Shown here: positions 1-51,671 of the stretch, in pieces | Layout: each line of letters begins with the position of its first letter | How positions within the stretch are numbered: the first letter of the stretch is position 1 | Source of the DNA: Chitinophagales bacterium | GTDB lineage: Bacteria > Bacteroidota > Bacteroidia > Chitinophagales > Chitinophagaceae | Length of the DNA stretch: 51,671 nucleotides | Direction of reading: 5' to 3' | NCBI GenBank assembly: GCA_030832085.1 | Contig: JAURJU010000109.1 | Coordinates: 1 to 51,671 of the forward strand | The notes under the pieces: generated by a model | Seen by the model: only the letters and a program-made list of their open reading frames with translations | Database searches by the model: none | What the model was told of the DNA's origin: nothing | Made by a program: the position numbers and the translations under genes

Positions 1-1
1 C

Positions 2-748
2 ATGGCAACAGCCCAAGCACACACGGACACCAAATGGTGGAGTGGTGGCAAAAGCCCCTTCAACGTTGAGTACGGAAAACTGATGATGTGGTATTTCCTG
101 ATGAGTGACGCATTCACCTTCGGAGCCTTCCTCATCTCTTACGGAACCATTCGCTTCAGCCAGAACTACTGGCCAGACCCCAACGCAGTATTCAATGCAT
201 TTCCTCTTGCAGGTCATGCAAACCTGCCGCTCGCATTTGTGAGTTTGATGACTTTCATCCTCATTGTAAGCTCTGTGACCATGGTACTCGCAGTACATGC
301 AGGGCATAACATGGATAAAAAGGGGGTAATCAAATGGATGATCTGGACAGTTATTGGCGGTATCGCATTCCTTGCCTGCCAGGCATGGGAGTGGACCCAT
401 CTCATTACCGGAGATCACGCAGTGTTGATCAATGGTGAGATTGAAAATATCGGAACCACCGTTACAAGAAACCCGTGGGGACCAGCGGCGAATGTTGCTG
501 CCCATGATGGCCACCATGTTGGAACGCCCGGACCTGTTGCTTTTGGGGGATATTTCTTCGGTATTACAGGATTCCACGGATTCCACGTTTTGTCTGGTGT
601 GGTCATCAATATTGTGATGCTGATCATGGCCATCAACGGAACATTTGAAAGAAAAGGACAATATTGGATGATTGAGAAGGCCGGGCTCTACTGGCACTTT
701 GTTGACCTGGTATGGGTATTTGTATTCCTTTGCTTTTATCTAATCTAA
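2..748 (+). CDS. Cytochrome c oxidase subunit III (heme-copper oxidase subunit 3 family)
   Basis: Membrane subunit of an aa3/caa3-type terminal oxidase, in the cytoplasmic membrane. The 248-residue product has several hydrophobic helices (about 28-50, 75-97, 112-130, 178-210, 230-248) and family-typical patches: FLMSDAFTFGAFL near the N-terminus, CQAWEW near residue 125, and GFHGFHVLSG near residue 190. These are hallmarks of COX3. The ATG is at base 2, so an upstream in-frame extension cannot be excluded, but the hydrophilic MATAQAH start looks natural. The gene is followed 20 bp later by subunit IV and then by SCO1 and DUF420 genes, an oxidase assembly context. The catalytic subunit I should lie to the left of the window. 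Confidence 0.93.
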   Translation: MATAQAHTDTKWWSGGKSPFNVEYGKLMMWYFLMSDAFTFGAFLISYGTIRFSQNYWPDPNAVFNAFPLAGHANLPLAFVSLMTFILIVSSVTMVLAVHAGHNMDKKGVIKWMIWTVIGGIAFLACQAWEWTHLITGDHAVLINGEIENIGTTVTRNPWGPAANVAAHDGHHVGTPGPVAFGGYFFGITGFHGFHVLSGVVINIVMLIMAINGTFERKGQYWMIEKAGLYWHFVDLVWVFVFLCFYLI

Positions 749-768
749 CAACGAGTAAAGAATTTTAT

Positions 769-1182
769 ATGGAACACGCAGTACAAGAAATAACGTTTCA
801 CCACGAGCCAGGTGGCAAAGAGGTGGTCAAAAAAATCATCAGAACAACAGTCATCCTCTCCGTCATCACCGTCATTGAACTTGCAATGGGTCTCGGCATG
901 TACGCCTTACCGATGGCTGCCGGATTAAAGCTTTTCCTCAAGGGAGTCATTGTGATATTATCCCTTGCAAAAGCCTTCTATATTGTGGGTGTATTCATGC
1001 ACCTGGGCGAGGAAGTGAAGAACCTGATCATGACAATTGTTGTTCCCTTGCTGCTCTTTATCTGGTTTATAGCAGCCTTCCTTTACGAGGGTAACTCTTG
1101 GAAGAACCTGAGGAATACCTATAATCCAAAACAGGCTGTAACCGCCCCAGCGGCCACACACGAAAGCGGAGAGAAGCATTGA
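769..1182 (+). CDS. Cytochrome c oxidase subunit IV family protein
   Basis: A small membrane protein of 137 residues with three hydrophobic segments (about 25-48, 52-76 and 85-106) and a charged, Ala/His-rich C-terminal tail. This size and topology, directly after subunit III, match the bacterial COX4 (prokaryotic cytochrome c oxidase subunit IV) family, an accessory oxidase subunit. The ATG at 769 is chosen because the upstream reading frame overlaps the end of subunit III and would add an unnatural 19 residues. The gene precedes a hairpin terminator, so the structural oxidase subunits appear to end here. Confidence 0.85.
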   Translation: MEHAVQEITFHHEPGGKEVVKKIIRTTVILSVITVIELAMGLGMYALPMAAGLKLFLKGVIVILSLAKAFYIVGVFMHLGEEVKNLIMTIVVPLLLFIWFIAAFLYEGNSWKNLRNTYNPKQAVTAPAATHESGEKH

Positions 1183-1202
1183 TGTCTTTCATAAAAAAAC
1201 AC

Positions 1203-1242
1203 AAAAGCATCGTTCTGGCTAAACCCGGATGGTGCTTTTTTT
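1203..1242 (+). terminator. Rho-independent terminator after the oxidase subunit genes
   Basis: Left arm 1203-1218 (AAAAGCATCGTTCTGG) pairs with right arm 1224-1239 through Watson-Crick and G-U pairs with one mismatch, around a 5-base loop. The right arm runs into seven T residues. It lies 20 bases after the subunit IV stop and inside the apparent upstream extension of the next gene, which supports the later SCO1 start at 1262. Confidence 0.8.
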
Positions 1243-1261
1243 GTTTACAGTTTCAAGAAGC

Positions 1262-1960
1262 ATGAAAAAAACAACCATAGTAGCACTTTTAATGGTAACC
1301 CTGCTGCCTTTGGCGAGCTATCTGTTTGTCAGCAGTCTCAGCAAGGACGCCATTAAAATGCCCCGACGCTATTTCTATGATACTGTTGTTCTAAAACAGG
1401 AAAAGGGCAAATACGTTAACGACACCGTTTGGCACAAAGTAAAACCTTTCAAACTCAAGAACCAGTTCGGCAAGGAAGTTGGTCTGGAGGATTGGAAAGG
1501 GAAAATCATCATAGCAGACTTTTTTTTCACTTCATGCCCTTCAATATGCCCCAAATTGACAAGGAACATGAAAAAGCTTCAAACTGCATTCAAAAAAACG
1601 GACTCATTGGTTCGGTTTGTTTCCTTTACTGTTGACCCAGTGCGGGACTCTGTACAGGCACTAAAGGCTTATGGTGATAAGTTTGGCATCGATCATGATA
1701 CCTGGTTCATGTTGACTGGAGACCGAAACCAACTGTATGATCTAGCATTGAATGAATTCAAGGCTTCCATTGCTTCCAACGGCAATATTGATACGGGCTT
1801 CATCCATACCGACCGCTTCTTCCTGCTGGACCGCGACAGGGTGGTCAGGGGATGGTACAATGGATTGGACAGTACCAACCTGGACAAGCTCATCAAAGAT
1901 GTAGTGCTCCTGAACATGGAGCGTGACAAGAAAAAGAAAAGGAACCTGTTCAGAAAATAA
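1262..1960 (+). CDS. SCO1/SenC family copper chaperone for cytochrome oxidase
   Basis: A 232-residue, membrane-anchored thioredoxin-fold protein that delivers copper to the CuA site of cytochrome oxidase or keeps its cysteines reduced. It has an N-terminal hydrophobic anchor (residues 4-24). The family motif CPSIC (C92, C96) follows a strand ending in FFFTS, and the conserved distal His is H182 in GFIHTDRFFLLD; these three residues are the known copper ligands. The ATG at 1262 is preferred over an upstream TTG-type extension that would read through the terminator hairpin. It is followed 24 bp later by the DUF420 gene. Position next to the oxidase genes fits the role. Confidence 0.92.
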   Translation: MKKTTIVALLMVTLLPLASYLFVSSLSKDAIKMPRRYFYDTVVLKQEKGKYVNDTVWHKVKPFKLKNQFGKEVGLEDWKGKIIIADFFFTSCPSICPKLTRNMKKLQTAFKKTDSLVRFVSFTVDPVRDSVQALKAYGDKFGIDHDTWFMLTGDRNQLYDLALNEFKASIASNGNIDTGFIHTDRFFLLDRDRVVRGWYNGLDSTNLDKLIKDVVLLNMERDKKKKRNLFRK

Positions 1961-1984
1961 TACAAAGACCAAAAAACCAAAGCC

Positions 1985-2527
1985 ATGTTACCTGCAAGCA
2001 TTCAGAAAAATGACAGAAGAGCGAGCATCCTGATCATCCTGTTTTCGATTGTTGTTTTTGTAGCTGTTGTTTTTCTTTCGAAAATCAAATTAGAACTTTC
2101 ACTGCCTTTTGATGTGCATATTTTTGCCAAGTTGAATGCCCTCATCAATTCTGCTGTTTCATTTTTGTTGCTCGTGGGTCTGCTTTCAGTAAAGCGCGGA
2201 AGGTATGCTTTGCACAAAAAGGTGATGATGACCTCCATGGTACTCTCTCTCTTGTTTTTGGTCTCGTACATCTGCCATCACCTGTTGTCTGACTCAACAG
2301 TGTTCGGTGGCCAGGGAGCCCTCAGGTATGTTTATTATTTCATTCTCATTACACACATTATCCTTGCTGCCATCATTCTCCCTTTTATCCTCTTCACTTC
2401 ATACAGGGCATTGGTGGCAGAATGGCCGGCACACAAGAAGCTGGCGAGGATCACATGGCCCATATGGTTTTATGTATCGGTAACTGGGGTGATCGTTTAC
2501 CTGCTGATCAGCCCCTATTATGCATGA
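1985..2527 (+). CDS. DUF420 family membrane protein (possible oxidase assembly factor)
   Basis: A 180-residue integral membrane protein with about five hydrophobic helices (roughly 15-33, 48-67, 80-98, 115-140, 155-175). The pattern HIFAKLNALINSAVSF, then RYALHKKVM and a second His cluster SYICHH, matches DUF420 proteins. Known family members in Firmicutes (CtaM/YozB) help cytochrome aa3 assembly. The location directly after SCO1 supports an assembly role here, but that is inference. It ends 5 bp before the stop of the convergent ATL gene. Confidence 0.85.
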   Translation: MLPASIQKNDRRASILIILFSIVVFVAVVFLSKIKLELSLPFDVHIFAKLNALINSAVSFLLLVGLLSVKRGRYALHKKVMMTSMVLSLLFLVSYICHHLLSDSTVFGGQGALRYVYYFILITHIILAAIILPFILFTSYRALVAEWPAHKKLARITWPIWFYVSVTGVIVYLLISPYYA

Positions 2528-2528
2528 T

Positions 2529-2546
2529 GGAGCTATAGCTCCTTTT
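2529..2546 (+). terminator. Short palindromic hairpin between convergent genes
   Basis: A perfect 14-bp palindrome (GGAGCTATAGCTCC, 2529-2542) is followed by TTTT. It starts 2 bases after the DUF420 stop and overlaps the last codons of the convergent ATL gene. The stem is only 5 bp with a 4-base loop, so it would be a weak + strand terminator. On the - strand there is no T run. Confidence 0.45.
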
Positions 2547-2901
2547 CTGGATCCCAGTAGATTAGGTTAAAATCCAGCACCTTATCGTTTACAACTTTAA
2601 CCCCGTCTTTTTCAAGCAACTCTTGCATGAGGGTTGGTGTTTGAAAATGGTTTTTGCCAGTGAGCATGCCGTTGCGGTTGACCACCCGTTGGGCGGGAAC
2701 AGGTGGAACAAGCCCATGAGATGCGTTCATCGCCCAACCAACCATCCTGGATGAAAGGCCGGAACCGAGGTATTTTGCAATTGCGCCATAGTTGGTTACG
2801 CGTCCTTTTGGAATTTGCCTGACCACATCGAATACATCTTCAAAAAAATTCCTGTGGGAAGCAGGCAGGGAAGTTGTTTTAGGAGATACCTTTTTTTTCA
2901 T
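2533..2901 (-). CDS. Alkyltransferase-like (ATL) protein, MGMT family without the acceptor Cys
   Basis: A 122-residue protein of the MGMT DNA-binding fold. The segment IPKGRVTNYGAIAKYLG (about 30-46) and the winged-helix region with SSRMVGWAMNA (about 50-60) are typical. The active-site motif PCHR of true O6-alkylguanine-DNA alkyltransferases is replaced by P69-A70-Q71-R72, so the acceptor Cys is absent. By family knowledge such ATL proteins bind O6-alkylguanine lesions and hand them to nucleotide excision repair rather than repairing them directly. The start codon lies inside the end of the upstream DUF5522 gene (23-bp overlap), suggesting coupled translation. Confidence 0.85.
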   Translation of the reverse strand: MKKKVSPKTTSLPASHRNFFEDVFDVVRQIPKGRVTNYGAIAKYLGSGLSSRMVGWAMNASHGLVPPVPAQRVVNRNGMLTGKNHFQTPTLMQELLEKDGVKVVNDKVLDFNLIYWDPEKEL

Positions 2902-3085
2902 TTTGCAAGCTGATTCTCAATTCGGTTCTTTTGGGTTCGGGAACACGGATATGATCGTAAGGACAATTCATGCAGCCGTTTCCACAACATGTGCCATTTT
3001 CAAGATGGTATTTTGCGGTCAGCACCATATAGCCCTGTTCATTGTAATAGAAATGCTCACCCTCAATCAGTTTCTTTTTCTTCAT
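2879..3085 (-). CDS. Small Cys-cluster protein, DUF5522-like
   Basis: A 68-residue soluble protein with a compact cysteine cluster (C33, C34, C38, C41 in TCCGNGCMNCPYDH) after a short beta-rich region (EGEHFYYNEQGYMVLTAKYH). This resembles the DUF5522 family of small proteins, function unknown; the spacing suggests metal or Fe-S binding, which is inference. It overlaps both neighbours by 23 bp, TrmB upstream and ATL downstream, in the same direction. The whole coding sequence is therefore embedded in a translationally linked cluster and is unlikely to be a chance ORF. Confidence 0.75.
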   Translation of the reverse strand: MKKKKLIEGEHFYYNEQGYMVLTAKYHLENGTCCGNGCMNCPYDHIRVPEPKRTELRISLQNEKKGIS

Positions 3086-3818
3086 GGATCAATCCTTCGT
3101 TTAACGCAGATTCATTTTCCCTGACCAATGCTGAAAGACGCTCATCCTTGTTTTGATCCAGGTCCTGCGGTATTGCAAACTTGAGGTAATGAATCCTGTT
3201 GCTTTTTGCAATATCAAGGCCTTCGTAATGCGTTTTGATCAGGAGCTCCTTGTTTTGTTTAAGGTCTCTGCTGATGTCATCACTATCTTCAAACAAGCTG
3301 AGTCCGTACATTTCAATCACCAGCTTTGTAAAACGGTACAAAACCGGGGAGTCGGTCTTTAGATGGATATAACCACCGGGCTTGAGGATTTGTTGATATT
3401 TTCTGAGAAATTCCGGATGTGTGAGGCGACGGTTTGATTTAGAAATGCGCAGTTGAGGATCGGGGAAGGGAAGCCAGATTTCATCCACCTCTCCAGCGGA
3501 AAAATAATTGTTGATCATGCCAATCTGCGATCGGATGAAGGCAACATTTTTCATGCCTTCTTGCAGGGACCTCTTTGCGCCCACCCAAATGCGGTTGCCT
3601 TTGACATCAACGCCAATCAGGTTTTTTTCAGGGTAAAGCGTTGCCAAGCCAATGCTGTATTCACCTTTCCCACAGGCCAGTTCCAGCACAATCGGATGCT
3701 TGTTGTTGAACCGCTCATGCCATTTCCCTGCAGTATCTTCAGGATATTGCAGCACATGGTCAAAGGTTGCAATTTCAGCGAAACGTATCAGTTTTTTTTG
3801 CCCCATAAGAGATTGCAA
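3063..3818 (-). CDS. trmB: tRNA (guanine-N7-)-methyltransferase
   Basis: Class I SAM-dependent enzyme making m7G46 in tRNA variable loops. The SAM motif is ELACGKGEYSIGLA (residues 46-59), followed by GVDVKGNRIWVGAKR (about 69-83), and the family signature LPFPDPQ (about 116-122). The C-terminal stretch LKTDSPVLYRF is also typical. Length of 251 residues is slightly longer than most bacterial TrmB. Met1 (3818) and Met5 (3806) are both possible starts; Met5 gives the shorter MGQKKLIRF N-terminus. It sits 18 bp after the ketoacyl synthase and overlaps the downstream DUF5522 gene. Confidence 0.93.
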   Translation of the reverse strand: MQSLMGQKKLIRFAEIATFDHVLQYPEDTAGKWHERFNNKHPIVLELACGKGEYSIGLATLYPEKNLIGVDVKGNRIWVGAKRSLQEGMKNVAFIRSQIGMINNYFSAGEVDEIWLPFPDPQLRISKSNRRLTHPEFLRKYQQILKPGGYIHLKTDSPVLYRFTKLVIEMYGLSLFEDSDDISRDLKQNKELLIKTHYEGLDIAKSNRIHYLKFAIPQDLDQNKDERLSALVRENESALNEGLIHEEKETD

Positions 3819-3836
3819 AGGTAAACCAGCTTTGCG

Positions 3837-5057
3837 TTATTCTTCCCATTTTTTGAATGCCAGGACTGCATTGAGTCCGCCGAAGGCGAAAGCATTGGAA
3901 AGGGCGTGGCGGATATTTCCTTTTCTTGATGCGTTGGGAACAACATCGATGTTACATGCTTCGTCTGCCGCTTCAAAATTCGCGGTTGGTGGAAATATTC
4001 CATGTTGCAGCGCCATGGTGGTTGCCACAGCCTCCAATGCACTTGTGGCACCCAGGGCATGGCCATGCAGTGATTTGGTGGAGCTGATGGCAAGTGAATT
4101 GGCATGTGTTCCGAAAATGGCCCGAACCGCAGCGACCTCCATGCTGTCGTTGGCCAATGTACCTGTGCCATGGGCACTGATGTAATCAATTTCATCCGGC
4201 GCAAGATTGGCATCCGCCAATGCAAGCTTCATTGCATGTTCAGCACCTTTTTGATTGGGCTTGGTGATGTGGCTTGCATCTGATGTCATACCGAAACCGA
4301 CAAGTTCGGACAAGATGGTTGCACCACGGGCCTGGGCATTTTCCAGTGTTTCCATCACGACCATGCCCGCCCCCTCACCAATGATCATCCCCTGTCGGTT
4401 TTTTGAAAAGGGCCTGCAGGTATCTGGAGCAACAACCCGTATGGCTTCCCAGGCCTTCAGGAAGGCATAGGTAAAAGGGGTCTCACTCCCGCCCGCAATT
4501 GCCTGGTCACAAATCCCGTTGCGGATCAACCAAAATGCATTGCCAATGGCATGGTTAGAAGAAGCGCAAGCGGTTGAGATGGTGTATACCGGCCCCGTGA
4601 TTCCCAGTTGCATGCTGATGTTGCTGGCAGCGCTGTTGGGCATGGTCCTCGGTATTGTAAAAGGGTGGATGCGTGATTTGCTTTCACGGTAAAGTTCAAC
4701 ATAAGCGTTTTCCTGAGCATGAATGCCTCCGATGGAGCTGCCGCAGATGACTGCAGAACGATTGCTGTTGTCCTCGTTGAATACAATACCTGCAGCAGCT
4801 ACAGCTTCATTTCCTGCAATCACTGCAAACTGCGCAAAGCGGTCCATCAGATCAAGTTCATTTTTTTCCATGAATGCTGATGCATCAAACCCTTTGATAT
4901 CTGCTCCGTGCTTGAACCGAATCTGATCTGAAAGTGTCGGGTCGTACACATCAATTCCCGATCGGCATTCCACAATGTTTTTCCAAAACGCCTGTGTATT
5001 CATGCCAATGGCAGAAACAATACCGGTGCCTGTGATGACAACTCTTCTGTGTTTCAT
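3837..5057 (-). CDS. Beta-ketoacyl-ACP synthase (FabF-like, KAS II type)
   Basis: Condensing enzyme of the thiolase fold, 406 residues. It begins VVITGTGIVSAIG, and the nucleophile is C164 in STACASSNHAIG. The catalytic His residues are H296 (SAHGTGT) and H333 (STKSLHGHALGA), with K328 between them, so all catalytic residues are intact. It lies 9 bp downstream of an ACP gene, the partner that carries its substrates. No ketoreductase, dehydratase or fabG-type genes are nearby and the next gene is trmB. The pair may therefore be a secondary ACP/KAS set (for example polyene, flexirubin or unusual fatty-acid synthesis) rather than the housekeeping acpP-fabF operon. Confidence 0.92.
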   Translation of the reverse strand: MKHRRVVITGTGIVSAIGMNTQAFWKNIVECRSGIDVYDPTLSDQIRFKHGADIKGFDASAFMEKNELDLMDRFAQFAVIAGNEAVAAAGIVFNEDNSNRSAVICGSSIGGIHAQENAYVELYRESKSRIHPFTIPRTMPNSAASNISMQLGITGPVYTISTACASSNHAIGNAFWLIRNGICDQAIAGGSETPFTYAFLKAWEAIRVVAPDTCRPFSKNRQGMIIGEGAGMVVMETLENAQARGATILSELVGFGMTSDASHITKPNQKGAEHAMKLALADANLAPDEIDYISAHGTGTLANDSMEVAAVRAIFGTHANSLAISSTKSLHGHALGATSALEAVATTMALQHGIFPPTANFEAADEACNIDVVPNASRKGNIRHALSNAFAFGGLNAVLAFKKWEE

Positions 5058-5066
5058 GTTCTTCCG

Positions 5067-5306
5067 TTATGCATCCATGGCCCGCTTGATTCCTTCAGCT
5101 GCCTGACCTATGGTCTTGATGCGCTGCAAATCAGCATTGGGAATGGTTACATTGAATTCATCTTCGAGGTCGGCAATCAATTCAATGGAATCGAGAGAAT
5201 CCAATCCCAACGCTTCAAAAGAACTTTCAACCGTGATCAATTCCCTGTTCAATTCTTTTTTTGATGAAAGCAGCGCAGCAATTTTTTCAAAAATGATCTC
5301 GGTCAT
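5067..5306 (-). CDS. Acyl carrier protein
   Basis: A 79-residue acidic carrier protein. The phosphopantetheine attachment Ser is S37 in the motif LGLDSLDSIELI, followed by the acidic helix ADLEDEFN. The ATG at 5306 gives the usual MTEIIFEKI start. An in-frame upstream ATG at 5336 would add ten residues but lies inside a perfect inverted repeat, so it is rejected. The sequence differs noticeably from a typical housekeeping AcpP, which fits a specialised partner of the adjacent ketoacyl synthase (gap 9 bp). First gene of the ACP-KAS-trmB-DUF5522-ATL operon. Confidence 0.9.
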   Translation of the reverse strand: MTEIIFEKIAALLSSKKELNRELITVESSFEALGLDSLDSIELIADLEDEFNVTIPNADLQRIKTIGQAAEGIKRAMDA

Positions 5307-5332
5307 GGTATTGCAGTTTTTCGGTTTACCCA

Positions 5333-5359
5333 ACATGTCAATTCAGCGAATTGACATGT
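5333..5359. promoter_or_regulatory. Perfect 12-bp-arm inverted repeat in the ACP leader
   Basis: The arms ACATGTCAATTC (5333-5344) and GAATTGACATGT (5348-5359) are exact reverse complements around a 3-bp centre. The element ends 27 bp upstream of the ACP start codon. Symmetry and location suggest an operator for a dimeric repressor (TetR-like length) or an mRNA leader hairpin. There is no T run after it on the - strand, so it is not a typical terminator. Confidence 0.6.
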
Positions 5360-5373
5360 GTGGCTGAAGATCA

Positions 5374-5434
5374 TTGATTTGGTGAAATCAACATTGTATT
5401 TCGAGGATAATCTCTCCATTTATTGATGATTATC
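5374..5434. repeat. Two further inverted repeats upstream of the ACP palindrome
   Basis: TTGATTT (5374-5380) and AAATCAA (5385-5391) form a 7-bp-arm repeat with a 4-base centre. GATAATC (5406-5412) and GATTATC (5428-5434) form a second one with a 15-base spacer. Together with the 12-bp-arm repeat at 5333-5359, three inverted repeats fill about 100 bp of a divergent intergenic region. Confidence 0.4.
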
Positions 5435-5438
5435 ACTT

Positions 5439-5467
5439 TTTGGGGTTTTTGAGGGGCTCTACTTTTA
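5439..5467 (+). promoter_or_regulatory. Possible Bacteroidota-type promoter for the small secreted protein gene
   Basis: TTTG at 5439-5442 and TACTTTTA at 5460-5467 resemble the Bacteroidota -33 (TTTG) and -7 (TAnnTTTG) boxes, with a 17-bp spacer and one mismatch in the -7 box. The next start codon is at 5541. The match is weak statistically in AT-rich DNA. Confidence 0.3.
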
Positions 5468-5540
5468 CAGTGCAACAAAACACAAAGGTTGCTGGCGCGA
5501 TACCCCGGGCCCATTCATAAAACCAATTAAAAACAATTGT

Positions 5541-5852
5541 ATGAAAAAAGTGATTCTATCAGCAACAGTGTTGCTTGCCGTATTTTTTACCCAGGCATCC
5601 GTTGGCAAAAAAACGGAATTGATAAAGTTGACACCAAGTGAAGTGATGGCAAAGGTTGTTGCAGATCCTGTGGCTGCAATACCATCGGACGATGCCTTGT
5701 GCACCGTCACGTTGAAGGGAAGAATTGATCTGGGACCTATAGAAGCCGAAGTGAGCTGCACCACAAGTGCCAACACCTGCGAAGCTGCAACCGTGAGTGC
5801 ATTGAGCTGCCTTTCGGCAGCGCTGAGGACAGTGAGAACAGTCATATTGTAA
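5541..5852 (+). CDS. Small secreted four-cysteine protein, unknown function
   Basis: A 103-residue product with a clear signal peptide (MKK then hydrophobic residues 4-17, cleavage near ASVG). The mature part is short, Ala/Val/Thr-rich and holds four Cys (C54, C73, C80, C90), which could form two disulfides in the periplasm or outside the cell. I do not recognise a family. It is preceded by a possible promoter and followed 45 bp later by a GLPGLI-family gene and an outer-membrane barrel gene on the same strand, so it may be part of a three-gene envelope unit. Codon pattern and the signal peptide support it over the overlapping antisense frames. Confidence 0.65.
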   Translation: MKKVILSATVLLAVFFTQASVGKKTELIKLTPSEVMAKVVADPVAAIPSDDALCTVTLKGRIDLGPIEAEVSCTTSANTCEAATVSALSCLSAALRTVRTVIL

Positions 5853-5897
5853 ACCAAGCCGGGGGTATTGCGCCAATCATTTTATCAAAACACAACC

Positions 5898-6644
5898 ATG
5901 AAAAAATATCTGATCATTTGGTGTTGCATCATGCATACGGCTGCCATGGCCCAGCAGACCACCATGTATACATATGAGGGAAAGTTCAACAGCAGTTTTG
6001 GCAGGGGAGATAATTACAGGGAGTTCAGGGGAACACTGATTGTTTCAGGTGACAGGTCCCTGTTTACCATGAAAGAGACGGGTGTGCATCTTCCCCCTGT
6101 TCAGGCGAACAACCTTGAACTTAGGCCAGACAGCATGTTCACTGTTTTCAAGGATATTGAATCCAATTCCCTGTTGTTTGAATTTTCTGACATGAACCAG
6201 CGAACACATCTTTTTGCTGATACCTTGTTTCCTATGGATTGGAAAACCAGTGAAGAACAAAGATCGATCGGGGGCATATCTTGCCTGAAGGCGGTGACGC
6301 AGTTCAAGGGACGGAGGTATACGGCTTGGTATGCCCCATCGATCACTGTTCCAGATGGACCATGGAAGTTAGGAGGGCTCCCAGGGTTGATTTTGGAAGC
6401 GTATGATGATGAAGACAACTGGCACATGACCTATGTTGGAAAACAGGAGGTACATGATTTCGACCAGGACCATTTTTTGTCTGCGATAAAAAATGGCATC
6501 GAGGGATTTCCTGCATTTGCTGCTTATGTTAAAAAAATCTTCAAAAGGCTGGAAGCGGCTTTGGGTGCACAATCTACTGCCAATTGTGTGGATTGCCAGA
6601 CGAAGTCCGTAGTGAAATTTCATTCCTGGGAAAAGATTGATTGA
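5898..6644 (+). CDS. GLPGLI family protein
   Basis: A 248-residue secreted protein with a signal peptide ending near AMAQQ (residue 18). The name-giving motif is seen as WKLGGLPGLILEAYD about two thirds along the chain, preceded by the typical YTAWYAPSI and PDGPW segments. GLPGLI proteins are a Bacteroidota-specific family of unknown function, often encoded beside a TonB-dependent-type barrel, as here. The ATG at 5898 is chosen because the ten upstream residues of the frame precede a standard MKKYLIIW signal start. The stop is 4 bp before the next ATG. Confidence 0.88.
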   Translation: MKKYLIIWCCIMHTAAMAQQTTMYTYEGKFNSSFGRGDNYREFRGTLIVSGDRSLFTMKETGVHLPPVQANNLELRPDSMFTVFKDIESNSLLFEFSDMNQRTHLFADTLFPMDWKTSEEQRSIGGISCLKAVTQFKGRRYTAWYAPSITVPDGPWKLGGLPGLILEAYDDEDNWHMTYVGKQEVHDFDQDHFLSAIKNGIEGFPAFAAYVKKIFKRLEAALGAQSTANCVDCQTKSVVKFHSWEKID

Positions 6645-6648
6645 AAAC

Positions 6649-8997
6649 ATGATCCGGTCATTGGTGGTTTGGGTATTGCTTTTACAGGCTTCTTTTTTAT
6701 TTGCCTCAGTTCAAAGTGTGTTGCCTGATACTGTGTTGCCCGAAAGTAAAGCGAGGGAGCTTCCTGGCATCATGATCAAGCGAAAAACAGCACTTGGAAA
6801 GTTCGACGGAGATACCGTCCACTTTCATGCAGGGCGGTTTTTAACACCTGGGGTATTCAAGTTGGAAGACCTTGTCAAAAACATACCAGGATTTCGTGTG
6901 GATGACAATGGCCGGATCTATTTCAATGGCAAGGAAATCAAAATGATCATGATTGATGGGGATGATATTGCAGGCGAGCGATACCAACTGTTGTCTAGGA
7001 ACCTGAAAGCATTGATGGTAGACAGCCTTCAGGTCATTCAACGTTTTGAAAAGAACAGGCTGTTGAGGTCTTTTGGAAACCAGGATGCCATTGCAGTTAA
7101 CCTGGTGATCAAGAAATCATTCCTTGGAAAGTTGAGCGGAGCTGTTTCTGTTTCAAAAGATCCAGGGAAATATGGTGAAGCGGATGGTGAGTTGATCAGG
7201 CTCATGAAATCCTCAAAACAACTTCTTTTTCTTAACGGAAACAATGTTGGTGCAAGAGGGGTGGCTGATCGCGAAAATGAGCCGGTTTCATCCAGCCAGG
7301 ACAACTACCGGGTATGGCCTTTTGAAAAGCCTTCTGCAACAAGCGCATCAGGGCTTCCCACAGCATACATGAACCTGAACAGCGATCGAAGCCTTGCACT
7401 TGTCTCTTCATGCTCAGTGAAAAAAAATACCAGGCTCAAGATCAGTGCTACTGCAGTGCACCAGCAAAACAACAGCAGGTTGTTGAAACATTCCAACTAC
7501 CATTTACCCGGTGATCAAGTGCTTTCCATAGGCGAAATATCAAACGAAATGCATACTATTGATGGTGTTGGCTTGCGCCTTGGTCTGGAAAAGGACAAAG
7601 GCGGCAATAGGATTTCTTCTTTTTATTTTTCTGTAAAACCTGAACAACTGCAAATGCTTCATACGGGCACCCGCTCAGGAATTGCACAAGCATCTTCGCA
7701 ACATCAAGCACTGCGCAACAACTTCAATTGGCATGCGGTGCACCAGGCATCCTGGAAAATTTCAGCATCCTCCCTCTTGCAACTGGAAAACAGGATATCT
7801 GTTGATGGTAACAATGAGAAGTTGAATGCATCATTGCTGTTGAACAACGGTACCCCTATTATTATTGACCAGCAGTTCATCCAAAATGGAAAATTGATCA
7901 GCACAGATCTTGCTTTGATCGGTACGGCAGCGCGATTCAGCAGGCGCATTGGCTTCAGTGCTTCGCTGCAACAGATCAGCTCTTCCATCGGTTCCACAGC
8001 ATTGGGGATGGGCCTCATCAAATATTATCCCAGTACAGATTTGGTGTACCGGTTCTCCAAAAAGATGCATGCAAGCTTCAATGCAGCTGCGGGTGCAGTG
8101 GTTATAAAAGGGAGTCCTGCAACAAGGTCTTCTTTTGTTTTTCAGGCGGACCAGCAATGGGTATGGCAACGCAGGCCCATTGAAAAATACCATGTGGGCA
8201 TTTCCACTTCCAGAAAAAACAGTGCTCCTGCACAGTGGCATGCTGGACCGGTTCTGTCGGGAAGCGCATTCCGGACCGGAGTGCAAGAAATGGCATTCCC
8301 TTTATCAATGCGCATTGAGGCCGGTATGACAAAAATGGATCTCTACAAGGGATATACCATTGCCATCACTGCTGCTGCAAGCATCCTGCGGAATGATTAT
8401 GGAATGTCCACCCGCGTTGGAAGCGCTTTCGATTCGCTGCAATGGTTCATTGTTCCTGTCCAGGAAAACCTTATGATCAATGGATATGCAGAGCAGTTTA
8501 TCCATCCGCTCAAACTGAAATACAGCATCCATGCAAATGGGATGCTGCTGTGCATGCCCCAGCAATTGAATGGGCAAATTTTCACTGCATTGTTGCGCAG
8601 CAGCGTTGTTGAACAAAACCTGGTCACCAATTGGAAGGGGAAGTTCAATGCAGAAATGCATGTTGGCGTTTACTCCAGTGCCTTTGTGGTTGCTGCAAAG
8701 GCATTGCCATTGAAACGAAGGCAATATGGTGTAAAAACAAGTTTCCGGCTCAGTTCAAAGGTATTGGGTCAATTGCATGGAGCCCTGTACAGGAATGGCC
8801 AACAAACATCCTTTGTTCAGTTTGACGGAATGTTTCGGGCTTCTATCAACTCCCATTGGAAAACCTCCATCATGATGAGCAATCTTTTGAACAGCCGGCA
8901 GTACCTGGAAAACAACATCTTTGCTTATGGCAACGGATCATCTGCACAAGCACTCAATGGAAGGCAAATTTTGCTGGGCATCCATTGGGGGTTTTGA
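6649..8997 (+). CDS. Outer-membrane beta-barrel protein with TonB-receptor-like plug
   Basis: A 782-residue secreted protein: signal peptide (residues 1-20), then a plug-like region (about 25-160; LEDLVKNIPGFRVDDNGRIYFNGKEI, then MIDGDD) and a long barrel with alternating hydrophobic strands to the C-terminus (GIHWGF, ending in an aromatic residue). It resembles the receptors that accompany GLPGLI proteins, but the usual N-terminal carboxypeptidase-regulatory-like beta-sandwich is missing; the chain goes almost directly into the plug. The ATG at 6649 is preferred to an in-frame TTG overlapping the GLPGLI stop. The stop codon directly abuts the stop of the convergent GHL10 gene. Transport substrate unknown. 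Confidence 0.8.
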   Translation: MIRSLVVWVLLLQASFLFASVQSVLPDTVLPESKARELPGIMIKRKTALGKFDGDTVHFHAGRFLTPGVFKLEDLVKNIPGFRVDDNGRIYFNGKEIKMIMIDGDDIAGERYQLLSRNLKALMVDSLQVIQRFEKNRLLRSFGNQDAIAVNLVIKKSFLGKLSGAVSVSKDPGKYGEADGELIRLMKSSKQLLFLNGNNVGARGVADRENEPVSSSQDNYRVWPFEKPSATSASGLPTAYMNLNSDRSLALVSSCSVKKNTRLKISATAVHQQNNSRLLKHSNYHLPGDQVLSIGEISNEMHTIDGVGLRLGLEKDKGGNRISSFYFSVKPEQLQMLHTGTRSGIAQASSQHQALRNNFNWHAVHQASWKISASSLLQLENRISVDGNNEKLNASLLLNNGTPIIIDQQFIQNGKLISTDLALIGTAARFSRRIGFSASLQQISSSIGSTALGMGLIKYYPSTDLVYRFSKKMHASFNAAAGAVVIKGSPATRSSFVFQADQQWVWQRRPIEKYHVGISTSRKNSAPAQWHAGPVLSGSAFRTGVQEMAFPLSMRIEAGMTKMDLYKGYTIAITAAASILRNDYGMSTRVGSAFDSLQWFIVPVQENLMINGYAEQFIHPLKLKYSIHANGMLLCMPQQLNGQIFTALLRSSVVEQNLVTNWKGKFNAEMHVGVYSSAFVVAAKALPLKRRQYGVKTSFRLSSKVLGQLHGALYRNGQQTSFVQFDGMFRASINSHWKTSIMMSNLLNSRQYLENNIFAYGNGSSAQALNGRQILLGIHWGF

Positions 8998-10680
8998 TCA
9001 GTTGATGGGCACAATCACTTGTTCGCTTTCATTTCCTGTACGGTCCACTGCAGTAACGATGATGTTTTTAAGTGTGGATCTTTTTCCGGAAGCATCTGTT
9101 GAAAGCATCCTGACGGATGAGGCGAGTTGATCTTTGCCCAGGATCTTGTACTCCCATATGTTGTCGTACTGGGTATATAAAATCCAGTTGAAAGCATCTT
9201 TGTCCTTGGAAGACCACTTTATGGTGATATTGTCTTCTCCTTTGCTCAATGATACCATCGGTGATGCAGGCGGGATGGCATCCAGCCAAGGACTGGCAGG
9301 AACAAGCGCTGGAATTTGATAAGGACCGGCTTTCAATTCTTTTGTGAGTGTCGGGTTTTTGGTCAAAGAGGAAACACTCCAATGAACAGCACCCATGCTT
9401 TTGGGAAGCATGCTGCGGGTAAGGCTGATTTCATCCAGCACTTCCTTGTTGTTGGTGATGCCATTCTTGTTGGTCCCGATGCTGATGCCTGGCCAAAGGT
9501 GGCGTTGCAGGGTGTTTTCACTTTGCCACCATCCCAACAGATCCGGGAATGCCTGACCTTGTTTGTTGATCGGCCAGTACAGCTGGGGTGTGAAATAATC
9601 AATCCATCCCTTGTTCAACCAAAGTTTTGCATCTGCATAAAGCTTTTCATATTGATCAAATCCGGTAACAGTAGACGGATGGCCAGGTCGCCAAATTCCG
9701 AACGGGCTGAGACCAAACTTCACATGCTTTTTCTCATGCTTGATTTCACTATAAAGGCGTTCAATGAGCTTGTTGACAGCATCCCTGCGCCAATCACCTC
9801 TTGACAAGCGTCCGCCACCATTGGTATAGGCTGACCAACTTTTGTCATCTGGAAAGTCCTTGTCGCCATTGTAAGAGGGATATGGGTAGAAGTAGTCATC
9901 AAAATGAATGCCGTCGACATCATAACGTTTTACAATATCCATCACCACCCTGGAAGTATGGTCTTGCGTGGCCTTCATTGCGGGGTCCATCCACCAAAAT
10001 CCCTCTTTTAAAAGGTATACACGTTCTGGGTTGGTTTTTACAACGGACCTGCTGCTGATGTCTTTTCCTGTTGTGTGATGGGCCCGATAAGGATTGAGCC
10101 ATGCATGGAGTTCCATTCCACGCTTGTGTGCTTCTTCAATCCAAAACGTCAGGGGGTCGTAGAAGGGCAATGGGGCCTTGTCTTGCTGCCCGGTAAGAAA
10201 ATAGGACCAGGGTTCGATATCGCTTTTGTAAAGGGCATCTGCCTGGGGCCGAACCTGAAAGATGACGGCATTGAATTTGTTGTCTTGGAGATAGTTCAGG
10301 ATCTCTAGCGCCTCTGCTTGCTGTTCTTCAGTTGAAAGTCCTGGTTTGCTCGGCCAATTGATGTTGGCAACCGTGGCAATCCAGGCTGCCCGAAATTCAC
10401 GCAGGGGGCTAACAAATGTTTTTGGGACCAATGCCTTTGGGGGCGCTGGTTTGGTGACCTGGGTATTGTTTGTTGGCTTGGCTTCTGTTTCGTTCGGAAC
10501 CATTACCGGAGCCTTGGGTGCCGGTGCAGGAAGCTGGGTGATCTCTTCTACAGTGGTTGACCGGAAGGGGAAGAGTTTATCGTTGAACTTATTGAGGAAT
10601 GCACAGCTGTCAAGGAGTAAAGGGGCTAAAAAAACCAGCAAGATGGTTTGAATACGGCGCATTGAACTGTCTTTATGCAT
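8998..10680 (-). CDS. GHL10-type glycosyl hydrolase-like lipoprotein (DUF187/YngK-like)
   Basis: A 560-residue lipoprotein with a lipobox Cys at C26 (LLLDSC), a Pro/Thr/Lys-rich linker (about 45-85), and a TIM-barrel domain beginning FRAAWIATVANINWPSKPG. Family features are FQVRPQADALYKSDIEPWS, MELHAWLNPYRAH, VDGIHFDDYFYPYP and GWIDYFTPQLYWPI. These match the glycosyl-hydrolase-like 10 (PF02638) family, thought to act on glycans or peptidoglycan-associated sugars. A fibronectin-like C-terminal region follows (about 465-560). Met1 (10680) or Met7 (10662) can be the start. It is a single gene, divergent from the first susC. Confidence 0.88.
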   Translation of the reverse strand: MHKDSSMRRIQTILLVFLAPLLLDSCAFLNKFNDKLFPFRSTTVEEITQLPAPAPKAPVMVPNETEAKPTNNTQVTKPAPPKALVPKTFVSPLREFRAAWIATVANINWPSKPGLSTEEQQAEALEILNYLQDNKFNAVIFQVRPQADALYKSDIEPWSYFLTGQQDKAPLPFYDPLTFWIEEAHKRGMELHAWLNPYRAHHTTGKDISSRSVVKTNPERVYLLKEGFWWMDPAMKATQDHTSRVVMDIVKRYDVDGIHFDDYFYPYPSYNGDKDFPDDKSWSAYTNGGGRLSRGDWRRDAVNKLIERLYSEIKHEKKHVKFGLSPFGIWRPGHPSTVTGFDQYEKLYADAKLWLNKGWIDYFTPQLYWPINKQGQAFPDLLGWWQSENTLQRHLWPGISIGTNKNGITNNKEVLDEISLTRSMLPKSMGAVHWSVSSLTKNPTLTKELKAGPYQIPALVPASPWLDAIPPASPMVSLSKGEDNITIKWSSKDKDAFNWILYTQYDNIWEYKILGKDQLASSVRMLSTDASGKRSTLKNIIVTAVDRTGNESEQVIVPIN

Positions 10681-10763
10681 GTTGATGAATGTGAGGGTCT
10701 ATTGATGCAAATGCAAAGGTACAGGGTATGGGGCATATTGATTTCATCCCGGTGTCTGATATT

Positions 10764-10798
10764 TTTGTTTTACCATCTCAAAATCATTTGTATATTTA
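10764..10798 (+). promoter_or_regulatory. Possible promoter upstream of the first susC
   Basis: TTTG at 10764-10767 and TATATTTA at 10791-10798 resemble the Bacteroidota -33/-7 boxes (one mismatch in TAnnTTTG) with a 23-bp spacer. This would leave a leader of about 135 bases. The spacer is longer than usual and the call is tentative. Confidence 0.25.
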
Positions 10799-10942
10799 AC
10801 CGACCATCCTTCTACACTTGTTTCAATATTCAGTACCCCTAGGTATTGTTGTTGTTTTTGTTAAGCACCTTGACTTATTGTTCAAACAACACCGTGAAAG
10901 CAAACACTTTTACGGTTGATTATTCACCAACATTTTCAGACC

Positions 10943-13900
10943 ATGAAAAAAGAAAAGGAATTTGCCTGTTCTGGCCCTATTCGAAAAGCAACAACCGCTA
11001 AAATTTGCTTTTTATTGATGCTTCTTGCATCTCAAGTTGCATTTGTGAATGCCAATCCGGTCAGCGGAAACATTCCCTTATTGCCAATTGCCGGGACCCC
11101 AATCAATAATCCATTGGTTGTTGATATCAGGGGAAAGGTTTCAGACGACAAGGGCACACCTGTCGGAGGTGCCAGTGTTTCTGTCAAGGGAACTTCAAAG
11201 GGAACAACAACGGATGCAAACGGACATTTTACAATTGCGGCCCAGGAAAAAGATGTGTTGGTGATCAGTGCGGTCGGATATATTTCAGAAACGGTAACTG
11301 TCGGAAAGAACCAGGAAATCAATATTGTATTGCAGGCCTCCAATCAACAATTGAGTGAGGTGGTGGTAACAGCACTCGGTGTAAAGCGTGCCAACCGTTC
11401 GGTTGGATACAGCATTGCAGAACTCAAGGCCAGTGACCTTTCTGCCGGTCGTGAAGCCAATTTGGCAAATGAACTTTCTGGTAAGGTCGCAGGAGTAATG
11501 GTCAGCAGGGCTGCTTCGGGTGCTGGTGGGTCATCAAAAGTGGTAATCAGGGGACTCAATTCTCTACAGGGCAATAGCCAACCCCTTTATGTTGTCGATG
11601 GTGTTCCCCTCAACAACGGAAACCTGGATCCGGCAGGAAGATGGGGCGGAACCGATTATGGTGATGGCATCTCCAACATAGATCCCAACGATGTTGAGAA
11701 TGTTTCAATCCTGAAAGGCCCCAATGCTGCGGCTCTTTATGGCCAGCAGGGTGCGAACGGGGTTGTATTGATCACAACAAAATCCGGAAAAAGCAGGAAG
11801 GGACTTGGCATAAAAGTATCTTCTGATTATGCCATTGGAAATGCAGCGGTATTGCCCGATTTTCAAGACGTGTATGGACAGGGGCTGAATGGTAAATTCA
11901 CCCATTTCCGAAACAGTGCAAATGCTACAATCTACGGTTATGATGCCGCAGTTGCTGCCGGTTATGCAGGTGTTGCCAAAACCAGTGCTGGTCGCGACAG
12001 GCTTACAAGAGGCTCATGGGGTCCACAAATGACAGGCCAGGATTATGAAGACCAGTGGGGCACCAAGGGTAAATTTTTACCCCAGCCCAATACTTTTCAG
12101 ACTTTCTTTGACACTGAAAAGCAAGCAACGAACAGCATTAACCTGGATGGAGGCAACGACAATGTGAACTATTATTTTTCCTACTCCAACTTCAATTCCA
12201 AGGGATATGTTCCCACAAATAAAATCAACCGCAATACTTTTTCTGCAAGAACGGTTGCAAAGATTCTTCCAAAGATGACGCTTGATGTGAAGTTGAGCTA
12301 TGTAGGACAAACAGGGGTCAATCGTCCGACCCTTTCCGACGCCGCCGATAATCCTGCATATCTTTTCATCAGCCAGCCCAGAAGCCTTACCATGCAAAGC
12401 CTTGAGAGTTATGCCTGGACTGCACCGGATATTGCAGGTCAGTTGGGCTACAGCTCTGCTAGAACAATATTGGGTGTTGAAAAAACATATGCCACCAACA
12501 GTTCTACAGCCAACCCCTATTGGACTATCAACAGGACAGGTAACAACGACAAGCGGGATAGAATCCTGGCCATGGCCAACCTTGATTATGAAATTCTCCC
12601 CTGGCTGAAAGCTGCCATGCGTGTTGGTACTGACTTCTACTCTGAACAGCGCCTGCGTTACAGGTCAAAGTTTACCTATGCTTCTCCCAACCTCAATGGC
12701 GACATGAGCGAGACGGTAACCAGGATAAAGGATGATTATGCAGATGCCTTGCTGACGGGAAGCTTTGATCTCACCAGCGACCTGAAACTGTCACTGAATG
12801 CAGGGGCAAACTACCAAAAAAAATTCCTTCGGACGGTTGGGAATTCCGGCAGTGAATTCGTGGTGCCAGGGCTGGTTTCCATTGGCAACACCCTCACCAA
12901 ATTGCCCATTTTTGGGTTGACCGAGTCTGAAATACAGTCCGTTTACGGCTTCGGGCAATTCGCATACAAGAATTACCTCTACCTGGATTTTTCAGCCAGG
13001 AACGACTGGTCCTCAACATTGTCACCAGAGAACAATTCATTCTTCTATCCCTCCATCAGCACAAGTTTCATTGCTTCAGATGCATTCAACATAACGGGCA
13101 AGACATTGAGCTTCCTTAAGTTGAGGTCATCATTGGCGCAAGCTGGTAGCTCAGGATCTCCCTACCAGACCAAGGGTACCTTCACCCTGGGCGCCAATAC
13201 CCTTTCTGGTCAACCGCTTGGTGGATATACCAGTGTTATTGTGAGCCCTGACCTTAAAAATGAGTTGACAACATCATTTGAGGCAGGCATTGATGCAAGG
13301 TTTTTTGACAACAAGATTTCCTTGGTAGCCACCTATTACCATGCATCTACCAAAAACCAAATCCTGGATGTTCCCCTTCCCATCTCCACTACTTTTGCCA
13401 CCAAGCGACTGAATGCAGGAAACATCGAAAACCAGGGTATAGAATTATCACTTTCAGGAACACCAATCAAAACAAGTAGTGGTTTCAGGTGGGATGTAAC
13501 CTTCAACTATGCAGCCAACAAGAACAAGGTGGTCAGTCTCTATCCCGGCATCAGCACATTCAGGTTGGGAGACGACAGGAACATATCAGTTGTGGCAGAG
13601 GTTGGAAGACCATTTGGCGCACTCATCGGTACCAACTTCGCATGGCAGCGTGATGCCAGCGGCAACAGGCTGATTGATCCTGCAACAGGCTTGCCCATCA
13701 GGTCAGCAACCCCACTGAATGAATATCTGGGTAATGCAATGCCCGATTGGATTGGGGGCTTTTCGAATTCATTCAAGTACAAGAGCATCGGATTGTCTGT
13801 CTTGTTGGACATCAGACAGGGAGGAAAGATTTTCTCCAATACCCTGCGGGAAGGGTTGACCTATGGAACAATCAAGAAAACGCTGGAAGGTCGTGATGGT

Positions 13901-14305
13901 AGCTATATTGCTCAAGGTGTAGTGGCACAAAAAGATGCCACTGGCAAATGGGTCAGCACTGGAGCAGCAAATACCAAGGGGGTAACTGCCCAGGCCTACT
14001 GGAACAGTGTAACGGCAGACAAGGACAATGTAGTTTCCTCAGAGTTGATCAATGATGCCAGTTATATCAGTGTGAGAGAAGTCAACTTGAGTTATCAAAT
14101 TTCCCAGAAACTGCTGAAAAATACTGCTTTCAAAAAAGTGTATTTGGGTCTGTATGGCCGCAACCTCTTTTATCTTCAGCGTTTTACAGACGGGTATGCG
14201 CCTGAAGCAGCCTCTTTCAACGTAAACAATTCTTCATTGGGCCTGGAATCTACGTCATTGCCGATGCTGCGCAACATGGGCATCAAGGCAACAGTTGAAT
14301 TCTAA
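10943..14305 (+). CDS. SusC/RagA-type TonB-dependent outer-membrane transporter (first pair)
   Basis: A 1120-residue outer-membrane importer. Order of domains: signal peptide (about 15-38), carboxypeptidase-D-regulatory-like domain (VDIRGKVSDDKGTPVGGASVSVKG, about 62-145), plug (LSEVVVTALGVKR through VVIRGLNSLQGNSQPLYVVDGVPL, about 150-290), then the barrel ending in ATVEF. The motif IDPNDVENVSILKGPNAAALYG is the SusC signature. The ATG at 10943 is chosen over an in-frame upstream TTG. A SusD-like partner follows after 16 bp. No dedicated enzymes adjoin this pair, so the substrate cannot be read from context. Confidence 0.95.
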   Translation: MKKEKEFACSGPIRKATTAKICFLLMLLASQVAFVNANPVSGNIPLLPIAGTPINNPLVVDIRGKVSDDKGTPVGGASVSVKGTSKGTTTDANGHFTIAAQEKDVLVISAVGYISETVTVGKNQEINIVLQASNQQLSEVVVTALGVKRANRSVGYSIAELKASDLSAGREANLANELSGKVAGVMVSRAASGAGGSSKVVIRGLNSLQGNSQPLYVVDGVPLNNGNLDPAGRWGGTDYGDGISNIDPNDVENVSILKGPNAAALYGQQGANGVVLITTKSGKSRKGLGIKVSSDYAIGNAAVLPDFQDVYGQGLNGKFTHFRNSANATIYGYDAAVAAGYAGVAKTSAGRDRLTRGSWGPQMTGQDYEDQWGTKGKFLPQPNTFQTFFDTEKQATNSINLDGGNDNVNYYFSYSNFNSKGYVPTNKINRNTFSARTVAKILPKMTLDVKLSYVGQTGVNRPTLSDAADNPAYLFISQPRSLTMQSLESYAWTAPDIAGQLGYSSARTILGVEKTYATNSSTANPYWTINRTGNNDKRDRILAMANLDYEILPWLKAAMRVGTDFYSEQRLRYRSKFTYASPNLNGDMSETVTRIKDDYADALLTGSFDLTSDLKLSLNAGANYQKKFLRTVGNSGSEFVVPGLVSIGNTLTKLPIFGLTESEIQSVYGFGQFAYKNYLYLDFSARNDWSSTLSPENNSFFYPSISTSFIASDAFNITGKTLSFLKLRSSLAQAGSSGSPYQTKGTFTLGANTLSGQPLGGYTSVIVSPDLKNELTTSFEAGIDARFFDNKISLVATYYHASTKNQILDVPLPISTTFATKRLNAGNIENQGIELSLSGTPIKTSSGFRWDVTFNYAANKNKVVSLYPGISTFRLGDDRNISVVAEVGRPFGALIGTNFAWQRDASGNRLIDPATGLPIRSATPLNEYLGNAMPDWIGGFSNSFKYKSIGLSVLLDIRQGGKIFSNTLREGLTYGTIKKTLEGRDGSYIAQGVVAQKDATGKWVSTGAANTKGVTAQAYWNSVTADKDNVVSSELINDASYISVREVNLSYQISQKLLKNTAFKKVYLGLYGRNLFYLQRFTDGYAPEAASFNVNNSSLGLESTSLPMLRNMGIKATVEF

Positions 14306-14321
14306 ACCAATAATTTTCAAA

Positions 14322-15833
14322 ATGAATATCATGAAATCACATATCAAGTTCTTTTGCACTTGCTTTTTGCTTGTGGCTTTGGCCTCTTGTACCAAGAATT
14401 TTGAAAAGCTCAACACATCTCCTGTTTCATCTGAATTGATGGATCCAGGAATCATCATTACTCAGGCACAGCGGGATGCTGCATTTTCCCAGGGCGGAGA
14501 AGGAACAAATATCCAATTTGGATCCTGGATGCAACACTGGGCATCTGGCAATGTCGGTGTTGCAAAAACCTCAAGGTATATCCAACAACCGGACAACTCA
14601 ACATGGGCATTGCATTATGGCATTATCCGCAACCTTGCCCAGATCAGAAACAAATTGTTGCTGGGGAAAGAGACAGCGCCTGAAGGACGTTCAAAACTGG
14701 CCATTGCCAAAATCATGGAAATTGCTGTTTGGGATAGGCTTAGTGCAATTTATGGCGATATCCCCTATAGTGAGACCGGACTGGCCGAAGACAAGGTGAT
14801 TCCCAATCCCAAATATGATACCCAGCAAAAAATTTATTCGGATCTCATTGTGCAGCTTGACAAATCCATTGCTGCGATCACTGCAGGGGACATGACCTAC
14901 GGGGCTGCAGACCTTTACTATGCCGGCGACCTTACAAAATGGAAAAAGTATGCCTATGCCTTGAAATTGCAAATCGGCATGCGGATCAAAAAGGCTGATC
15001 CTGCTTTGGCGCAGAAGGTGGTAACAGAAGCCATGGGTGCCTTGACGATTTCAAGCAATGCAGAAACGGCAGCTGTTCAAACCGTCACTTCTCTCCCAGC
15101 CAATTACCATCCAACCCTCAGCCAGTATACTGCCGGAAGCCCGGATCTTCAGTATTTGGCAAAAGCATTTGTTGACAAGCTTGTCAGCACCAAGGATCCA
15201 AGGTTGACCTTGATTGCAGCACCTACTGCCAATTCTCTGAAAACCGTTCCACAAGTGCTTGTATACAGGGGTATTGATGTTGCACTGACAGACAATGATC
15301 TTGCAGCTGTTGTGCGCGCCGATTATTCACTTGCATCATTGCAAACCTATTTCAACAAGTCCATCGCAAGCCCGATTCCCGTTTATGTAATGACATATGC
15401 TGACGTCTGTTTTATGAAAGCAGAAGCTGCATTGGAAGGATGGGGTGCCACTTCGGCCCAGGCAGCAACTTTTTATGCTGATGGTGTTAGGGCTGCTTTG
15501 GCAATGAACCCATACAACATCACAACTGTACCTGCCGCCTATGCAGGTGAATTGTTGCTTGCTGGCACAAAGGAGCAACAGTTGGAAAAAATCATGACAC
15601 AACGCTGGATCTCCTTGTTTACACGCTCTTTTGATGCATACCTTGAGTGGAGAAGGACTGGCTATCCGGTGTTGATTCCAGGGAAAAACATCGGCAATAC
15701 CAATGGAACCATTCCAAGAAGAAGTGCCTATCCTTCTGATGAAACAATCCTGAATCTTGAAAACTATAAGGAAGCCTCTGCGAGATTGTCCAATGGTGAT
15801 ACATATACTTCCAGGATGTGGGTGGATAAATAA
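14322..15833 (+). CDS. SusD-like_2 family nutrient-binding lipoprotein (first pair)
   Basis: A 503-residue surface lipoprotein paired with the preceding SusC. Lipobox Cys is C23 (VALASC). The segments NFEKLNTSPVSS and QFGSWMQHWASGN, and the late TQRWISLFTRSFDAYLEWRRTGYP, place it in the SusD-like_2 branch (PF12771) rather than classical RagB/SusD. By family knowledge it caps the SusC barrel and binds the ligand. Starts at 14322 or 14331 are both ATG. A strong terminator follows 33 bp after the stop, so the pair is a self-contained two-gene unit. Confidence 0.92.
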   Translation: MNIMKSHIKFFCTCFLLVALASCTKNFEKLNTSPVSSELMDPGIIITQAQRDAAFSQGGEGTNIQFGSWMQHWASGNVGVAKTSRYIQQPDNSTWALHYGIIRNLAQIRNKLLLGKETAPEGRSKLAIAKIMEIAVWDRLSAIYGDIPYSETGLAEDKVIPNPKYDTQQKIYSDLIVQLDKSIAAITAGDMTYGAADLYYAGDLTKWKKYAYALKLQIGMRIKKADPALAQKVVTEAMGALTISSNAETAAVQTVTSLPANYHPTLSQYTAGSPDLQYLAKAFVDKLVSTKDPRLTLIAAPTANSLKTVPQVLVYRGIDVALTDNDLAAVVRADYSLASLQTYFNKSIASPIPVYVMTYADVCFMKAEAALEGWGATSAQAATFYADGVRAALAMNPYNITTVPAAYAGELLLAGTKEQQLEKIMTQRWISLFTRSFDAYLEWRRTGYPVLIPGKNIGNTNGTIPRRSAYPSDETILNLENYKEASARLSNGDTYTSRMWVDK

Positions 15834-15866
15834 GCAATCGCCATTCAACATTGAATATTGATTTTC

Positions 15867-15897
15867 AGCCACCATGGTGTTCATGGTGGCTTTTTTT
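15867..15897 (+). terminator. Strong rho-independent terminator after the first susCD pair
   Basis: Perfect 9-bp stem: GCCACCATG (15868-15876) and CATGGTGGC (15882-15890) around GTGTT, extended by an A-T pair and followed by seven T residues. Confidence 0.93.
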
Positions 15898-15958
15898 ATC
15901 TTGAAGGCCCAGGCCATAGGGTCAGTAATAATGCTATTTTTAAGGTTCAAAGTGAAGT

Positions 15959-16591
15959 ATGGAGGAATACCGCTATTTCGTGCTGAACAAACCCTACAAC
16001 ATGGTCTCGCAGTTTGTGAGCTCCCACAAGGTCAGGCTTTTGTGCCACCTTAAATTTGATTTTCCGGAAGGTACGCACGCGATTGGGCGCCTGGACAAGG
16101 ATTCAGAAGGATTGTTGCTGTTGACCACCGACAGGCGAATCACCCGATTGCTCTTCCAAAGCAAGACGCCGCATTTCAGAAAATACCTGATCCAGGTAAG
16201 GGGTGTGGTGGATCAGACAATTGTTCAACAACTCAGGACCGGCGTATCCATTCCGGTTTCCGAAGGAACAGAATATGTGACAAAACCTTGCGCAGTGGAG
16301 ATGGTTGACGAGCCGATCGGATTGTTTTCCAATGGCAAGGAGCTCCACGAAAGGGTTCCGCGCAGTTGGCTGACGATCAGCCTCACGGAGGGCAAATACC
16401 ACCAGGTCAGGAAAATGGTGCAGGCAGTGGGCCATCCCTGTAAACGCCTGATCCGCCTGTCCATCGAAGACATAGTGCTGGAAGACATGCAACCCGGCGA
16501 AATCAGGGAACTGAACAAGGAGGATTTTTACCGGAGGTTGAGGTTGGGTGTGGATTGCAAAACAGTATCAGAAAATTCAAATAAAAAGTAG
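15959..16591 (+). CDS. RluE/RsuA-family pseudouridine synthase
   Basis: A 210-residue enzyme isomerising uridine in rRNA. The catalytic motif AIGRLDKDSEGLLLLT contains the nucleophile Asp D46. Downstream family motifs KYLIQVRG (about 75-82), LTEGKYHQVRKM (about 143-154) and H/C/LIRLSI (about 160-169) are present. There is no N-terminal S4 domain, as in E. coli RluE, which modifies 23S rRNA; assignment to RluE specifically is by architecture only. Stand-alone gene after a terminator, and the last housekeeping gene before the catabolic island. Confidence 0.9.
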   Translation: MEEYRYFVLNKPYNMVSQFVSSHKVRLLCHLKFDFPEGTHAIGRLDKDSEGLLLLTTDRRITRLLFQSKTPHFRKYLIQVRGVVDQTIVQQLRTGVSIPVSEGTEYVTKPCAVEMVDEPIGLFSNGKELHERVPRSWLTISLTEGKYHQVRKMVQAVGHPCKRLIRLSIEDIVLEDMQPGEIRELNKEDFYRRLRLGVDCKTVSENSNKK

Positions 16592-16620
16592 CAGGATAAA
16601 TAAGCAAGGGTAAACAGATT

Positions 16621-16650
16621 TTCTCCAGTTTTAACCGGATTTTAACAGTT
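16621..16650 (+). promoter_or_regulatory. Shared 30-bp regulatory element, copy A (upstream of second susC)
   Basis: The site begins TTCTCCAGTTTTAACC and ends GATTTTAACAGTT. It holds TTTTAAC twice (16629-16635 and 16640-16646), an 11-bp direct repeat, about one helical turn. A second copy, 28/30 identical, lies at 44675-44704 on the - strand in the same orientation relative to its operon. The following 33 bp also align with the other copy (22/33), suggesting a common core promoter. It ends 67 bp before the susC ATG. AraC-family regulators typically bind direct repeats, so the AraC gene at 22.0 kb is the natural candidate; this is inference. Confidence 0.75.
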
Positions 16651-16717
16651 AAATAGGTTTTTTAAACAATGTATAATATATTGAATCTGATATGTTTCAA
16701 TTATTAAAACTAGCAGT

Positions 16718-19700
16718 ATGAGAAAATCAAAACTTCTTGCTTATGGCTTAATGGTTATATCCATTTTGCTGCTTTCTGTTTCTGTTTCGGCCCAAAAGAA
16801 AGTTACGGGAACCGTGCTGGATGCAACCTCTAATTCACCTTTGAGTGGTGCAACCATTTCATTGAAAAATGGGAGTGGAAGAAGCCTCTCTCGTCCTGAT
16901 GGTAAATTTGAGATTACTGCACCTGCTGGGAAAACGGTATTGACAGTTTCTTTTGTAGGCTATCAATCACAGGATATAGCCATTGCCGCAAATGAATCAA
17001 ACGTAAGCGTCTCCCTGAGCAGGACTGGAGACATGGGTGAGGTTGTCGTAATAGGATATGGAACCAAGAAGAAAGTAGATTTGACCGGAGCTATTTCCAC
17101 GGTTTCTGCAAAAGATATAGAATCACGCCCTGTAGCCAATGCACAGCAGGCGTTGCAAGGTTTGGTGCCCAATCTAAACATTACAGTATCAAATTCCGGC
17201 GGTGAGCCTGGTGGAGGAATGGACATGAGCATACGCGGGTTGAGTTCTTTTTCCGGAAGTACTGCACCCTTCGTTCTCGTGGATAATATTCCCATGGATA
17301 TCAACAGCATCAATCCTGCAGATATCGAATCAATAACCGTTTTAAAAGATGCAGCATCCTCTGCCATTTATGGTGCCCGTGCCGCTTATGGGGTTATCCT
17401 AATTACCACGAAAACGGGCAAGAGTGGTAAAGATCGGATGAATATTTCCTTGCAAACAAATGTTGCCCTCACCAATCCTGTTCAGTATCCTCGGTTGGTG
17501 GATGCAATGACATTTGCTAAAGTGGCAAACGATGCAGCAAAAAATATAGGTAATGCCCCATGGTACGATGCTGATGCATTGGATCGGTTGGCCAAAAACA
17601 TCGCCAACCCAGGCAGTGCGCCTGTTATGTATGGTGCACCCAACGGCCTGACGTGGAACATTGGTGCTATGGGACTGGGTGCTGCAGCCAACACTGACTG
17701 GTATGATATTCTTTTCAAGGATTTTTCTACAAGGCAAAAATATAACCTCAGCGTGTCAGGGGCTAGTGAAAAAATAGATTATTATTTGTCGGGTGGTTGG
17801 TATAAAGAGGATGGTTTGCTTCGGTATGGCAATGAAAGCTTCAACAGGTACAATTTCGATGGAAAAATAAATGCCCAGGCTACCTCTTGGGCAAAAGTGG
17901 GTGTATTGTTCAAGTATAATTCAGGCTTACAGGAGTTTCCCTGGCAACAGGAACTGGGCAGGGGAAGAATTTATGACATGATGACCAAGCTGAAGCCTAC
18001 CATGCCAGCAAAGTATCCCGGAACTGATATTTGGACACAAGAGAGTCGCATTGATGAGTGGAAGGCACAAAGAGATAATACGCTGAATACCCAAATGATA
18101 TTGGCTCCGAGGATAACCCTTGAACCTATTAAAGGCTGGGTCACCAATCTTGAATTCAATTATACAAACAACAACAACCGGAGGGAGCAATATTCCAAGC
18201 AATATTTTTGGATGCAACCCAATGGGGTGTTGGCCAATGGAGTGGCAAAACTCGCTACATCTTATAGGCCCAGACTTTATACTGACAGCTATTTATCCCC
18301 TAACTTTTACTCAACCTATGCCAAGAGTTTTGGCAAGCATAATTTTTCTGTGATGGCTGGATATCAGCAGGAAAAATTAAAATACTTCTCTATCAACGCA
18401 GATGCCCTTTATTTGCTTAGTGACAATGTTCCATCCGTCAGTACAGCCGTAGGAAATAAAACCGTTGCAGACGGTCAGGGACACTGGTCTACACAAAGCG
18501 GATTCGGAAGGTTGTTGTATGATTTTAACGATAAGTATTTGGTTGAAGCCAATTTCAGGGCTGATGGTTCTTCAAGATTTGAACCAGGAAAGCAGTGGGG
18601 CTATTTTCCTTCTGTTTCTGCGGGTTGGGTAGCATCAAAAGAGAAATTCTACCCCCTGAAAAAAGTGATTAATTATTTAAAGTTGAGGGGTTCTTTTGGA
18701 GAGTTGGGCAATCAGAATGTGTCTAACTACCTTTACATACCCACAATGGGTGTCGGCCAGAGCAGTTTTCTATTCAGTGGCCAACGTTTATGGACAGTAT
18801 CTTCTCCCAATATTTCAAGTGTAAACCTGTCATGGGAAAAAGTAAAAACTTTGGATATCGGAGCAGACATGGCCTTCTTTAGAAGGAGGTTATCTACCAC
18901 TTTTGATTGGTACCAATCCTTTACTACCAACCTGGTGGGACCTGGTCCCGCTGTTCCTGCTTTGCTTGGAACTTCAGTTCCAAGGGAAAACTCTGGCGAA
19001 ATCAGAACCCGTGGTTTTGATCTTGAAATCAAATGGAAAGATCACATAGGAGATTTCTATTATGAAATAGGTGGTAATTTGGCCAATAACAGGAGTGTGG
19101 TTATGTCATATAACAACCCAACCGGAATCCTTACCACGTATCGTCAGGGACAGGTACTTGGAGAGACATGGGGATACAAAACCGATGGCTTTTTCCAAAC
19201 AACAGATGAAGTAACCAATTGGGCGAATCAATCTTTCCTTTGGTCAGGAAAATGGAATCCAGGCGACCTGAAATACGTGGATCTTGACAAAAGTGGAGCC
19301 ATCAATGCCGGTAAAAACACAGTAGCTGATCATGGGGACATGGTCATTTTGGGAAATCAGTTGCCCCAATATCTCTATGGAATCAATGCTAGCGCTTCTT
19401 GGAAGGGGATAGAACTTGCAGTTTTCTTCCAGGGAGTGGGCAAACAAGATCTGTATATTACAGAAATCCTGAATGGAAATGTTTTCAGGGGGCCAGCCAA
19501 CGGACCTTTGCACATGATGGTGTATCAACAGCATTTGGATTATTGGAGAGATGCATCAAGCCCGCTTGGTGCGAATCCAAACGCATATTATGCGAAACCT
19601 TATTCTGTTTTTGACGGGGATAACAGTAAAAATTATGGAAGACCTGTTGACCGATATTTGCCCAGTGGTGCTTACTGCAGGCTTAAAAATCTGCGGATGG

Positions 19701-19894
19701 GGTATACGATTCCTTCCAAAATCACCAATAAGGCACAAATCAAAGGTGCTAATATTTATTTTTCTGGTGAAAACCTCTTCATTATCAACAAATTTAAATT
19801 GCTTGATCCTGAACAAACAGCAGGTAGTGCAGGAGATGGCAGGATTTATCCATTGTCGAAAAGCCTTTCTCTTGGGTTGAACATTAACTTCTAA
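16718..19894 (+). CDS. SusC/RagA-type TonB-dependent transporter (second pair, island)
   Basis: A 1058-residue outer-membrane importer: signal peptide (1-25, ending VSAQKK), regulatory-like domain (VTGTVLDATSNSPLSGATISLKNG, about 28-105), plug (EVVVIGYGTKKKVDLTGAIS, then MSIRGLSSFSGSTAPFVLVDNIPMD, about 108-220), and barrel ending GLNINF. DIESITVLKDAASSAIYGARAAYG is the SusC signature. It is only distantly similar to the first SusC. A SusD follows after 10 bp. The upstream 30-bp element is shared with the 44.5-kb enzyme operon, so this pair is probably the importer for the island's substrate. Confidence 0.95.
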   Translation: MRKSKLLAYGLMVISILLLSVSVSAQKKVTGTVLDATSNSPLSGATISLKNGSGRSLSRPDGKFEITAPAGKTVLTVSFVGYQSQDIAIAANESNVSVSLSRTGDMGEVVVIGYGTKKKVDLTGAISTVSAKDIESRPVANAQQALQGLVPNLNITVSNSGGEPGGGMDMSIRGLSSFSGSTAPFVLVDNIPMDINSINPADIESITVLKDAASSAIYGARAAYGVILITTKTGKSGKDRMNISLQTNVALTNPVQYPRLVDAMTFAKVANDAAKNIGNAPWYDADALDRLAKNIANPGSAPVMYGAPNGLTWNIGAMGLGAAANTDWYDILFKDFSTRQKYNLSVSGASEKIDYYLSGGWYKEDGLLRYGNESFNRYNFDGKINAQATSWAKVGVLFKYNSGLQEFPWQQELGRGRIYDMMTKLKPTMPAKYPGTDIWTQESRIDEWKAQRDNTLNTQMILAPRITLEPIKGWVTNLEFNYTNNNNRREQYSKQYFWMQPNGVLANGVAKLATSYRPRLYTDSYLSPNFYSTYAKSFGKHNFSVMAGYQQEKLKYFSINADALYLLSDNVPSVSTAVGNKTVADGQGHWSTQSGFGRLLYDFNDKYLVEANFRADGSSRFEPGKQWGYFPSVSAGWVASKEKFYPLKKVINYLKLRGSFGELGNQNVSNYLYIPTMGVGQSSFLFSGQRLWTVSSPNISSVNLSWEKVKTLDIGADMAFFRRRLSTTFDWYQSFTTNLVGPGPAVPALLGTSVPRENSGEIRTRGFDLEIKWKDHIGDFYYEIGGNLANNRSVVMSYNNPTGILTTYRQGQVLGETWGYKTDGFFQTTDEVTNWANQSFLWSGKWNPGDLKYVDLDKSGAINAGKNTVADHGDMVILGNQLPQYLYGINASASWKGIELAVFFQGVGKQDLYITEILNGNVFRGPANGPLHMMVYQQHLDYWRDASSPLGANPNAYYAKPYSVFDGDNSKNYGRPVDRYLPSGAYCRLKNLRMGYTIPSKITNKAQIKGANIYFSGENLFIINKFKLLDPEQTAGSAGDGRIYPLSKSLSLGLNINF

Positions 19895-19904
19895 AAAAAC
19901 AGAG

Positions 19905-21638
19905 ATGAAAAAAATATTATTACTGACAGTATTGTTCCTTGGAATTGGAATGGTATTTACTTCGTGCAAAAAGAATTTTTTAGATTTAAATCCCCGGGAC
20001 CAGATATCAGATCCTGAATTCTGGAAATCAGACCAGGACATGGAACTGTACATGAATGGTTTGTATTCAGTACTGCCCGGTTGGTTAACAAGCGGATCTG
20101 GTGGAAATCCTTTGTTGGATGCAGGAACCGATATGGCTATTTCGGTAGGTCTTTGGCTGTCTACAAAAAATCGTCTTGATGGAGCGATTACCGTTCCTTC
20201 GAGTGGCGGAGGATGGAGTTGGACAGCTGTGCGTAACGTCAATTATTTTCTGAAGAACAGTGATAGGGTCCCCAATGTTGGCCTAAAAGATCACTATATC
20301 GGAGAGGCATACTTTTTCAGAGCATTCAATTATTTCAACCTGCTTAAACAATTTGGTGATTTGCCTATCGTTAAGGTGCCGCTTTCGCCCACTGACAAGG
20401 AAGTTTTGATGGGACCTCGCAGCTCAAGAACAGATGTTGCAAACTTCATCCTCAGCGACCTTGATATGGCTATTTCTAAACTCAAGGGGAAGGCCGAAGT
20501 TCCTGCGCAAAGGATAAGCCGAGACATTGCCTCATTGTTCAAATCAAGGGTGGCACTCTATGAAGGAACATGGGAAAAATACCATCAGAATGATGCATTC
20601 AAAGGAAAAACAAATGGAGACGCCTTTTTGACTGCAGCTGCACAAGCGGCTAAAGCTGTCATTGACGGAGGAGTTTACAGGTTGTCTACGGGTAACACAA
20701 GTCAGGTGTATTATGAACTTTTTAATCAGGTGAATTTAAGCTCAAATCCTGAAATACTGCTCTGGAGGAGTTACAGTTCAGCACAAGGAGATGCGTTTAC
20801 CAATCAATTGTGGAACTGGCCTCATGGCTCAGGATTCACCCAGGAAATGGTGGGCACGTACCTATGTTCAGATGGTTTACCCATCGGTCTTAGTCCTCTT
20901 TATCAAGGAGAGAAAGACATCCGTGATGTGGTAAAAAACCGTGATCAGCGCTTTGTGCAAACGGTAATGAACCCAGGTGATCCGGTTACCATCAGCCTAA
21001 AAAACGATACAACAAAATACACGCTCCCTTTATTAGGTGGTGCACAGACCGGCCCGACCGGCTATGAATCACAGAAGTTCCGCCGTCCACAGCTTGATCC
21101 TGCTACAGGTGGAAACAGCGGGGAACTGTCATTTATTATTTTTCGTTTTGCGGAGGCCTTGTTGAACTATGCTGAAGCCAAGGCCGAATTGGGACAGTTG
21201 ACCCAGGCGGACGTTGATTTGTCTATCAATAAATTAAGGGCAAGGGTTGGTATGCCCAATATGGTACTGACTTCAATCAGAACCGATCCCAAATGGCCTG
21301 ATTATGGGTATACCCTACCAAATTATTTGCATGAAGTCAGGAGAGAACGTGCAGTAGAGCTCATGACAGAAGGTTTCCGTTTGGATGACCTGATGCGATG
21401 GAGGGCGGATAAATTATTTGTTGGCAAAAGACCAAAGGGGGCATTTTATAGTAACGAGCTGAAAGCTGCCTATGCAAATTTGAAGGTTGATGCCGGTAAT
21501 TTCCTTGATCCATATGTAACAACGCTTACAGGAGCAAACGGAGGATGGGGATTCAACCCAGCCAAGCACTATCTATTGCCTATACCAACAAATGAGCTGA
21601 CATTGAATCCTGCCTTGACACAAAACCCAGGCTATTAA
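19905..21638 (+). CDS. RagB/SusD family nutrient-binding lipoprotein (second pair)
   Basis: A 577-residue surface lipoprotein with lipobox Cys C21 (MVFTSC). Family features include FLDLNPRDQISDPEFWKS, GEAYFFRAFNYFNLLKQFGDLPIV (about 129-152), the late FRFAEALLNYAEAKAELG, VRRERAVELMTEGFRLDDLMRW and the C-terminal HYLLPIPTNEL. This is the classical RagB/SusD layout. Paired with the SusC 10 bp upstream and closed by a terminator hairpin 40 bp after the stop. Confidence 0.95.
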   Translation: MKKILLLTVLFLGIGMVFTSCKKNFLDLNPRDQISDPEFWKSDQDMELYMNGLYSVLPGWLTSGSGGNPLLDAGTDMAISVGLWLSTKNRLDGAITVPSSGGGWSWTAVRNVNYFLKNSDRVPNVGLKDHYIGEAYFFRAFNYFNLLKQFGDLPIVKVPLSPTDKEVLMGPRSSRTDVANFILSDLDMAISKLKGKAEVPAQRISRDIASLFKSRVALYEGTWEKYHQNDAFKGKTNGDAFLTAAAQAAKAVIDGGVYRLSTGNTSQVYYELFNQVNLSSNPEILLWRSYSSAQGDAFTNQLWNWPHGSGFTQEMVGTYLCSDGLPIGLSPLYQGEKDIRDVVKNRDQRFVQTVMNPGDPVTISLKNDTTKYTLPLLGGAQTGPTGYESQKFRRPQLDPATGGNSGELSFIIFRFAEALLNYAEAKAELGQLTQADVDLSINKLRARVGMPNMVLTSIRTDPKWPDYGYTLPNYLHEVRRERAVELMTEGFRLDDLMRWRADKLFVGKRPKGAFYSNELKAAYANLKVDAGNFLDPYVTTLTGANGGWGFNPAKHYLLPIPTNELTLNPALTQNPGY

Positions 21639-21677
21639 ACCGGGGAAATTTTATTGATTAAGGGTAGGGGCACTTTC

Positions 21678-21727
21678 ATACATCACCGTCTGATGAAAAA
21701 ATCATTTGGATGGTGATGTATTTTTTT
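21678..21727 (+). terminator. Rho-independent terminator after the second susCD pair
   Basis: Outer stem ATACATCACC (21678-21687) and GGTGATGTAT (21712-21721), with an inner TGAT/ATCA pairing, followed by a run of seven T residues. Confidence 0.88.
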
Positions 21728-22006
21728 ATGGGTTTGGTAATTAGTCCCTTGCTCAAGAGAAAATGAATCGTTATTTTAAAACGAAACTATCTATCGGTAA
21801 CGAGTACATTTTATCATTCACCAAAATCGGCACAGAAATTGTAATGGTAAAGAGAAAGAGCGTAACTTACTGTTTACATGAGGTACATTTTTTTGAAAAA
21901 ATTACCTTGCTTTATTTTGAACTGGCAATCTGGTAACTTATAATGATTTTTAATATTTTAGGAAAGGTTTTTATTTTGGATGTTATAAACCCCTATAAAT
22001 TATTTT
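21728..22006. other. Intergenic leader region before the AraC regulator gene
   Basis: The gap between the susD stop (21638) and the regulator start (22007) is 368 bp. The first part holds the terminator. The rest is AT-rich with no coding potential that I can support. An imperfect inverted repeat is visible around 21768-21784 (TCGTT and AACGA flanking TTTTAAAA). I see no convincing TAnnTTTG box and no copy of the 30-bp shared element. Confidence 0.5.
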
Positions 22007-22882
22007 GTGAAAGTCATTAATTTCACGATACCCGAAAAAATTGGGAGCTCCATACATGTAAAAGAAGATAAGCAGCCCTATTTTTATCCTCATTTGCATC
22101 GACATGTTGAAACTCAAATCACTTTGGTTCTTGGTGGAGAGGGCACTCTTGTTATAGGGAACAACATGCAACCTTTCAAATCCGGAGATTTGTTTGTAAT
22201 CGGAGCCAATCAGCCTCATTTGTTCAAAAGTGATCCCTGTTACTTTAAACCTGACAGTAGAAAAAAAATCCACTCGCTGAGCATATTTTTCAATCCAGAA
22301 GGATTGATTTCCCGAGTTCTTGGGTTACCTGAGATGAACAGTATTAATAAGTTCATTAAATCCAGTAACCATGGTATCCGTGCAGCAGAAAAAGATACAT
22401 CCAAACTGCTTGAATATATTCTCAAAGTAAAAAATAATTCAGATGGGCTCATGCTGGCTTATTTTATTGAAATGCTTCATGCAATGGCCAATTTGATTCA
22501 ATGGGAATATTTTTCAACAGAATCTTTTGAATATATCTTTTCCGATACAGATGGATTGAAAATGAATGATATCATCCAGTATACCATGGATAATTACAAA
22601 AAAGAGATTTCTTTGGACCAGATTGCAGCCGTAGCACATTTAACGCCCCAGTCTTTTTGCCGTTATTTTAAAAAATACACCTCTAAAACCTATACCCATT
22701 TTGTAAATGAATTGCGAATCAATGAGGCTTGCAAAATGCTGATGGAAAAAAAATCGGTTTCTATTGGCAATGTTGCCCATCACTGTGGCTTCAACAGTGT
22801 GGTTTCTTTTAACCGTGTATTTAAAAGCATTGTATCCAAACCACCTCGCGATTTTATAAGGACACACGAAAAAAAAAATTGA
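22007..22882 (+). CDS. AraC-family transcriptional regulator
   Basis: A 291-residue regulator with an N-terminal cupin-like sensing domain (about 20-110; HLHRHVETQITLVLGGEGTLVIGN, then FKSGDLFVIGANQPH) and a C-terminal double helix-turn-helix (about 195-288; ISLDQIAAVAHLTPQSFCRYFKKYT and VSIGNVAHHCGFNSVVSFNRVFK). The start is GTG: the frame has a TAA at 21986 and no ATG before residue 56. The cupin domain in such regulators usually binds a sugar-type or other small ligand. It lies between the island's susCD pair and the serine dehydratase/sulfatase operon. It probably controls the island, possibly through the repeated 30-bp element. Confidence 0.92.
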   Translation: MKVINFTIPEKIGSSIHVKEDKQPYFYPHLHRHVETQITLVLGGEGTLVIGNNMQPFKSGDLFVIGANQPHLFKSDPCYFKPDSRKKIHSLSIFFNPEGLISRVLGLPEMNSINKFIKSSNHGIRAAEKDTSKLLEYILKVKNNSDGLMLAYFIEMLHAMANLIQWEYFSTESFEYIFSDTDGLKMNDIIQYTMDNYKKEISLDQIAAVAHLTPQSFCRYFKKYTSKTYTHFVNELRINEACKMLMEKKSVSIGNVAHHCGFNSVVSFNRVFKSIVSKPPRDFIRTHEKKN

Positions 22883-22909
22883 TGAATGTCTTTCCATATT
22901 GCATGCTGA

Positions 22910-22940
22910 ACTTTCATCCAAACAAAATACAGATGAAAGT
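22910..22940. repeat. 9-bp-arm inverted repeat after the AraC gene
   Basis: ACTTTCATC (22910-22918) and GATGAAAGT (22932-22940) are exact reverse complements separated by 13 bp. It is 27 bp after the AraC stop. No T run follows, so it may be a weak terminator or an operator for the downstream operon. Confidence 0.45.
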
Positions 22941-22977
22941 CTTTGACTCATTTATACATCCTAATGGATAAATATTA

Positions 22978-22996
22978 GAATCATGATCAATGATTC
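22978..22996. promoter_or_regulatory. 7-bp-arm inverted repeat just before the serine dehydratase gene
   Basis: GAATCAT (22978-22984) and ATGATTC (22990-22996) flank GATCA. It ends 23 bp before the preferred ATG at 23020 and overlaps the alternative ATG at 22990, which argues for the later start. A leader hairpin or operator role is possible. Confidence 0.4.
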
Positions 22997-23019
22997 ATCA
23001 CATTAAAAAGAACAATGCA

Positions 23020-24606
23020 ATGGCAAGTTTCCCCAGTATTTTTAATGACGTGATTGGACCTGTGATGAGGGGTCCTTCGAGTTCTCATTGTGCAGCCTCT
23101 TTGAGAATTGGCCGGCTTTGCAGGGATTTAATGGGAGATTCCCTGGGTCATGTCTTGATAGAATTTGACCCCAATGGGTCCCTCGCAACCACCCACAAGA
23201 GTCAGGGGTCAGACATGGGATTATTTGGTGGATTTTTGGGGTGGGAAGCGTATGACGAACGCTTGCCCCAATCAGAGAAATACCTTGAAGTTGAAGGAAT
23301 AAAGGTTGAAATTGAAATTCAGGATATAGGTGCTGATCATCCCAATACCTATAAGCTCACCATGAGCAACAAAGACGAATGCCATAGAATGACTGCCATT
23401 TCAACTGGGGGGGGGATGATTGAGGTAATTGAGATTGACAACTGTAAAGTGGCCATAGCTGGTGATTATTATGAAACACTTATTTACTGCGAATCAGCGG
23501 ATCATCTCATACCTTATCTTAAAAATACGGTTGCTTGTGATGAAATCATATGGCATGAAACCAGTGATGATGGGCTTTGCTTTCTTGAAATAAAGGCACA
23601 GCAATTCCTGGATGAAAATATTGTACAGGAAATAACGGCAATGCCTGAAGTAATGTACATCAAGAAACTATCTCCTGTGCTTCCGGTTTTATCCAGGAAC
23701 AATCTGCAGGTACCTTTTATTTCAAGCGAGGAAATGATTGTTTATAACGCTGAAAAAAACTTAGAGTTATGGGAATTGGCTGTTGACTACGAGTCGGCAA
23801 GGGGAAACATTTCACAGGGTGAGGTTTTTGAAAAAATGAGATCTATTGTGCGCATTATGCGGAATGCCATTCAGACAGGGTTAGAAGGAACGAGCTATCC
23901 GGACAGAATTCTGGGCAGTCAGTCTGTTCAGTTAAAACAGCAGCTGAACAACAAGCGGCTGATGGGTGGTGATGTGAATAACACGATCATCATGTATGTT
24001 TCTGCCATAATGGAAGTAAAGAGTTCCATGGGAGTTATTGTGGCTGCACCGACTGCAGGTTCATGCGGAGCTTTGCCTGGGGCAGTGATTGGAATGGCGT
24101 CTTCATTGGATTTACCCGAGGACGAAATGGTTAAAGCCATGCTTGCTGCTGGCTTGATTGGCGTATTTGTTGCCGCGCACGCCACATTTGCTGCAGAAGT
24201 GGGGGGTTGTATGGCTGAATGTGGTTCTGGTTCAGGAATGGCTGCAGCAGCACTGGTTGGTATGGCCAATGGTACATTGGCGCAATCCCTTGCTGCGGCA
24301 TCTTTGGCCCTGCAGAACGTATTGGGATTGATCTGTGATCCCATTGGGAACAGGGTAGAGGCTCCTTGTCTAGGTAGAAATGTAATGGCAGCAACCAATG
24401 CAGTATCCTGTGCCAACATGGCCTTGTCTGATTATAACCATCTCATTCCATTGGATGAGGTAATCGAAACCATGCAAAAAGTTGGCAACGAAATTCATCA
24501 TACGCTTCGTTGTACAAATCTTGGTGGCCTTTCCATAACCAAAGCAGCAAAAGATATTGAGCAACAATTAGAAAATCAAGACCAATCCTTTTTCAAAATT
24601 TGTTAG
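23020..24606 (+). CDS. sdaA: L-serine ammonia-lyase (Fe-S serine dehydratase, single chain)
   Basis: Converts L-serine to pyruvate and ammonia in the cytoplasm using a 4Fe-4S cluster. The 528-residue chain fuses the beta domain (1 to about 150; GPVMRGPSSSHCAASLRIG) with the alpha domain (about 250-528; AAPTAGSCGALPGAV with C349, then GGCMAECGSGSGMAAAALVG with C397/C401, and CDPIGNRVEAPC with C439/C450, the cluster-bearing region). An in-frame ATG at 22990 would add ten residues. It is the first gene of a + strand operon: the Xaa-Pro aminopeptidase follows after 6 bp, then two sulfatases. Amino-acid catabolism in a sulfatase operon is unusual and suggests serine is a product of the degraded substrate. 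Confidence 0.92.
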   Translation: MASFPSIFNDVIGPVMRGPSSSHCAASLRIGRLCRDLMGDSLGHVLIEFDPNGSLATTHKSQGSDMGLFGGFLGWEAYDERLPQSEKYLEVEGIKVEIEIQDIGADHPNTYKLTMSNKDECHRMTAISTGGGMIEVIEIDNCKVAIAGDYYETLIYCESADHLIPYLKNTVACDEIIWHETSDDGLCFLEIKAQQFLDENIVQEITAMPEVMYIKKLSPVLPVLSRNNLQVPFISSEEMIVYNAEKNLELWELAVDYESARGNISQGEVFEKMRSIVRIMRNAIQTGLEGTSYPDRILGSQSVQLKQQLNNKRLMGGDVNNTIIMYVSAIMEVKSSMGVIVAAPTAGSCGALPGAVIGMASSLDLPEDEMVKAMLAAGLIGVFVAAHATFAAEVGGCMAECGSGSGMAAAALVGMANGTLAQSLAAASLALQNVLGLICDPIGNRVEAPCLGRNVMAATNAVSCANMALSDYNHLIPLDEVIETMQKVGNEIHHTLRCTNLGGLSITKAAKDIEQQLENQDQSFFKIC

Positions 24607-24612
24607 CCTAAC

Positions 24613-26001
24613 ATGTTTGATAAAAAAGTTTATCTGGAAAGAAGGGAACTGTTAAAGCGATTGGTTGGCAATGGACTGGTGTTGCTATTGGGCAACGAAG
24701 AGAGCAGCATGAATTACAGGGATAATCTTTATCCTTTCAGACAGGATAGCAGTTTCTTGTATTTCTTTGGAATTGACAGGCCGGCATTGATAGGTATAAT
24801 TGATATTGACAATGACAGTGAAATTATTTTTGGTGATGATTTTACGACCGAAGAAATGGTTTGGACCGGGTACCGCCAACCTTTGAACCTGATTTCAGAA
24901 AGCATTGGAATTTCAATCGTCAAATCCAAAAAAGGTCTGTGGTCCTTTATGCGTTTAGCAACCGAACAGAATAGGGTGGTACATTTTTTACCACCCTACA
25001 GACCCGAACAGCGCCAACTATTGACTGATCTGTTGGGTGTTACATCCGGGACGCTGACAAAAATGCATTCAATCAGTTTGATAAAGGCAATTGTTGCACA
25101 GCGTTCTTATAAATCTGCGGTAGAAATCGAGGAAATTAACAGGGCTGTAAACACTACTGCCAGTATGCAATTTTCAGCGATTACCATGGCAAGGGCAGGG
25201 ATGACTGAAGCACAAATTGCTGGCAAAATGCAGGAAATAGCTATTGGTGAAGGTGGGAATCTCTCTTTTCCTAGCATTCTCACGCAGCAGGGCCAAATTC
25301 TTCACAATGGCTATAGCCAATCCCTCTTGACAGAAGGAAATCTCGTTCTCTGTGATTGTGGTGCAGAAACTGGAATGCATTATGCAGGGGACCTTACAAG
25401 AACTTTTCCAGTAAGTGCCAACTTTACCACAGCACAAAGAGATATTTATGAAATAGTATATCGTGCACATGAATCAGCTGTTGCGATGCTGCAACCAGGA
25501 AAACTATTCAGGGATATTCATTTGCATGCTTGTGAAAAATTGACGGAGGGTTTGCAGCAGCTAGGAGTGATGAAAGGGGATGTTAAAGCATCAGTTGTTC
25601 AAGGGGCCCATGCACTTTTTTTCCCATGTGGCCTGGGTCATATGATGGGCCTTGACACGCACGATATGGAGAATCTTGGAGAAGAACATGTGGGCTACAC
25701 AGAAGAAATAAAAAAAAGTACACAGTTTGGTTTAAAATCATTGCGTTTGGCCAAGCCCCTGGAAGAAGGATTTGTTGTTACCATTGAACCAGGCTTGTAT
25801 TTTAATCCAGCGCTTATAGATGAATGGGAATCCAAAAATCTCTTTAGGTCCTTTATCAATTATGACACCCTAAATGCCTATAGGAATCTGAGTGGAATCA
25901 GGATTGAGGAAGATTTTGTCATTACTCAAAATGGCAGCAGTTTATTGGGGAACCAATTGGCGAAAACAGCAAGTGAAATTGAAGAAATTCGAATACAATA
26001 A
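24613..26001 (+). CDS. Xaa-Pro aminopeptidase (M24 family, aminopeptidase P)
   Basis: Removes N-terminal residues preceding proline. The 462-residue protein has an AMP_N domain (about 1-130) and a pita-bread catalytic domain. The dinuclear metal ligands are all visible: D248 (LVLCDCGAETG), D260 (YAGDLTRTFPVS), H343 (GLGHMMGLDTHD), E392 (TIEPGLYF) and E432 (GIRIEEDFVIT). No signal peptide is seen, so it acts in the cytoplasm on imported peptides. It sits 6 bp after the serine dehydratase and 10 bp before a sulfatase. Its presence points to Pro-containing peptides in the island's substrate. Confidence 0.93.
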   Translation: MFDKKVYLERRELLKRLVGNGLVLLLGNEESSMNYRDNLYPFRQDSSFLYFFGIDRPALIGIIDIDNDSEIIFGDDFTTEEMVWTGYRQPLNLISESIGISIVKSKKGLWSFMRLATEQNRVVHFLPPYRPEQRQLLTDLLGVTSGTLTKMHSISLIKAIVAQRSYKSAVEIEEINRAVNTTASMQFSAITMARAGMTEAQIAGKMQEIAIGEGGNLSFPSILTQQGQILHNGYSQSLLTEGNLVLCDCGAETGMHYAGDLTRTFPVSANFTTAQRDIYEIVYRAHESAVAMLQPGKLFRDIHLHACEKLTEGLQQLGVMKGDVKASVVQGAHALFFPCGLGHMMGLDTHDMENLGEEHVGYTEEIKKSTQFGLKSLRLAKPLEEGFVVTIEPGLYFNPALIDEWESKNLFRSFINYDTLNAYRNLSGIRIEEDFVITQNGSSLLGNQLAKTASEIEEIRIQ

Positions 26002-26011
26002 AACCTCCTTT

Positions 26012-27499
26012 ATGCCAATTGTTACATCTAATTATATTTTTTCCAAGGGAACGAAATTGATTTTGATAAGCCTTGTTTTTGTAATCACAGCATTGAAGCT
26101 GACAGCACAAGGAAGGACGAATATTGTTTTTATCCTGGTGGATCAATGGCGTTCTACAGCTTTTGGATATGCAGGGAATGACCAAGTCAAAACCCCTTTC
26201 ATTGATAACCTTTCCAAAGAGTCGGTTTCTTTTAACAATTGTGTATCTGTTTTGGCAAAATGTACGCCCTATAGGGCAGCACTCATGACAGGGAAATATC
26301 CTACCACTACAGGAATGATCATGAATGATCTCTATCTGCCTGAAAAGGAGCTTTGCATGGGAGAAATTTTTAAGGCAGCCGGATATTCCACTGCTTATTA
26401 TGGGAAATGGCATCTTGATGGAAATGGGAGGGTTAACAATGTACAACCAGAAAGGCGTCAGGGCTTTGATTACTGGAAAGCATCGGAATGCTCTCACGAT
26501 TTTAACAAGATGCCCTATTATGAGAACGATGACCCTACCTTAAAATACTGGGAAAAATATTCTCCTTTTGCTATTGAAGAGGATGCCGAAAAATACCTTG
26601 ATCAGGCATCAAAAAGGGATAATCCATTTTTGCTTTTCCTTTCTCTGGAAACACCTCATTTTTCAAAACACCTTGCTCCTCAAAAATACATGGACATGTA
26701 CCCTCCATCTTCGTTGCTGCTGCCACCCAATGTCATGGAGGATAAATTTCCCAAAGTGAGGAACGAGTTGCAGCAATACTATGCACATTGTACTGCAACG
26801 GATGAGGCCATAGGGCGACTTATAGATAAGATCAAAGCGTTGAGTCTGTTTGACAATACCATCATTGTTTTTAGTGCTGATCATGGTGAAATGATGGGAT
26901 CCCATGGCGTCAGGCCCCAGGAAAAGCAATTGGCATGGGACGAGGCAGTTAAAACGCCTTTTTTGATTCGCTATCCGGGGATTGGCAACAATGCAGGGAA
27001 AAAGACACTTACGCCCATCACCACACCAGATGTACTTCCTACATTGCTTTCCCTTTCCAACATATCAATACCCCGTAGCATAGAAGGTATAGATCTTTCT
27101 TCAGTAGTGAAAAATCCAGAAAAGCAAAAAGACCGGGCAGTTATTTTTATGAGTGTTTACCCTATTGCACCCACACCATTTTCTGAATACAGGGCCATAA
27201 AAACAAATAGATTTACCTACGTGAAGACACCGGATAAGCCCATCATGTTGTTTGACAATATAATTGATCCTTACGAAATGAACAACCTTGTAGGTAAACC
27301 TGAGCATAAAAAGTTGCAGGATAAAATGGAAAAACAACTTCAGAGGGAATTGAAAAAAATTGGAGACGAAGATTTCAGGCCCTACCAGTTTTATATGGAT
27401 AAATTTGGATTTTCTGAATTGGGAATCAAAAAAGTAGAAGTTCCCTATAGTTCTAATCCTTCAAAAACTACCAGGGTTTATTCTCCCAAGACGAAATAA
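26012..27499 (+). CDS. Secreted sulfatase with CTPYR active-site motif
   Basis: A 495-residue type I sulfatase hydrolysing sulfate esters. It has an N-terminal signal sequence (about 14-33, ending LTAQG). Metal-binding D44 is in ILVDQW. The formylglycine precursor is C84 in C-T-P-Y-R (CxPxR rule kept, but Tyr replaces the more common Ser). Other family features are GKWHLDG (about 136), the SADHGEMMGSHG segment and a C-terminal subdomain. The ATG at 26012 follows the aminopeptidase stop by 10 bp; the longer frame overlaps that gene. A formylglycine-generating or anaerobic sulfatase-maturating enzyme is needed but is not in the window. Confidence 0.93.
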   Translation: MPIVTSNYIFSKGTKLILISLVFVITALKLTAQGRTNIVFILVDQWRSTAFGYAGNDQVKTPFIDNLSKESVSFNNCVSVLAKCTPYRAALMTGKYPTTTGMIMNDLYLPEKELCMGEIFKAAGYSTAYYGKWHLDGNGRVNNVQPERRQGFDYWKASECSHDFNKMPYYENDDPTLKYWEKYSPFAIEEDAEKYLDQASKRDNPFLLFLSLETPHFSKHLAPQKYMDMYPPSSLLLPPNVMEDKFPKVRNELQQYYAHCTATDEAIGRLIDKIKALSLFDNTIIVFSADHGEMMGSHGVRPQEKQLAWDEAVKTPFLIRYPGIGNNAGKKTLTPITTPDVLPTLLSLSNISIPRSIEGIDLSSVVKNPEKQKDRAVIFMSVYPIAPTPFSEYRAIKTNRFTYVKTPDKPIMLFDNIIDPYEMNNLVGKPEHKKLQDKMEKQLQRELKKIGDEDFRPYQFYMDKFGFSELGIKKVEVPYSSNPSKTTRVYSPKTK

Positions 27500-27598
27500 G
27501 CCAATGTTTTCTATGTATTTTCTCTTACTTAGTTGGGCGCAGAAAAATGTTTCATTGAAGAAAATAATGCTACACCAAACTTGAATTCAACCATCAAA

Positions 27599-29011
27599 AT
27601 GAAAAATAGTATTGTTTTTTTTGCGGTAGTAATATGCTTTGTGTTATTGACAGCATATAGTGAAAAGGATGTGGCCAAAGGAGATCCGACCCAAAACGGT
27701 AAACCCAATATTATTTTTATCCTGACAGACGATCAGCGTTGGGATGCACTTGGATTTGCAGGAAATCCTATTGTGAAAACGCCGAACATTGATAGGCTTG
27801 CCAGTAACGGGCTTTATTTTAAGAATGCTTTTGTAACCACACCGATTTGTGCGGCAAGCCGCGCATCATTGTTTACAGGTTTGTACGAGCGTACCCATGA
27901 TTATACCTTTGGAAAGCTACCATTGAGCAGCGAATACATGCTGGAAAGTTATCCTTATCTGTTACAAAAAGCCGGATATCAGACAGGGTTTGTTGGAAAA
28001 TTTGGTGTAAAAGTTAAAAAAGGCATAGAAGATTCCATGTTTAATGTCAGCATAAAAACGGCATGGCCGTATATAAAGGAAATTGGTGGCAAAAAAATAC
28101 ACCTGGCTGATATCAATGGTAACCATGCGATTAATTTTATTAAATCCAATAAAGACCAGCCCTTTTGTCTCTCACTTTCTTTCTGGTCACCGCATGCTGA
28201 TGATGATTCAAAAGAACAATATTTCTGGCCTTCCTACTGCGACAGTTTGTATACGGATGTCAAGATTCCAATTCCATCAACTGCAGCCCCCGCTTTTTTT
28301 AAAGCCTTGCCAACGTTCCTACAAACAACCATGAACCGTGACAGGTGGTATTGGAGATTTGATTCAACTGAAAAGTATCAGAGGATGGTAAAAGGGTATT
28401 ACAGGATGATCAGTGGCGTTGACAGTGTTGTTGGCAGGATAAGGGCCACGCTTGAGGAACAGGGCCTGGCAGACAATACAGTCATCATTTTTATGGGCGA
28501 CAATGGATATTTTTTAGGCGAAAGGGGGTATGCTGATAAGTGGCTGATGTATGAACAATCCATTCGCGTCCCAATGATCGTGTATGATCCACGCCAACCG
28601 AAATCCAATCGTGGAAAAATATATGACGAACTGGTACTTAATGTAGATGTTACATCTACCATACTCAAGCTGGCCGGCTTGAGTATCCCCCAGCGCTACC
28701 AAGGGGAAAGCCTTACTTCTTTTTATCAGGGAAGACCAAAAAAATGGCGAAACGCCATTTTTTGTGAACATCGGCTGGAAGGCAATCCACTTTTATTGAA
28801 GACGGAATGTTTCAGGGATGATACATGGAAATTCATCCGTTATGAAGACCACCCCACATTCTATGAATTGTACAACTTAAAAGAAGACATCAATGAGGCC
28901 CATAATCTTGCTTTTGATAAAAAGTACAAGGACAAGGTTGCTTTTTATGTTCAACAATGTGATTCAGCAACGGGTAAGTTGCTGTCGCAAAGGGTTAGCC
29001 CCCTTCATTAA
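27599..29011 (+). CDS. Secreted sulfatase with CAASR active-site motif
   Basis: A 470-residue sulfatase with an N-terminal signal sequence (about 5-20). Metal ligands D44 and D45 are in ILTDDQRWD. The formylglycine site is C84 in C-A-A-S-R, with Ala in place of the usual Pro (CxAxR, a known minority form). Also seen: the GKFGVKVKKG segment in the place of the usual GKWH motif, so the His of that block is missing, and MGDNGYFLGERGYADKW with intact D/N metal ligands. The start is the ATG at 27599; the frame's earlier TTG lies in the intergenic space. The gap to the first sulfatase is 99 bp, and the gene ends 13 bp from the convergent rhamnosidase. Confidence 0.92.
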   Translation: MKNSIVFFAVVICFVLLTAYSEKDVAKGDPTQNGKPNIIFILTDDQRWDALGFAGNPIVKTPNIDRLASNGLYFKNAFVTTPICAASRASLFTGLYERTHDYTFGKLPLSSEYMLESYPYLLQKAGYQTGFVGKFGVKVKKGIEDSMFNVSIKTAWPYIKEIGGKKIHLADINGNHAINFIKSNKDQPFCLSLSFWSPHADDDSKEQYFWPSYCDSLYTDVKIPIPSTAAPAFFKALPTFLQTTMNRDRWYWRFDSTEKYQRMVKGYYRMISGVDSVVGRIRATLEEQGLADNTVIIFMGDNGYFLGERGYADKWLMYEQSIRVPMIVYDPRQPKSNRGKIYDELVLNVDVTSTILKLAGLSIPQRYQGESLTSFYQGRPKKWRNAIFCEHRLEGNPLLLKTECFRDDTWKFIRYEDHPTFYELYNLKEDINEAHNLAFDKKYKDKVAFYVQQCDSATGKLLSQRVSPLH

Positions 29012-29024
29012 ATAACAATGCGTT

Positions 29025-31868
29025 TTATTGGTCTTCGAGTTCAACGGTGAATTGATAGGCTCCCGACCCCAGTTCAAATACGGCTTCTTTTTTTTCAGTT
29101 CCCTTGAATTGAACCGCTCCATCTCTCGATACAGGGATTCCATTTTCTTTTATATTTTTCAAGGAAGCTGGAAGCAATACTTTGGCTGTTGCATTAACGG
29201 GAATGGTTAGTTCCAGTGTCAAAGTTTTGCCTGACTTTTTCCAGTATGTGCTTACTTTCCCAAGTATAGAATTGTATGAGGCTTTTGCCCACTGTAGGTC
29301 ATTTATTTGAGGGTGAATGATGATTTTGTTAAAACCGACAGCATCATTTGCAGGACGAATACCAGCCAGGTATTTGTAAAACCATTCGCTGATGGATCCA
29401 AACATAGGATGGTTGTGTGAATAGATATTTTCTTCCAATGGCCAGTGTTCCCATAATGTAGTGGCTCCATTCGCCAACATATATCCCCATCCCGGAAATG
29501 TTTTTTGCGTAGCCATAGTGTAGGCTTTGCCCCCATTCCCTGTGCTGCTCAATACGTCCATGATGAATTTTGTACCAAAAATTCCTGCAGTAATGTGGTC
29601 ATCATTTTTTGTGATATTCTCAAGCAATACCTTGAGTACCGCATCAAATGAACCATCTGGAATTAATTTAAAAAATAGGCCATAAGCCTGTGCAGCTGGC
29701 GTATGAATGTCTATATTCCCGGTCATTGGATCAACATATTTGGCAATAAAGGAAGCTTTAATGGTTTCTTTTAGCGCATTGTATTTTTTATAATCATCCT
29801 GTTTGTGCAGCAGATCAGCAAACTTGGTGAGCAAAAGAGTATTGTAATAGTAAAAAGCTGTAGCACTTGATCCCTCTAATTTTTTATCAACGCTTTCATG
29901 ATCCCCTATTGTTATATTGATAATTCCTCCTGTTGAATTGCGGTTCATGAAATCAACCCAATTTTTTACAGTAGGATATTGTTCACGGATCAAATCTATA
30001 TTTCCATAATACTGATAAAGCTGATCAAGCAGCATTGGATGCGCAGATCCCCATTCAATCGGTCCAGACTTTCCTCCCAATCCATCACTGGCAATACCTA
30101 CAAATGGCGCTGTCTCTGTCAGGCCTCCATCTGGCTGGGCTTCATCCGCAAAATCAACAACAGTTTTTTCATAAAAAGCAGACATGTCATAGTTGTAGAT
30201 AAAGGCCTCACTTGTTGCCACGATGTCGCCACCATATCCAAAACGCTCCCTGTGCGGGCAGTCTGACTGAACACTAAAAATATTGCTCTTAAACGTATTC
30301 AGAGAAATCTCTTGTATTTGATTGAGCAGCGAATCAGAACAGCTGAATTCTCCTGCGTCCGGAACATTTGAAAACATTACCAAGCCTTTTATGTCTTGTG
30401 GGCTGAGTGATCCAGGATATCCAGAAATCTCGACGTAGCGGAAACCATGAAAGGTAAATTTCGGCTGGAAAACATCTTTCGTTTTTCCAGCAAGTATAAA
30501 TTGATCCCTGGCGTAAGCTGTATCTGGAGCTCCTGGCCCCCCGACTCCTTTGCGTTTTATCTGTCCGGCTGTACTTGTCATTACATTCAGTGACCCATTG
30601 GGGTACAAGAGTTCTCCATATCTTAAATGTATTGAGGTTCCTGCAGCACCTTTTGCCTCTAACCTGACAATGCCGCTAAAATTTCTTCCAAAATCAACCA
30701 TAAATTTGTCACCCTCTATTTTTTTTATTGAAATGGGTACGATGGTGTCACCAGCTACAATTGGAGGTACTTGTTCTGAACATAATTTACCACTTGGTTC
30801 TACTGAAGTTTTCACCGACCGCCAGTTGTCTGTGTTCAGTCCTGCTTTACACCAGTCTGGGATCTCTTTTCGGGCATCATATTTTTCTCCTAAGTAAATG
30901 TTATTCTGTACAATCGGTCCGGAAGTGACTTTCCAAGCATTATCAGACACGATTTGAACTTTGGTGCCGTCTGAATATTCAATGTTCAGCTGCATGATAA
31001 ATTTGGGTTCATCAACAGTCAAGGCTTCCCTAATGTTACGTCGACCCCACATTTTCAATGGCAATGGGTTGTACCAACCATTTCCCAATACCATTCCTAT
31101 GCAATTGTTACCTGCCGTTAAATAGGAGGTAACATTATACGTACTGTATAAGATTCGTTTGGAATAATTTGTCCATCCCGGATCCAAAAGCTTCTTACCT
31201 ACTTTTTTACCGTTTAGAAACGCCTCATAATATCCTATCCCACTGACATGCATTATGGCTTTCTTGACGGTACGCAAAATTTTAAAGTCTCTTCTGAAAA
31301 GAGGGGAAGGATTGTCTTCGTAGAGATTTGAGCCTGATGAAGAGAAGGATTTTATCTCTTCAATCCATTTGCCTTTCCAATCTGTATCCTTCAGCAATCC
31401 CATTTCCCAAAATGAAGTACTGCTCCATGTTGACGCCTTTTTACGGTTGTCCCATATTTTCACCCGCCAGTAATACCGCTGATCAGATGAAAGAACTTTT
31501 CCTTGATAACTGATGTTGTTGGATTGAATACTGTCGATGATCCCACTGTCCCAGATGTCTGGTTGACCGGCGTTCAGCAGTTTAACGCTGCTGGCTACCT
31601 GAATGCGATATGCGGTCTGGTACTGTCCACGCGCTCCTTTTTCATGCCTTAATAGCCATCCCAGTCTTGGGTGAAGAACATCAATCCCGATAGGGTTTTG
31701 TTGATTTTCGCACTGCAAAGACTGTATAGTGATTCCGGGCTTATCCTGTTCTTTCCATTTGATGGATTTTGCAACAGTTGATGATGCTGTGATAATCATC
31801 AACGCAAAAAATAGGAAACCAAATGCTTTAGCATTTATTGTCGAATGACGAAGTTTGTTTTTATGCAT
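29025..31868 (-). CDS. Alpha-L-rhamnosidase (GH78)
   Basis: A 947-residue secreted glycosidase releasing terminal alpha-L-rhamnose. Order: signal peptide (about 15-34), an N-terminal beta domain (LHPRLGWLL, about 45-160), the Bac_rhamnosid_N region (FLNGKKVGKKLLDPGWTNY, about 200-360), a concanavalin-like domain (about 380-500), the six-hairpin catalytic domain (about 510-850), and a C-terminal beta domain. Catalytic-site motifs are SDCPHRERFGYGGD (D536, E541, D548) and the base region LWEHWP (E807). It is the last gene of the nine-gene - strand run, 37 bp after the TSUP transporter gene. Confidence 0.94.
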   Translation of the reverse strand: MHKNKLRHSTINAKAFGFLFFALMIITASSTVAKSIKWKEQDKPGITIQSLQCENQQNPIGIDVLHPRLGWLLRHEKGARGQYQTAYRIQVASSVKLLNAGQPDIWDSGIIDSIQSNNISYQGKVLSSDQRYYWRVKIWDNRKKASTWSSTSFWEMGLLKDTDWKGKWIEEIKSFSSSGSNLYEDNPSPLFRRDFKILRTVKKAIMHVSGIGYYEAFLNGKKVGKKLLDPGWTNYSKRILYSTYNVTSYLTAGNNCIGMVLGNGWYNPLPLKMWGRRNIREALTVDEPKFIMQLNIEYSDGTKVQIVSDNAWKVTSGPIVQNNIYLGEKYDARKEIPDWCKAGLNTDNWRSVKTSVEPSGKLCSEQVPPIVAGDTIVPISIKKIEGDKFMVDFGRNFSGIVRLEAKGAAGTSIHLRYGELLYPNGSLNVMTSTAGQIKRKGVGGPGAPDTAYARDQFILAGKTKDVFQPKFTFHGFRYVEISGYPGSLSPQDIKGLVMFSNVPDAGEFSCSDSLLNQIQEISLNTFKSNIFSVQSDCPHRERFGYGGDIVATSEAFIYNYDMSAFYEKTVVDFADEAQPDGGLTETAPFVGIASDGLGGKSGPIEWGSAHPMLLDQLYQYYGNIDLIREQYPTVKNWVDFMNRNSTGGIINITIGDHESVDKKLEGSSATAFYYYNTLLLTKFADLLHKQDDYKKYNALKETIKASFIAKYVDPMTGNIDIHTPAAQAYGLFFKLIPDGSFDAVLKVLLENITKNDDHITAGIFGTKFIMDVLSSTGNGGKAYTMATQKTFPGWGYMLANGATTLWEHWPLEENIYSHNHPMFGSISEWFYKYLAGIRPANDAVGFNKIIIHPQINDLQWAKASYNSILGKVSTYWKKSGKTLTLELTIPVNATAKVLLPASLKNIKENGIPVSRDGAVQFKGTEKKEAVFELGSGAYQFTVELEDQ

Positions 31869-31905
31869 GGTTTGATGTCTGTTTATGCGTAATGTTAGAA
31901 ACTAA

Positions 31906-32769
31906 TCATGATATTCCTTTTTTGTATACGGCATAAAACATACTGACCGAAGTATACAAGACAATCATGATTACAATCCACCTTAACGTATCCAGGGGCA
32001 AAGACTTCACTATAAATGCAGCAATCAATACAGCCACAATGCCTGTCAGTGCCATACTCAGTGCGGCCTTCCGATGATAGGCGCCTGCTTTTATAAATTT
32101 AAAAGAGGCCGGTGGCATCAAAAATGCACATGATCCCATCATTATGGGGAACGCTACCAAGGGAGATAAACCTAGTAAAAAAACCATTGCCATGCATGGT
32201 GCATACAGACCCACACCTACAGTCATCATCGCACCAAGAATACAATTTACCACTGCGGCAACAAATAATTTCCATCCATGAAGCCCAATTTCATTTCCCT
32301 GGCCTTGTATCCAATTCATTTTGTTGGCAAACATAAATCCTGCTGTAACCAATAGCGCAATGCCCATGATGAGCCTAATTTTGTTCTCGGAAAGTTTAGA
32401 CACAAGCCCGGCACCAACCGTTGCCCCAACAGTGGCGGTAGCAAACATGATCACCATGGTGATGGGATCAACTTCAATGATTTGAATAAATACAATTGCC
32501 TGAATCAACACAGGAATGGTATTTGCAACGTTCATTGTTCCGGGGATTAATCTGTCTGGGGTTTGATTGGTAAACTTCAGCAAGGCAGTTTGCGGGGCAA
32601 ATGCTCCAATCCCAAGAACATCAAAGAAGTTGACCACAAATCCAATAAGGGCTGTTTTTATCCAACTGGCTTCGCCCAACTCATTTTTGTTCAAACGAAT
32701 ATCTTTTGCAAAAAAATAGATAAACCATATCGAGAAAACAATTAAGGCAAACCAGATTATTGTTATCAT
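31906..32769 (-). CDS. TSUP family permease (TauE/SafE-like, possible sulfite/sulfate exporter)
   Basis: A 287-residue inner-membrane protein with about eight hydrophobic helices. The two repeated halves typical of TSUP transporters are visible: GFVVNFFDVLGIGAFAPQTALLKF near residue 45 and the later VNCILGAMMTVGVGLYAPCMAMVFLLG near residue 175. The family moves sulfur-containing anions such as sulfite, sulfoacetate or related oxyanions. Encoded between an M1 peptidase and the rhamnosidase in an operon with a sulfatase, it may remove sulfate or sulfite set free from the substrate. The direct substrate cannot be read from sequence. Confidence 0.85.
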   Translation of the reverse strand: MITIIWFALIVFSIWFIYFFAKDIRLNKNELGEASWIKTALIGFVVNFFDVLGIGAFAPQTALLKFTNQTPDRLIPGTMNVANTIPVLIQAIVFIQIIEVDPITMVIMFATATVGATVGAGLVSKLSENKIRLIMGIALLVTAGFMFANKMNWIQGQGNEIGLHGWKLFVAAVVNCILGAMMTVGVGLYAPCMAMVFLLGLSPLVAFPIMMGSCAFLMPPASFKFIKAGAYHRKAALSMALTGIVAVLIAAFIVKSLPLDTLRWIVIMIVLYTSVSMFYAVYKKGIS

Positions 32770-32794
32770 ATTTTATTTCTTGATGGGCTGTTGA

Positions 32795-34429
32795 TTATTT
32801 CATTTCAATTTCAGCAAGCAATACCGTTCTGGGATCAAGTTTTATCGAACTGGGGATTTTATTCAGCTTGATCGGGATGGTTGACGCTTTGGTATTTACC
32901 TGAAATTTCAACAACTCTGTGCTATTTGTATCCTCATTGTAAATTTCAACTTCTATTGGAAAATCAAATACAAATCCAGAATAATGCGTTTGATTGATTT
33001 TCAGTAAAACTTGTTTTGCAGTGGTGTCATATTCCCAATGGGCTGAAATTTTCAAGTTATCGGATTTGTATAACCATTGATTAAAAAACGTCGTCAGGTT
33101 TTGTCCGGACACTTTTTCCATTTCTTCCTTAAAGTTAGCAGTGGTCGCATTGGCATTAAAGTATTTTGAATAATAAGCCTGGATGCCTTTTCTGAAAGTA
33201 TCATGGCCAATTTTCTCTCTCAACATGTGTAAAACCCAGGCACCTTTTTGATAAGTAATCCCTGTGGTAACAGGATCCGTTTCGGCAGAGCGTGCAGCGA
33301 CTATACTGTATGTAGAATCCTTTTTAGAAAAGTTGTATACCGATTTGCGGGAATTTTTTATTGCTGCAACAAACTCTTCGTGGCCATAAGCGTGCTCCTG
33401 AAACAGCATGCTGAAAAAAGTTGCAAATCCTTCGCTCAGCCAGGCATCATCCCAGGTAGTTTCGGTTACTGCATTTCCAAACCACTGGTGCGCAATTTCA
33501 TGGATCACAACATTTCTCAATCTCTTCTCATATTTACCTGTTACCAGGTTCTCCGCATAGAAAATGGCAGATGATGTTTCCATTCCTCCACCGACACTTG
33601 GCGATTGAATGTTGGCTAATTTTTCATAAGCATAAGGCCCAACGTAATCAGAATAAAATTGAAGTACTTGTTTGGTCGGTTCTGCAAAATCAGTAAATCC
33701 TTTTTCTCTGTCCCTGGGATATACCCATGTTTGAATATCCTTTCCATCAAATTTTCCCACATGCTGCACTGCAAATTCAGCAACACCCAATACGAACAAC
33801 CAGCTGGATACCGGAACAGATTGTTTCCAGTGGGTTAATTTGTTTTCTTTGTCGATTGTTGACTCTTCTAGCAGGATACCATTAGAAACCACTTTGTATT
33901 TGGATGGTGCCGTTACCTTAAACTCGCTGGTTGCCTTATCGTATGGGTGGTCAATGGCAGGCAACCAGTGGCGCGCATTGTTTGGCCAGTTTTCATTGAA
34001 AAAACTGCGGTCCCCATATTTGGTGGGTCCGATTCTCAACCCTCCTGCAGGTACTCCATGGTATTGAATGATAAATGTAATGGTGGAACCTTTTCTTGCC
34101 TGACTGGATAATTGAATAATCAGTTCATCATTTTTATGGGTAAAATTGGCGTTGGTGTTGTTGTAGCTTACAGACTCTACGACCATTCCTTTCTGCAAAT
34201 ATTTTCCATTTGTATTGATCAAATCAAGCCTGATTTGTTTAACATCATTTGTTTTGAACAACACAGAAATACTGGCCTTACCAAATATTTCATCAGTATT
34301 GTCAGACAACTTCAATTCAAACATATAGTGTAAAATATCAATTGAATAATTTCGAGGGTAATTATCCGCTCGGCAAAAAATGACAAGAACAGATAAAATT
34401 GTTGTTAAAGCAAAATGTTTGTATTTCAT
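32795..34429 (-). CDS. M1 family zinc aminopeptidase (tandem copy 2)
   Basis: A 544-residue secreted metallopeptidase with a signal sequence (about 4-20). The zinc motif HEIAHQW gives H310, E311 and H314, with the third ligand E333 in WLSEGFATF. The substrate-binding exopeptidase motif appears as GGGMETS (about 280-286), a variant of GAMEN. The N-terminal beta saddle spans about 25-230. Its start overlaps the stop of the preceding M1 gene in a TAATG arrangement (one shared base at 34429), so the two are translationally coupled. Only distant similarity links the two paralogues, suggesting different peptide preferences. Confidence 0.92.
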   Translation of the reverse strand: MKYKHFALTTILSVLVIFCRADNYPRNYSIDILHYMFELKLSDNTDEIFGKASISVLFKTNDVKQIRLDLINTNGKYLQKGMVVESVSYNNTNANFTHKNDELIIQLSSQARKGSTITFIIQYHGVPAGGLRIGPTKYGDRSFFNENWPNNARHWLPAIDHPYDKATSEFKVTAPSKYKVVSNGILLEESTIDKENKLTHWKQSVPVSSWLFVLGVAEFAVQHVGKFDGKDIQTWVYPRDREKGFTDFAEPTKQVLQFYSDYVGPYAYEKLANIQSPSVGGGMETSSAIFYAENLVTGKYEKRLRNVVIHEIAHQWFGNAVTETTWDDAWLSEGFATFFSMLFQEHAYGHEEFVAAIKNSRKSVYNFSKKDSTYSIVAARSAETDPVTTGITYQKGAWVLHMLREKIGHDTFRKGIQAYYSKYFNANATTANFKEEMEKVSGQNLTTFFNQWLYKSDNLKISAHWEYDTTAKQVLLKINQTHYSGFVFDFPIEVEIYNEDTNSTELLKFQVNTKASTIPIKLNKIPSSIKLDPRTVLLAEIEMK

Positions 34430-36066
34430 TATTGTATGGTAATTTTTTTCAAATAATATCCTTTTGCATCTATTTGTGGAGCACCATTGCAGGATACTAC
34501 AATGCCTTCTTTGCCAACCATTGTTCTGGAAGTTTTGTCTCCTGTGTCAATATCAAGGGGCAATGGCATGAAGAAATTATCTATTGTGATCTGATACTTT
34601 TGATAACCAATTTCTTTCACGGAAATATCAAGTACTTCATTGGTGTATGCATAGAAATTGAAAAAAGGTTTTAAATTTTGCTTTGATGCAGTGCTGAACA
34701 ATTCTTCTACATCTTTTGTGGTTACAAAATTGTCATAGGTATATCTGGGATCTGTTGCAAGTTTTTTCAAGGTTGGCAAAAATATTTCATCACCCAGCAG
34801 GTACCGTAAGCTATGCATGAAAAATGAGCCTTTTGCGTAAATATCCCTACCAGCATAAGCTTCATCTTCTGATAACTCCTCACCACCCACCATCGGTTTT
34901 TTGTTTCTGGTGGATCTCTTGTGCCGACTGACAATTTCATCATACGCGACCTGTCCGCCTAGTTCATAGTGTATCAATGCTTCAGCATAGGTTGTAATGC
35001 CCTCTTGAATCCACATGTGTGCCCAGTCCTTGTTGGTTACCTTGTTTGCAAACCATTCGTGACCATACTCATGGTATAGATTTGCTGAATAGTCATGCAC
35101 ACCAATTTTTGAATAATTAAATTTATTTTGAAACGTGATCATCGTTTGGTGTTCCATTCCTGAATTGGGTACTTCAGCAATGCCAATCTTTTCTTTTGCC
35201 CATGGATATTCCCCAAAATATTTCTCCAGTATTTTGGTATCTCTCGCTTTGAGTTCAATTATTTTGGGTGCGTAACTGCTGTCTTCTTCCAATACATAGA
35301 ATTGTATGGGAACAACAGTTCCATCGACGGTGGTATAGTCTTTGCTCACGACGGTATACTTTCCAATGTTAAACACAGAACAGTAATTGCTGATGGTATA
35401 ATTGGTTTTCCAATGGTAGGTTTTTTTATTTTTCTTCTTCAGCACTTCTTTCAGAAGGCCAGGACCCGCAACCACTAAATTTTCTGGCACAGTAATGAAC
35501 ATGTCAACACCCTCGTTCGGTTCGTCGCTGGGATGGTCTTTGCAAGGAAAATAAACCCTTCCCCCTTCTTTCTGGCAATTGATGGCTACCCAATCGTTTC
35601 CACTCTTGTCTTTGGTGAAGGTGAAGCCACCTGTCCATGGGGGCTTTACCGCAATAGGAGGTTCTCCGCCATATTCTACCCTTACAATTTGCCTGCCCTT
35701 TGGAAATGACTTGTCATCGGTGATGTAAATCTTGTCATTCTTGTGTTCAAATTTTACTGGCTTGTTGTTCACTTTCACCTTGCTTACCGTCAACAAATGG
35801 ACCAGGTCCAATAAAATGGTATCGGTAGATGCAGATAAAATCATTTCAACATCCACATTTCCCTGAATTGTCTTTTTCGCAATATCAACATCCAGAGCGA
35901 TGGTATAATGCCTGATGTCCATGATGGCCTGCAATGGATTCAACTTTCCCCCTGAAGACAGGTAACTGATGTCCCTGTTTTGGGATTTCAGTTGGGTCGA
36001 CATGACCAATAAACATGTCATCAAGAAAAGTCCGGGTCTTAGATTTCCGTTAAAAAAATTTCCCAT
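34429..36066 (-). CDS. M1 family zinc metallopeptidase (tandem copy 1)
   Basis: A 545-residue secreted peptidase with a signal peptide (about 10-29). Zinc ligands are H332 and H336 with catalytic E333 (YHEYGHEWFA) and the distal E355 (MWIQEGITTY). The exopeptidase motif is NSGMEHQT (about 301-308). A Cys pair flanks the active-site approach (C164, C175). It is encoded 43 bp after the DUF3863-like gene and shares a base with the downstream M1 gene. Two M1 peptidases inside a sulfatase/glycosidase operon is a strong hint that the substrate has a peptide backbone. Confidence 0.92.
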   Translation of the reverse strand: MGNFFNGNLRPGLFLMTCLLVMSTQLKSQNRDISYLSSGGKLNPLQAIMDIRHYTIALDVDIAKKTIQGNVDVEMILSASTDTILLDLVHLLTVSKVKVNNKPVKFEHKNDKIYITDDKSFPKGRQIVRVEYGGEPPIAVKPPWTGGFTFTKDKSGNDWVAINCQKEGGRVYFPCKDHPSDEPNEGVDMFITVPENLVVAGPGLLKEVLKKKNKKTYHWKTNYTISNYCSVFNIGKYTVVSKDYTTVDGTVVPIQFYVLEEDSSYAPKIIELKARDTKILEKYFGEYPWAKEKIGIAEVPNSGMEHQTMITFQNKFNYSKIGVHDYSANLYHEYGHEWFANKVTNKDWAHMWIQEGITTYAEALIHYELGGQVAYDEIVSRHKRSTRNKKPMVGGEELSEDEAYAGRDIYAKGSFFMHSLRYLLGDEIFLPTLKKLATDPRYTYDNFVTTKDVEELFSTASKQNLKPFFNFYAYTNEVLDISVKEIGYQKYQITIDNFFMPLPLDIDTGDKTSRTMVGKEGIVVSCNGAPQIDAKGYYLKKITIQ

Positions 36067-36109
36067 AATTAAGGTTTTATTTGGCTTTTGTTTATCTGGT
36101 CAATTGGTC

Positions 36110-37606
36110 TCATTTATTTTGATCAATTGATTTTATAGATTTTGATGCATGTTCTTTTTCGCCGTTTGTTCTAAATGTTCTTGAATCTACAGAAAACAAT
36201 CGAGGATATCTTCCCTTGATTATTTGCTGTTCTTCTGTCTTCAACTCCTCTATTCCAACGGGTTTGTCTTGTGGTCGGATTCCTTTTTGGTTCAGACGGT
36301 TAAACAAGCTCCAATTTCGGATAGTTTTACCAGGTGCAGGATCACTGGGTTCCTGTGCCTTAAGATCATATCTTGTAAAATCAATCAATTTTTCCGGGGC
36401 ATTGGTTTGCCAGTTTCTTAAGGTTGCCATCCTGAAATCTTTGTTCATGAACCATTTGATTTCCAATTCAGCTTCTGATCCGCAAATGCCGGATCCACGC
36501 TGAACAAATTGATAGTTGATGCTGTCATTGTTTTTGTAATGCGTTCGCCAAAGCATTCCATATTCCCCCTGGGTAATGAATTTTGCGTCTGGCCACCTGC
36601 GTCGCGTCTCCTTCAGCCAAATTTCCAGTCCATCCAATCCATTTCTTCCGTTATAGCCATATATCTTATACGCATCAACAAGGCTCATTTCCCAAATGCA
36701 GGTTACCCATGCAAACTTATTGAGTGCGAACCCGGTGTCAAAATGAGCGGCGGTAGTAGACAACATCTCTTTTGTTCCGATTTCGGTTCCCTGTCGGAGA
36801 ATCGTTTCAATCGGACCCACACCCTGTCTGCTGCCGCACCGGATGCCATTGATAAACCTGGGTGCTGAATACCTGGCATTCAGGAAATCAACAGTCCAGC
36901 CATCAAGATTTACACAATCAATCATGTCTTCTTTTCCCTGGGCTGGCTTGCAAAAATGTTCACGTGATGGGTAATAGGGATATGAAATTGATCCCTCTCC
37001 ATCACCATTGTCTACAGCATACTGACTCCATATATTCCCCTGGCACACATGAATACCTTCTTTTTCTGACAGGTACTGTAAATTTTCGGCAGCAAGAAAC
37101 CCTGCAATGATGCTCTTTGGACGGTATCCTCCACCTACCATTGCTGAAACCATCTGCAACCCTTCATGCAGGTCGCGGTTAATCTGTTCGCGGGTATTGT
37201 ACATGTTGGAAAAATACCCACCTGGTAAAAAAGTAATCTCATCCCCAAATTTTTCGTGATAGGAGACAACCAGTTTTTTCAAGTCCACATAATTCGGGCG
37301 CTGGTCTTTTAGGGCAAGCCAACTGAAAGACCATGTAATCCGCGCACCTGGCCAAGCGTTTTCTATGGTTTCCCTGAATTTTCTGGCTCCTTCTGGCGTA
37401 TGAATACTTGATTCGTCTGTGCCATGAAATGCATCGCGTGAAGTTTCAATCTGGTTCACCCTCACTACTGTGCTGAACGTAAAAAAACGGTTTCCCAACA
37501 ATGTAAGTCCTTCCTGAGCAGAAATATTTAAGTGCAGCAATGCAAACTGCATCAAAAGCAAAACAGCAATCCGGGTATTGAATCTTTTTATTTTTATCAT
37601 TTCCAT
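36110..37606 (-). CDS. Secreted DUF3863/DUF3864-like protein, putative TIM-barrel glycan enzyme
   Basis: A 498-residue secreted protein (signal peptide about 10-31, ending ISAQ). The sequence resembles the DUF3863-DUF3864 proteins of Bacteroidota, a family I assign from memory and with moderate confidence. The visible body has alternating strand and helix patches (FFTFSTVVRVNQIE, RITWSFSWLAL, EITFLPGGYFSNMYN, PKSIIAGFLAAENLQYL, ICQGNIWSQYAVDNGDG) that fit a TIM-barrel hydrolase or deacetylase-like fold. Aromatic and acidic residues are frequent late in the chain (WFMNKDF, ITQGEYGMLWR). No catalytic residue can be named. It lies between the M28 and M1 peptidase genes in the operon. Confidence 0.65.
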   Translation of the reverse strand: MEMIKIKRFNTRIAVLLLMQFALLHLNISAQEGLTLLGNRFFTFSTVVRVNQIETSRDAFHGTDESSIHTPEGARKFRETIENAWPGARITWSFSWLALKDQRPNYVDLKKLVVSYHEKFGDEITFLPGGYFSNMYNTREQINRDLHEGLQMVSAMVGGGYRPKSIIAGFLAAENLQYLSEKEGIHVCQGNIWSQYAVDNGDGEGSISYPYYPSREHFCKPAQGKEDMIDCVNLDGWTVDFLNARYSAPRFINGIRCGSRQGVGPIETILRQGTEIGTKEMLSTTAAHFDTGFALNKFAWVTCIWEMSLVDAYKIYGYNGRNGLDGLEIWLKETRRRWPDAKFITQGEYGMLWRTHYKNNDSINYQFVQRGSGICGSEAELEIKWFMNKDFRMATLRNWQTNAPEKLIDFTRYDLKAQEPSDPAPGKTIRNWSLFNRLNQKGIRPQDKPVGIEELKTEEQQIIKGRYPRLFSVDSRTFRTNGEKEHASKSIKSIDQNK

Positions 37607-37640
37607 ATTTTATGGGGTTGCTTCCAGAAATTTCATGCCA

Positions 37641-39215
37641 CTAACGCTTAAAGCCTGTGACAGGATCAACGGAGAGAGCCTTGGGTAATTCTTTTCTTGG
37701 AATTTTCTGATCCCGCATTGCTGTATTGTACACAAATGCTGCCACAATCGTAGCTGACTGTTTGAGATCATCAGGCATAAGATGATCGTAGCTGTCCATA
37801 TTGCTGTGCTGGGTAACCAATCGATCCTGAATAAACTGGAATCCGGGTAATCCAATTGTGTTAAAAGAGATATGGTCAGTACTTCCCGTATTTTGAATAG
37901 TAACGGTTTTGGCCCTGAGATCATTGAAGGGTGCAAACCATTGTTGAAAGATATTTCGGGCCGCTTCATTTCCCTGGAGATGTATTCCCAGCACTTTCCC
38001 CGTACCATAATCTAAATTGTAGTATGCAGAAAGTTTATCATGTGCTGGCAATAGTTTCATGGTTTCTGCATCGCCAAATGTTTTCTTCACATAACCTCTT
38101 GATCCCAATAAGCCTTGTTCTTCTCCGCTCCATAGCGCTATGCGTATTGTTCTTCTTGGTTGTACTCCTATTGCTTTTAGTATCCTGATGGCTTCCATCA
38201 TTACACAGACGCCCGCTGCATTATCAGTAGCGCCAGTAGCTGCAGGCCATGAGTCAAGGTGAGCGCCGAGCATCACTACCTCCTCTTTCAAGTCTTTATC
38301 GATACCGGGTATTTCAGCGATTACATTGTATCCTTGCGTGTCATTCGTTTGGAATGTTGTTTTTACATCCACATCCATTTTTACACGAATTTTGTTTCTG
38401 AGCAGTCGGATGATCGTATTGTAATCTTCCAGGCCAATCGCGATGTCCAGAAAATTATCCGGATCTGTTATTTTATAGGGACCTCCTTGTAAAACAAAAA
38501 CTGTTCCGCTATGGTTATCGGGAGATGAACTCAGTATGGCTATGGCACCTTCTTTAACAGCCATCCTTTTGAGTGCATTGAGTACACCTCTTGGTACAAC
38601 ATTTTGTGTTTTATTCCTTTCAGCTCTCCTTCGTAATGCAGCAGTGTCCTCACTTTCAGCTACTTCACCTAATTTTTTCAGGTCTTCATCACTGCGCCGA
38701 AGAATTGCCGGCCTATTGCTGTGGTCATATATCATCAGGTCATCAAAAATCAATATGTTGCCTTTGAGCTTGTTGCGATAGGCCTCTAGTTCAACAGAAT
38801 CCTTTGCTGAGATAAGGATCACTTCTCCTTTTTGCAGACCATTGGTGCCTGAGGTCCAGGTTTTGGGATATGCAATGAGCGACCTGTACCAGGGAGATGA
38901 CATCGCCACATACGATTTTTCCAATTCCCAGCCTTTCCCAAATTCACCCCAGGGATCCAACCTGGCATTTACCAATCCCCATTGGGTGAATTGGTTCCTC
39001 GCATAATTGGCAGCACGCATAAATCCCGGGGAATTGGTAACCCTTGGTCCACTTGCATCAGTGATCTGGAATGCAATATCCATGACTTTTGAATTCACCA
39101 ACCCTTCTTTTCTGATTTTTGCCATTACTGCCTGGTCAATATTTTCTACCTGTCCAAGTGCTACGATAGGAAATGCAAAAAAAAGGGCCAAAGAAAAACG
39201 CTTGATCAATTTCAC
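37641..39215 (-). CDS. M28 family metallopeptidase (carboxypeptidase Q-like)
   Basis: A 524-residue secreted zinc peptidase with a signal peptide (about 5-22). A PA-like insert domain lies at about 120-275. The catalytic domain has metal ligands H319 and D321 (GAHLDSW), bridging D331 (ATDNAAG), catalytic E365 and ligand E366 (WSGEEQGLLGS). These match the plasma glutamate carboxypeptidase (PGCP/CPQ) branch of M28, which cleaves dipeptides or short peptides. Encoded 45 bp after the GH63-like gene and 34 bp before the DUF3863-like gene. Confidence 0.92.
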   Translation of the reverse strand: MKLIKRFSLALFFAFPIVALGQVENIDQAVMAKIRKEGLVNSKVMDIAFQITDASGPRVTNSPGFMRAANYARNQFTQWGLVNARLDPWGEFGKGWELEKSYVAMSSPWYRSLIAYPKTWTSGTNGLQKGEVILISAKDSVELEAYRNKLKGNILIFDDLMIYDHSNRPAILRRSDEDLKKLGEVAESEDTAALRRRAERNKTQNVVPRGVLNALKRMAVKEGAIAILSSSPDNHSGTVFVLQGGPYKITDPDNFLDIAIGLEDYNTIIRLLRNKIRVKMDVDVKTTFQTNDTQGYNVIAEIPGIDKDLKEEVVMLGAHLDSWPAATGATDNAAGVCVMMEAIRILKAIGVQPRRTIRIALWSGEEQGLLGSRGYVKKTFGDAETMKLLPAHDKLSAYYNLDYGTGKVLGIHLQGNEAARNIFQQWFAPFNDLRAKTVTIQNTGSTDHISFNTIGLPGFQFIQDRLVTQHSNMDSYDHLMPDDLKQSATIVAAFVYNTAMRDQKIPRKELPKALSVDPVTGFKR

Positions 39216-39260
39216 GGGAATAATTTATTTAATGATTGTAATGATGGGTATTGATTGATG

Positions 39261-41186
39261 TTATTTTTTTGTGTTATTCATCGGTGCTTGTGGAGAAGGC
39301 ACATATCCCTTTTCCATGATATCCATGAAACCCAACAGTGCACCCCAATGATAAAATGCATCACTCCAAGTATTGGCTTCACCACCATGTCCGGTTTCGG
39401 CATGATAATTTTCACATACATGTCGCTCACTTAACCATGTCTTTAGTAGCAAGGCTTTTGATTTTTCCGCCATATCTTTTTTCGCAGCCGGCAAATGATA
39501 GTTTCGCATGCCCAGGTAAACCAGAAAATTCAACGGTGCCCAGATCCTGCCTCTCCAGTAATGATTGTCCTTGAATGCCTTGTCATTGCGTGCAACCGAA
39601 GGCAGTATGTATTCCCCCCAGAATTCATTGGGGTTATAAAAATGTTCCTTCATCATCCTTGAGGCTTGTTCCATGCTGGGTACTTTTGTCAGCAATGGAT
39701 AAAACAATGTAGGTGTTAAACGGTAACTGGGTTTTCCTGTTACCAGGTCTTTGTTCAGGTATAGTCCAAACTGATCATCCCAAAGGGTCTCCAGTTTTTT
39801 GGAATAAATTTTTGCTCTTTCGGTTAATTCTTTTGCATCATTTGCATAGCCCAAAATTGTAGCTATTTCAGATAGGCTCTGGCAATCGGCAATATAAAGG
39901 CTCATCAAGCCTACATCGGCCATCAACATTCGATGGTTTACGCTGTCAAAACCTGCATCATCCCACATGGGAGAATTGTCCATTCCGGATTCCCATTTGG
40001 CTGCCTTCATTTTTCCGGATTCAGTGGCTGAACGAGATTTGGTATTGCCATAATCATATGGATCTGTGCCATGCACCAGGTAACCGTCTATATCCCTGTT
40101 GGCCGCCCGCCAACGGTTCCAGCTGAGCAACTCATTGTATACTTCTTGTAGAAACCATTTCTCTTTGTATTTTCTGTAAATCTCTCTCACCACAATGGAT
40201 CCAACCTGAGGCTCAGTCCGGTCCTCACTTTTGTGCCCATACTGCGAGTTATTGGGAACAAATCCTCTGTCCGTAATCTCCTTGGTAATAGCGATTGCAT
40301 TGGCATAAGCCAGCTCCTTGTTGTCAAGTGATAACATGTATGCTGCGAAATAAGTATCCCAACCGAACAATACCCAGTCGTTTGAAAATGTACGGCTTAC
40401 CGGATTGATGATTCTGCTGTTGTTGGGATCATAAATGGTAGTCCATGCAAGCACTGTTTGCATGGCATCATATGCTTCGCGTGATTTACCAAACGTCAAT
40501 CGCTCTGTTTCGAATTTTTGTTTTGCAATTTTGATGGTTTTTTCAACAAGTTCCTTAGACCTTGATGTGCCTGTTGAAATTGCGATAGATTCATCCAAAG
40601 GGATGTGAAAGGCATTGGAAGAAATTATTTTTTTGTTTCCATTGACATATACGTTGATATTATTTGTCGGCGTCTGTCCGACAATCATCTGTTGATCAAT
40701 CTTTATTTCACCTTTTCTGTTCCATAATATTTGCGGTTTAATAAGCAATGAATCGCCCGTTGATGCTTTCATTGGAATTACCAGTATATACAACTCATTG
40801 TCCACAGATGCACTTTGCACCCGTAACCGGATATTGTGCCATTCTACTTCAAGTTCCGTGTAAGCACCATCATATGCATGTGCTCCGGGAATGACTTGCT
40901 CTTTGCTGTCATAATGATCCCGGCCAATCAAGGTTTCCTCAAGGGTTTTGCCTTGCTGGTCTTTTATGGCTAGGTTGATGGAAAAGCATTCAGGCAACAA
41001 AACGTGAGACAGTACACTGCGGGTATTCCATGTATTCCAACCATGGATAAGCCTGTTGCTCATGTCTATTGCTTCTTTTCCACTGGGCTTCTTTGCAGTC
41101 AATTGATTTTGTGCGACAATGCAGTTACAGAAAATGAACAAATCTGTTATCAGAAAGATGAAAAGTATAAATATATTTTTGTTCAT
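39261..41186 (-). CDS. GH63/MGH1-like clan GH-G glycosidase
   Basis: A 641-residue secreted enzyme with an (alpha/alpha)6 barrel. Signal peptide about 3-27. N-terminal beta region to about 215. Catalytic-domain motifs include VLFGWDTYFAAYMLSLDN (Asp in GWD is the likely general acid), NRDIDGYLVHGTDPYDYG, SGMDNSPMWDDAGFD, YWRGRIWAPLNFLVYLGM and ENYHAETGHGGEANTWSDAFYHWGALL (Glu candidates for the base). This layout fits GH63 or mannosylglycerate-hydrolase-like enzymes, which release alpha-linked glucose or related sugars. The ATG at 41186 avoids overlap with the sulfatase that precedes it. Confidence 0.85.
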   Translation of the reverse strand: MNKNIFILFIFLITDLFIFCNCIVAQNQLTAKKPSGKEAIDMSNRLIHGWNTWNTRSVLSHVLLPECFSINLAIKDQQGKTLEETLIGRDHYDSKEQVIPGAHAYDGAYTELEVEWHNIRLRVQSASVDNELYILVIPMKASTGDSLLIKPQILWNRKGEIKIDQQMIVGQTPTNNINVYVNGNKKIISSNAFHIPLDESIAISTGTSRSKELVEKTIKIAKQKFETERLTFGKSREAYDAMQTVLAWTTIYDPNNSRIINPVSRTFSNDWVLFGWDTYFAAYMLSLDNKELAYANAIAITKEITDRGFVPNNSQYGHKSEDRTEPQVGSIVVREIYRKYKEKWFLQEVYNELLSWNRWRAANRDIDGYLVHGTDPYDYGNTKSRSATESGKMKAAKWESGMDNSPMWDDAGFDSVNHRMLMADVGLMSLYIADCQSLSEIATILGYANDAKELTERAKIYSKKLETLWDDQFGLYLNKDLVTGKPSYRLTPTLFYPLLTKVPSMEQASRMMKEHFYNPNEFWGEYILPSVARNDKAFKDNHYWRGRIWAPLNFLVYLGMRNYHLPAAKKDMAEKSKALLLKTWLSERHVCENYHAETGHGGEANTWSDAFYHWGALLGFMDIMEKGYVPSPQAPMNNTKK

Positions 41187-41208
41187 CTGTGTTTTTAAAA
41201 ATGTTGAT

Positions 41209-42669
41209 TCAATATTGTGGTTGCACGAGTTGGTATGGTGCATCATAAAATCCTAAATGACGGACACGCCATTCCACTGGTTCATGAAAGACAGGATGAG
41301 GAAGGTACATCTCCCATGTTCCCAGTTTTTTTAACATCGATTTAGTTTTTTCGGGGTATAAAAGTGAAAGATCATGTTGTTCAGCAATATCCTCCGAAAG
41401 ATGATAGAGCATTGGTAAGCGGTCTGGCAATCTGATCAATTTCCAGTCTCCATCCCGAATAGCAGCACCTGCGGTGTAGCGCCATTCCATGGTTTGATGG
41501 GGAATCTTTTTTTCCTGGTCATTCAGGTAGGGTAAAATATCAACACCTGTGTAATGATCTTTTTCTGAAACCAGTCCGCCCGCAGCTTTAATGAAAGTAG
41601 GACAAATATCAAGTGCAGAAACAGGAGCAATGAATTTTTTCCCGCCACTCACCCTTGCTGGCCATTTTAAAAAAAATGGCACCCTGATTCCACCCTCCAA
41701 TAAAGTGGTTTTTTGACCCCGGAGCGGTGCATTGATGGAGCCATTGGAAATAGAATTTGCAGGTCCGCCGTTATCACTTATGAAAACCACCAGGGTATTT
41801 CGCTCCAGGCTTTGTTCCTGAAGCACTTTCATTATTTTACCAATGTTTTGATCCAACCTGTAGACCATTGCACAATAGGTTTGTCGAAGCTTCTCTTTCA
41901 CATGACTGAATAGTTTCATGTCCTCATCTGTTGCCTGCATGGGTGCGTGGGGCGCGTTAAAAGCAGCGCATAGAAAGAATGGTTGATTTTTGTGCCGCTT
42001 GATGAAATCCACGCTTTCATTTCCAATATCATCTGTCATATAGGTAAGCATGTCGGACTTTTTGTAATTGCATTGGATGGCAGATTCCATGCCTGTTCCA
42101 TTTTGTTTTGCAGTAACATAATCATGTCCCCCATCCAAAAATCCCCAAAATTCATCAAAACCCCTTTTGATTGGATTAAAATGCGGCGCTGCGCCAAGAT
42201 GCCACTTGCCAATCAGTCCTGTGACATAACCAAGGGACTTGAGTTTATTGGCGAGGGTAGATTCGGTTAATGGAAGTCCCAGGTAATTTGAATCAAATCC
42301 GGGTTGATTGCCAGCAAGGTTATCGTTGAACCCAAAACCAGCCTGGTGCTTTCCAGTAAGAAGGCCTGCACGCGAAGGAGCACATACTGAAGAAGATGCA
42401 TATCCGTTTGTAAAAATCACTCCTTCCCTGGCAAGCTGATCAATGTTCGGTGTTGGAATTTGAATGCTGCCATGGATCCCAAGATCACCATATCCCAGGT
42501 CGTCTGCCACAATCAACAAAAGGTTTGGCAATACCGTATTTTGGGAAGCAGATAAATTCCTGTTTTCTGTTTTCTGCGTTTGACCATATACATTGACAAA
42601 TAAAAAGACGAGTAGGACAACCGCTGAACAAAGGGAGGGCTTGTATTGTAGGGCTGTTGACCATTTCAT
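41209..42669 (-). CDS. Secreted arylsulfatase-type sulfatase, canonical CAPSR
   Basis: A 486-residue sulfatase. Signal sequence about 13-30 (ending NVYGQ). Metal ligands D56 and D57 (IVADDLGYGD), formylglycine precursor C95 in C-A-P-S-R, then GKWHLGAAP and the late FISDNGGPANS (D/N metal ligands) and LRGQKTTLLEGGIRVP. This is the canonical S1 layout of steroid/arylsulfatase-like enzymes. Starts at 42669 and 42696 are both possible; the longer frame runs into the preceding gene. Located between GH123-like and GH63-like genes in the - strand operon. Requires Cys-to-formylglycine maturation by an enzyme outside the window. Confidence 0.93.
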   Translation of the reverse strand: MKWSTALQYKPSLCSAVVLLVFLFVNVYGQTQKTENRNLSASQNTVLPNLLLIVADDLGYGDLGIHGSIQIPTPNIDQLAREGVIFTNGYASSSVCAPSRAGLLTGKHQAGFGFNDNLAGNQPGFDSNYLGLPLTESTLANKLKSLGYVTGLIGKWHLGAAPHFNPIKRGFDEFWGFLDGGHDYVTAKQNGTGMESAIQCNYKKSDMLTYMTDDIGNESVDFIKRHKNQPFFLCAAFNAPHAPMQATDEDMKLFSHVKEKLRQTYCAMVYRLDQNIGKIMKVLQEQSLERNTLVVFISDNGGPANSISNGSINAPLRGQKTTLLEGGIRVPFFLKWPARVSGGKKFIAPVSALDICPTFIKAAGGLVSEKDHYTGVDILPYLNDQEKKIPHQTMEWRYTAGAAIRDGDWKLIRLPDRLPMLYHLSEDIAEQHDLSLLYPEKTKSMLKKLGTWEMYLPHPVFHEPVEWRVRHLGFYDAPYQLVQPQY

Positions 42670-42730
42670 TGGTTTATGCTGTATTCCAGATATCATTTCC
42701 ACTGCATTGTATATTGTTATCTTTGTTGTT

Positions 42731-44557
42731 CTACTTTGTATCCATAACAGTTCTGGCAATCTCAGCCAATAAATTTTTTCCTTCATTGATAACATCTACA
42801 GCAGATCGCCTGTCCAGTGTTTTGGTGTTAATGGTGTTCATGAAATTATTCAATTCTCCTATCGCAGCAGCGGCTTTCCTTGATGGATTTTCTGCCAGTT
42901 CTTTTCGCAATATTCTTATTTTTTCATAGTCCTGAATGCCTTCCCTGAGTCTTTCAAACCGCACTGAACTTTGGGCGTTTGGATAAACAAAATAAGTATC
43001 TCCACTGGGCCATCGGATGAACCGGGAATCCAGCAAAGGGTTTTCTGGCCAGCTGTTGTAGGCCCAACGCAGGAATCCATCAAATCCCATGGCTGAAGCA
43101 AACCAGCCCTCATAGCAGGATTCAGCAGGAGGGGAGAACGTAAAATTATTGGGCTTTGGTATTCCGCAGGCCACATAATAGGTTGTTTTTAAGCCAGAGC
43201 GTTTTCTGGCACGCAAAACATCTCCTGCAAGGGTATCAATATGTCTCCAGTTGGAACTGAAATCATAAATGGCCGGATTGATTTTCCCATAATAGAAGCC
43301 AGCCATGGAAATTTTCAGTTCAGGTGCTGCCTTCTTCAAAAAACCGAACATTTTTTCCATTTCTTCCTCTTCCCGTTCATCAAGTGCAATGGCTGCTTTG
43401 TTCAACCAGCCCTTGGCTTTGAGGTGGGCTTTGAAATCACGCAAGAAGTTTTCCCAAATGTCCTCATATGCTTTTGTTCCTGGTACTGATTCAATGGTGA
43501 TGGTTTTGGAAGACTTTTCGTCATACCACGAAAATTTATTGCCAACAGGAACCATTGAATAGCAATTGATTTGATCTTTTATCCCTGATTCCATGGCGAG
43601 GTTGACATAGAGATCAAATACCGAATAGTCGTAGGTCCAGGTTCCATCCGCCTTTTTGATCCACTTGATCATGGAGCCATATGGATCATAGGTCTGACCA
43701 GCCCAAGGATCATCAATCAGCGTTGTGGTGATGCATTTCTGACCTGCCTGGGCAAGCATGGTTAAAAGCGGTTTCAACAGATTGATGTGTTCGCGTGACC
43801 ATAAGTTTACCCTGTTGAATCTTGCAACAGCATATGGATTCTGCCAAAGATCGAGATGGAAGGACCATGCTGAAGGCGCCGGGAGAGACTTGTTCATTAC
43901 TTCCAATGTTATTGGATGGTTTACCGTGCCAGACGTCGATTCAACTGAAATGGTTCCCTTGTAAACCCCGGGGGCCGCCTGTGGAGGTATTTCAACAGCA
44001 ATCCATACAGGTTTTGTTTCTTGGCCATTGATGCCAAACTTGTTGGCTTTTTTGAGTAGGTCAGGACTCGTATTTGTAGGAGACTTTTTCAAATCCCTGG
44101 CACCGCATCCGCCAGTAAATTCATTGCTCAAAACATAATTGACGATGGATATGGAGGTGATTCCCTTATCGAGTTGATGATTACTGTTGCGAAACGGACT
44201 TGCCCTCACAATCACCTCATCTTTGTTTTCAGCAGACCAAACAAGCAAGAGGCAATTGACCCTTTCTCCTTTCCAGCCATGAAGATTGACGGAAGCAGAA
44301 ATTTTTCCCGACGGAGGAAGACTTTTTTCGTAGGCAATATCAGTGGACCCAAACCCAGTGTGAACGCCAGGTTTGAGGGTCTTCCAGGGCGAGATCTCAT
44401 CTGCAGAAGGGTTGACAGGATTAGGTTGATGATTCCAATCCTTGATCAAATTAAAAGAGATGCCAGAGGCTGATAAGAAAATCAGAATGCCTGAAGTGAT
44501 TTTTTTCAATAAAGCGACTTTCCTCTTTTTCATCAATGCTTTTATGTGCCGATACAT
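42731..44557 (-). CDS. GH123-like glycosidase (DUF4091-type)
   Basis: A 608-residue secreted protein. Order: signal/anchor (about 15-36), beta-sandwich (about 65-225; EIPPQAAPGVYKGTISVES), then a TIM barrel beginning WSFHLDLWQNPYAVAR. The adjacent acidic pair D393-E394 (IALDEREEEE) matches the Asp-Glu used in substrate-assisted hydrolysis by GH123 beta-N-acetylgalactosaminidases. The late GFDGFLRWAYNSWPENPL and RFERLREGIQDYE are typical of the family. Met1 (44557) or Met9 (44533) may be the start. It is the first gene of the nine-gene run, about 117 bp downstream of the - strand copy of the shared 30-bp element. A hexosaminidase activity is the best guess, not proven. Confidence 0.85.
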   Translation of the reverse strand: MYRHIKALMKKRKVALLKKITSGILIFLSASGISFNLIKDWNHQPNPVNPSADEISPWKTLKPGVHTGFGSTDIAYEKSLPPSGKISASVNLHGWKGERVNCLLLVWSAENKDEVIVRASPFRNSNHQLDKGITSISIVNYVLSNEFTGGCGARDLKKSPTNTSPDLLKKANKFGINGQETKPVWIAVEIPPQAAPGVYKGTISVESTSGTVNHPITLEVMNKSLPAPSAWSFHLDLWQNPYAVARFNRVNLWSREHINLLKPLLTMLAQAGQKCITTTLIDDPWAGQTYDPYGSMIKWIKKADGTWTYDYSVFDLYVNLAMESGIKDQINCYSMVPVGNKFSWYDEKSSKTITIESVPGTKAYEDIWENFLRDFKAHLKAKGWLNKAAIALDEREEEEMEKMFGFLKKAAPELKISMAGFYYGKINPAIYDFSSNWRHIDTLAGDVLRARKRSGLKTTYYVACGIPKPNNFTFSPPAESCYEGWFASAMGFDGFLRWAYNSWPENPLLDSRFIRWPSGDTYFVYPNAQSSVRFERLREGIQDYEKIRILRKELAENPSRKAAAAIGELNNFMNTINTKTLDRRSAVDVINEGKNLLAEIARTVMDTK

Positions 44558-44674
44558 TTACAATCTAAGGCTGTGGTATATCCGAGACAACTGGTGCCCG
44601 CCTCCAGAGCGATGAAGCAGATTAAACACTGCTGCTCACTTGAATTTATCATATGTTCCTTATAAATCCTACTG

Positions 44675-44704
44675 AACTGATAAAATCGGGTTAAAACTGG
44701 AGAA
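44675..44704 (-). promoter_or_regulatory. Shared 30-bp regulatory element, copy B (enzyme operon)
   Basis: On the - strand the site begins TTCTCCAGTTTTAACC and ends GATTTTATCAGTT. It differs from copy A (16621-16650) at two of 30 positions. The next 33 bp toward the GH123-like gene match the corresponding stretch before susC at 22 positions, without gaps. Both copies point toward their operons. It lies in the 205-bp divergent intergenic region and is also 58 bp upstream of the + strand esterase gene, so it could serve both directions. Confidence 0.75.
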
Positions 44705-44762
44705 GAATTGTTTACTCTTACTCTAATTTATTGGCTAAACTTACAGTCTGAAATCCAAAGCA

Positions 44763-46529
44763 ATGGTTACTCCTAAAGTTATCACCATTTTATTCTTTTT
44801 TTTACTGTTAGGATCTTTGTACTCTCAGGTTCGCCCCCACCATATTTTTGATAACAATATGGTATTGCAGCGTGATCAGCCTGTCAAAATATGGGGATGG
44901 TCCAATCCATCTGAGCAGATAAAAATTGAATTTGGGGGACAGGTTAAATCCACCAACGCAAACCAACAAGGGGAGTGGTTTACTTATCTTGATCCAATGA
45001 TTGCGAATGCCAAGCCACAGAACATGAAAGTTTCCGGGAAGGTAGATTCGGTGGTGTTTACAAATGTATTGGTTGGTGATATATGGGTCCTCGGCGGACA
45101 GAGCAATATGGAGATGGATTTATCAAGGATCTTTCATGGAGATGCTGAAGTTTTATCTGCCCACTACCCCAGTATTCGACTAATGACCATCCCCAGTTCT
45201 GCGGGTAAAATGCCAAAAAAGGATTTTGAAAGAATCAATGAATATGATAGCTGGAACGACAGGTACGATAAAAAAGGATACTGGTTTGCTTGCTCTCCTT
45301 CAACAGTTGCAACTTTCTCTGGATTGGGATATGTATTCGGGAGAAGAATACATATGGTCAGCCAGATACCCATTGGTTTAATCGATGCATCATTGGGAGG
45401 AACTACGGTAGAGGCCTGGCTAAGCCCCTCGACACTGAACAAGATGCCTGAAAACAAAGCCTTGGTAAAGCAATGGAATGATAAGGAGGCAGCATATGAT
45501 CCGGTTGAAGACCTTAAAACAAAAATCACCAATTGGGAGAAAAGAAGTTTGGTCCTGAAAAGCCAAGGACTGGAACCTGCTCCAAAACCGGTGGAGCCCT
45601 CGGTAAGGCCTTCACTAGACAGGAATTTTCCTGGATCTTCCTATACGGGAATGGTCGCCATCATTGGTGGGCTCAGTGTAAAAGGAGTTGTGTTTCACCA
45701 GGGCTATAACAATGCATTGGGCGATTCCAGGCCTGCATTGTATGCCGCAAATTTCAAAGCATTGATCCATGATTGGAGGGCCTTGTTCGGCAATAAAAAT
45801 TTACCCTTCGGTATCATGGAGTTGAGTGCCGGAGGAGAACCGCAAACCCTGGATAATTATGAGTTGAGAATGTTGGATCCTGCACCTTATATCCGTGAAG
45901 GACAGTTTAATGCTTTTCGGGATATATCCAATACAGGATTTGTTGCTGCTTACGACCAACAGGTAAACTGGTACCATCCTCAAAAAAAAGCGGAAGTTGG
46001 AGAGCGGATGGCCCGGTGGGCATTGTCAACCCAATATGGTTTTAAACTGGGATGGGAACCGGCAATCTGTAAGAGCATAGAAAGGCTTAAGGATCGAATC
46101 ATTGTAACCTTTAACAAGGAAGTGAAATCTTCTGATGACAGGCCTTTGGAAGGATTTTCAATTGCAGGACCTGATCAACATTTTTATCCTGCAAAGGCTG
46201 AATATGTAAAAACAGAAAACGAAAAGGGGCAAAAAGTCAATGATAAAAAAAGGGTTGTTGTATGGAATGATCTTGTTGTTGATCCGGTAGAGCTGCGTTA
46301 CGCCTGGGCCCGCAATCCATTGGCCAACCTTGTCAGCGATGGAGATAGAATCATTCCTGTACCACTTTTCAGAACAGACCATTGGGAGTATCCGGATGCA
46401 CCCTACCTGCCTGACGAAGTTGAAGCATTCAGGCAACAGCAGAAACTGTTGCAGCGCAAGGCAGAGGAAATGGCAAGAATAAGGATAATTAAAGAAGCAG
46501 AAAAACTGTTGCAAGAAAAGGGGAAATGA
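44763..46529 (+). CDS. Sialate O-acetylesterase-like carbohydrate esterase (SGNH fold)
   Basis: A 588-residue secreted esterase removing O-acetyl groups from sugars. Signal peptide about 5-22. The nucleophile is S114 in GGQSNMEMDL, and the catalytic His is H405 in WYHPQKKAEVGERMARW. Block LIDASLGGTTVEAWLSP is also typical. The block that usually reads QGESN is QGYNN here (FHQGYNNALG, about 311-320), a substitution worth noting. A Lys/Glu/Arg-rich helical tail ends the chain. Despite the family name, activity may be on other acetylated sugars. It diverges from the - strand operon and overlaps the next gene by ATGA. Confidence 0.88.
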   Translation: MVTPKVITILFFFLLLGSLYSQVRPHHIFDNNMVLQRDQPVKIWGWSNPSEQIKIEFGGQVKSTNANQQGEWFTYLDPMIANAKPQNMKVSGKVDSVVFTNVLVGDIWVLGGQSNMEMDLSRIFHGDAEVLSAHYPSIRLMTIPSSAGKMPKKDFERINEYDSWNDRYDKKGYWFACSPSTVATFSGLGYVFGRRIHMVSQIPIGLIDASLGGTTVEAWLSPSTLNKMPENKALVKQWNDKEAAYDPVEDLKTKITNWEKRSLVLKSQGLEPAPKPVEPSVRPSLDRNFPGSSYTGMVAIIGGLSVKGVVFHQGYNNALGDSRPALYAANFKALIHDWRALFGNKNLPFGIMELSAGGEPQTLDNYELRMLDPAPYIREGQFNAFRDISNTGFVAAYDQQVNWYHPQKKAEVGERMARWALSTQYGFKLGWEPAICKSIERLKDRIIVTFNKEVKSSDDRPLEGFSIAGPDQHFYPAKAEYVKTENEKGQKVNDKKRVVVWNDLVVDPVELRYAWARNPLANLVSDGDRIIPVPLFRTDHWEYPDAPYLPDEVEAFRQQQKLLQRKAEEMARIRIIKEAEKLLQEKGK

Positions 46530-48274
46530 AGCTGCATAAGCAGGCCGTCAATCACAATCAATACAACCCAACATTTAAAATCGAACGAATGACATTCTTT
46601 AAATCTTTACTCAGGCAAAGCATTTTCATGGAGATGAAATACGGTAACATGTATGTTTTTTTCATGTTGATTGCCTCACTCGTTTCTGCGCAGGATTCCA
46701 CCAATAAGTCGCTGAGAAAGGGGAATATCGGCGGGTACATGATCACGCGCCTTGAGAAGGTTGATCAATCATTCAATGCAGGCTACTCCATGTACGCAGC
46801 GGCATGGCCTTTGGTGAAAGAATATCCGGGAAGAAGTTTTCAATCAGGGCTGTTCGGCACCTGGATGCATCCTGAACATGACGGCCCTCTGCCGGTGGAA
46901 AAACTATACACGGATATTGAAGGAGGACTCGGCTGGTGGCGCGATACAGAGTTTGCTACCGCAACGCCAAAATTCATCATGGGAGGAGTGCAGCTGAACT
47001 TTGCAGGATGGGCCAATGGCCCTGGTGCCGGAAGGGGAAGGGACTGGAGCAAATCCAAAGGTAAATATGGAGTTGCACAACTGAGTCCATGGTTGTTATG
47101 GCCTCCGGACGGGCTGAACCTTCGGCAAGGCACCTCTGGAGAGTGGTTTGGAAGTGGCTACCTCCCTTTACCGCTCACGGAGCCACAATTGACTACCGCG
47201 GGTAAAGCTGTGCCCACCGGTAATCAGTGCTGGACCTTGTTTCTCAATACCGGAAATTTCAAAGGACCGGTTGCATTCTTTACCCCCTATTTCTGGAGTG
47301 AAGCGTCTGTTGACAATCCAGTCCTGAGTGGATTGTTTCTGGATACCCGTCCATCAAAGGCCAACAAACCTTTTCAAATGGAAACGCAACATATACATTC
47401 CTTCGAAGCCACTGATACCAAAGGGCAGACATTTGCCCGTATGGCTCCGACACAATACCCTGTTGGGCCTGATGGCAATTCGGAGTTGCTGCATCGTTTG
47501 ATGGTGTACAACAAGGACGCACTTTGGGATGATGTAGACGCATGGTTCAAGGGCGGGAAACCTGCCAGTGGAAAAATTGATACCAGCGGAGCCCACATGC
47601 AAAAATTTGAGAAGGGTGTCAGGTCAAACTGGAAATTTTATGGTGATCATATTCCGAAGGAAAAACGCGCCTTGACGAATGTTACTTCTTATATGGATGC
47701 AAATGTTACTGATGCTGCTACCTTAAAAGTACGCTGGGAAGGTGAATTGATCAGTAGAAGAAAAACAGGAAATGGTGCTGTCGTAACACTTCCTGAATAT
47801 TATAAATTGCTTAAATCAGGTAACGATACAATAGGTTCCTGGGTTGCGGTGGCAGCTACGGAAGTGCCGGCTGAAACTGGTCTTCACGGGGTGAGTTTTG
47901 GAAGGGCCGAAGACGACAGAACTTCGCTTGTCTATACTACGCCGAAAGAGGATACCAGTTGCTGGAAAACACCTGGTCCTGCAGCAGGGCCCTTCAAAGT
48001 GAAATTGGGAGATGGCAGCACGGTGACCTATTATTGGTATAGGTTCGCTGACCAACCCGCCTTGCTCAATGCCAGTCTCAGCAGCAAGGAGCGTGAAGAA
48101 ATGCAACGACGTGCGGAATTGTTGCACCGGTTTTGGACAAAAGAACGCGAATACCTTCCCCCGCCAATGTCGGGAAAACTTGCATATTTGGACCCTGCCT
48201 TGATCGTCAAGCCTCCCAAAGGAATGGAGATCGGGTATGTGCCTATTGTTACGCAACAAGGGTTGGAAAAATAA
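46526..48274 (+). CDS. Secreted protein of unknown family, coupled to the esterase gene
   Basis: A product of up to 582 residues; no family is recognised. The frame begins at an ATGA overlap with the esterase stop (46526-46529), but the real start may be an internal ATG near 46628-46649. Those give a signal peptide (MYVFFMLIASLVSAQ) at the N-terminus. The mature chain is rich in Trp, Gly and Pro (GLGWWRDTEFATATPKF, NFAGWANGPGAGRGRDW, LSPWLLWPPDGLN), looks like a beta-rich secreted protein, and ends with KPPKGMEIGYVPIVTQQG. The location in an island of secreted enzymes suggests a glycan-active or binding role. By eye its base composition looks richer in G and C than its neighbours. Confidence 0.75.
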   Translation: MKLHKQAVNHNQYNPTFKIERMTFFKSLLRQSIFMEMKYGNMYVFFMLIASLVSAQDSTNKSLRKGNIGGYMITRLEKVDQSFNAGYSMYAAAWPLVKEYPGRSFQSGLFGTWMHPEHDGPLPVEKLYTDIEGGLGWWRDTEFATATPKFIMGGVQLNFAGWANGPGAGRGRDWSKSKGKYGVAQLSPWLLWPPDGLNLRQGTSGEWFGSGYLPLPLTEPQLTTAGKAVPTGNQCWTLFLNTGNFKGPVAFFTPYFWSEASVDNPVLSGLFLDTRPSKANKPFQMETQHIHSFEATDTKGQTFARMAPTQYPVGPDGNSELLHRLMVYNKDALWDDVDAWFKGGKPASGKIDTSGAHMQKFEKGVRSNWKFYGDHIPKEKRALTNVTSYMDANVTDAATLKVRWEGELISRRKTGNGAVVTLPEYYKLLKSGNDTIGSWVAVAATEVPAETGLHGVSFGRAEDDRTSLVYTTPKEDTSCWKTPGPAAGPFKVKLGDGSTVTYYWYRFADQPALLNASLSSKEREEMQRRAELLHRFWTKEREYLPPPMSGKLAYLDPALIVKPPKGMEIGYVPIVTQQGLEK

Positions 48275-48344
48275 TTGCATCGATGCTGATATGATACAAA
48301 AAAATTACATCCATCATTTGAGCCCACCTATAAAGAGGTATTAG

Positions 48345-51074
48345 CTATTTCCCCAATTGATATATTGTATTTTGAATCTTTCCTGTTATTGGTTGTCCAT
48401 TCTTACCAGTGAGTTGATAATTTATTTCCATTACCCATGTTGGTTGTATACCAGGAATGGTGAGGAACAATTCTTTTCTGTCAGCACTTATGTCAACCTT
48501 GGTTACTGGAAGTGTTTTGGTATTGAAATGATCTGACCCGTATTTTCTGGTTCGCTTCAAATCCCATGTTTGAACCTGAAACGCGGAAGTATTTGTTACA
48601 TCCCGAAGGTTGAGTTCATGCGAGAACTTCAATCGAATGCCTTCTTGTTTGGCATTGATGCCAGTTGGGATGTTTGATTTCTCTCCCATATACCTGATCC
48701 GGTAAAACCCACCCAGTTCTGGTTGGCTGGATCCCCATGCAGACAAACCACAGGCATACAGCTGACCATCAGCAGGGTTGAATCTTCCCCGCATGACGCC
48801 GGTAGAAAAATTCGGAATCGGTAATTCAAAAAGTCCACCCTGGATCTGGTTGCCGATTTTTTCATGGGGCACAATAAAAACTTTCCCATATCCGTATGAA
48901 AAACTCAACAGACTTCCATTCAGTGGTCCCCATTTTTTACTATCTACCCACAGCAATTCTGATGGTGATCTGTCAATTTCCTTTTCAACCCATACCAATG
49001 GCTGTTCCATCCCTTTATCTGAGCTATCTTTTGAGGGATTGTATCCAAACATGTTCCCATAAAATTTATTTTCTGATGTAACCCAGTTGATTCTGTTCAT
49101 CGGGTTCCAGTGACCCTCCTGGTCGGTTACAAGAAAAGAACCATCAGGGTTGATGCACACGCCATTTGCGGCACGAAATCCATTTGCGATTATACTGGTT
49201 GTTTGCCCGTCTTTACTCACTTTTATCAGGGTGCCATGCTGTGGCACCAGAGCTCTCCTGGCATGCCTTGCACTTTTTGCGTAGTAAAAATTGCCTTCCT
49301 TGTCTGTTTGCAGACCCATGGCAAATTCATGGAAATGGTTGGTCACCTGGTGATCACTGTTGAAGCTTTCATAAAAATCAATCTCATCATCACCATTGAG
49401 ATCATGCAGTTTTACGAGCTGGTCTCTGCACGTCACAAATATTTGTTTGTCTACAACTTTAATCCCCAGGGGCTGAAACAATCCGGATCCAATTCGTTTC
49501 CATGATAAGGTACCCGTAGTTTTTAAAACACCTTCTACCAGCCATACATCGCCATCTGTTGAACAGATCACTGCTTTATTTTTGTCCTCAAGAAAATCAA
49601 TACCACTCAACCGCATCTGATTTTTCCAGGGGCTCTGATAAGGGAGTTCCATCCTGTCTACCTTGAATGCCCCTTTCTGCTCTCCTTTTGAAATGGAAGC
49701 CATTAATTGCTGTGGATATTGCGCTTCACCACCTTTTGTAAACGGCAATAAATTTTCGGGTTCCTTTGTTGATGTTGAAAGAAGTTTAAAATCCTTTACA
49801 TCCGGGTTAGCGATCAAGATTTTTACCTTGATGGATTTTGATGCTGGCACAGTAAGCACATAAAACCCTTTTTCCTTTTGTAGCGTAACATCTTTTCCCG
49901 CAATCGCAACACTGGCATTGGTCTTTGCTATTCTCATTTTTAAAATGCTGGCTGAATGAGAAATGTTCAGTGTTCTTGTAAAAATGGGTTGATCTTCAGT
50001 TCCTTCCAGTCCTAATTTTTCCAATATCATTGCATTGCCAACAGTATAAGAAATAATCACCTTGTCCTTGTAGTGATACAACCCCTTGTATTGTGTCCAG
50101 GAGCGCGGCAGTGGGCCGAATCTTCTTTTGTCTATTGCTTGAAACCTGTTGTCTTTAAAAGAACCATCTGTCGGATTTGCCCAACCTGGTTCCACTGGAG
50201 TAGAGAAATGAAGACTTCCAGCTATCCTTGGTGAAATGTTGTGCCTACCATTTAAAAGTATTGCTTCCCAATCGATAAATCCCTTGCCCGTCCATGCTCC
50301 TGCAATTCGCATCAGGTCATGGTCAAAAATCATCCATGCATTTCCTGCTGCAACCCCTCCAGCGCCTTCATCCACCCTTACTGCGATTCCCTTGTAGGCA
50401 AAGTTGGCATCAACCAGGTTTTCATCTTTTAATGGGGCTTGTCCTCTTGATATTTCTCGTGGTTTGGCATTTGAATCAGCCAATTCATAGGTATTGATCA
50501 GAAAATTGCCATAATCCATTTCTGCCCAAGGCTTGTATTCTTTGGGATTGGGCCCTTTGGTCTTGCCTGAGGGGATACTTGCCAAATAATCTGCATCAAT
50601 ATTGAAGAATTCTGACTTGTTTAATTTTAATACAAACTCCTCCCTGATAAAATTGATGACATCATACTTCTCTACGGGTGTTAAAGTTGGTTGGGCTGGC
50701 ATCCCACCATAACCCCTTGTCAGGGTTTGGTACATGGAGTAAGGATCTTTTCCTACCTTGAATTTATCTTTCCAAAATTTAAATGCAGTAGGTAGTGAGC
50801 CTTCCTGGCTGGGATTCCCATGACAGGATACACAAATCCTGTTGTATATTTTTTGCCCTTTTTTTAGGGATGCTTCCTGGTTTTTCTGCATGTCTGCTAT
50901 GATTCCCTTGTGGTCTATCTCTTTTTCATAGGAAGGCAGTTGTGCCTCTATGAGCGTAAAAGCAACCTTAGGGGCTTTGTATGCATTTTTAGGAGTGCAT
51001 GCAGCAAACAAAATCACGATGGAAATTGAAAATGCAACGATTGAGTGATTGACGCCAAGATATGTGTGGGGCAT
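48345..51074 (-). CDS. Multidomain cytochrome c / beta-propeller lipoprotein (DUF6797-like)
   Basis: A 909-residue lipoprotein with lipobox Cys C26 (LFAAC). A mono-heme cytochrome c domain (about 65-155) has C81-V-S-C84-H85 and a probable axial Met M125 (RGYGGMPAQ). A central domain follows (about 165-400; WMIFDHDLMRIAGAWTGKGFIDWEAI), which I tentatively equate with DUF6797. A propeller-like segment (about 470-780) contains PLGIKVVDKQIFVTCRDQLVKLHDLNGDDEIDFYESF and a typical NGVCINPDGSFLVTDQEGHW. A C-terminal beta domain ends the chain. Such proteins are common in Planctomycetes, Verrucomicrobia and some Bacteroidota. They probably pass electrons from an oxidised sugar or other substrate, but the substrate is unknown. 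Divergent from the last sulfatase. Confidence 0.85.
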   Translation of the reverse strand: MPHTYLGVNHSIVAFSISIVILFAACTPKNAYKAPKVAFTLIEAQLPSYEKEIDHKGIIADMQKNQEASLKKGQKIYNRICVSCHGNPSQEGSLPTAFKFWKDKFKVGKDPYSMYQTLTRGYGGMPAQPTLTPVEKYDVINFIREEFVLKLNKSEFFNIDADYLASIPSGKTKGPNPKEYKPWAEMDYGNFLINTYELADSNAKPREISRGQAPLKDENLVDANFAYKGIAVRVDEGAGGVAAGNAWMIFDHDLMRIAGAWTGKGFIDWEAILLNGRHNISPRIAGSLHFSTPVEPGWANPTDGSFKDNRFQAIDKRRFGPLPRSWTQYKGLYHYKDKVIISYTVGNAMILEKLGLEGTEDQPIFTRTLNISHSASILKMRIAKTNASVAIAGKDVTLQKEKGFYVLTVPASKSIKVKILIANPDVKDFKLLSTSTKEPENLLPFTKGGEAQYPQQLMASISKGEQKGAFKVDRMELPYQSPWKNQMRLSGIDFLEDKNKAVICSTDGDVWLVEGVLKTTGTLSWKRIGSGLFQPLGIKVVDKQIFVTCRDQLVKLHDLNGDDEIDFYESFNSDHQVTNHFHEFAMGLQTDKEGNFYYAKSARHARRALVPQHGTLIKVSKDGQTTSIIANGFRAANGVCINPDGSFLVTDQEGHWNPMNRINWVTSENKFYGNMFGYNPSKDSSDKGMEQPLVWVEKEIDRSPSELLWVDSKKWGPLNGSLLSFSYGYGKVFIVPHEKIGNQIQGGLFELPIPNFSTGVMRGRFNPADGQLYACGLSAWGSSQPELGGFYRIRYMGEKSNIPTGINAKQEGIRLKFSHELNLRDVTNTSAFQVQTWDLKRTRKYGSDHFNTKTLPVTKVDISADRKELFLTIPGIQPTWVMEINYQLTGKNGQPITGKIQNTIYQLGK

Positions 51075-51265
51075 ATTTTAATTTTTATAATTTTATTACA
51101 CGCAAAAAGTATGCATTTTTTACCCAGCGTTAATCGCTGTAGATTCCCCGAAAATAAAATTTCAGTTGATTTGATTTGAAATAAGGTAAATGCAGCTAAA
51201 AATTAGGTAATTATCGTGTTTTCTTGGTATTTAATTTTTAATAGCTTGGCTTAATTTCATTTTCA
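51075..51265. other. Divergent intergenic region between the cytochrome and sulfatase genes
   Basis: This 191-bp AT-rich stretch must hold promoters for both directions. ATTTCA and TGAAAT form a 6-bp-arm inverted repeat around 51160-51182, enclosing a TTGAT-type tandem. I do not find the 30-bp element of the susC and GH123 promoters here, so this pair may be controlled separately. Confidence 0.4.
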
Positions 51266-51671
51266 ATGATGAGATTTATTTTAATAACAATTACAACTGT
51301 TGCGCTATTGACCAAGGGTCATAACGCTGTTGCACAAGAATTGCCCAACATCATTATCATATACGCTGACGATGTCGGATATGGCGATCTTTCCTGTTAC
51401 AATAAAAATTCAGCCTATAAGACTCCTCGGCTAGATAAAATGGCCAGACAAGGCGTGAGGTTTACAGACGCACACAGTCCATCAACCATCTGTTCTCCTT
51501 CCCGTTATGGGCTGCTATCCGGTCAACAAATATACCGTTCAACGGGCAAGGGTGGCGGTGCCTTTGAAGGACCAGGGGGTCCGAGCTATTTAAAGCCCGG
51601 GACACTTACAATAGCAGAAATGCTTCGGACAAAGGGATACCGGACTGGCATTTTCGGGAAATGGCATGTAG
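51266..51671 (+). CDS. Sulfatase, truncated by the window edge
   Basis: The first 135 codons of a secreted sulfatase, open to the right edge. It starts MMRF (ATG at 51266 or 51269), with a signal peptide ending near AVAQE. Metal ligands D35 and D36 (YADDVGYGD) and the formylglycine precursor C76 in C-S-P-S-R are present. Then GKWHV, the active-site Lys/His motif, begins at the very edge. It diverges from the cytochrome lipoprotein gene. This is the fourth sulfatase in 26 kb, all of them carrying the Cys form. Confidence 0.92.
   Translation, partial: MMRFILITITTVALLTKGHNAVAQELPNIIIIYADDVGYGDLSCYNKNSAYKTPRLDKMARQGVRFTDAHSPSTICSPSRYGLLSGQQIYRSTGKGGGAFEGPGGPSYLKPGTLTIAEMLRTKGYRTGIFGKWHV

Follow-up and report, generated by a model that had tools for sequence, protein, structure and literature searches.

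Results

Genes and features of the island

The window analyzed here is a stretch of 51,671 nucleotides from a member of the Chitinophagaceae (Chitinophagales bacterium, GenBank assembly GCA_030832085.1, contig JAURJU010000109.1, positions 1 to 51,671, forward strand). It carries two blocks of genes that converge, with 13 nt between them:

16718–21638, + strand: susC (16718–19894) and susD (19905–21638), with Pfam Plug, TonB barrel, and SusD_RagB domains; proposed target of copy A of the element described below
21678–21721, + strand: terminator-like hairpin after susD (fold z −4.2)
22007–22882, + strand: AraC-family regulator of 291 aa, cupin plus HTH_18 (Pfam); proposed reader of the element
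22990–29011, + strand: SDH-like, M24 peptidase, and two sulfatase genes after the AraC gene (gaps of 107, 6, −110, and 33 nt, counted from AraC)
29025–44557, − strand: putative nine-gene enzyme operon (Pfam; −65 to 45 nt between genes); proposed target of copy B
44763–48274, + strand: divergent SASA esterase gene (SASA, 1.5e-14) and orf46526, with the synteny beside copy B kept in relatives

The enzyme operon begins with a GH123 gene and ends with a GH78 gene; its other members are a sulfatase, an MGH1-like glycoside hydrolase, M28, DUF3863, two M1, and TauE genes. A susC/susD pair is thus combined with carbohydrate-active enzymes and sulfatases, as in a polysaccharide utilization locus, and the two blocks would take up and break down a complex sugar-containing material, probably a sulfated one, although the mixture of GH123, GH78, sulfatase, SASA, and peptidase genes points to no single glycan. 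The convergent layout is seen likewise in the relative G394, where both copies of the element lie on one contig, 21.8 kb apart, and where the gene order of the enzyme operon is kept, except that its sulfatase and GH78 are missing; the first of the two sulfatases after the AraC gene is absent there as well.

The gap of 368 nt between susD and the AraC gene contains the terminator-like hairpin, which was strong in all three sequences folded (z −7.4 and −5.1 in two relatives); a simple consensus terminator scan of 21600–22100 listed none. The AraC gene itself lies after this hairpin and has no copy of the element before it.

Two copies of one promoter element

A sequence-only reading of the window had described a 30-bp element shared by the susCD promoter and the promoter of the enzyme operon, with each copy directed at its operon. 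Our recount agrees with it: copy A (16621–16650, + strand) and copy B (44675–44704, − strand) are identical at 28 of 30 bases, and at 50 of 63 when the next 33 bp are included without gaps. The coordinates also bear out the distances given there, the ATG of susC (16718) lying 67 bp after copy A and that of the GH123-like gene (44557) 117 bp after copy B. The two copies therefore point toward each other from either end of a 28-kb stretch. The match extends upstream in the form of GTAAACA, found at the same distance in both copies (−11 to −5, taking the first base of the 30-bp match as 0). The extended copies are:

16609–16650, + strand: copy A (GTAAACA part plus 30-bp core), in the susCD promoter; kept in six relatives; profile score 70.9 bits (in the training set)
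44675–44716, − strand: copy B, in the enzyme-operon promoter within the divergent SASA/GH123 spacer; profile score 79.6 bits (in the training set)

In a search of both strands seeded with exact 10-base matches, no further pair of 30-mers in the window reached 27 identities, register shifts of copies A and B aside. When the window was resampled 615 times under a first-order Markov model, the best pair had 23–28 identities, 28 being reached in 3 of the 615, so that, judged from the window alone, the match is only moderately unlikely by chance. With window statistics this modest, it is the comparative data that decide, and we take the element to be real because it is conserved in relatives.

Within the genome the element is close to unique. 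With up to three mismatches allowed, a 25-bp core pattern matches only copies A and B in the window's own assembly (2,888,332 bases in 111 contigs, 98.4% complete). In a sample of 394 family genomes, taken from a larger group, the 30-bp pattern at the same tolerance was found in one, the window's own. A 19-bp core with one mismatch allowed is unspecific, matching genus-mates and reversed-pattern controls as well.

Occurrence in related genomes

Scanning the window SusC against an 84,980-species collection gave 13 loci. Eight of these (L005–L010, L015, and L016) encode SusC proteins of 72–86% identity and are labelled Chitinophagaceae, Chitinophaga, or uncultured bacteria, two of the labels naming Erken, a lake; the others are four Arenibacter loci (50–51% identity) and one of Neolewinella (33%). 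The element precedes susC in six of the eight close loci (24–28 of 28 scored positions), is weak in L008 (21), and is absent in L010. When the eight genomes were searched in full with the 30-bp pattern, five of them proved to have a second copy at a distance from susC. In four of the five this copy occupies the divergent SASA/GH123 spacer, and in the fifth, G396, the next gene is GH78-like. The second copy of G400, also in the SASA/GH123 spacer, was found by the profile only.

This profile, built from 13 copies over 78 columns, was run on 18 genomes (the window's own, the eight with a SusC orthologue, and nine genus-mates), with the best 150 candidates per genome scored. Among these candidates, seven genomes, the window's own included, have exactly two strong sites (64.0–80.6 bits), one before susC and the other before a GH123 or GH78 enzyme operon, and their next-best match falls below 17 bits. 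Thirteen of the 14 strong sites are training rows, and the second copy of G400 (68.5 bits) lies outside the training set. All remaining matches in the 18 genomes, again among the best 150 candidates of each, score below 24 bits. They include two weak sites in G397, neither of them a training row, one of 23.8 bits that precedes GH78 and M28 genes in the spacer next to orf46526 and one of 19.1 bits that precedes susC; this pair is probably real, sitting as it does at the matching promoters, though 19 bits is no better than the stray matches found elsewhere (18.9 bits in G250 and 18.2 in G341). The 18.9-bit match in G250, a genus-mate in which no susC or AraC orthologue was found, precedes a KduI gene.

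In the window's own genome the best 150 of 2047 candidates contain the two strong sites and no further regulon member, the next best scoring 12.8 bits (E 0.31). None of the nine genus-mates has a SusC match at E 1e-100 or better or a strong site, and the four Arenibacter and one Neolewinella genomes have no site above 18.0 bits.

One part of the sequence-only reading is not supported, namely that the element marks the limits of the locus. The SASA gene and orf46526, which lie beyond copy B, are syntenic in relatives, together with a DUF6797 and a sulfatase gene in G395. The SASA open reading frame starts 58 bp from copy B on the opposite strand, and SASA (and orf46526) may also be served by copy B.

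Conservation and age of the pair

At fourfold-degenerate sites of susC, the window and the seven orthologues with some form of the element are 31–41% identical (two of the seven genes being partial), which amounts to saturation. The core of the element (−12 to +29), compared in the same way, is 83–95% identical to that of the window in six of the seven and 67% identical in G397; for the same six, identity to the window is 36–41% at the fourfold sites and 21–40% in the upstream flank. Among the six close relatives themselves, core identity is 76–90% versus 72–86% at susC fourfold sites, and the inner 20 bp are 80–100% and the upstream flank 15–48% identical. Because the core is no better conserved than fourfold sites among the close relatives, the argument for selection rests on the comparisons with the window's genome. 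These strongly support the shared regulon that had been proposed from the window: the pair is present in seven genomes and in weak form in an eighth, and against the window's genome it is conserved far beyond the level of synonymous sites.

The two copies also carry type-specific letters. The second unit of the repeat reads TTTTAAC in the seven strong A copies versus TTTTATC in the six aligned B copies, and the weak susC site of G397 has the copy-B letters, TTTTATC. The pair thus predates the split of these lineages and does not stem from a recent copying event. A recent duplication or recombination that copied one promoter onto the other, without regulatory meaning, might have been read from the 50/63 identity within one window and from the fact that the window's copy A agrees better with copy B of the window, at 63 of 80 columns, than with any other B copy. 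It is already contradicted by the comparative data, both by the letters that separate the A from the B copies and by the retention of the core where the synonymous sites of susC are saturated relative to the window, and we consider it extremely improbable.

Putative half-sites and promoter boxes

The earlier description of TTTTAAC repeating with an 11-bp period is exact for copy A, whereas copy B has TTTTATC as its second unit. The period itself is borne out by the mean self-similarity over 16 copies, which peaks at shifts of 10–11 and also of 20–21 bp (0.44–0.46, compared with 0.17–0.31 at other shifts), adding a further period of 21 bp. In this alignment the copy B row of G397 is one base out of register, which affects the pooled consensus at that place and leaves the per-copy shift analysis as it is. 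The distance from TAAACA (TAATCA in two) to an ACC-like center is constant over 16 rows, as judged by eye. The putative half-sites and the promoter boxes below them are:

16611–16626, + strand: copy A, putative half-site 1, TAAACAGATTTTCTCC; 21-bp direct repeat, 11/16 identical to half-site 2
16632–16647, + strand: copy A, putative half-site 2, TAACCGGATTTTAACA; 21-bp direct repeat
16677–16684, + strand: −7-like box of susC, TATATTGA; predicted transcription start near 16689
44699–44714, − strand: copy B, putative half-site 1, TAAACAATTCTTCTCC; 9/16 identical to half-site 2 and weak on its own
44678–44693, − strand: copy B, putative half-site 2, TAACCCGATTTTATCA; 21-bp direct repeat
44641–44648, − strand: −7-like box of the GH123 operon, TAAATTCA; predicted start near 44636

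As an AraC-type operator of promoter-proximal direct half-sites about 21 bp apart, copy A gives a shuffle P of 0.0014 at shift 21 (0.022 over shifts 16–26) and copy B, with 9 of 16 positions, a P of 0.043 (0.36 over shifts 16–26); copy A of G394, with 10 of 16, gives 0.006 and 0.078, respectively. A second scoring over shifts 16–26 gives P values of 0.009 for copy A, 0.057 for copy A of G394, 0.34 for copy B, and 0.35 for copy B of G396, with both B copies peaking at shift 20. The 21-bp repeat thus stands out clearly in copy A but is weak in copy B, where it is not significant over shifts 16–26. A palindromic operator was also considered and rejected, no palindrome rising above chance in any of the four copies tested (P 0.55–0.99).

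T-tracts that recur at 10–11 and 20–21 bp have the phase expected of bent DNA, and the block could in principle be intrinsically curved DNA, or an UP-like promoter element, with no dedicated regulator. Over 13 rows, however, the non-T positions (CC at +14/+15; C at −6, +2, and +4) are as conserved as the tracts, and the window's genome has no other site, whether at three mismatches or at a strong profile score among its best 150 candidates, a uniqueness that generic curvature does not need. An explanation by curvature is accordingly very unlikely.

Downstream of the core, a box of the form TAnATTnA lies at a fixed offset of +56 in all 13 aligned strong copies. It matches only in part the published Flavobacterium −7 box TAnnTTTG, which is placed at −12 to −5 from the transcription start in the text available from that source (PMC9723704). 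If the box is set at −12 to −5 as in these excerpts on Flavobacterium (PMC9723704), the half-sites would lie at about −78 to −63 and −57 to −42. A sigma-70 style scan of 16400–16900, with 3 matches compared with 1.5 (SD 1.4) in shuffles, was set aside.

Candidate regulator

By Pfam, the gene at 22007–22882 is the one transcription-factor gene in the 37 scanned of the window's 69 open reading frames of at least 100 aa, the other 32 mostly overlapping scanned ones. Its C-terminal domain is HTH_18 (PF12833, 5.8e-18) and its N-terminal part a ligand-binding cupin (Cupin_2, 1.1e-7; AraC_binding, 1.2e-6), all above cut-off, and the ten solved sequences that it matches include MarA, AraC, and other AraC-type domains. 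Orthologues of 76–80% identity are found in G394, G395, G396, G398, and G401, all of which have both sites and in each of which the gene adjoins susD, so that the gene stands next to susD in six of the six pair-bearing genomes whose contigs reach that junction. In the nine genus-mates and the five distant genomes, 14 in all and each lacking a strong site, identity does not exceed 37%. No orthologue was detected in G400 or in G397 (the genome with the weak pair); the susC contigs of both end inside susC or susD.

Taken as a whole, the evidence makes a dedicated two-promoter regulon of AraC type the probable explanation, with the cupin-AraC protein of the island as the most likely reader. Copies A and B would be the operator of a single dedicated transcription factor governing two promoters at the outer ends of convergent operons, one for uptake (susCD) and one for breakdown (the GH123 operon). 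Each operator would consist of two direct half-sites of the type TAAnC-N5-TTTT, 21 bp apart at about −78 to −42, above the shared −7-like box; the island protein would bind as a dimer in which each subunit contributes two HTH motifs, and a product of substrate breakdown, held in the cupin domain, would cause it to activate, rather than repress, both promoters. Of this, we observe the sequence itself, its near-uniqueness in the genome, its retention as a pair, the constant distance to the box, and the presence of the AraC gene alongside; we infer the binding, the direction of the effect, the start sites, the inducer, and the substrate. For the claim of an AraC-type layout made in the sequence-only reading, this means that the half-sites 21 bp apart above a −7-like box, the three AraC-type domains of the genome, and the co-occurrence of the island AraC gene speak in its favor; the repeat is weak in copy B, and binding is a prediction.

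The operator could also be real and shared and yet be read by another regulator encoded elsewhere, of AraC type or of another family, with the island AraC controlling something else. The window's genome has three AraC-type domains (HTH_18 with E no higher than 1e-5, the frames being 297, 301, and 323 aa long), that is, two more such genes, in a count that covers AraC-type regulators; G400 and G397 have the sites with no AraC orthologue detected, and G394 has a further HTH_18 gene, of 407 aa, about 5 kb upstream of susC. Against this stand the position of the island gene beside susD in all six pair-bearing genomes that show the junction and the fact that G000 has no HTH_18 frame near 407 aa. 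Moreover, one of the two other AraC-type genes, at C22:304851, is transcribed divergently from another susC across a conserved spacer of its own, an arrangement kept in all five genomes compared. We regard another reader as unlikely on balance, while giving it appreciable weight.

Discussion

Regulons of a related kind are known. In Bacteroides thetaiotaomicron, the hybrid two-component (HTCS) regulators have an AraC-type DNA-binding domain and footprinted direct repeats before susC and enzyme operons (Ravcheev 2013, PMC3878776, in the text available), the predicted operators consisting of a pair of 16-bp sites separated by 5 bp for HTCS_Man and following a 12+9 pattern for HTCS_Rgu-1 and a 14+6 pattern for HTCS_Rgu-2. 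The island resembles the regulons set out in these excerpts (PMC3878776) in the AraC-type domain, in putative direct repeats before susC and enzyme operons, in a period of 20–21 bp, and in the use of phylogenetic footprinting; it differs in that their regulator is a hybrid two-component protein, whereas the candidate here is a free cupin-AraC protein of 291 aa. No hybrid system with an AraC-type domain was found among the three HTH_18 frames of the window's genome (98.4% complete).

Free AraC regulators also occur in such loci, and a second parallel is CgrA of Zobellia galactanivorans, an AraC-family regulator in a sulfatase-rich carrageenan locus, as here, with a susCD pair outside the locus co-induced (PMC5698469, in excerpt). 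In the same excerpted account, deletion of CgrA slowed growth on carrageenans and RNA-seq showed induction, with no operator described (PMC5698469), whereas here an operator is seen in the sequence. The island protein shares with E. coli AraC at araI1/araI2 the cupin and two-HTH architecture and a pair of half-sites, putative here, beside the promoter (PMC6018408, in the part available). Its score for the NCBIfam AraC equivalog, 58.8, is far below the cut-off of 208. The araI1/araI2 half-sites of E. coli are spaced by about two turns of the helix.

The footprinted operators known for such loci belong for the most part to hybrid or SusR-like systems in gut Bacteroides, and the island offers a case with a free AraC protein as the candidate reader. 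The system is of a known kind; a thin literature search found no paper on the island or its operator, and the operator and regulon themselves were not met there. What is added is a probable two-member regulon defined from sequence in an uncharacterised sulfatase-rich island of the Bacteroidota, with a named candidate regulator and exact predicted half-sites.

The relatives show enzymes exchanged behind a fixed operator (GH123 versus GH78) and, in G399, another regulatory system next to a susC of this lineage. The SusC of G399 is 72% identical to that of the window, carries an STN domain, and follows an ECF sigma/FecR pair, the features of ECF sigma/FecR control; the window SusC has no STN match, and no sigma or FecR match was found in the 37 of 69 window reading frames scanned. 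G399 has no strong element site (best 15.9 bits among the 150 best candidates), and an AraC relative of 42–43% identity lies about 14 kb away on the contig. A conserved promoter-proximal block, with a susC relative beside an ECF sigma/FecR pair, could also suggest a special sigma-factor promoter or an RNA element within the transcript, such as a leader or a riboswitch. The conserved −7-like box lies downstream of the core, which would therefore not be transcribed from it, the window has no Rfam match at the gathering threshold, the block exceeds 40 bp and lies above the −33 region, and the very susC that sits beside the ECF pair is without a strong site, all of which makes an RNA or sigma-factor element highly improbable.

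Returning to the AraC-type regulon, we put forward tentatively, giving it somewhat less than even weight, a more specific reading: a free cupin-AraC protein acting at two operators at the outer ends of convergent operons would be the sole switch of this Chitinophagaceae sulfatase/rhamnosidase/peptidase island, and the susC lineage would have been rewired, in either direction, between this AraC switch and the ECF sigma/anti-sigma system seen in G399. If true, this would amount to a naturally occurring exchange of regulators within a single susC lineage.

Transporter, enzyme and element variants in other genomes

The SusC of the G399 genome (locus L010, 1443-6783) is 72% identical to the window SusC and carries an STN domain, and its gene is preceded by an ECF sigma factor and FecR pair; judged from sequence, the two share a transporter lineage but differ in regulatory system. 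In two genomes, the first gene downstream of copy B, the element copy before the GH123 operon, is GH78-like and replaces GH123 (L031, 9546-10636; L065, 1555-4569), that is, an exchange of enzyme with the candidate operator held fixed.

Profile searching also returned a site in the genus-mate G250 (L107, contig C15, 6741-6817, - strand) that is weakly related to the element, scoring 18.9 bits; this genome lacks orthologues of both susC and the island AraC. Genes for KduI, a PfkB kinase, and KDPG aldolase lie directly downstream, and the site may belong to a related regulator of a uronate operon; it is also possibly a chance match.

Regulator genes and substrate hints

A strong hairpin between susD and the island AraC gene (window 21678-21721), also seen in two relatives, likely limits how much transcription continues past susD into the AraC gene and those that follow it. 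G394 has a 407-residue HTH_18 gene ∼5 kb upstream of susC (L106, 1891-3114), and G395, G396, and G401 also have HTH_18 frames (408-427 residues); the window's own genome has none of about 407-427 residues.

In five genomes (L100-L104), another susC is divergent from a second AraC gene, whose product is 30%-32% identical to the island AraC. The spacer between the two genes (5577-5776 in L100, with its counterparts in L101-L104) is conserved, its columns being 94% identical on average. Visual inspection shows an ATTCG repeat in it, with 32 bp from one unit to the other, approximately three helical turns.

Interspersed with the sulfatases of the window are genes for a serine-dehydratase-like protein, for a TauE exporter, and for two M1 peptidases (22990-24606 and 31906-36066), and M24 and M28 peptidases are encoded nearby. 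This mixture is a hint that the substrate is not a plain polysaccharide but a sulfated glycoprotein or another peptide-linked material.
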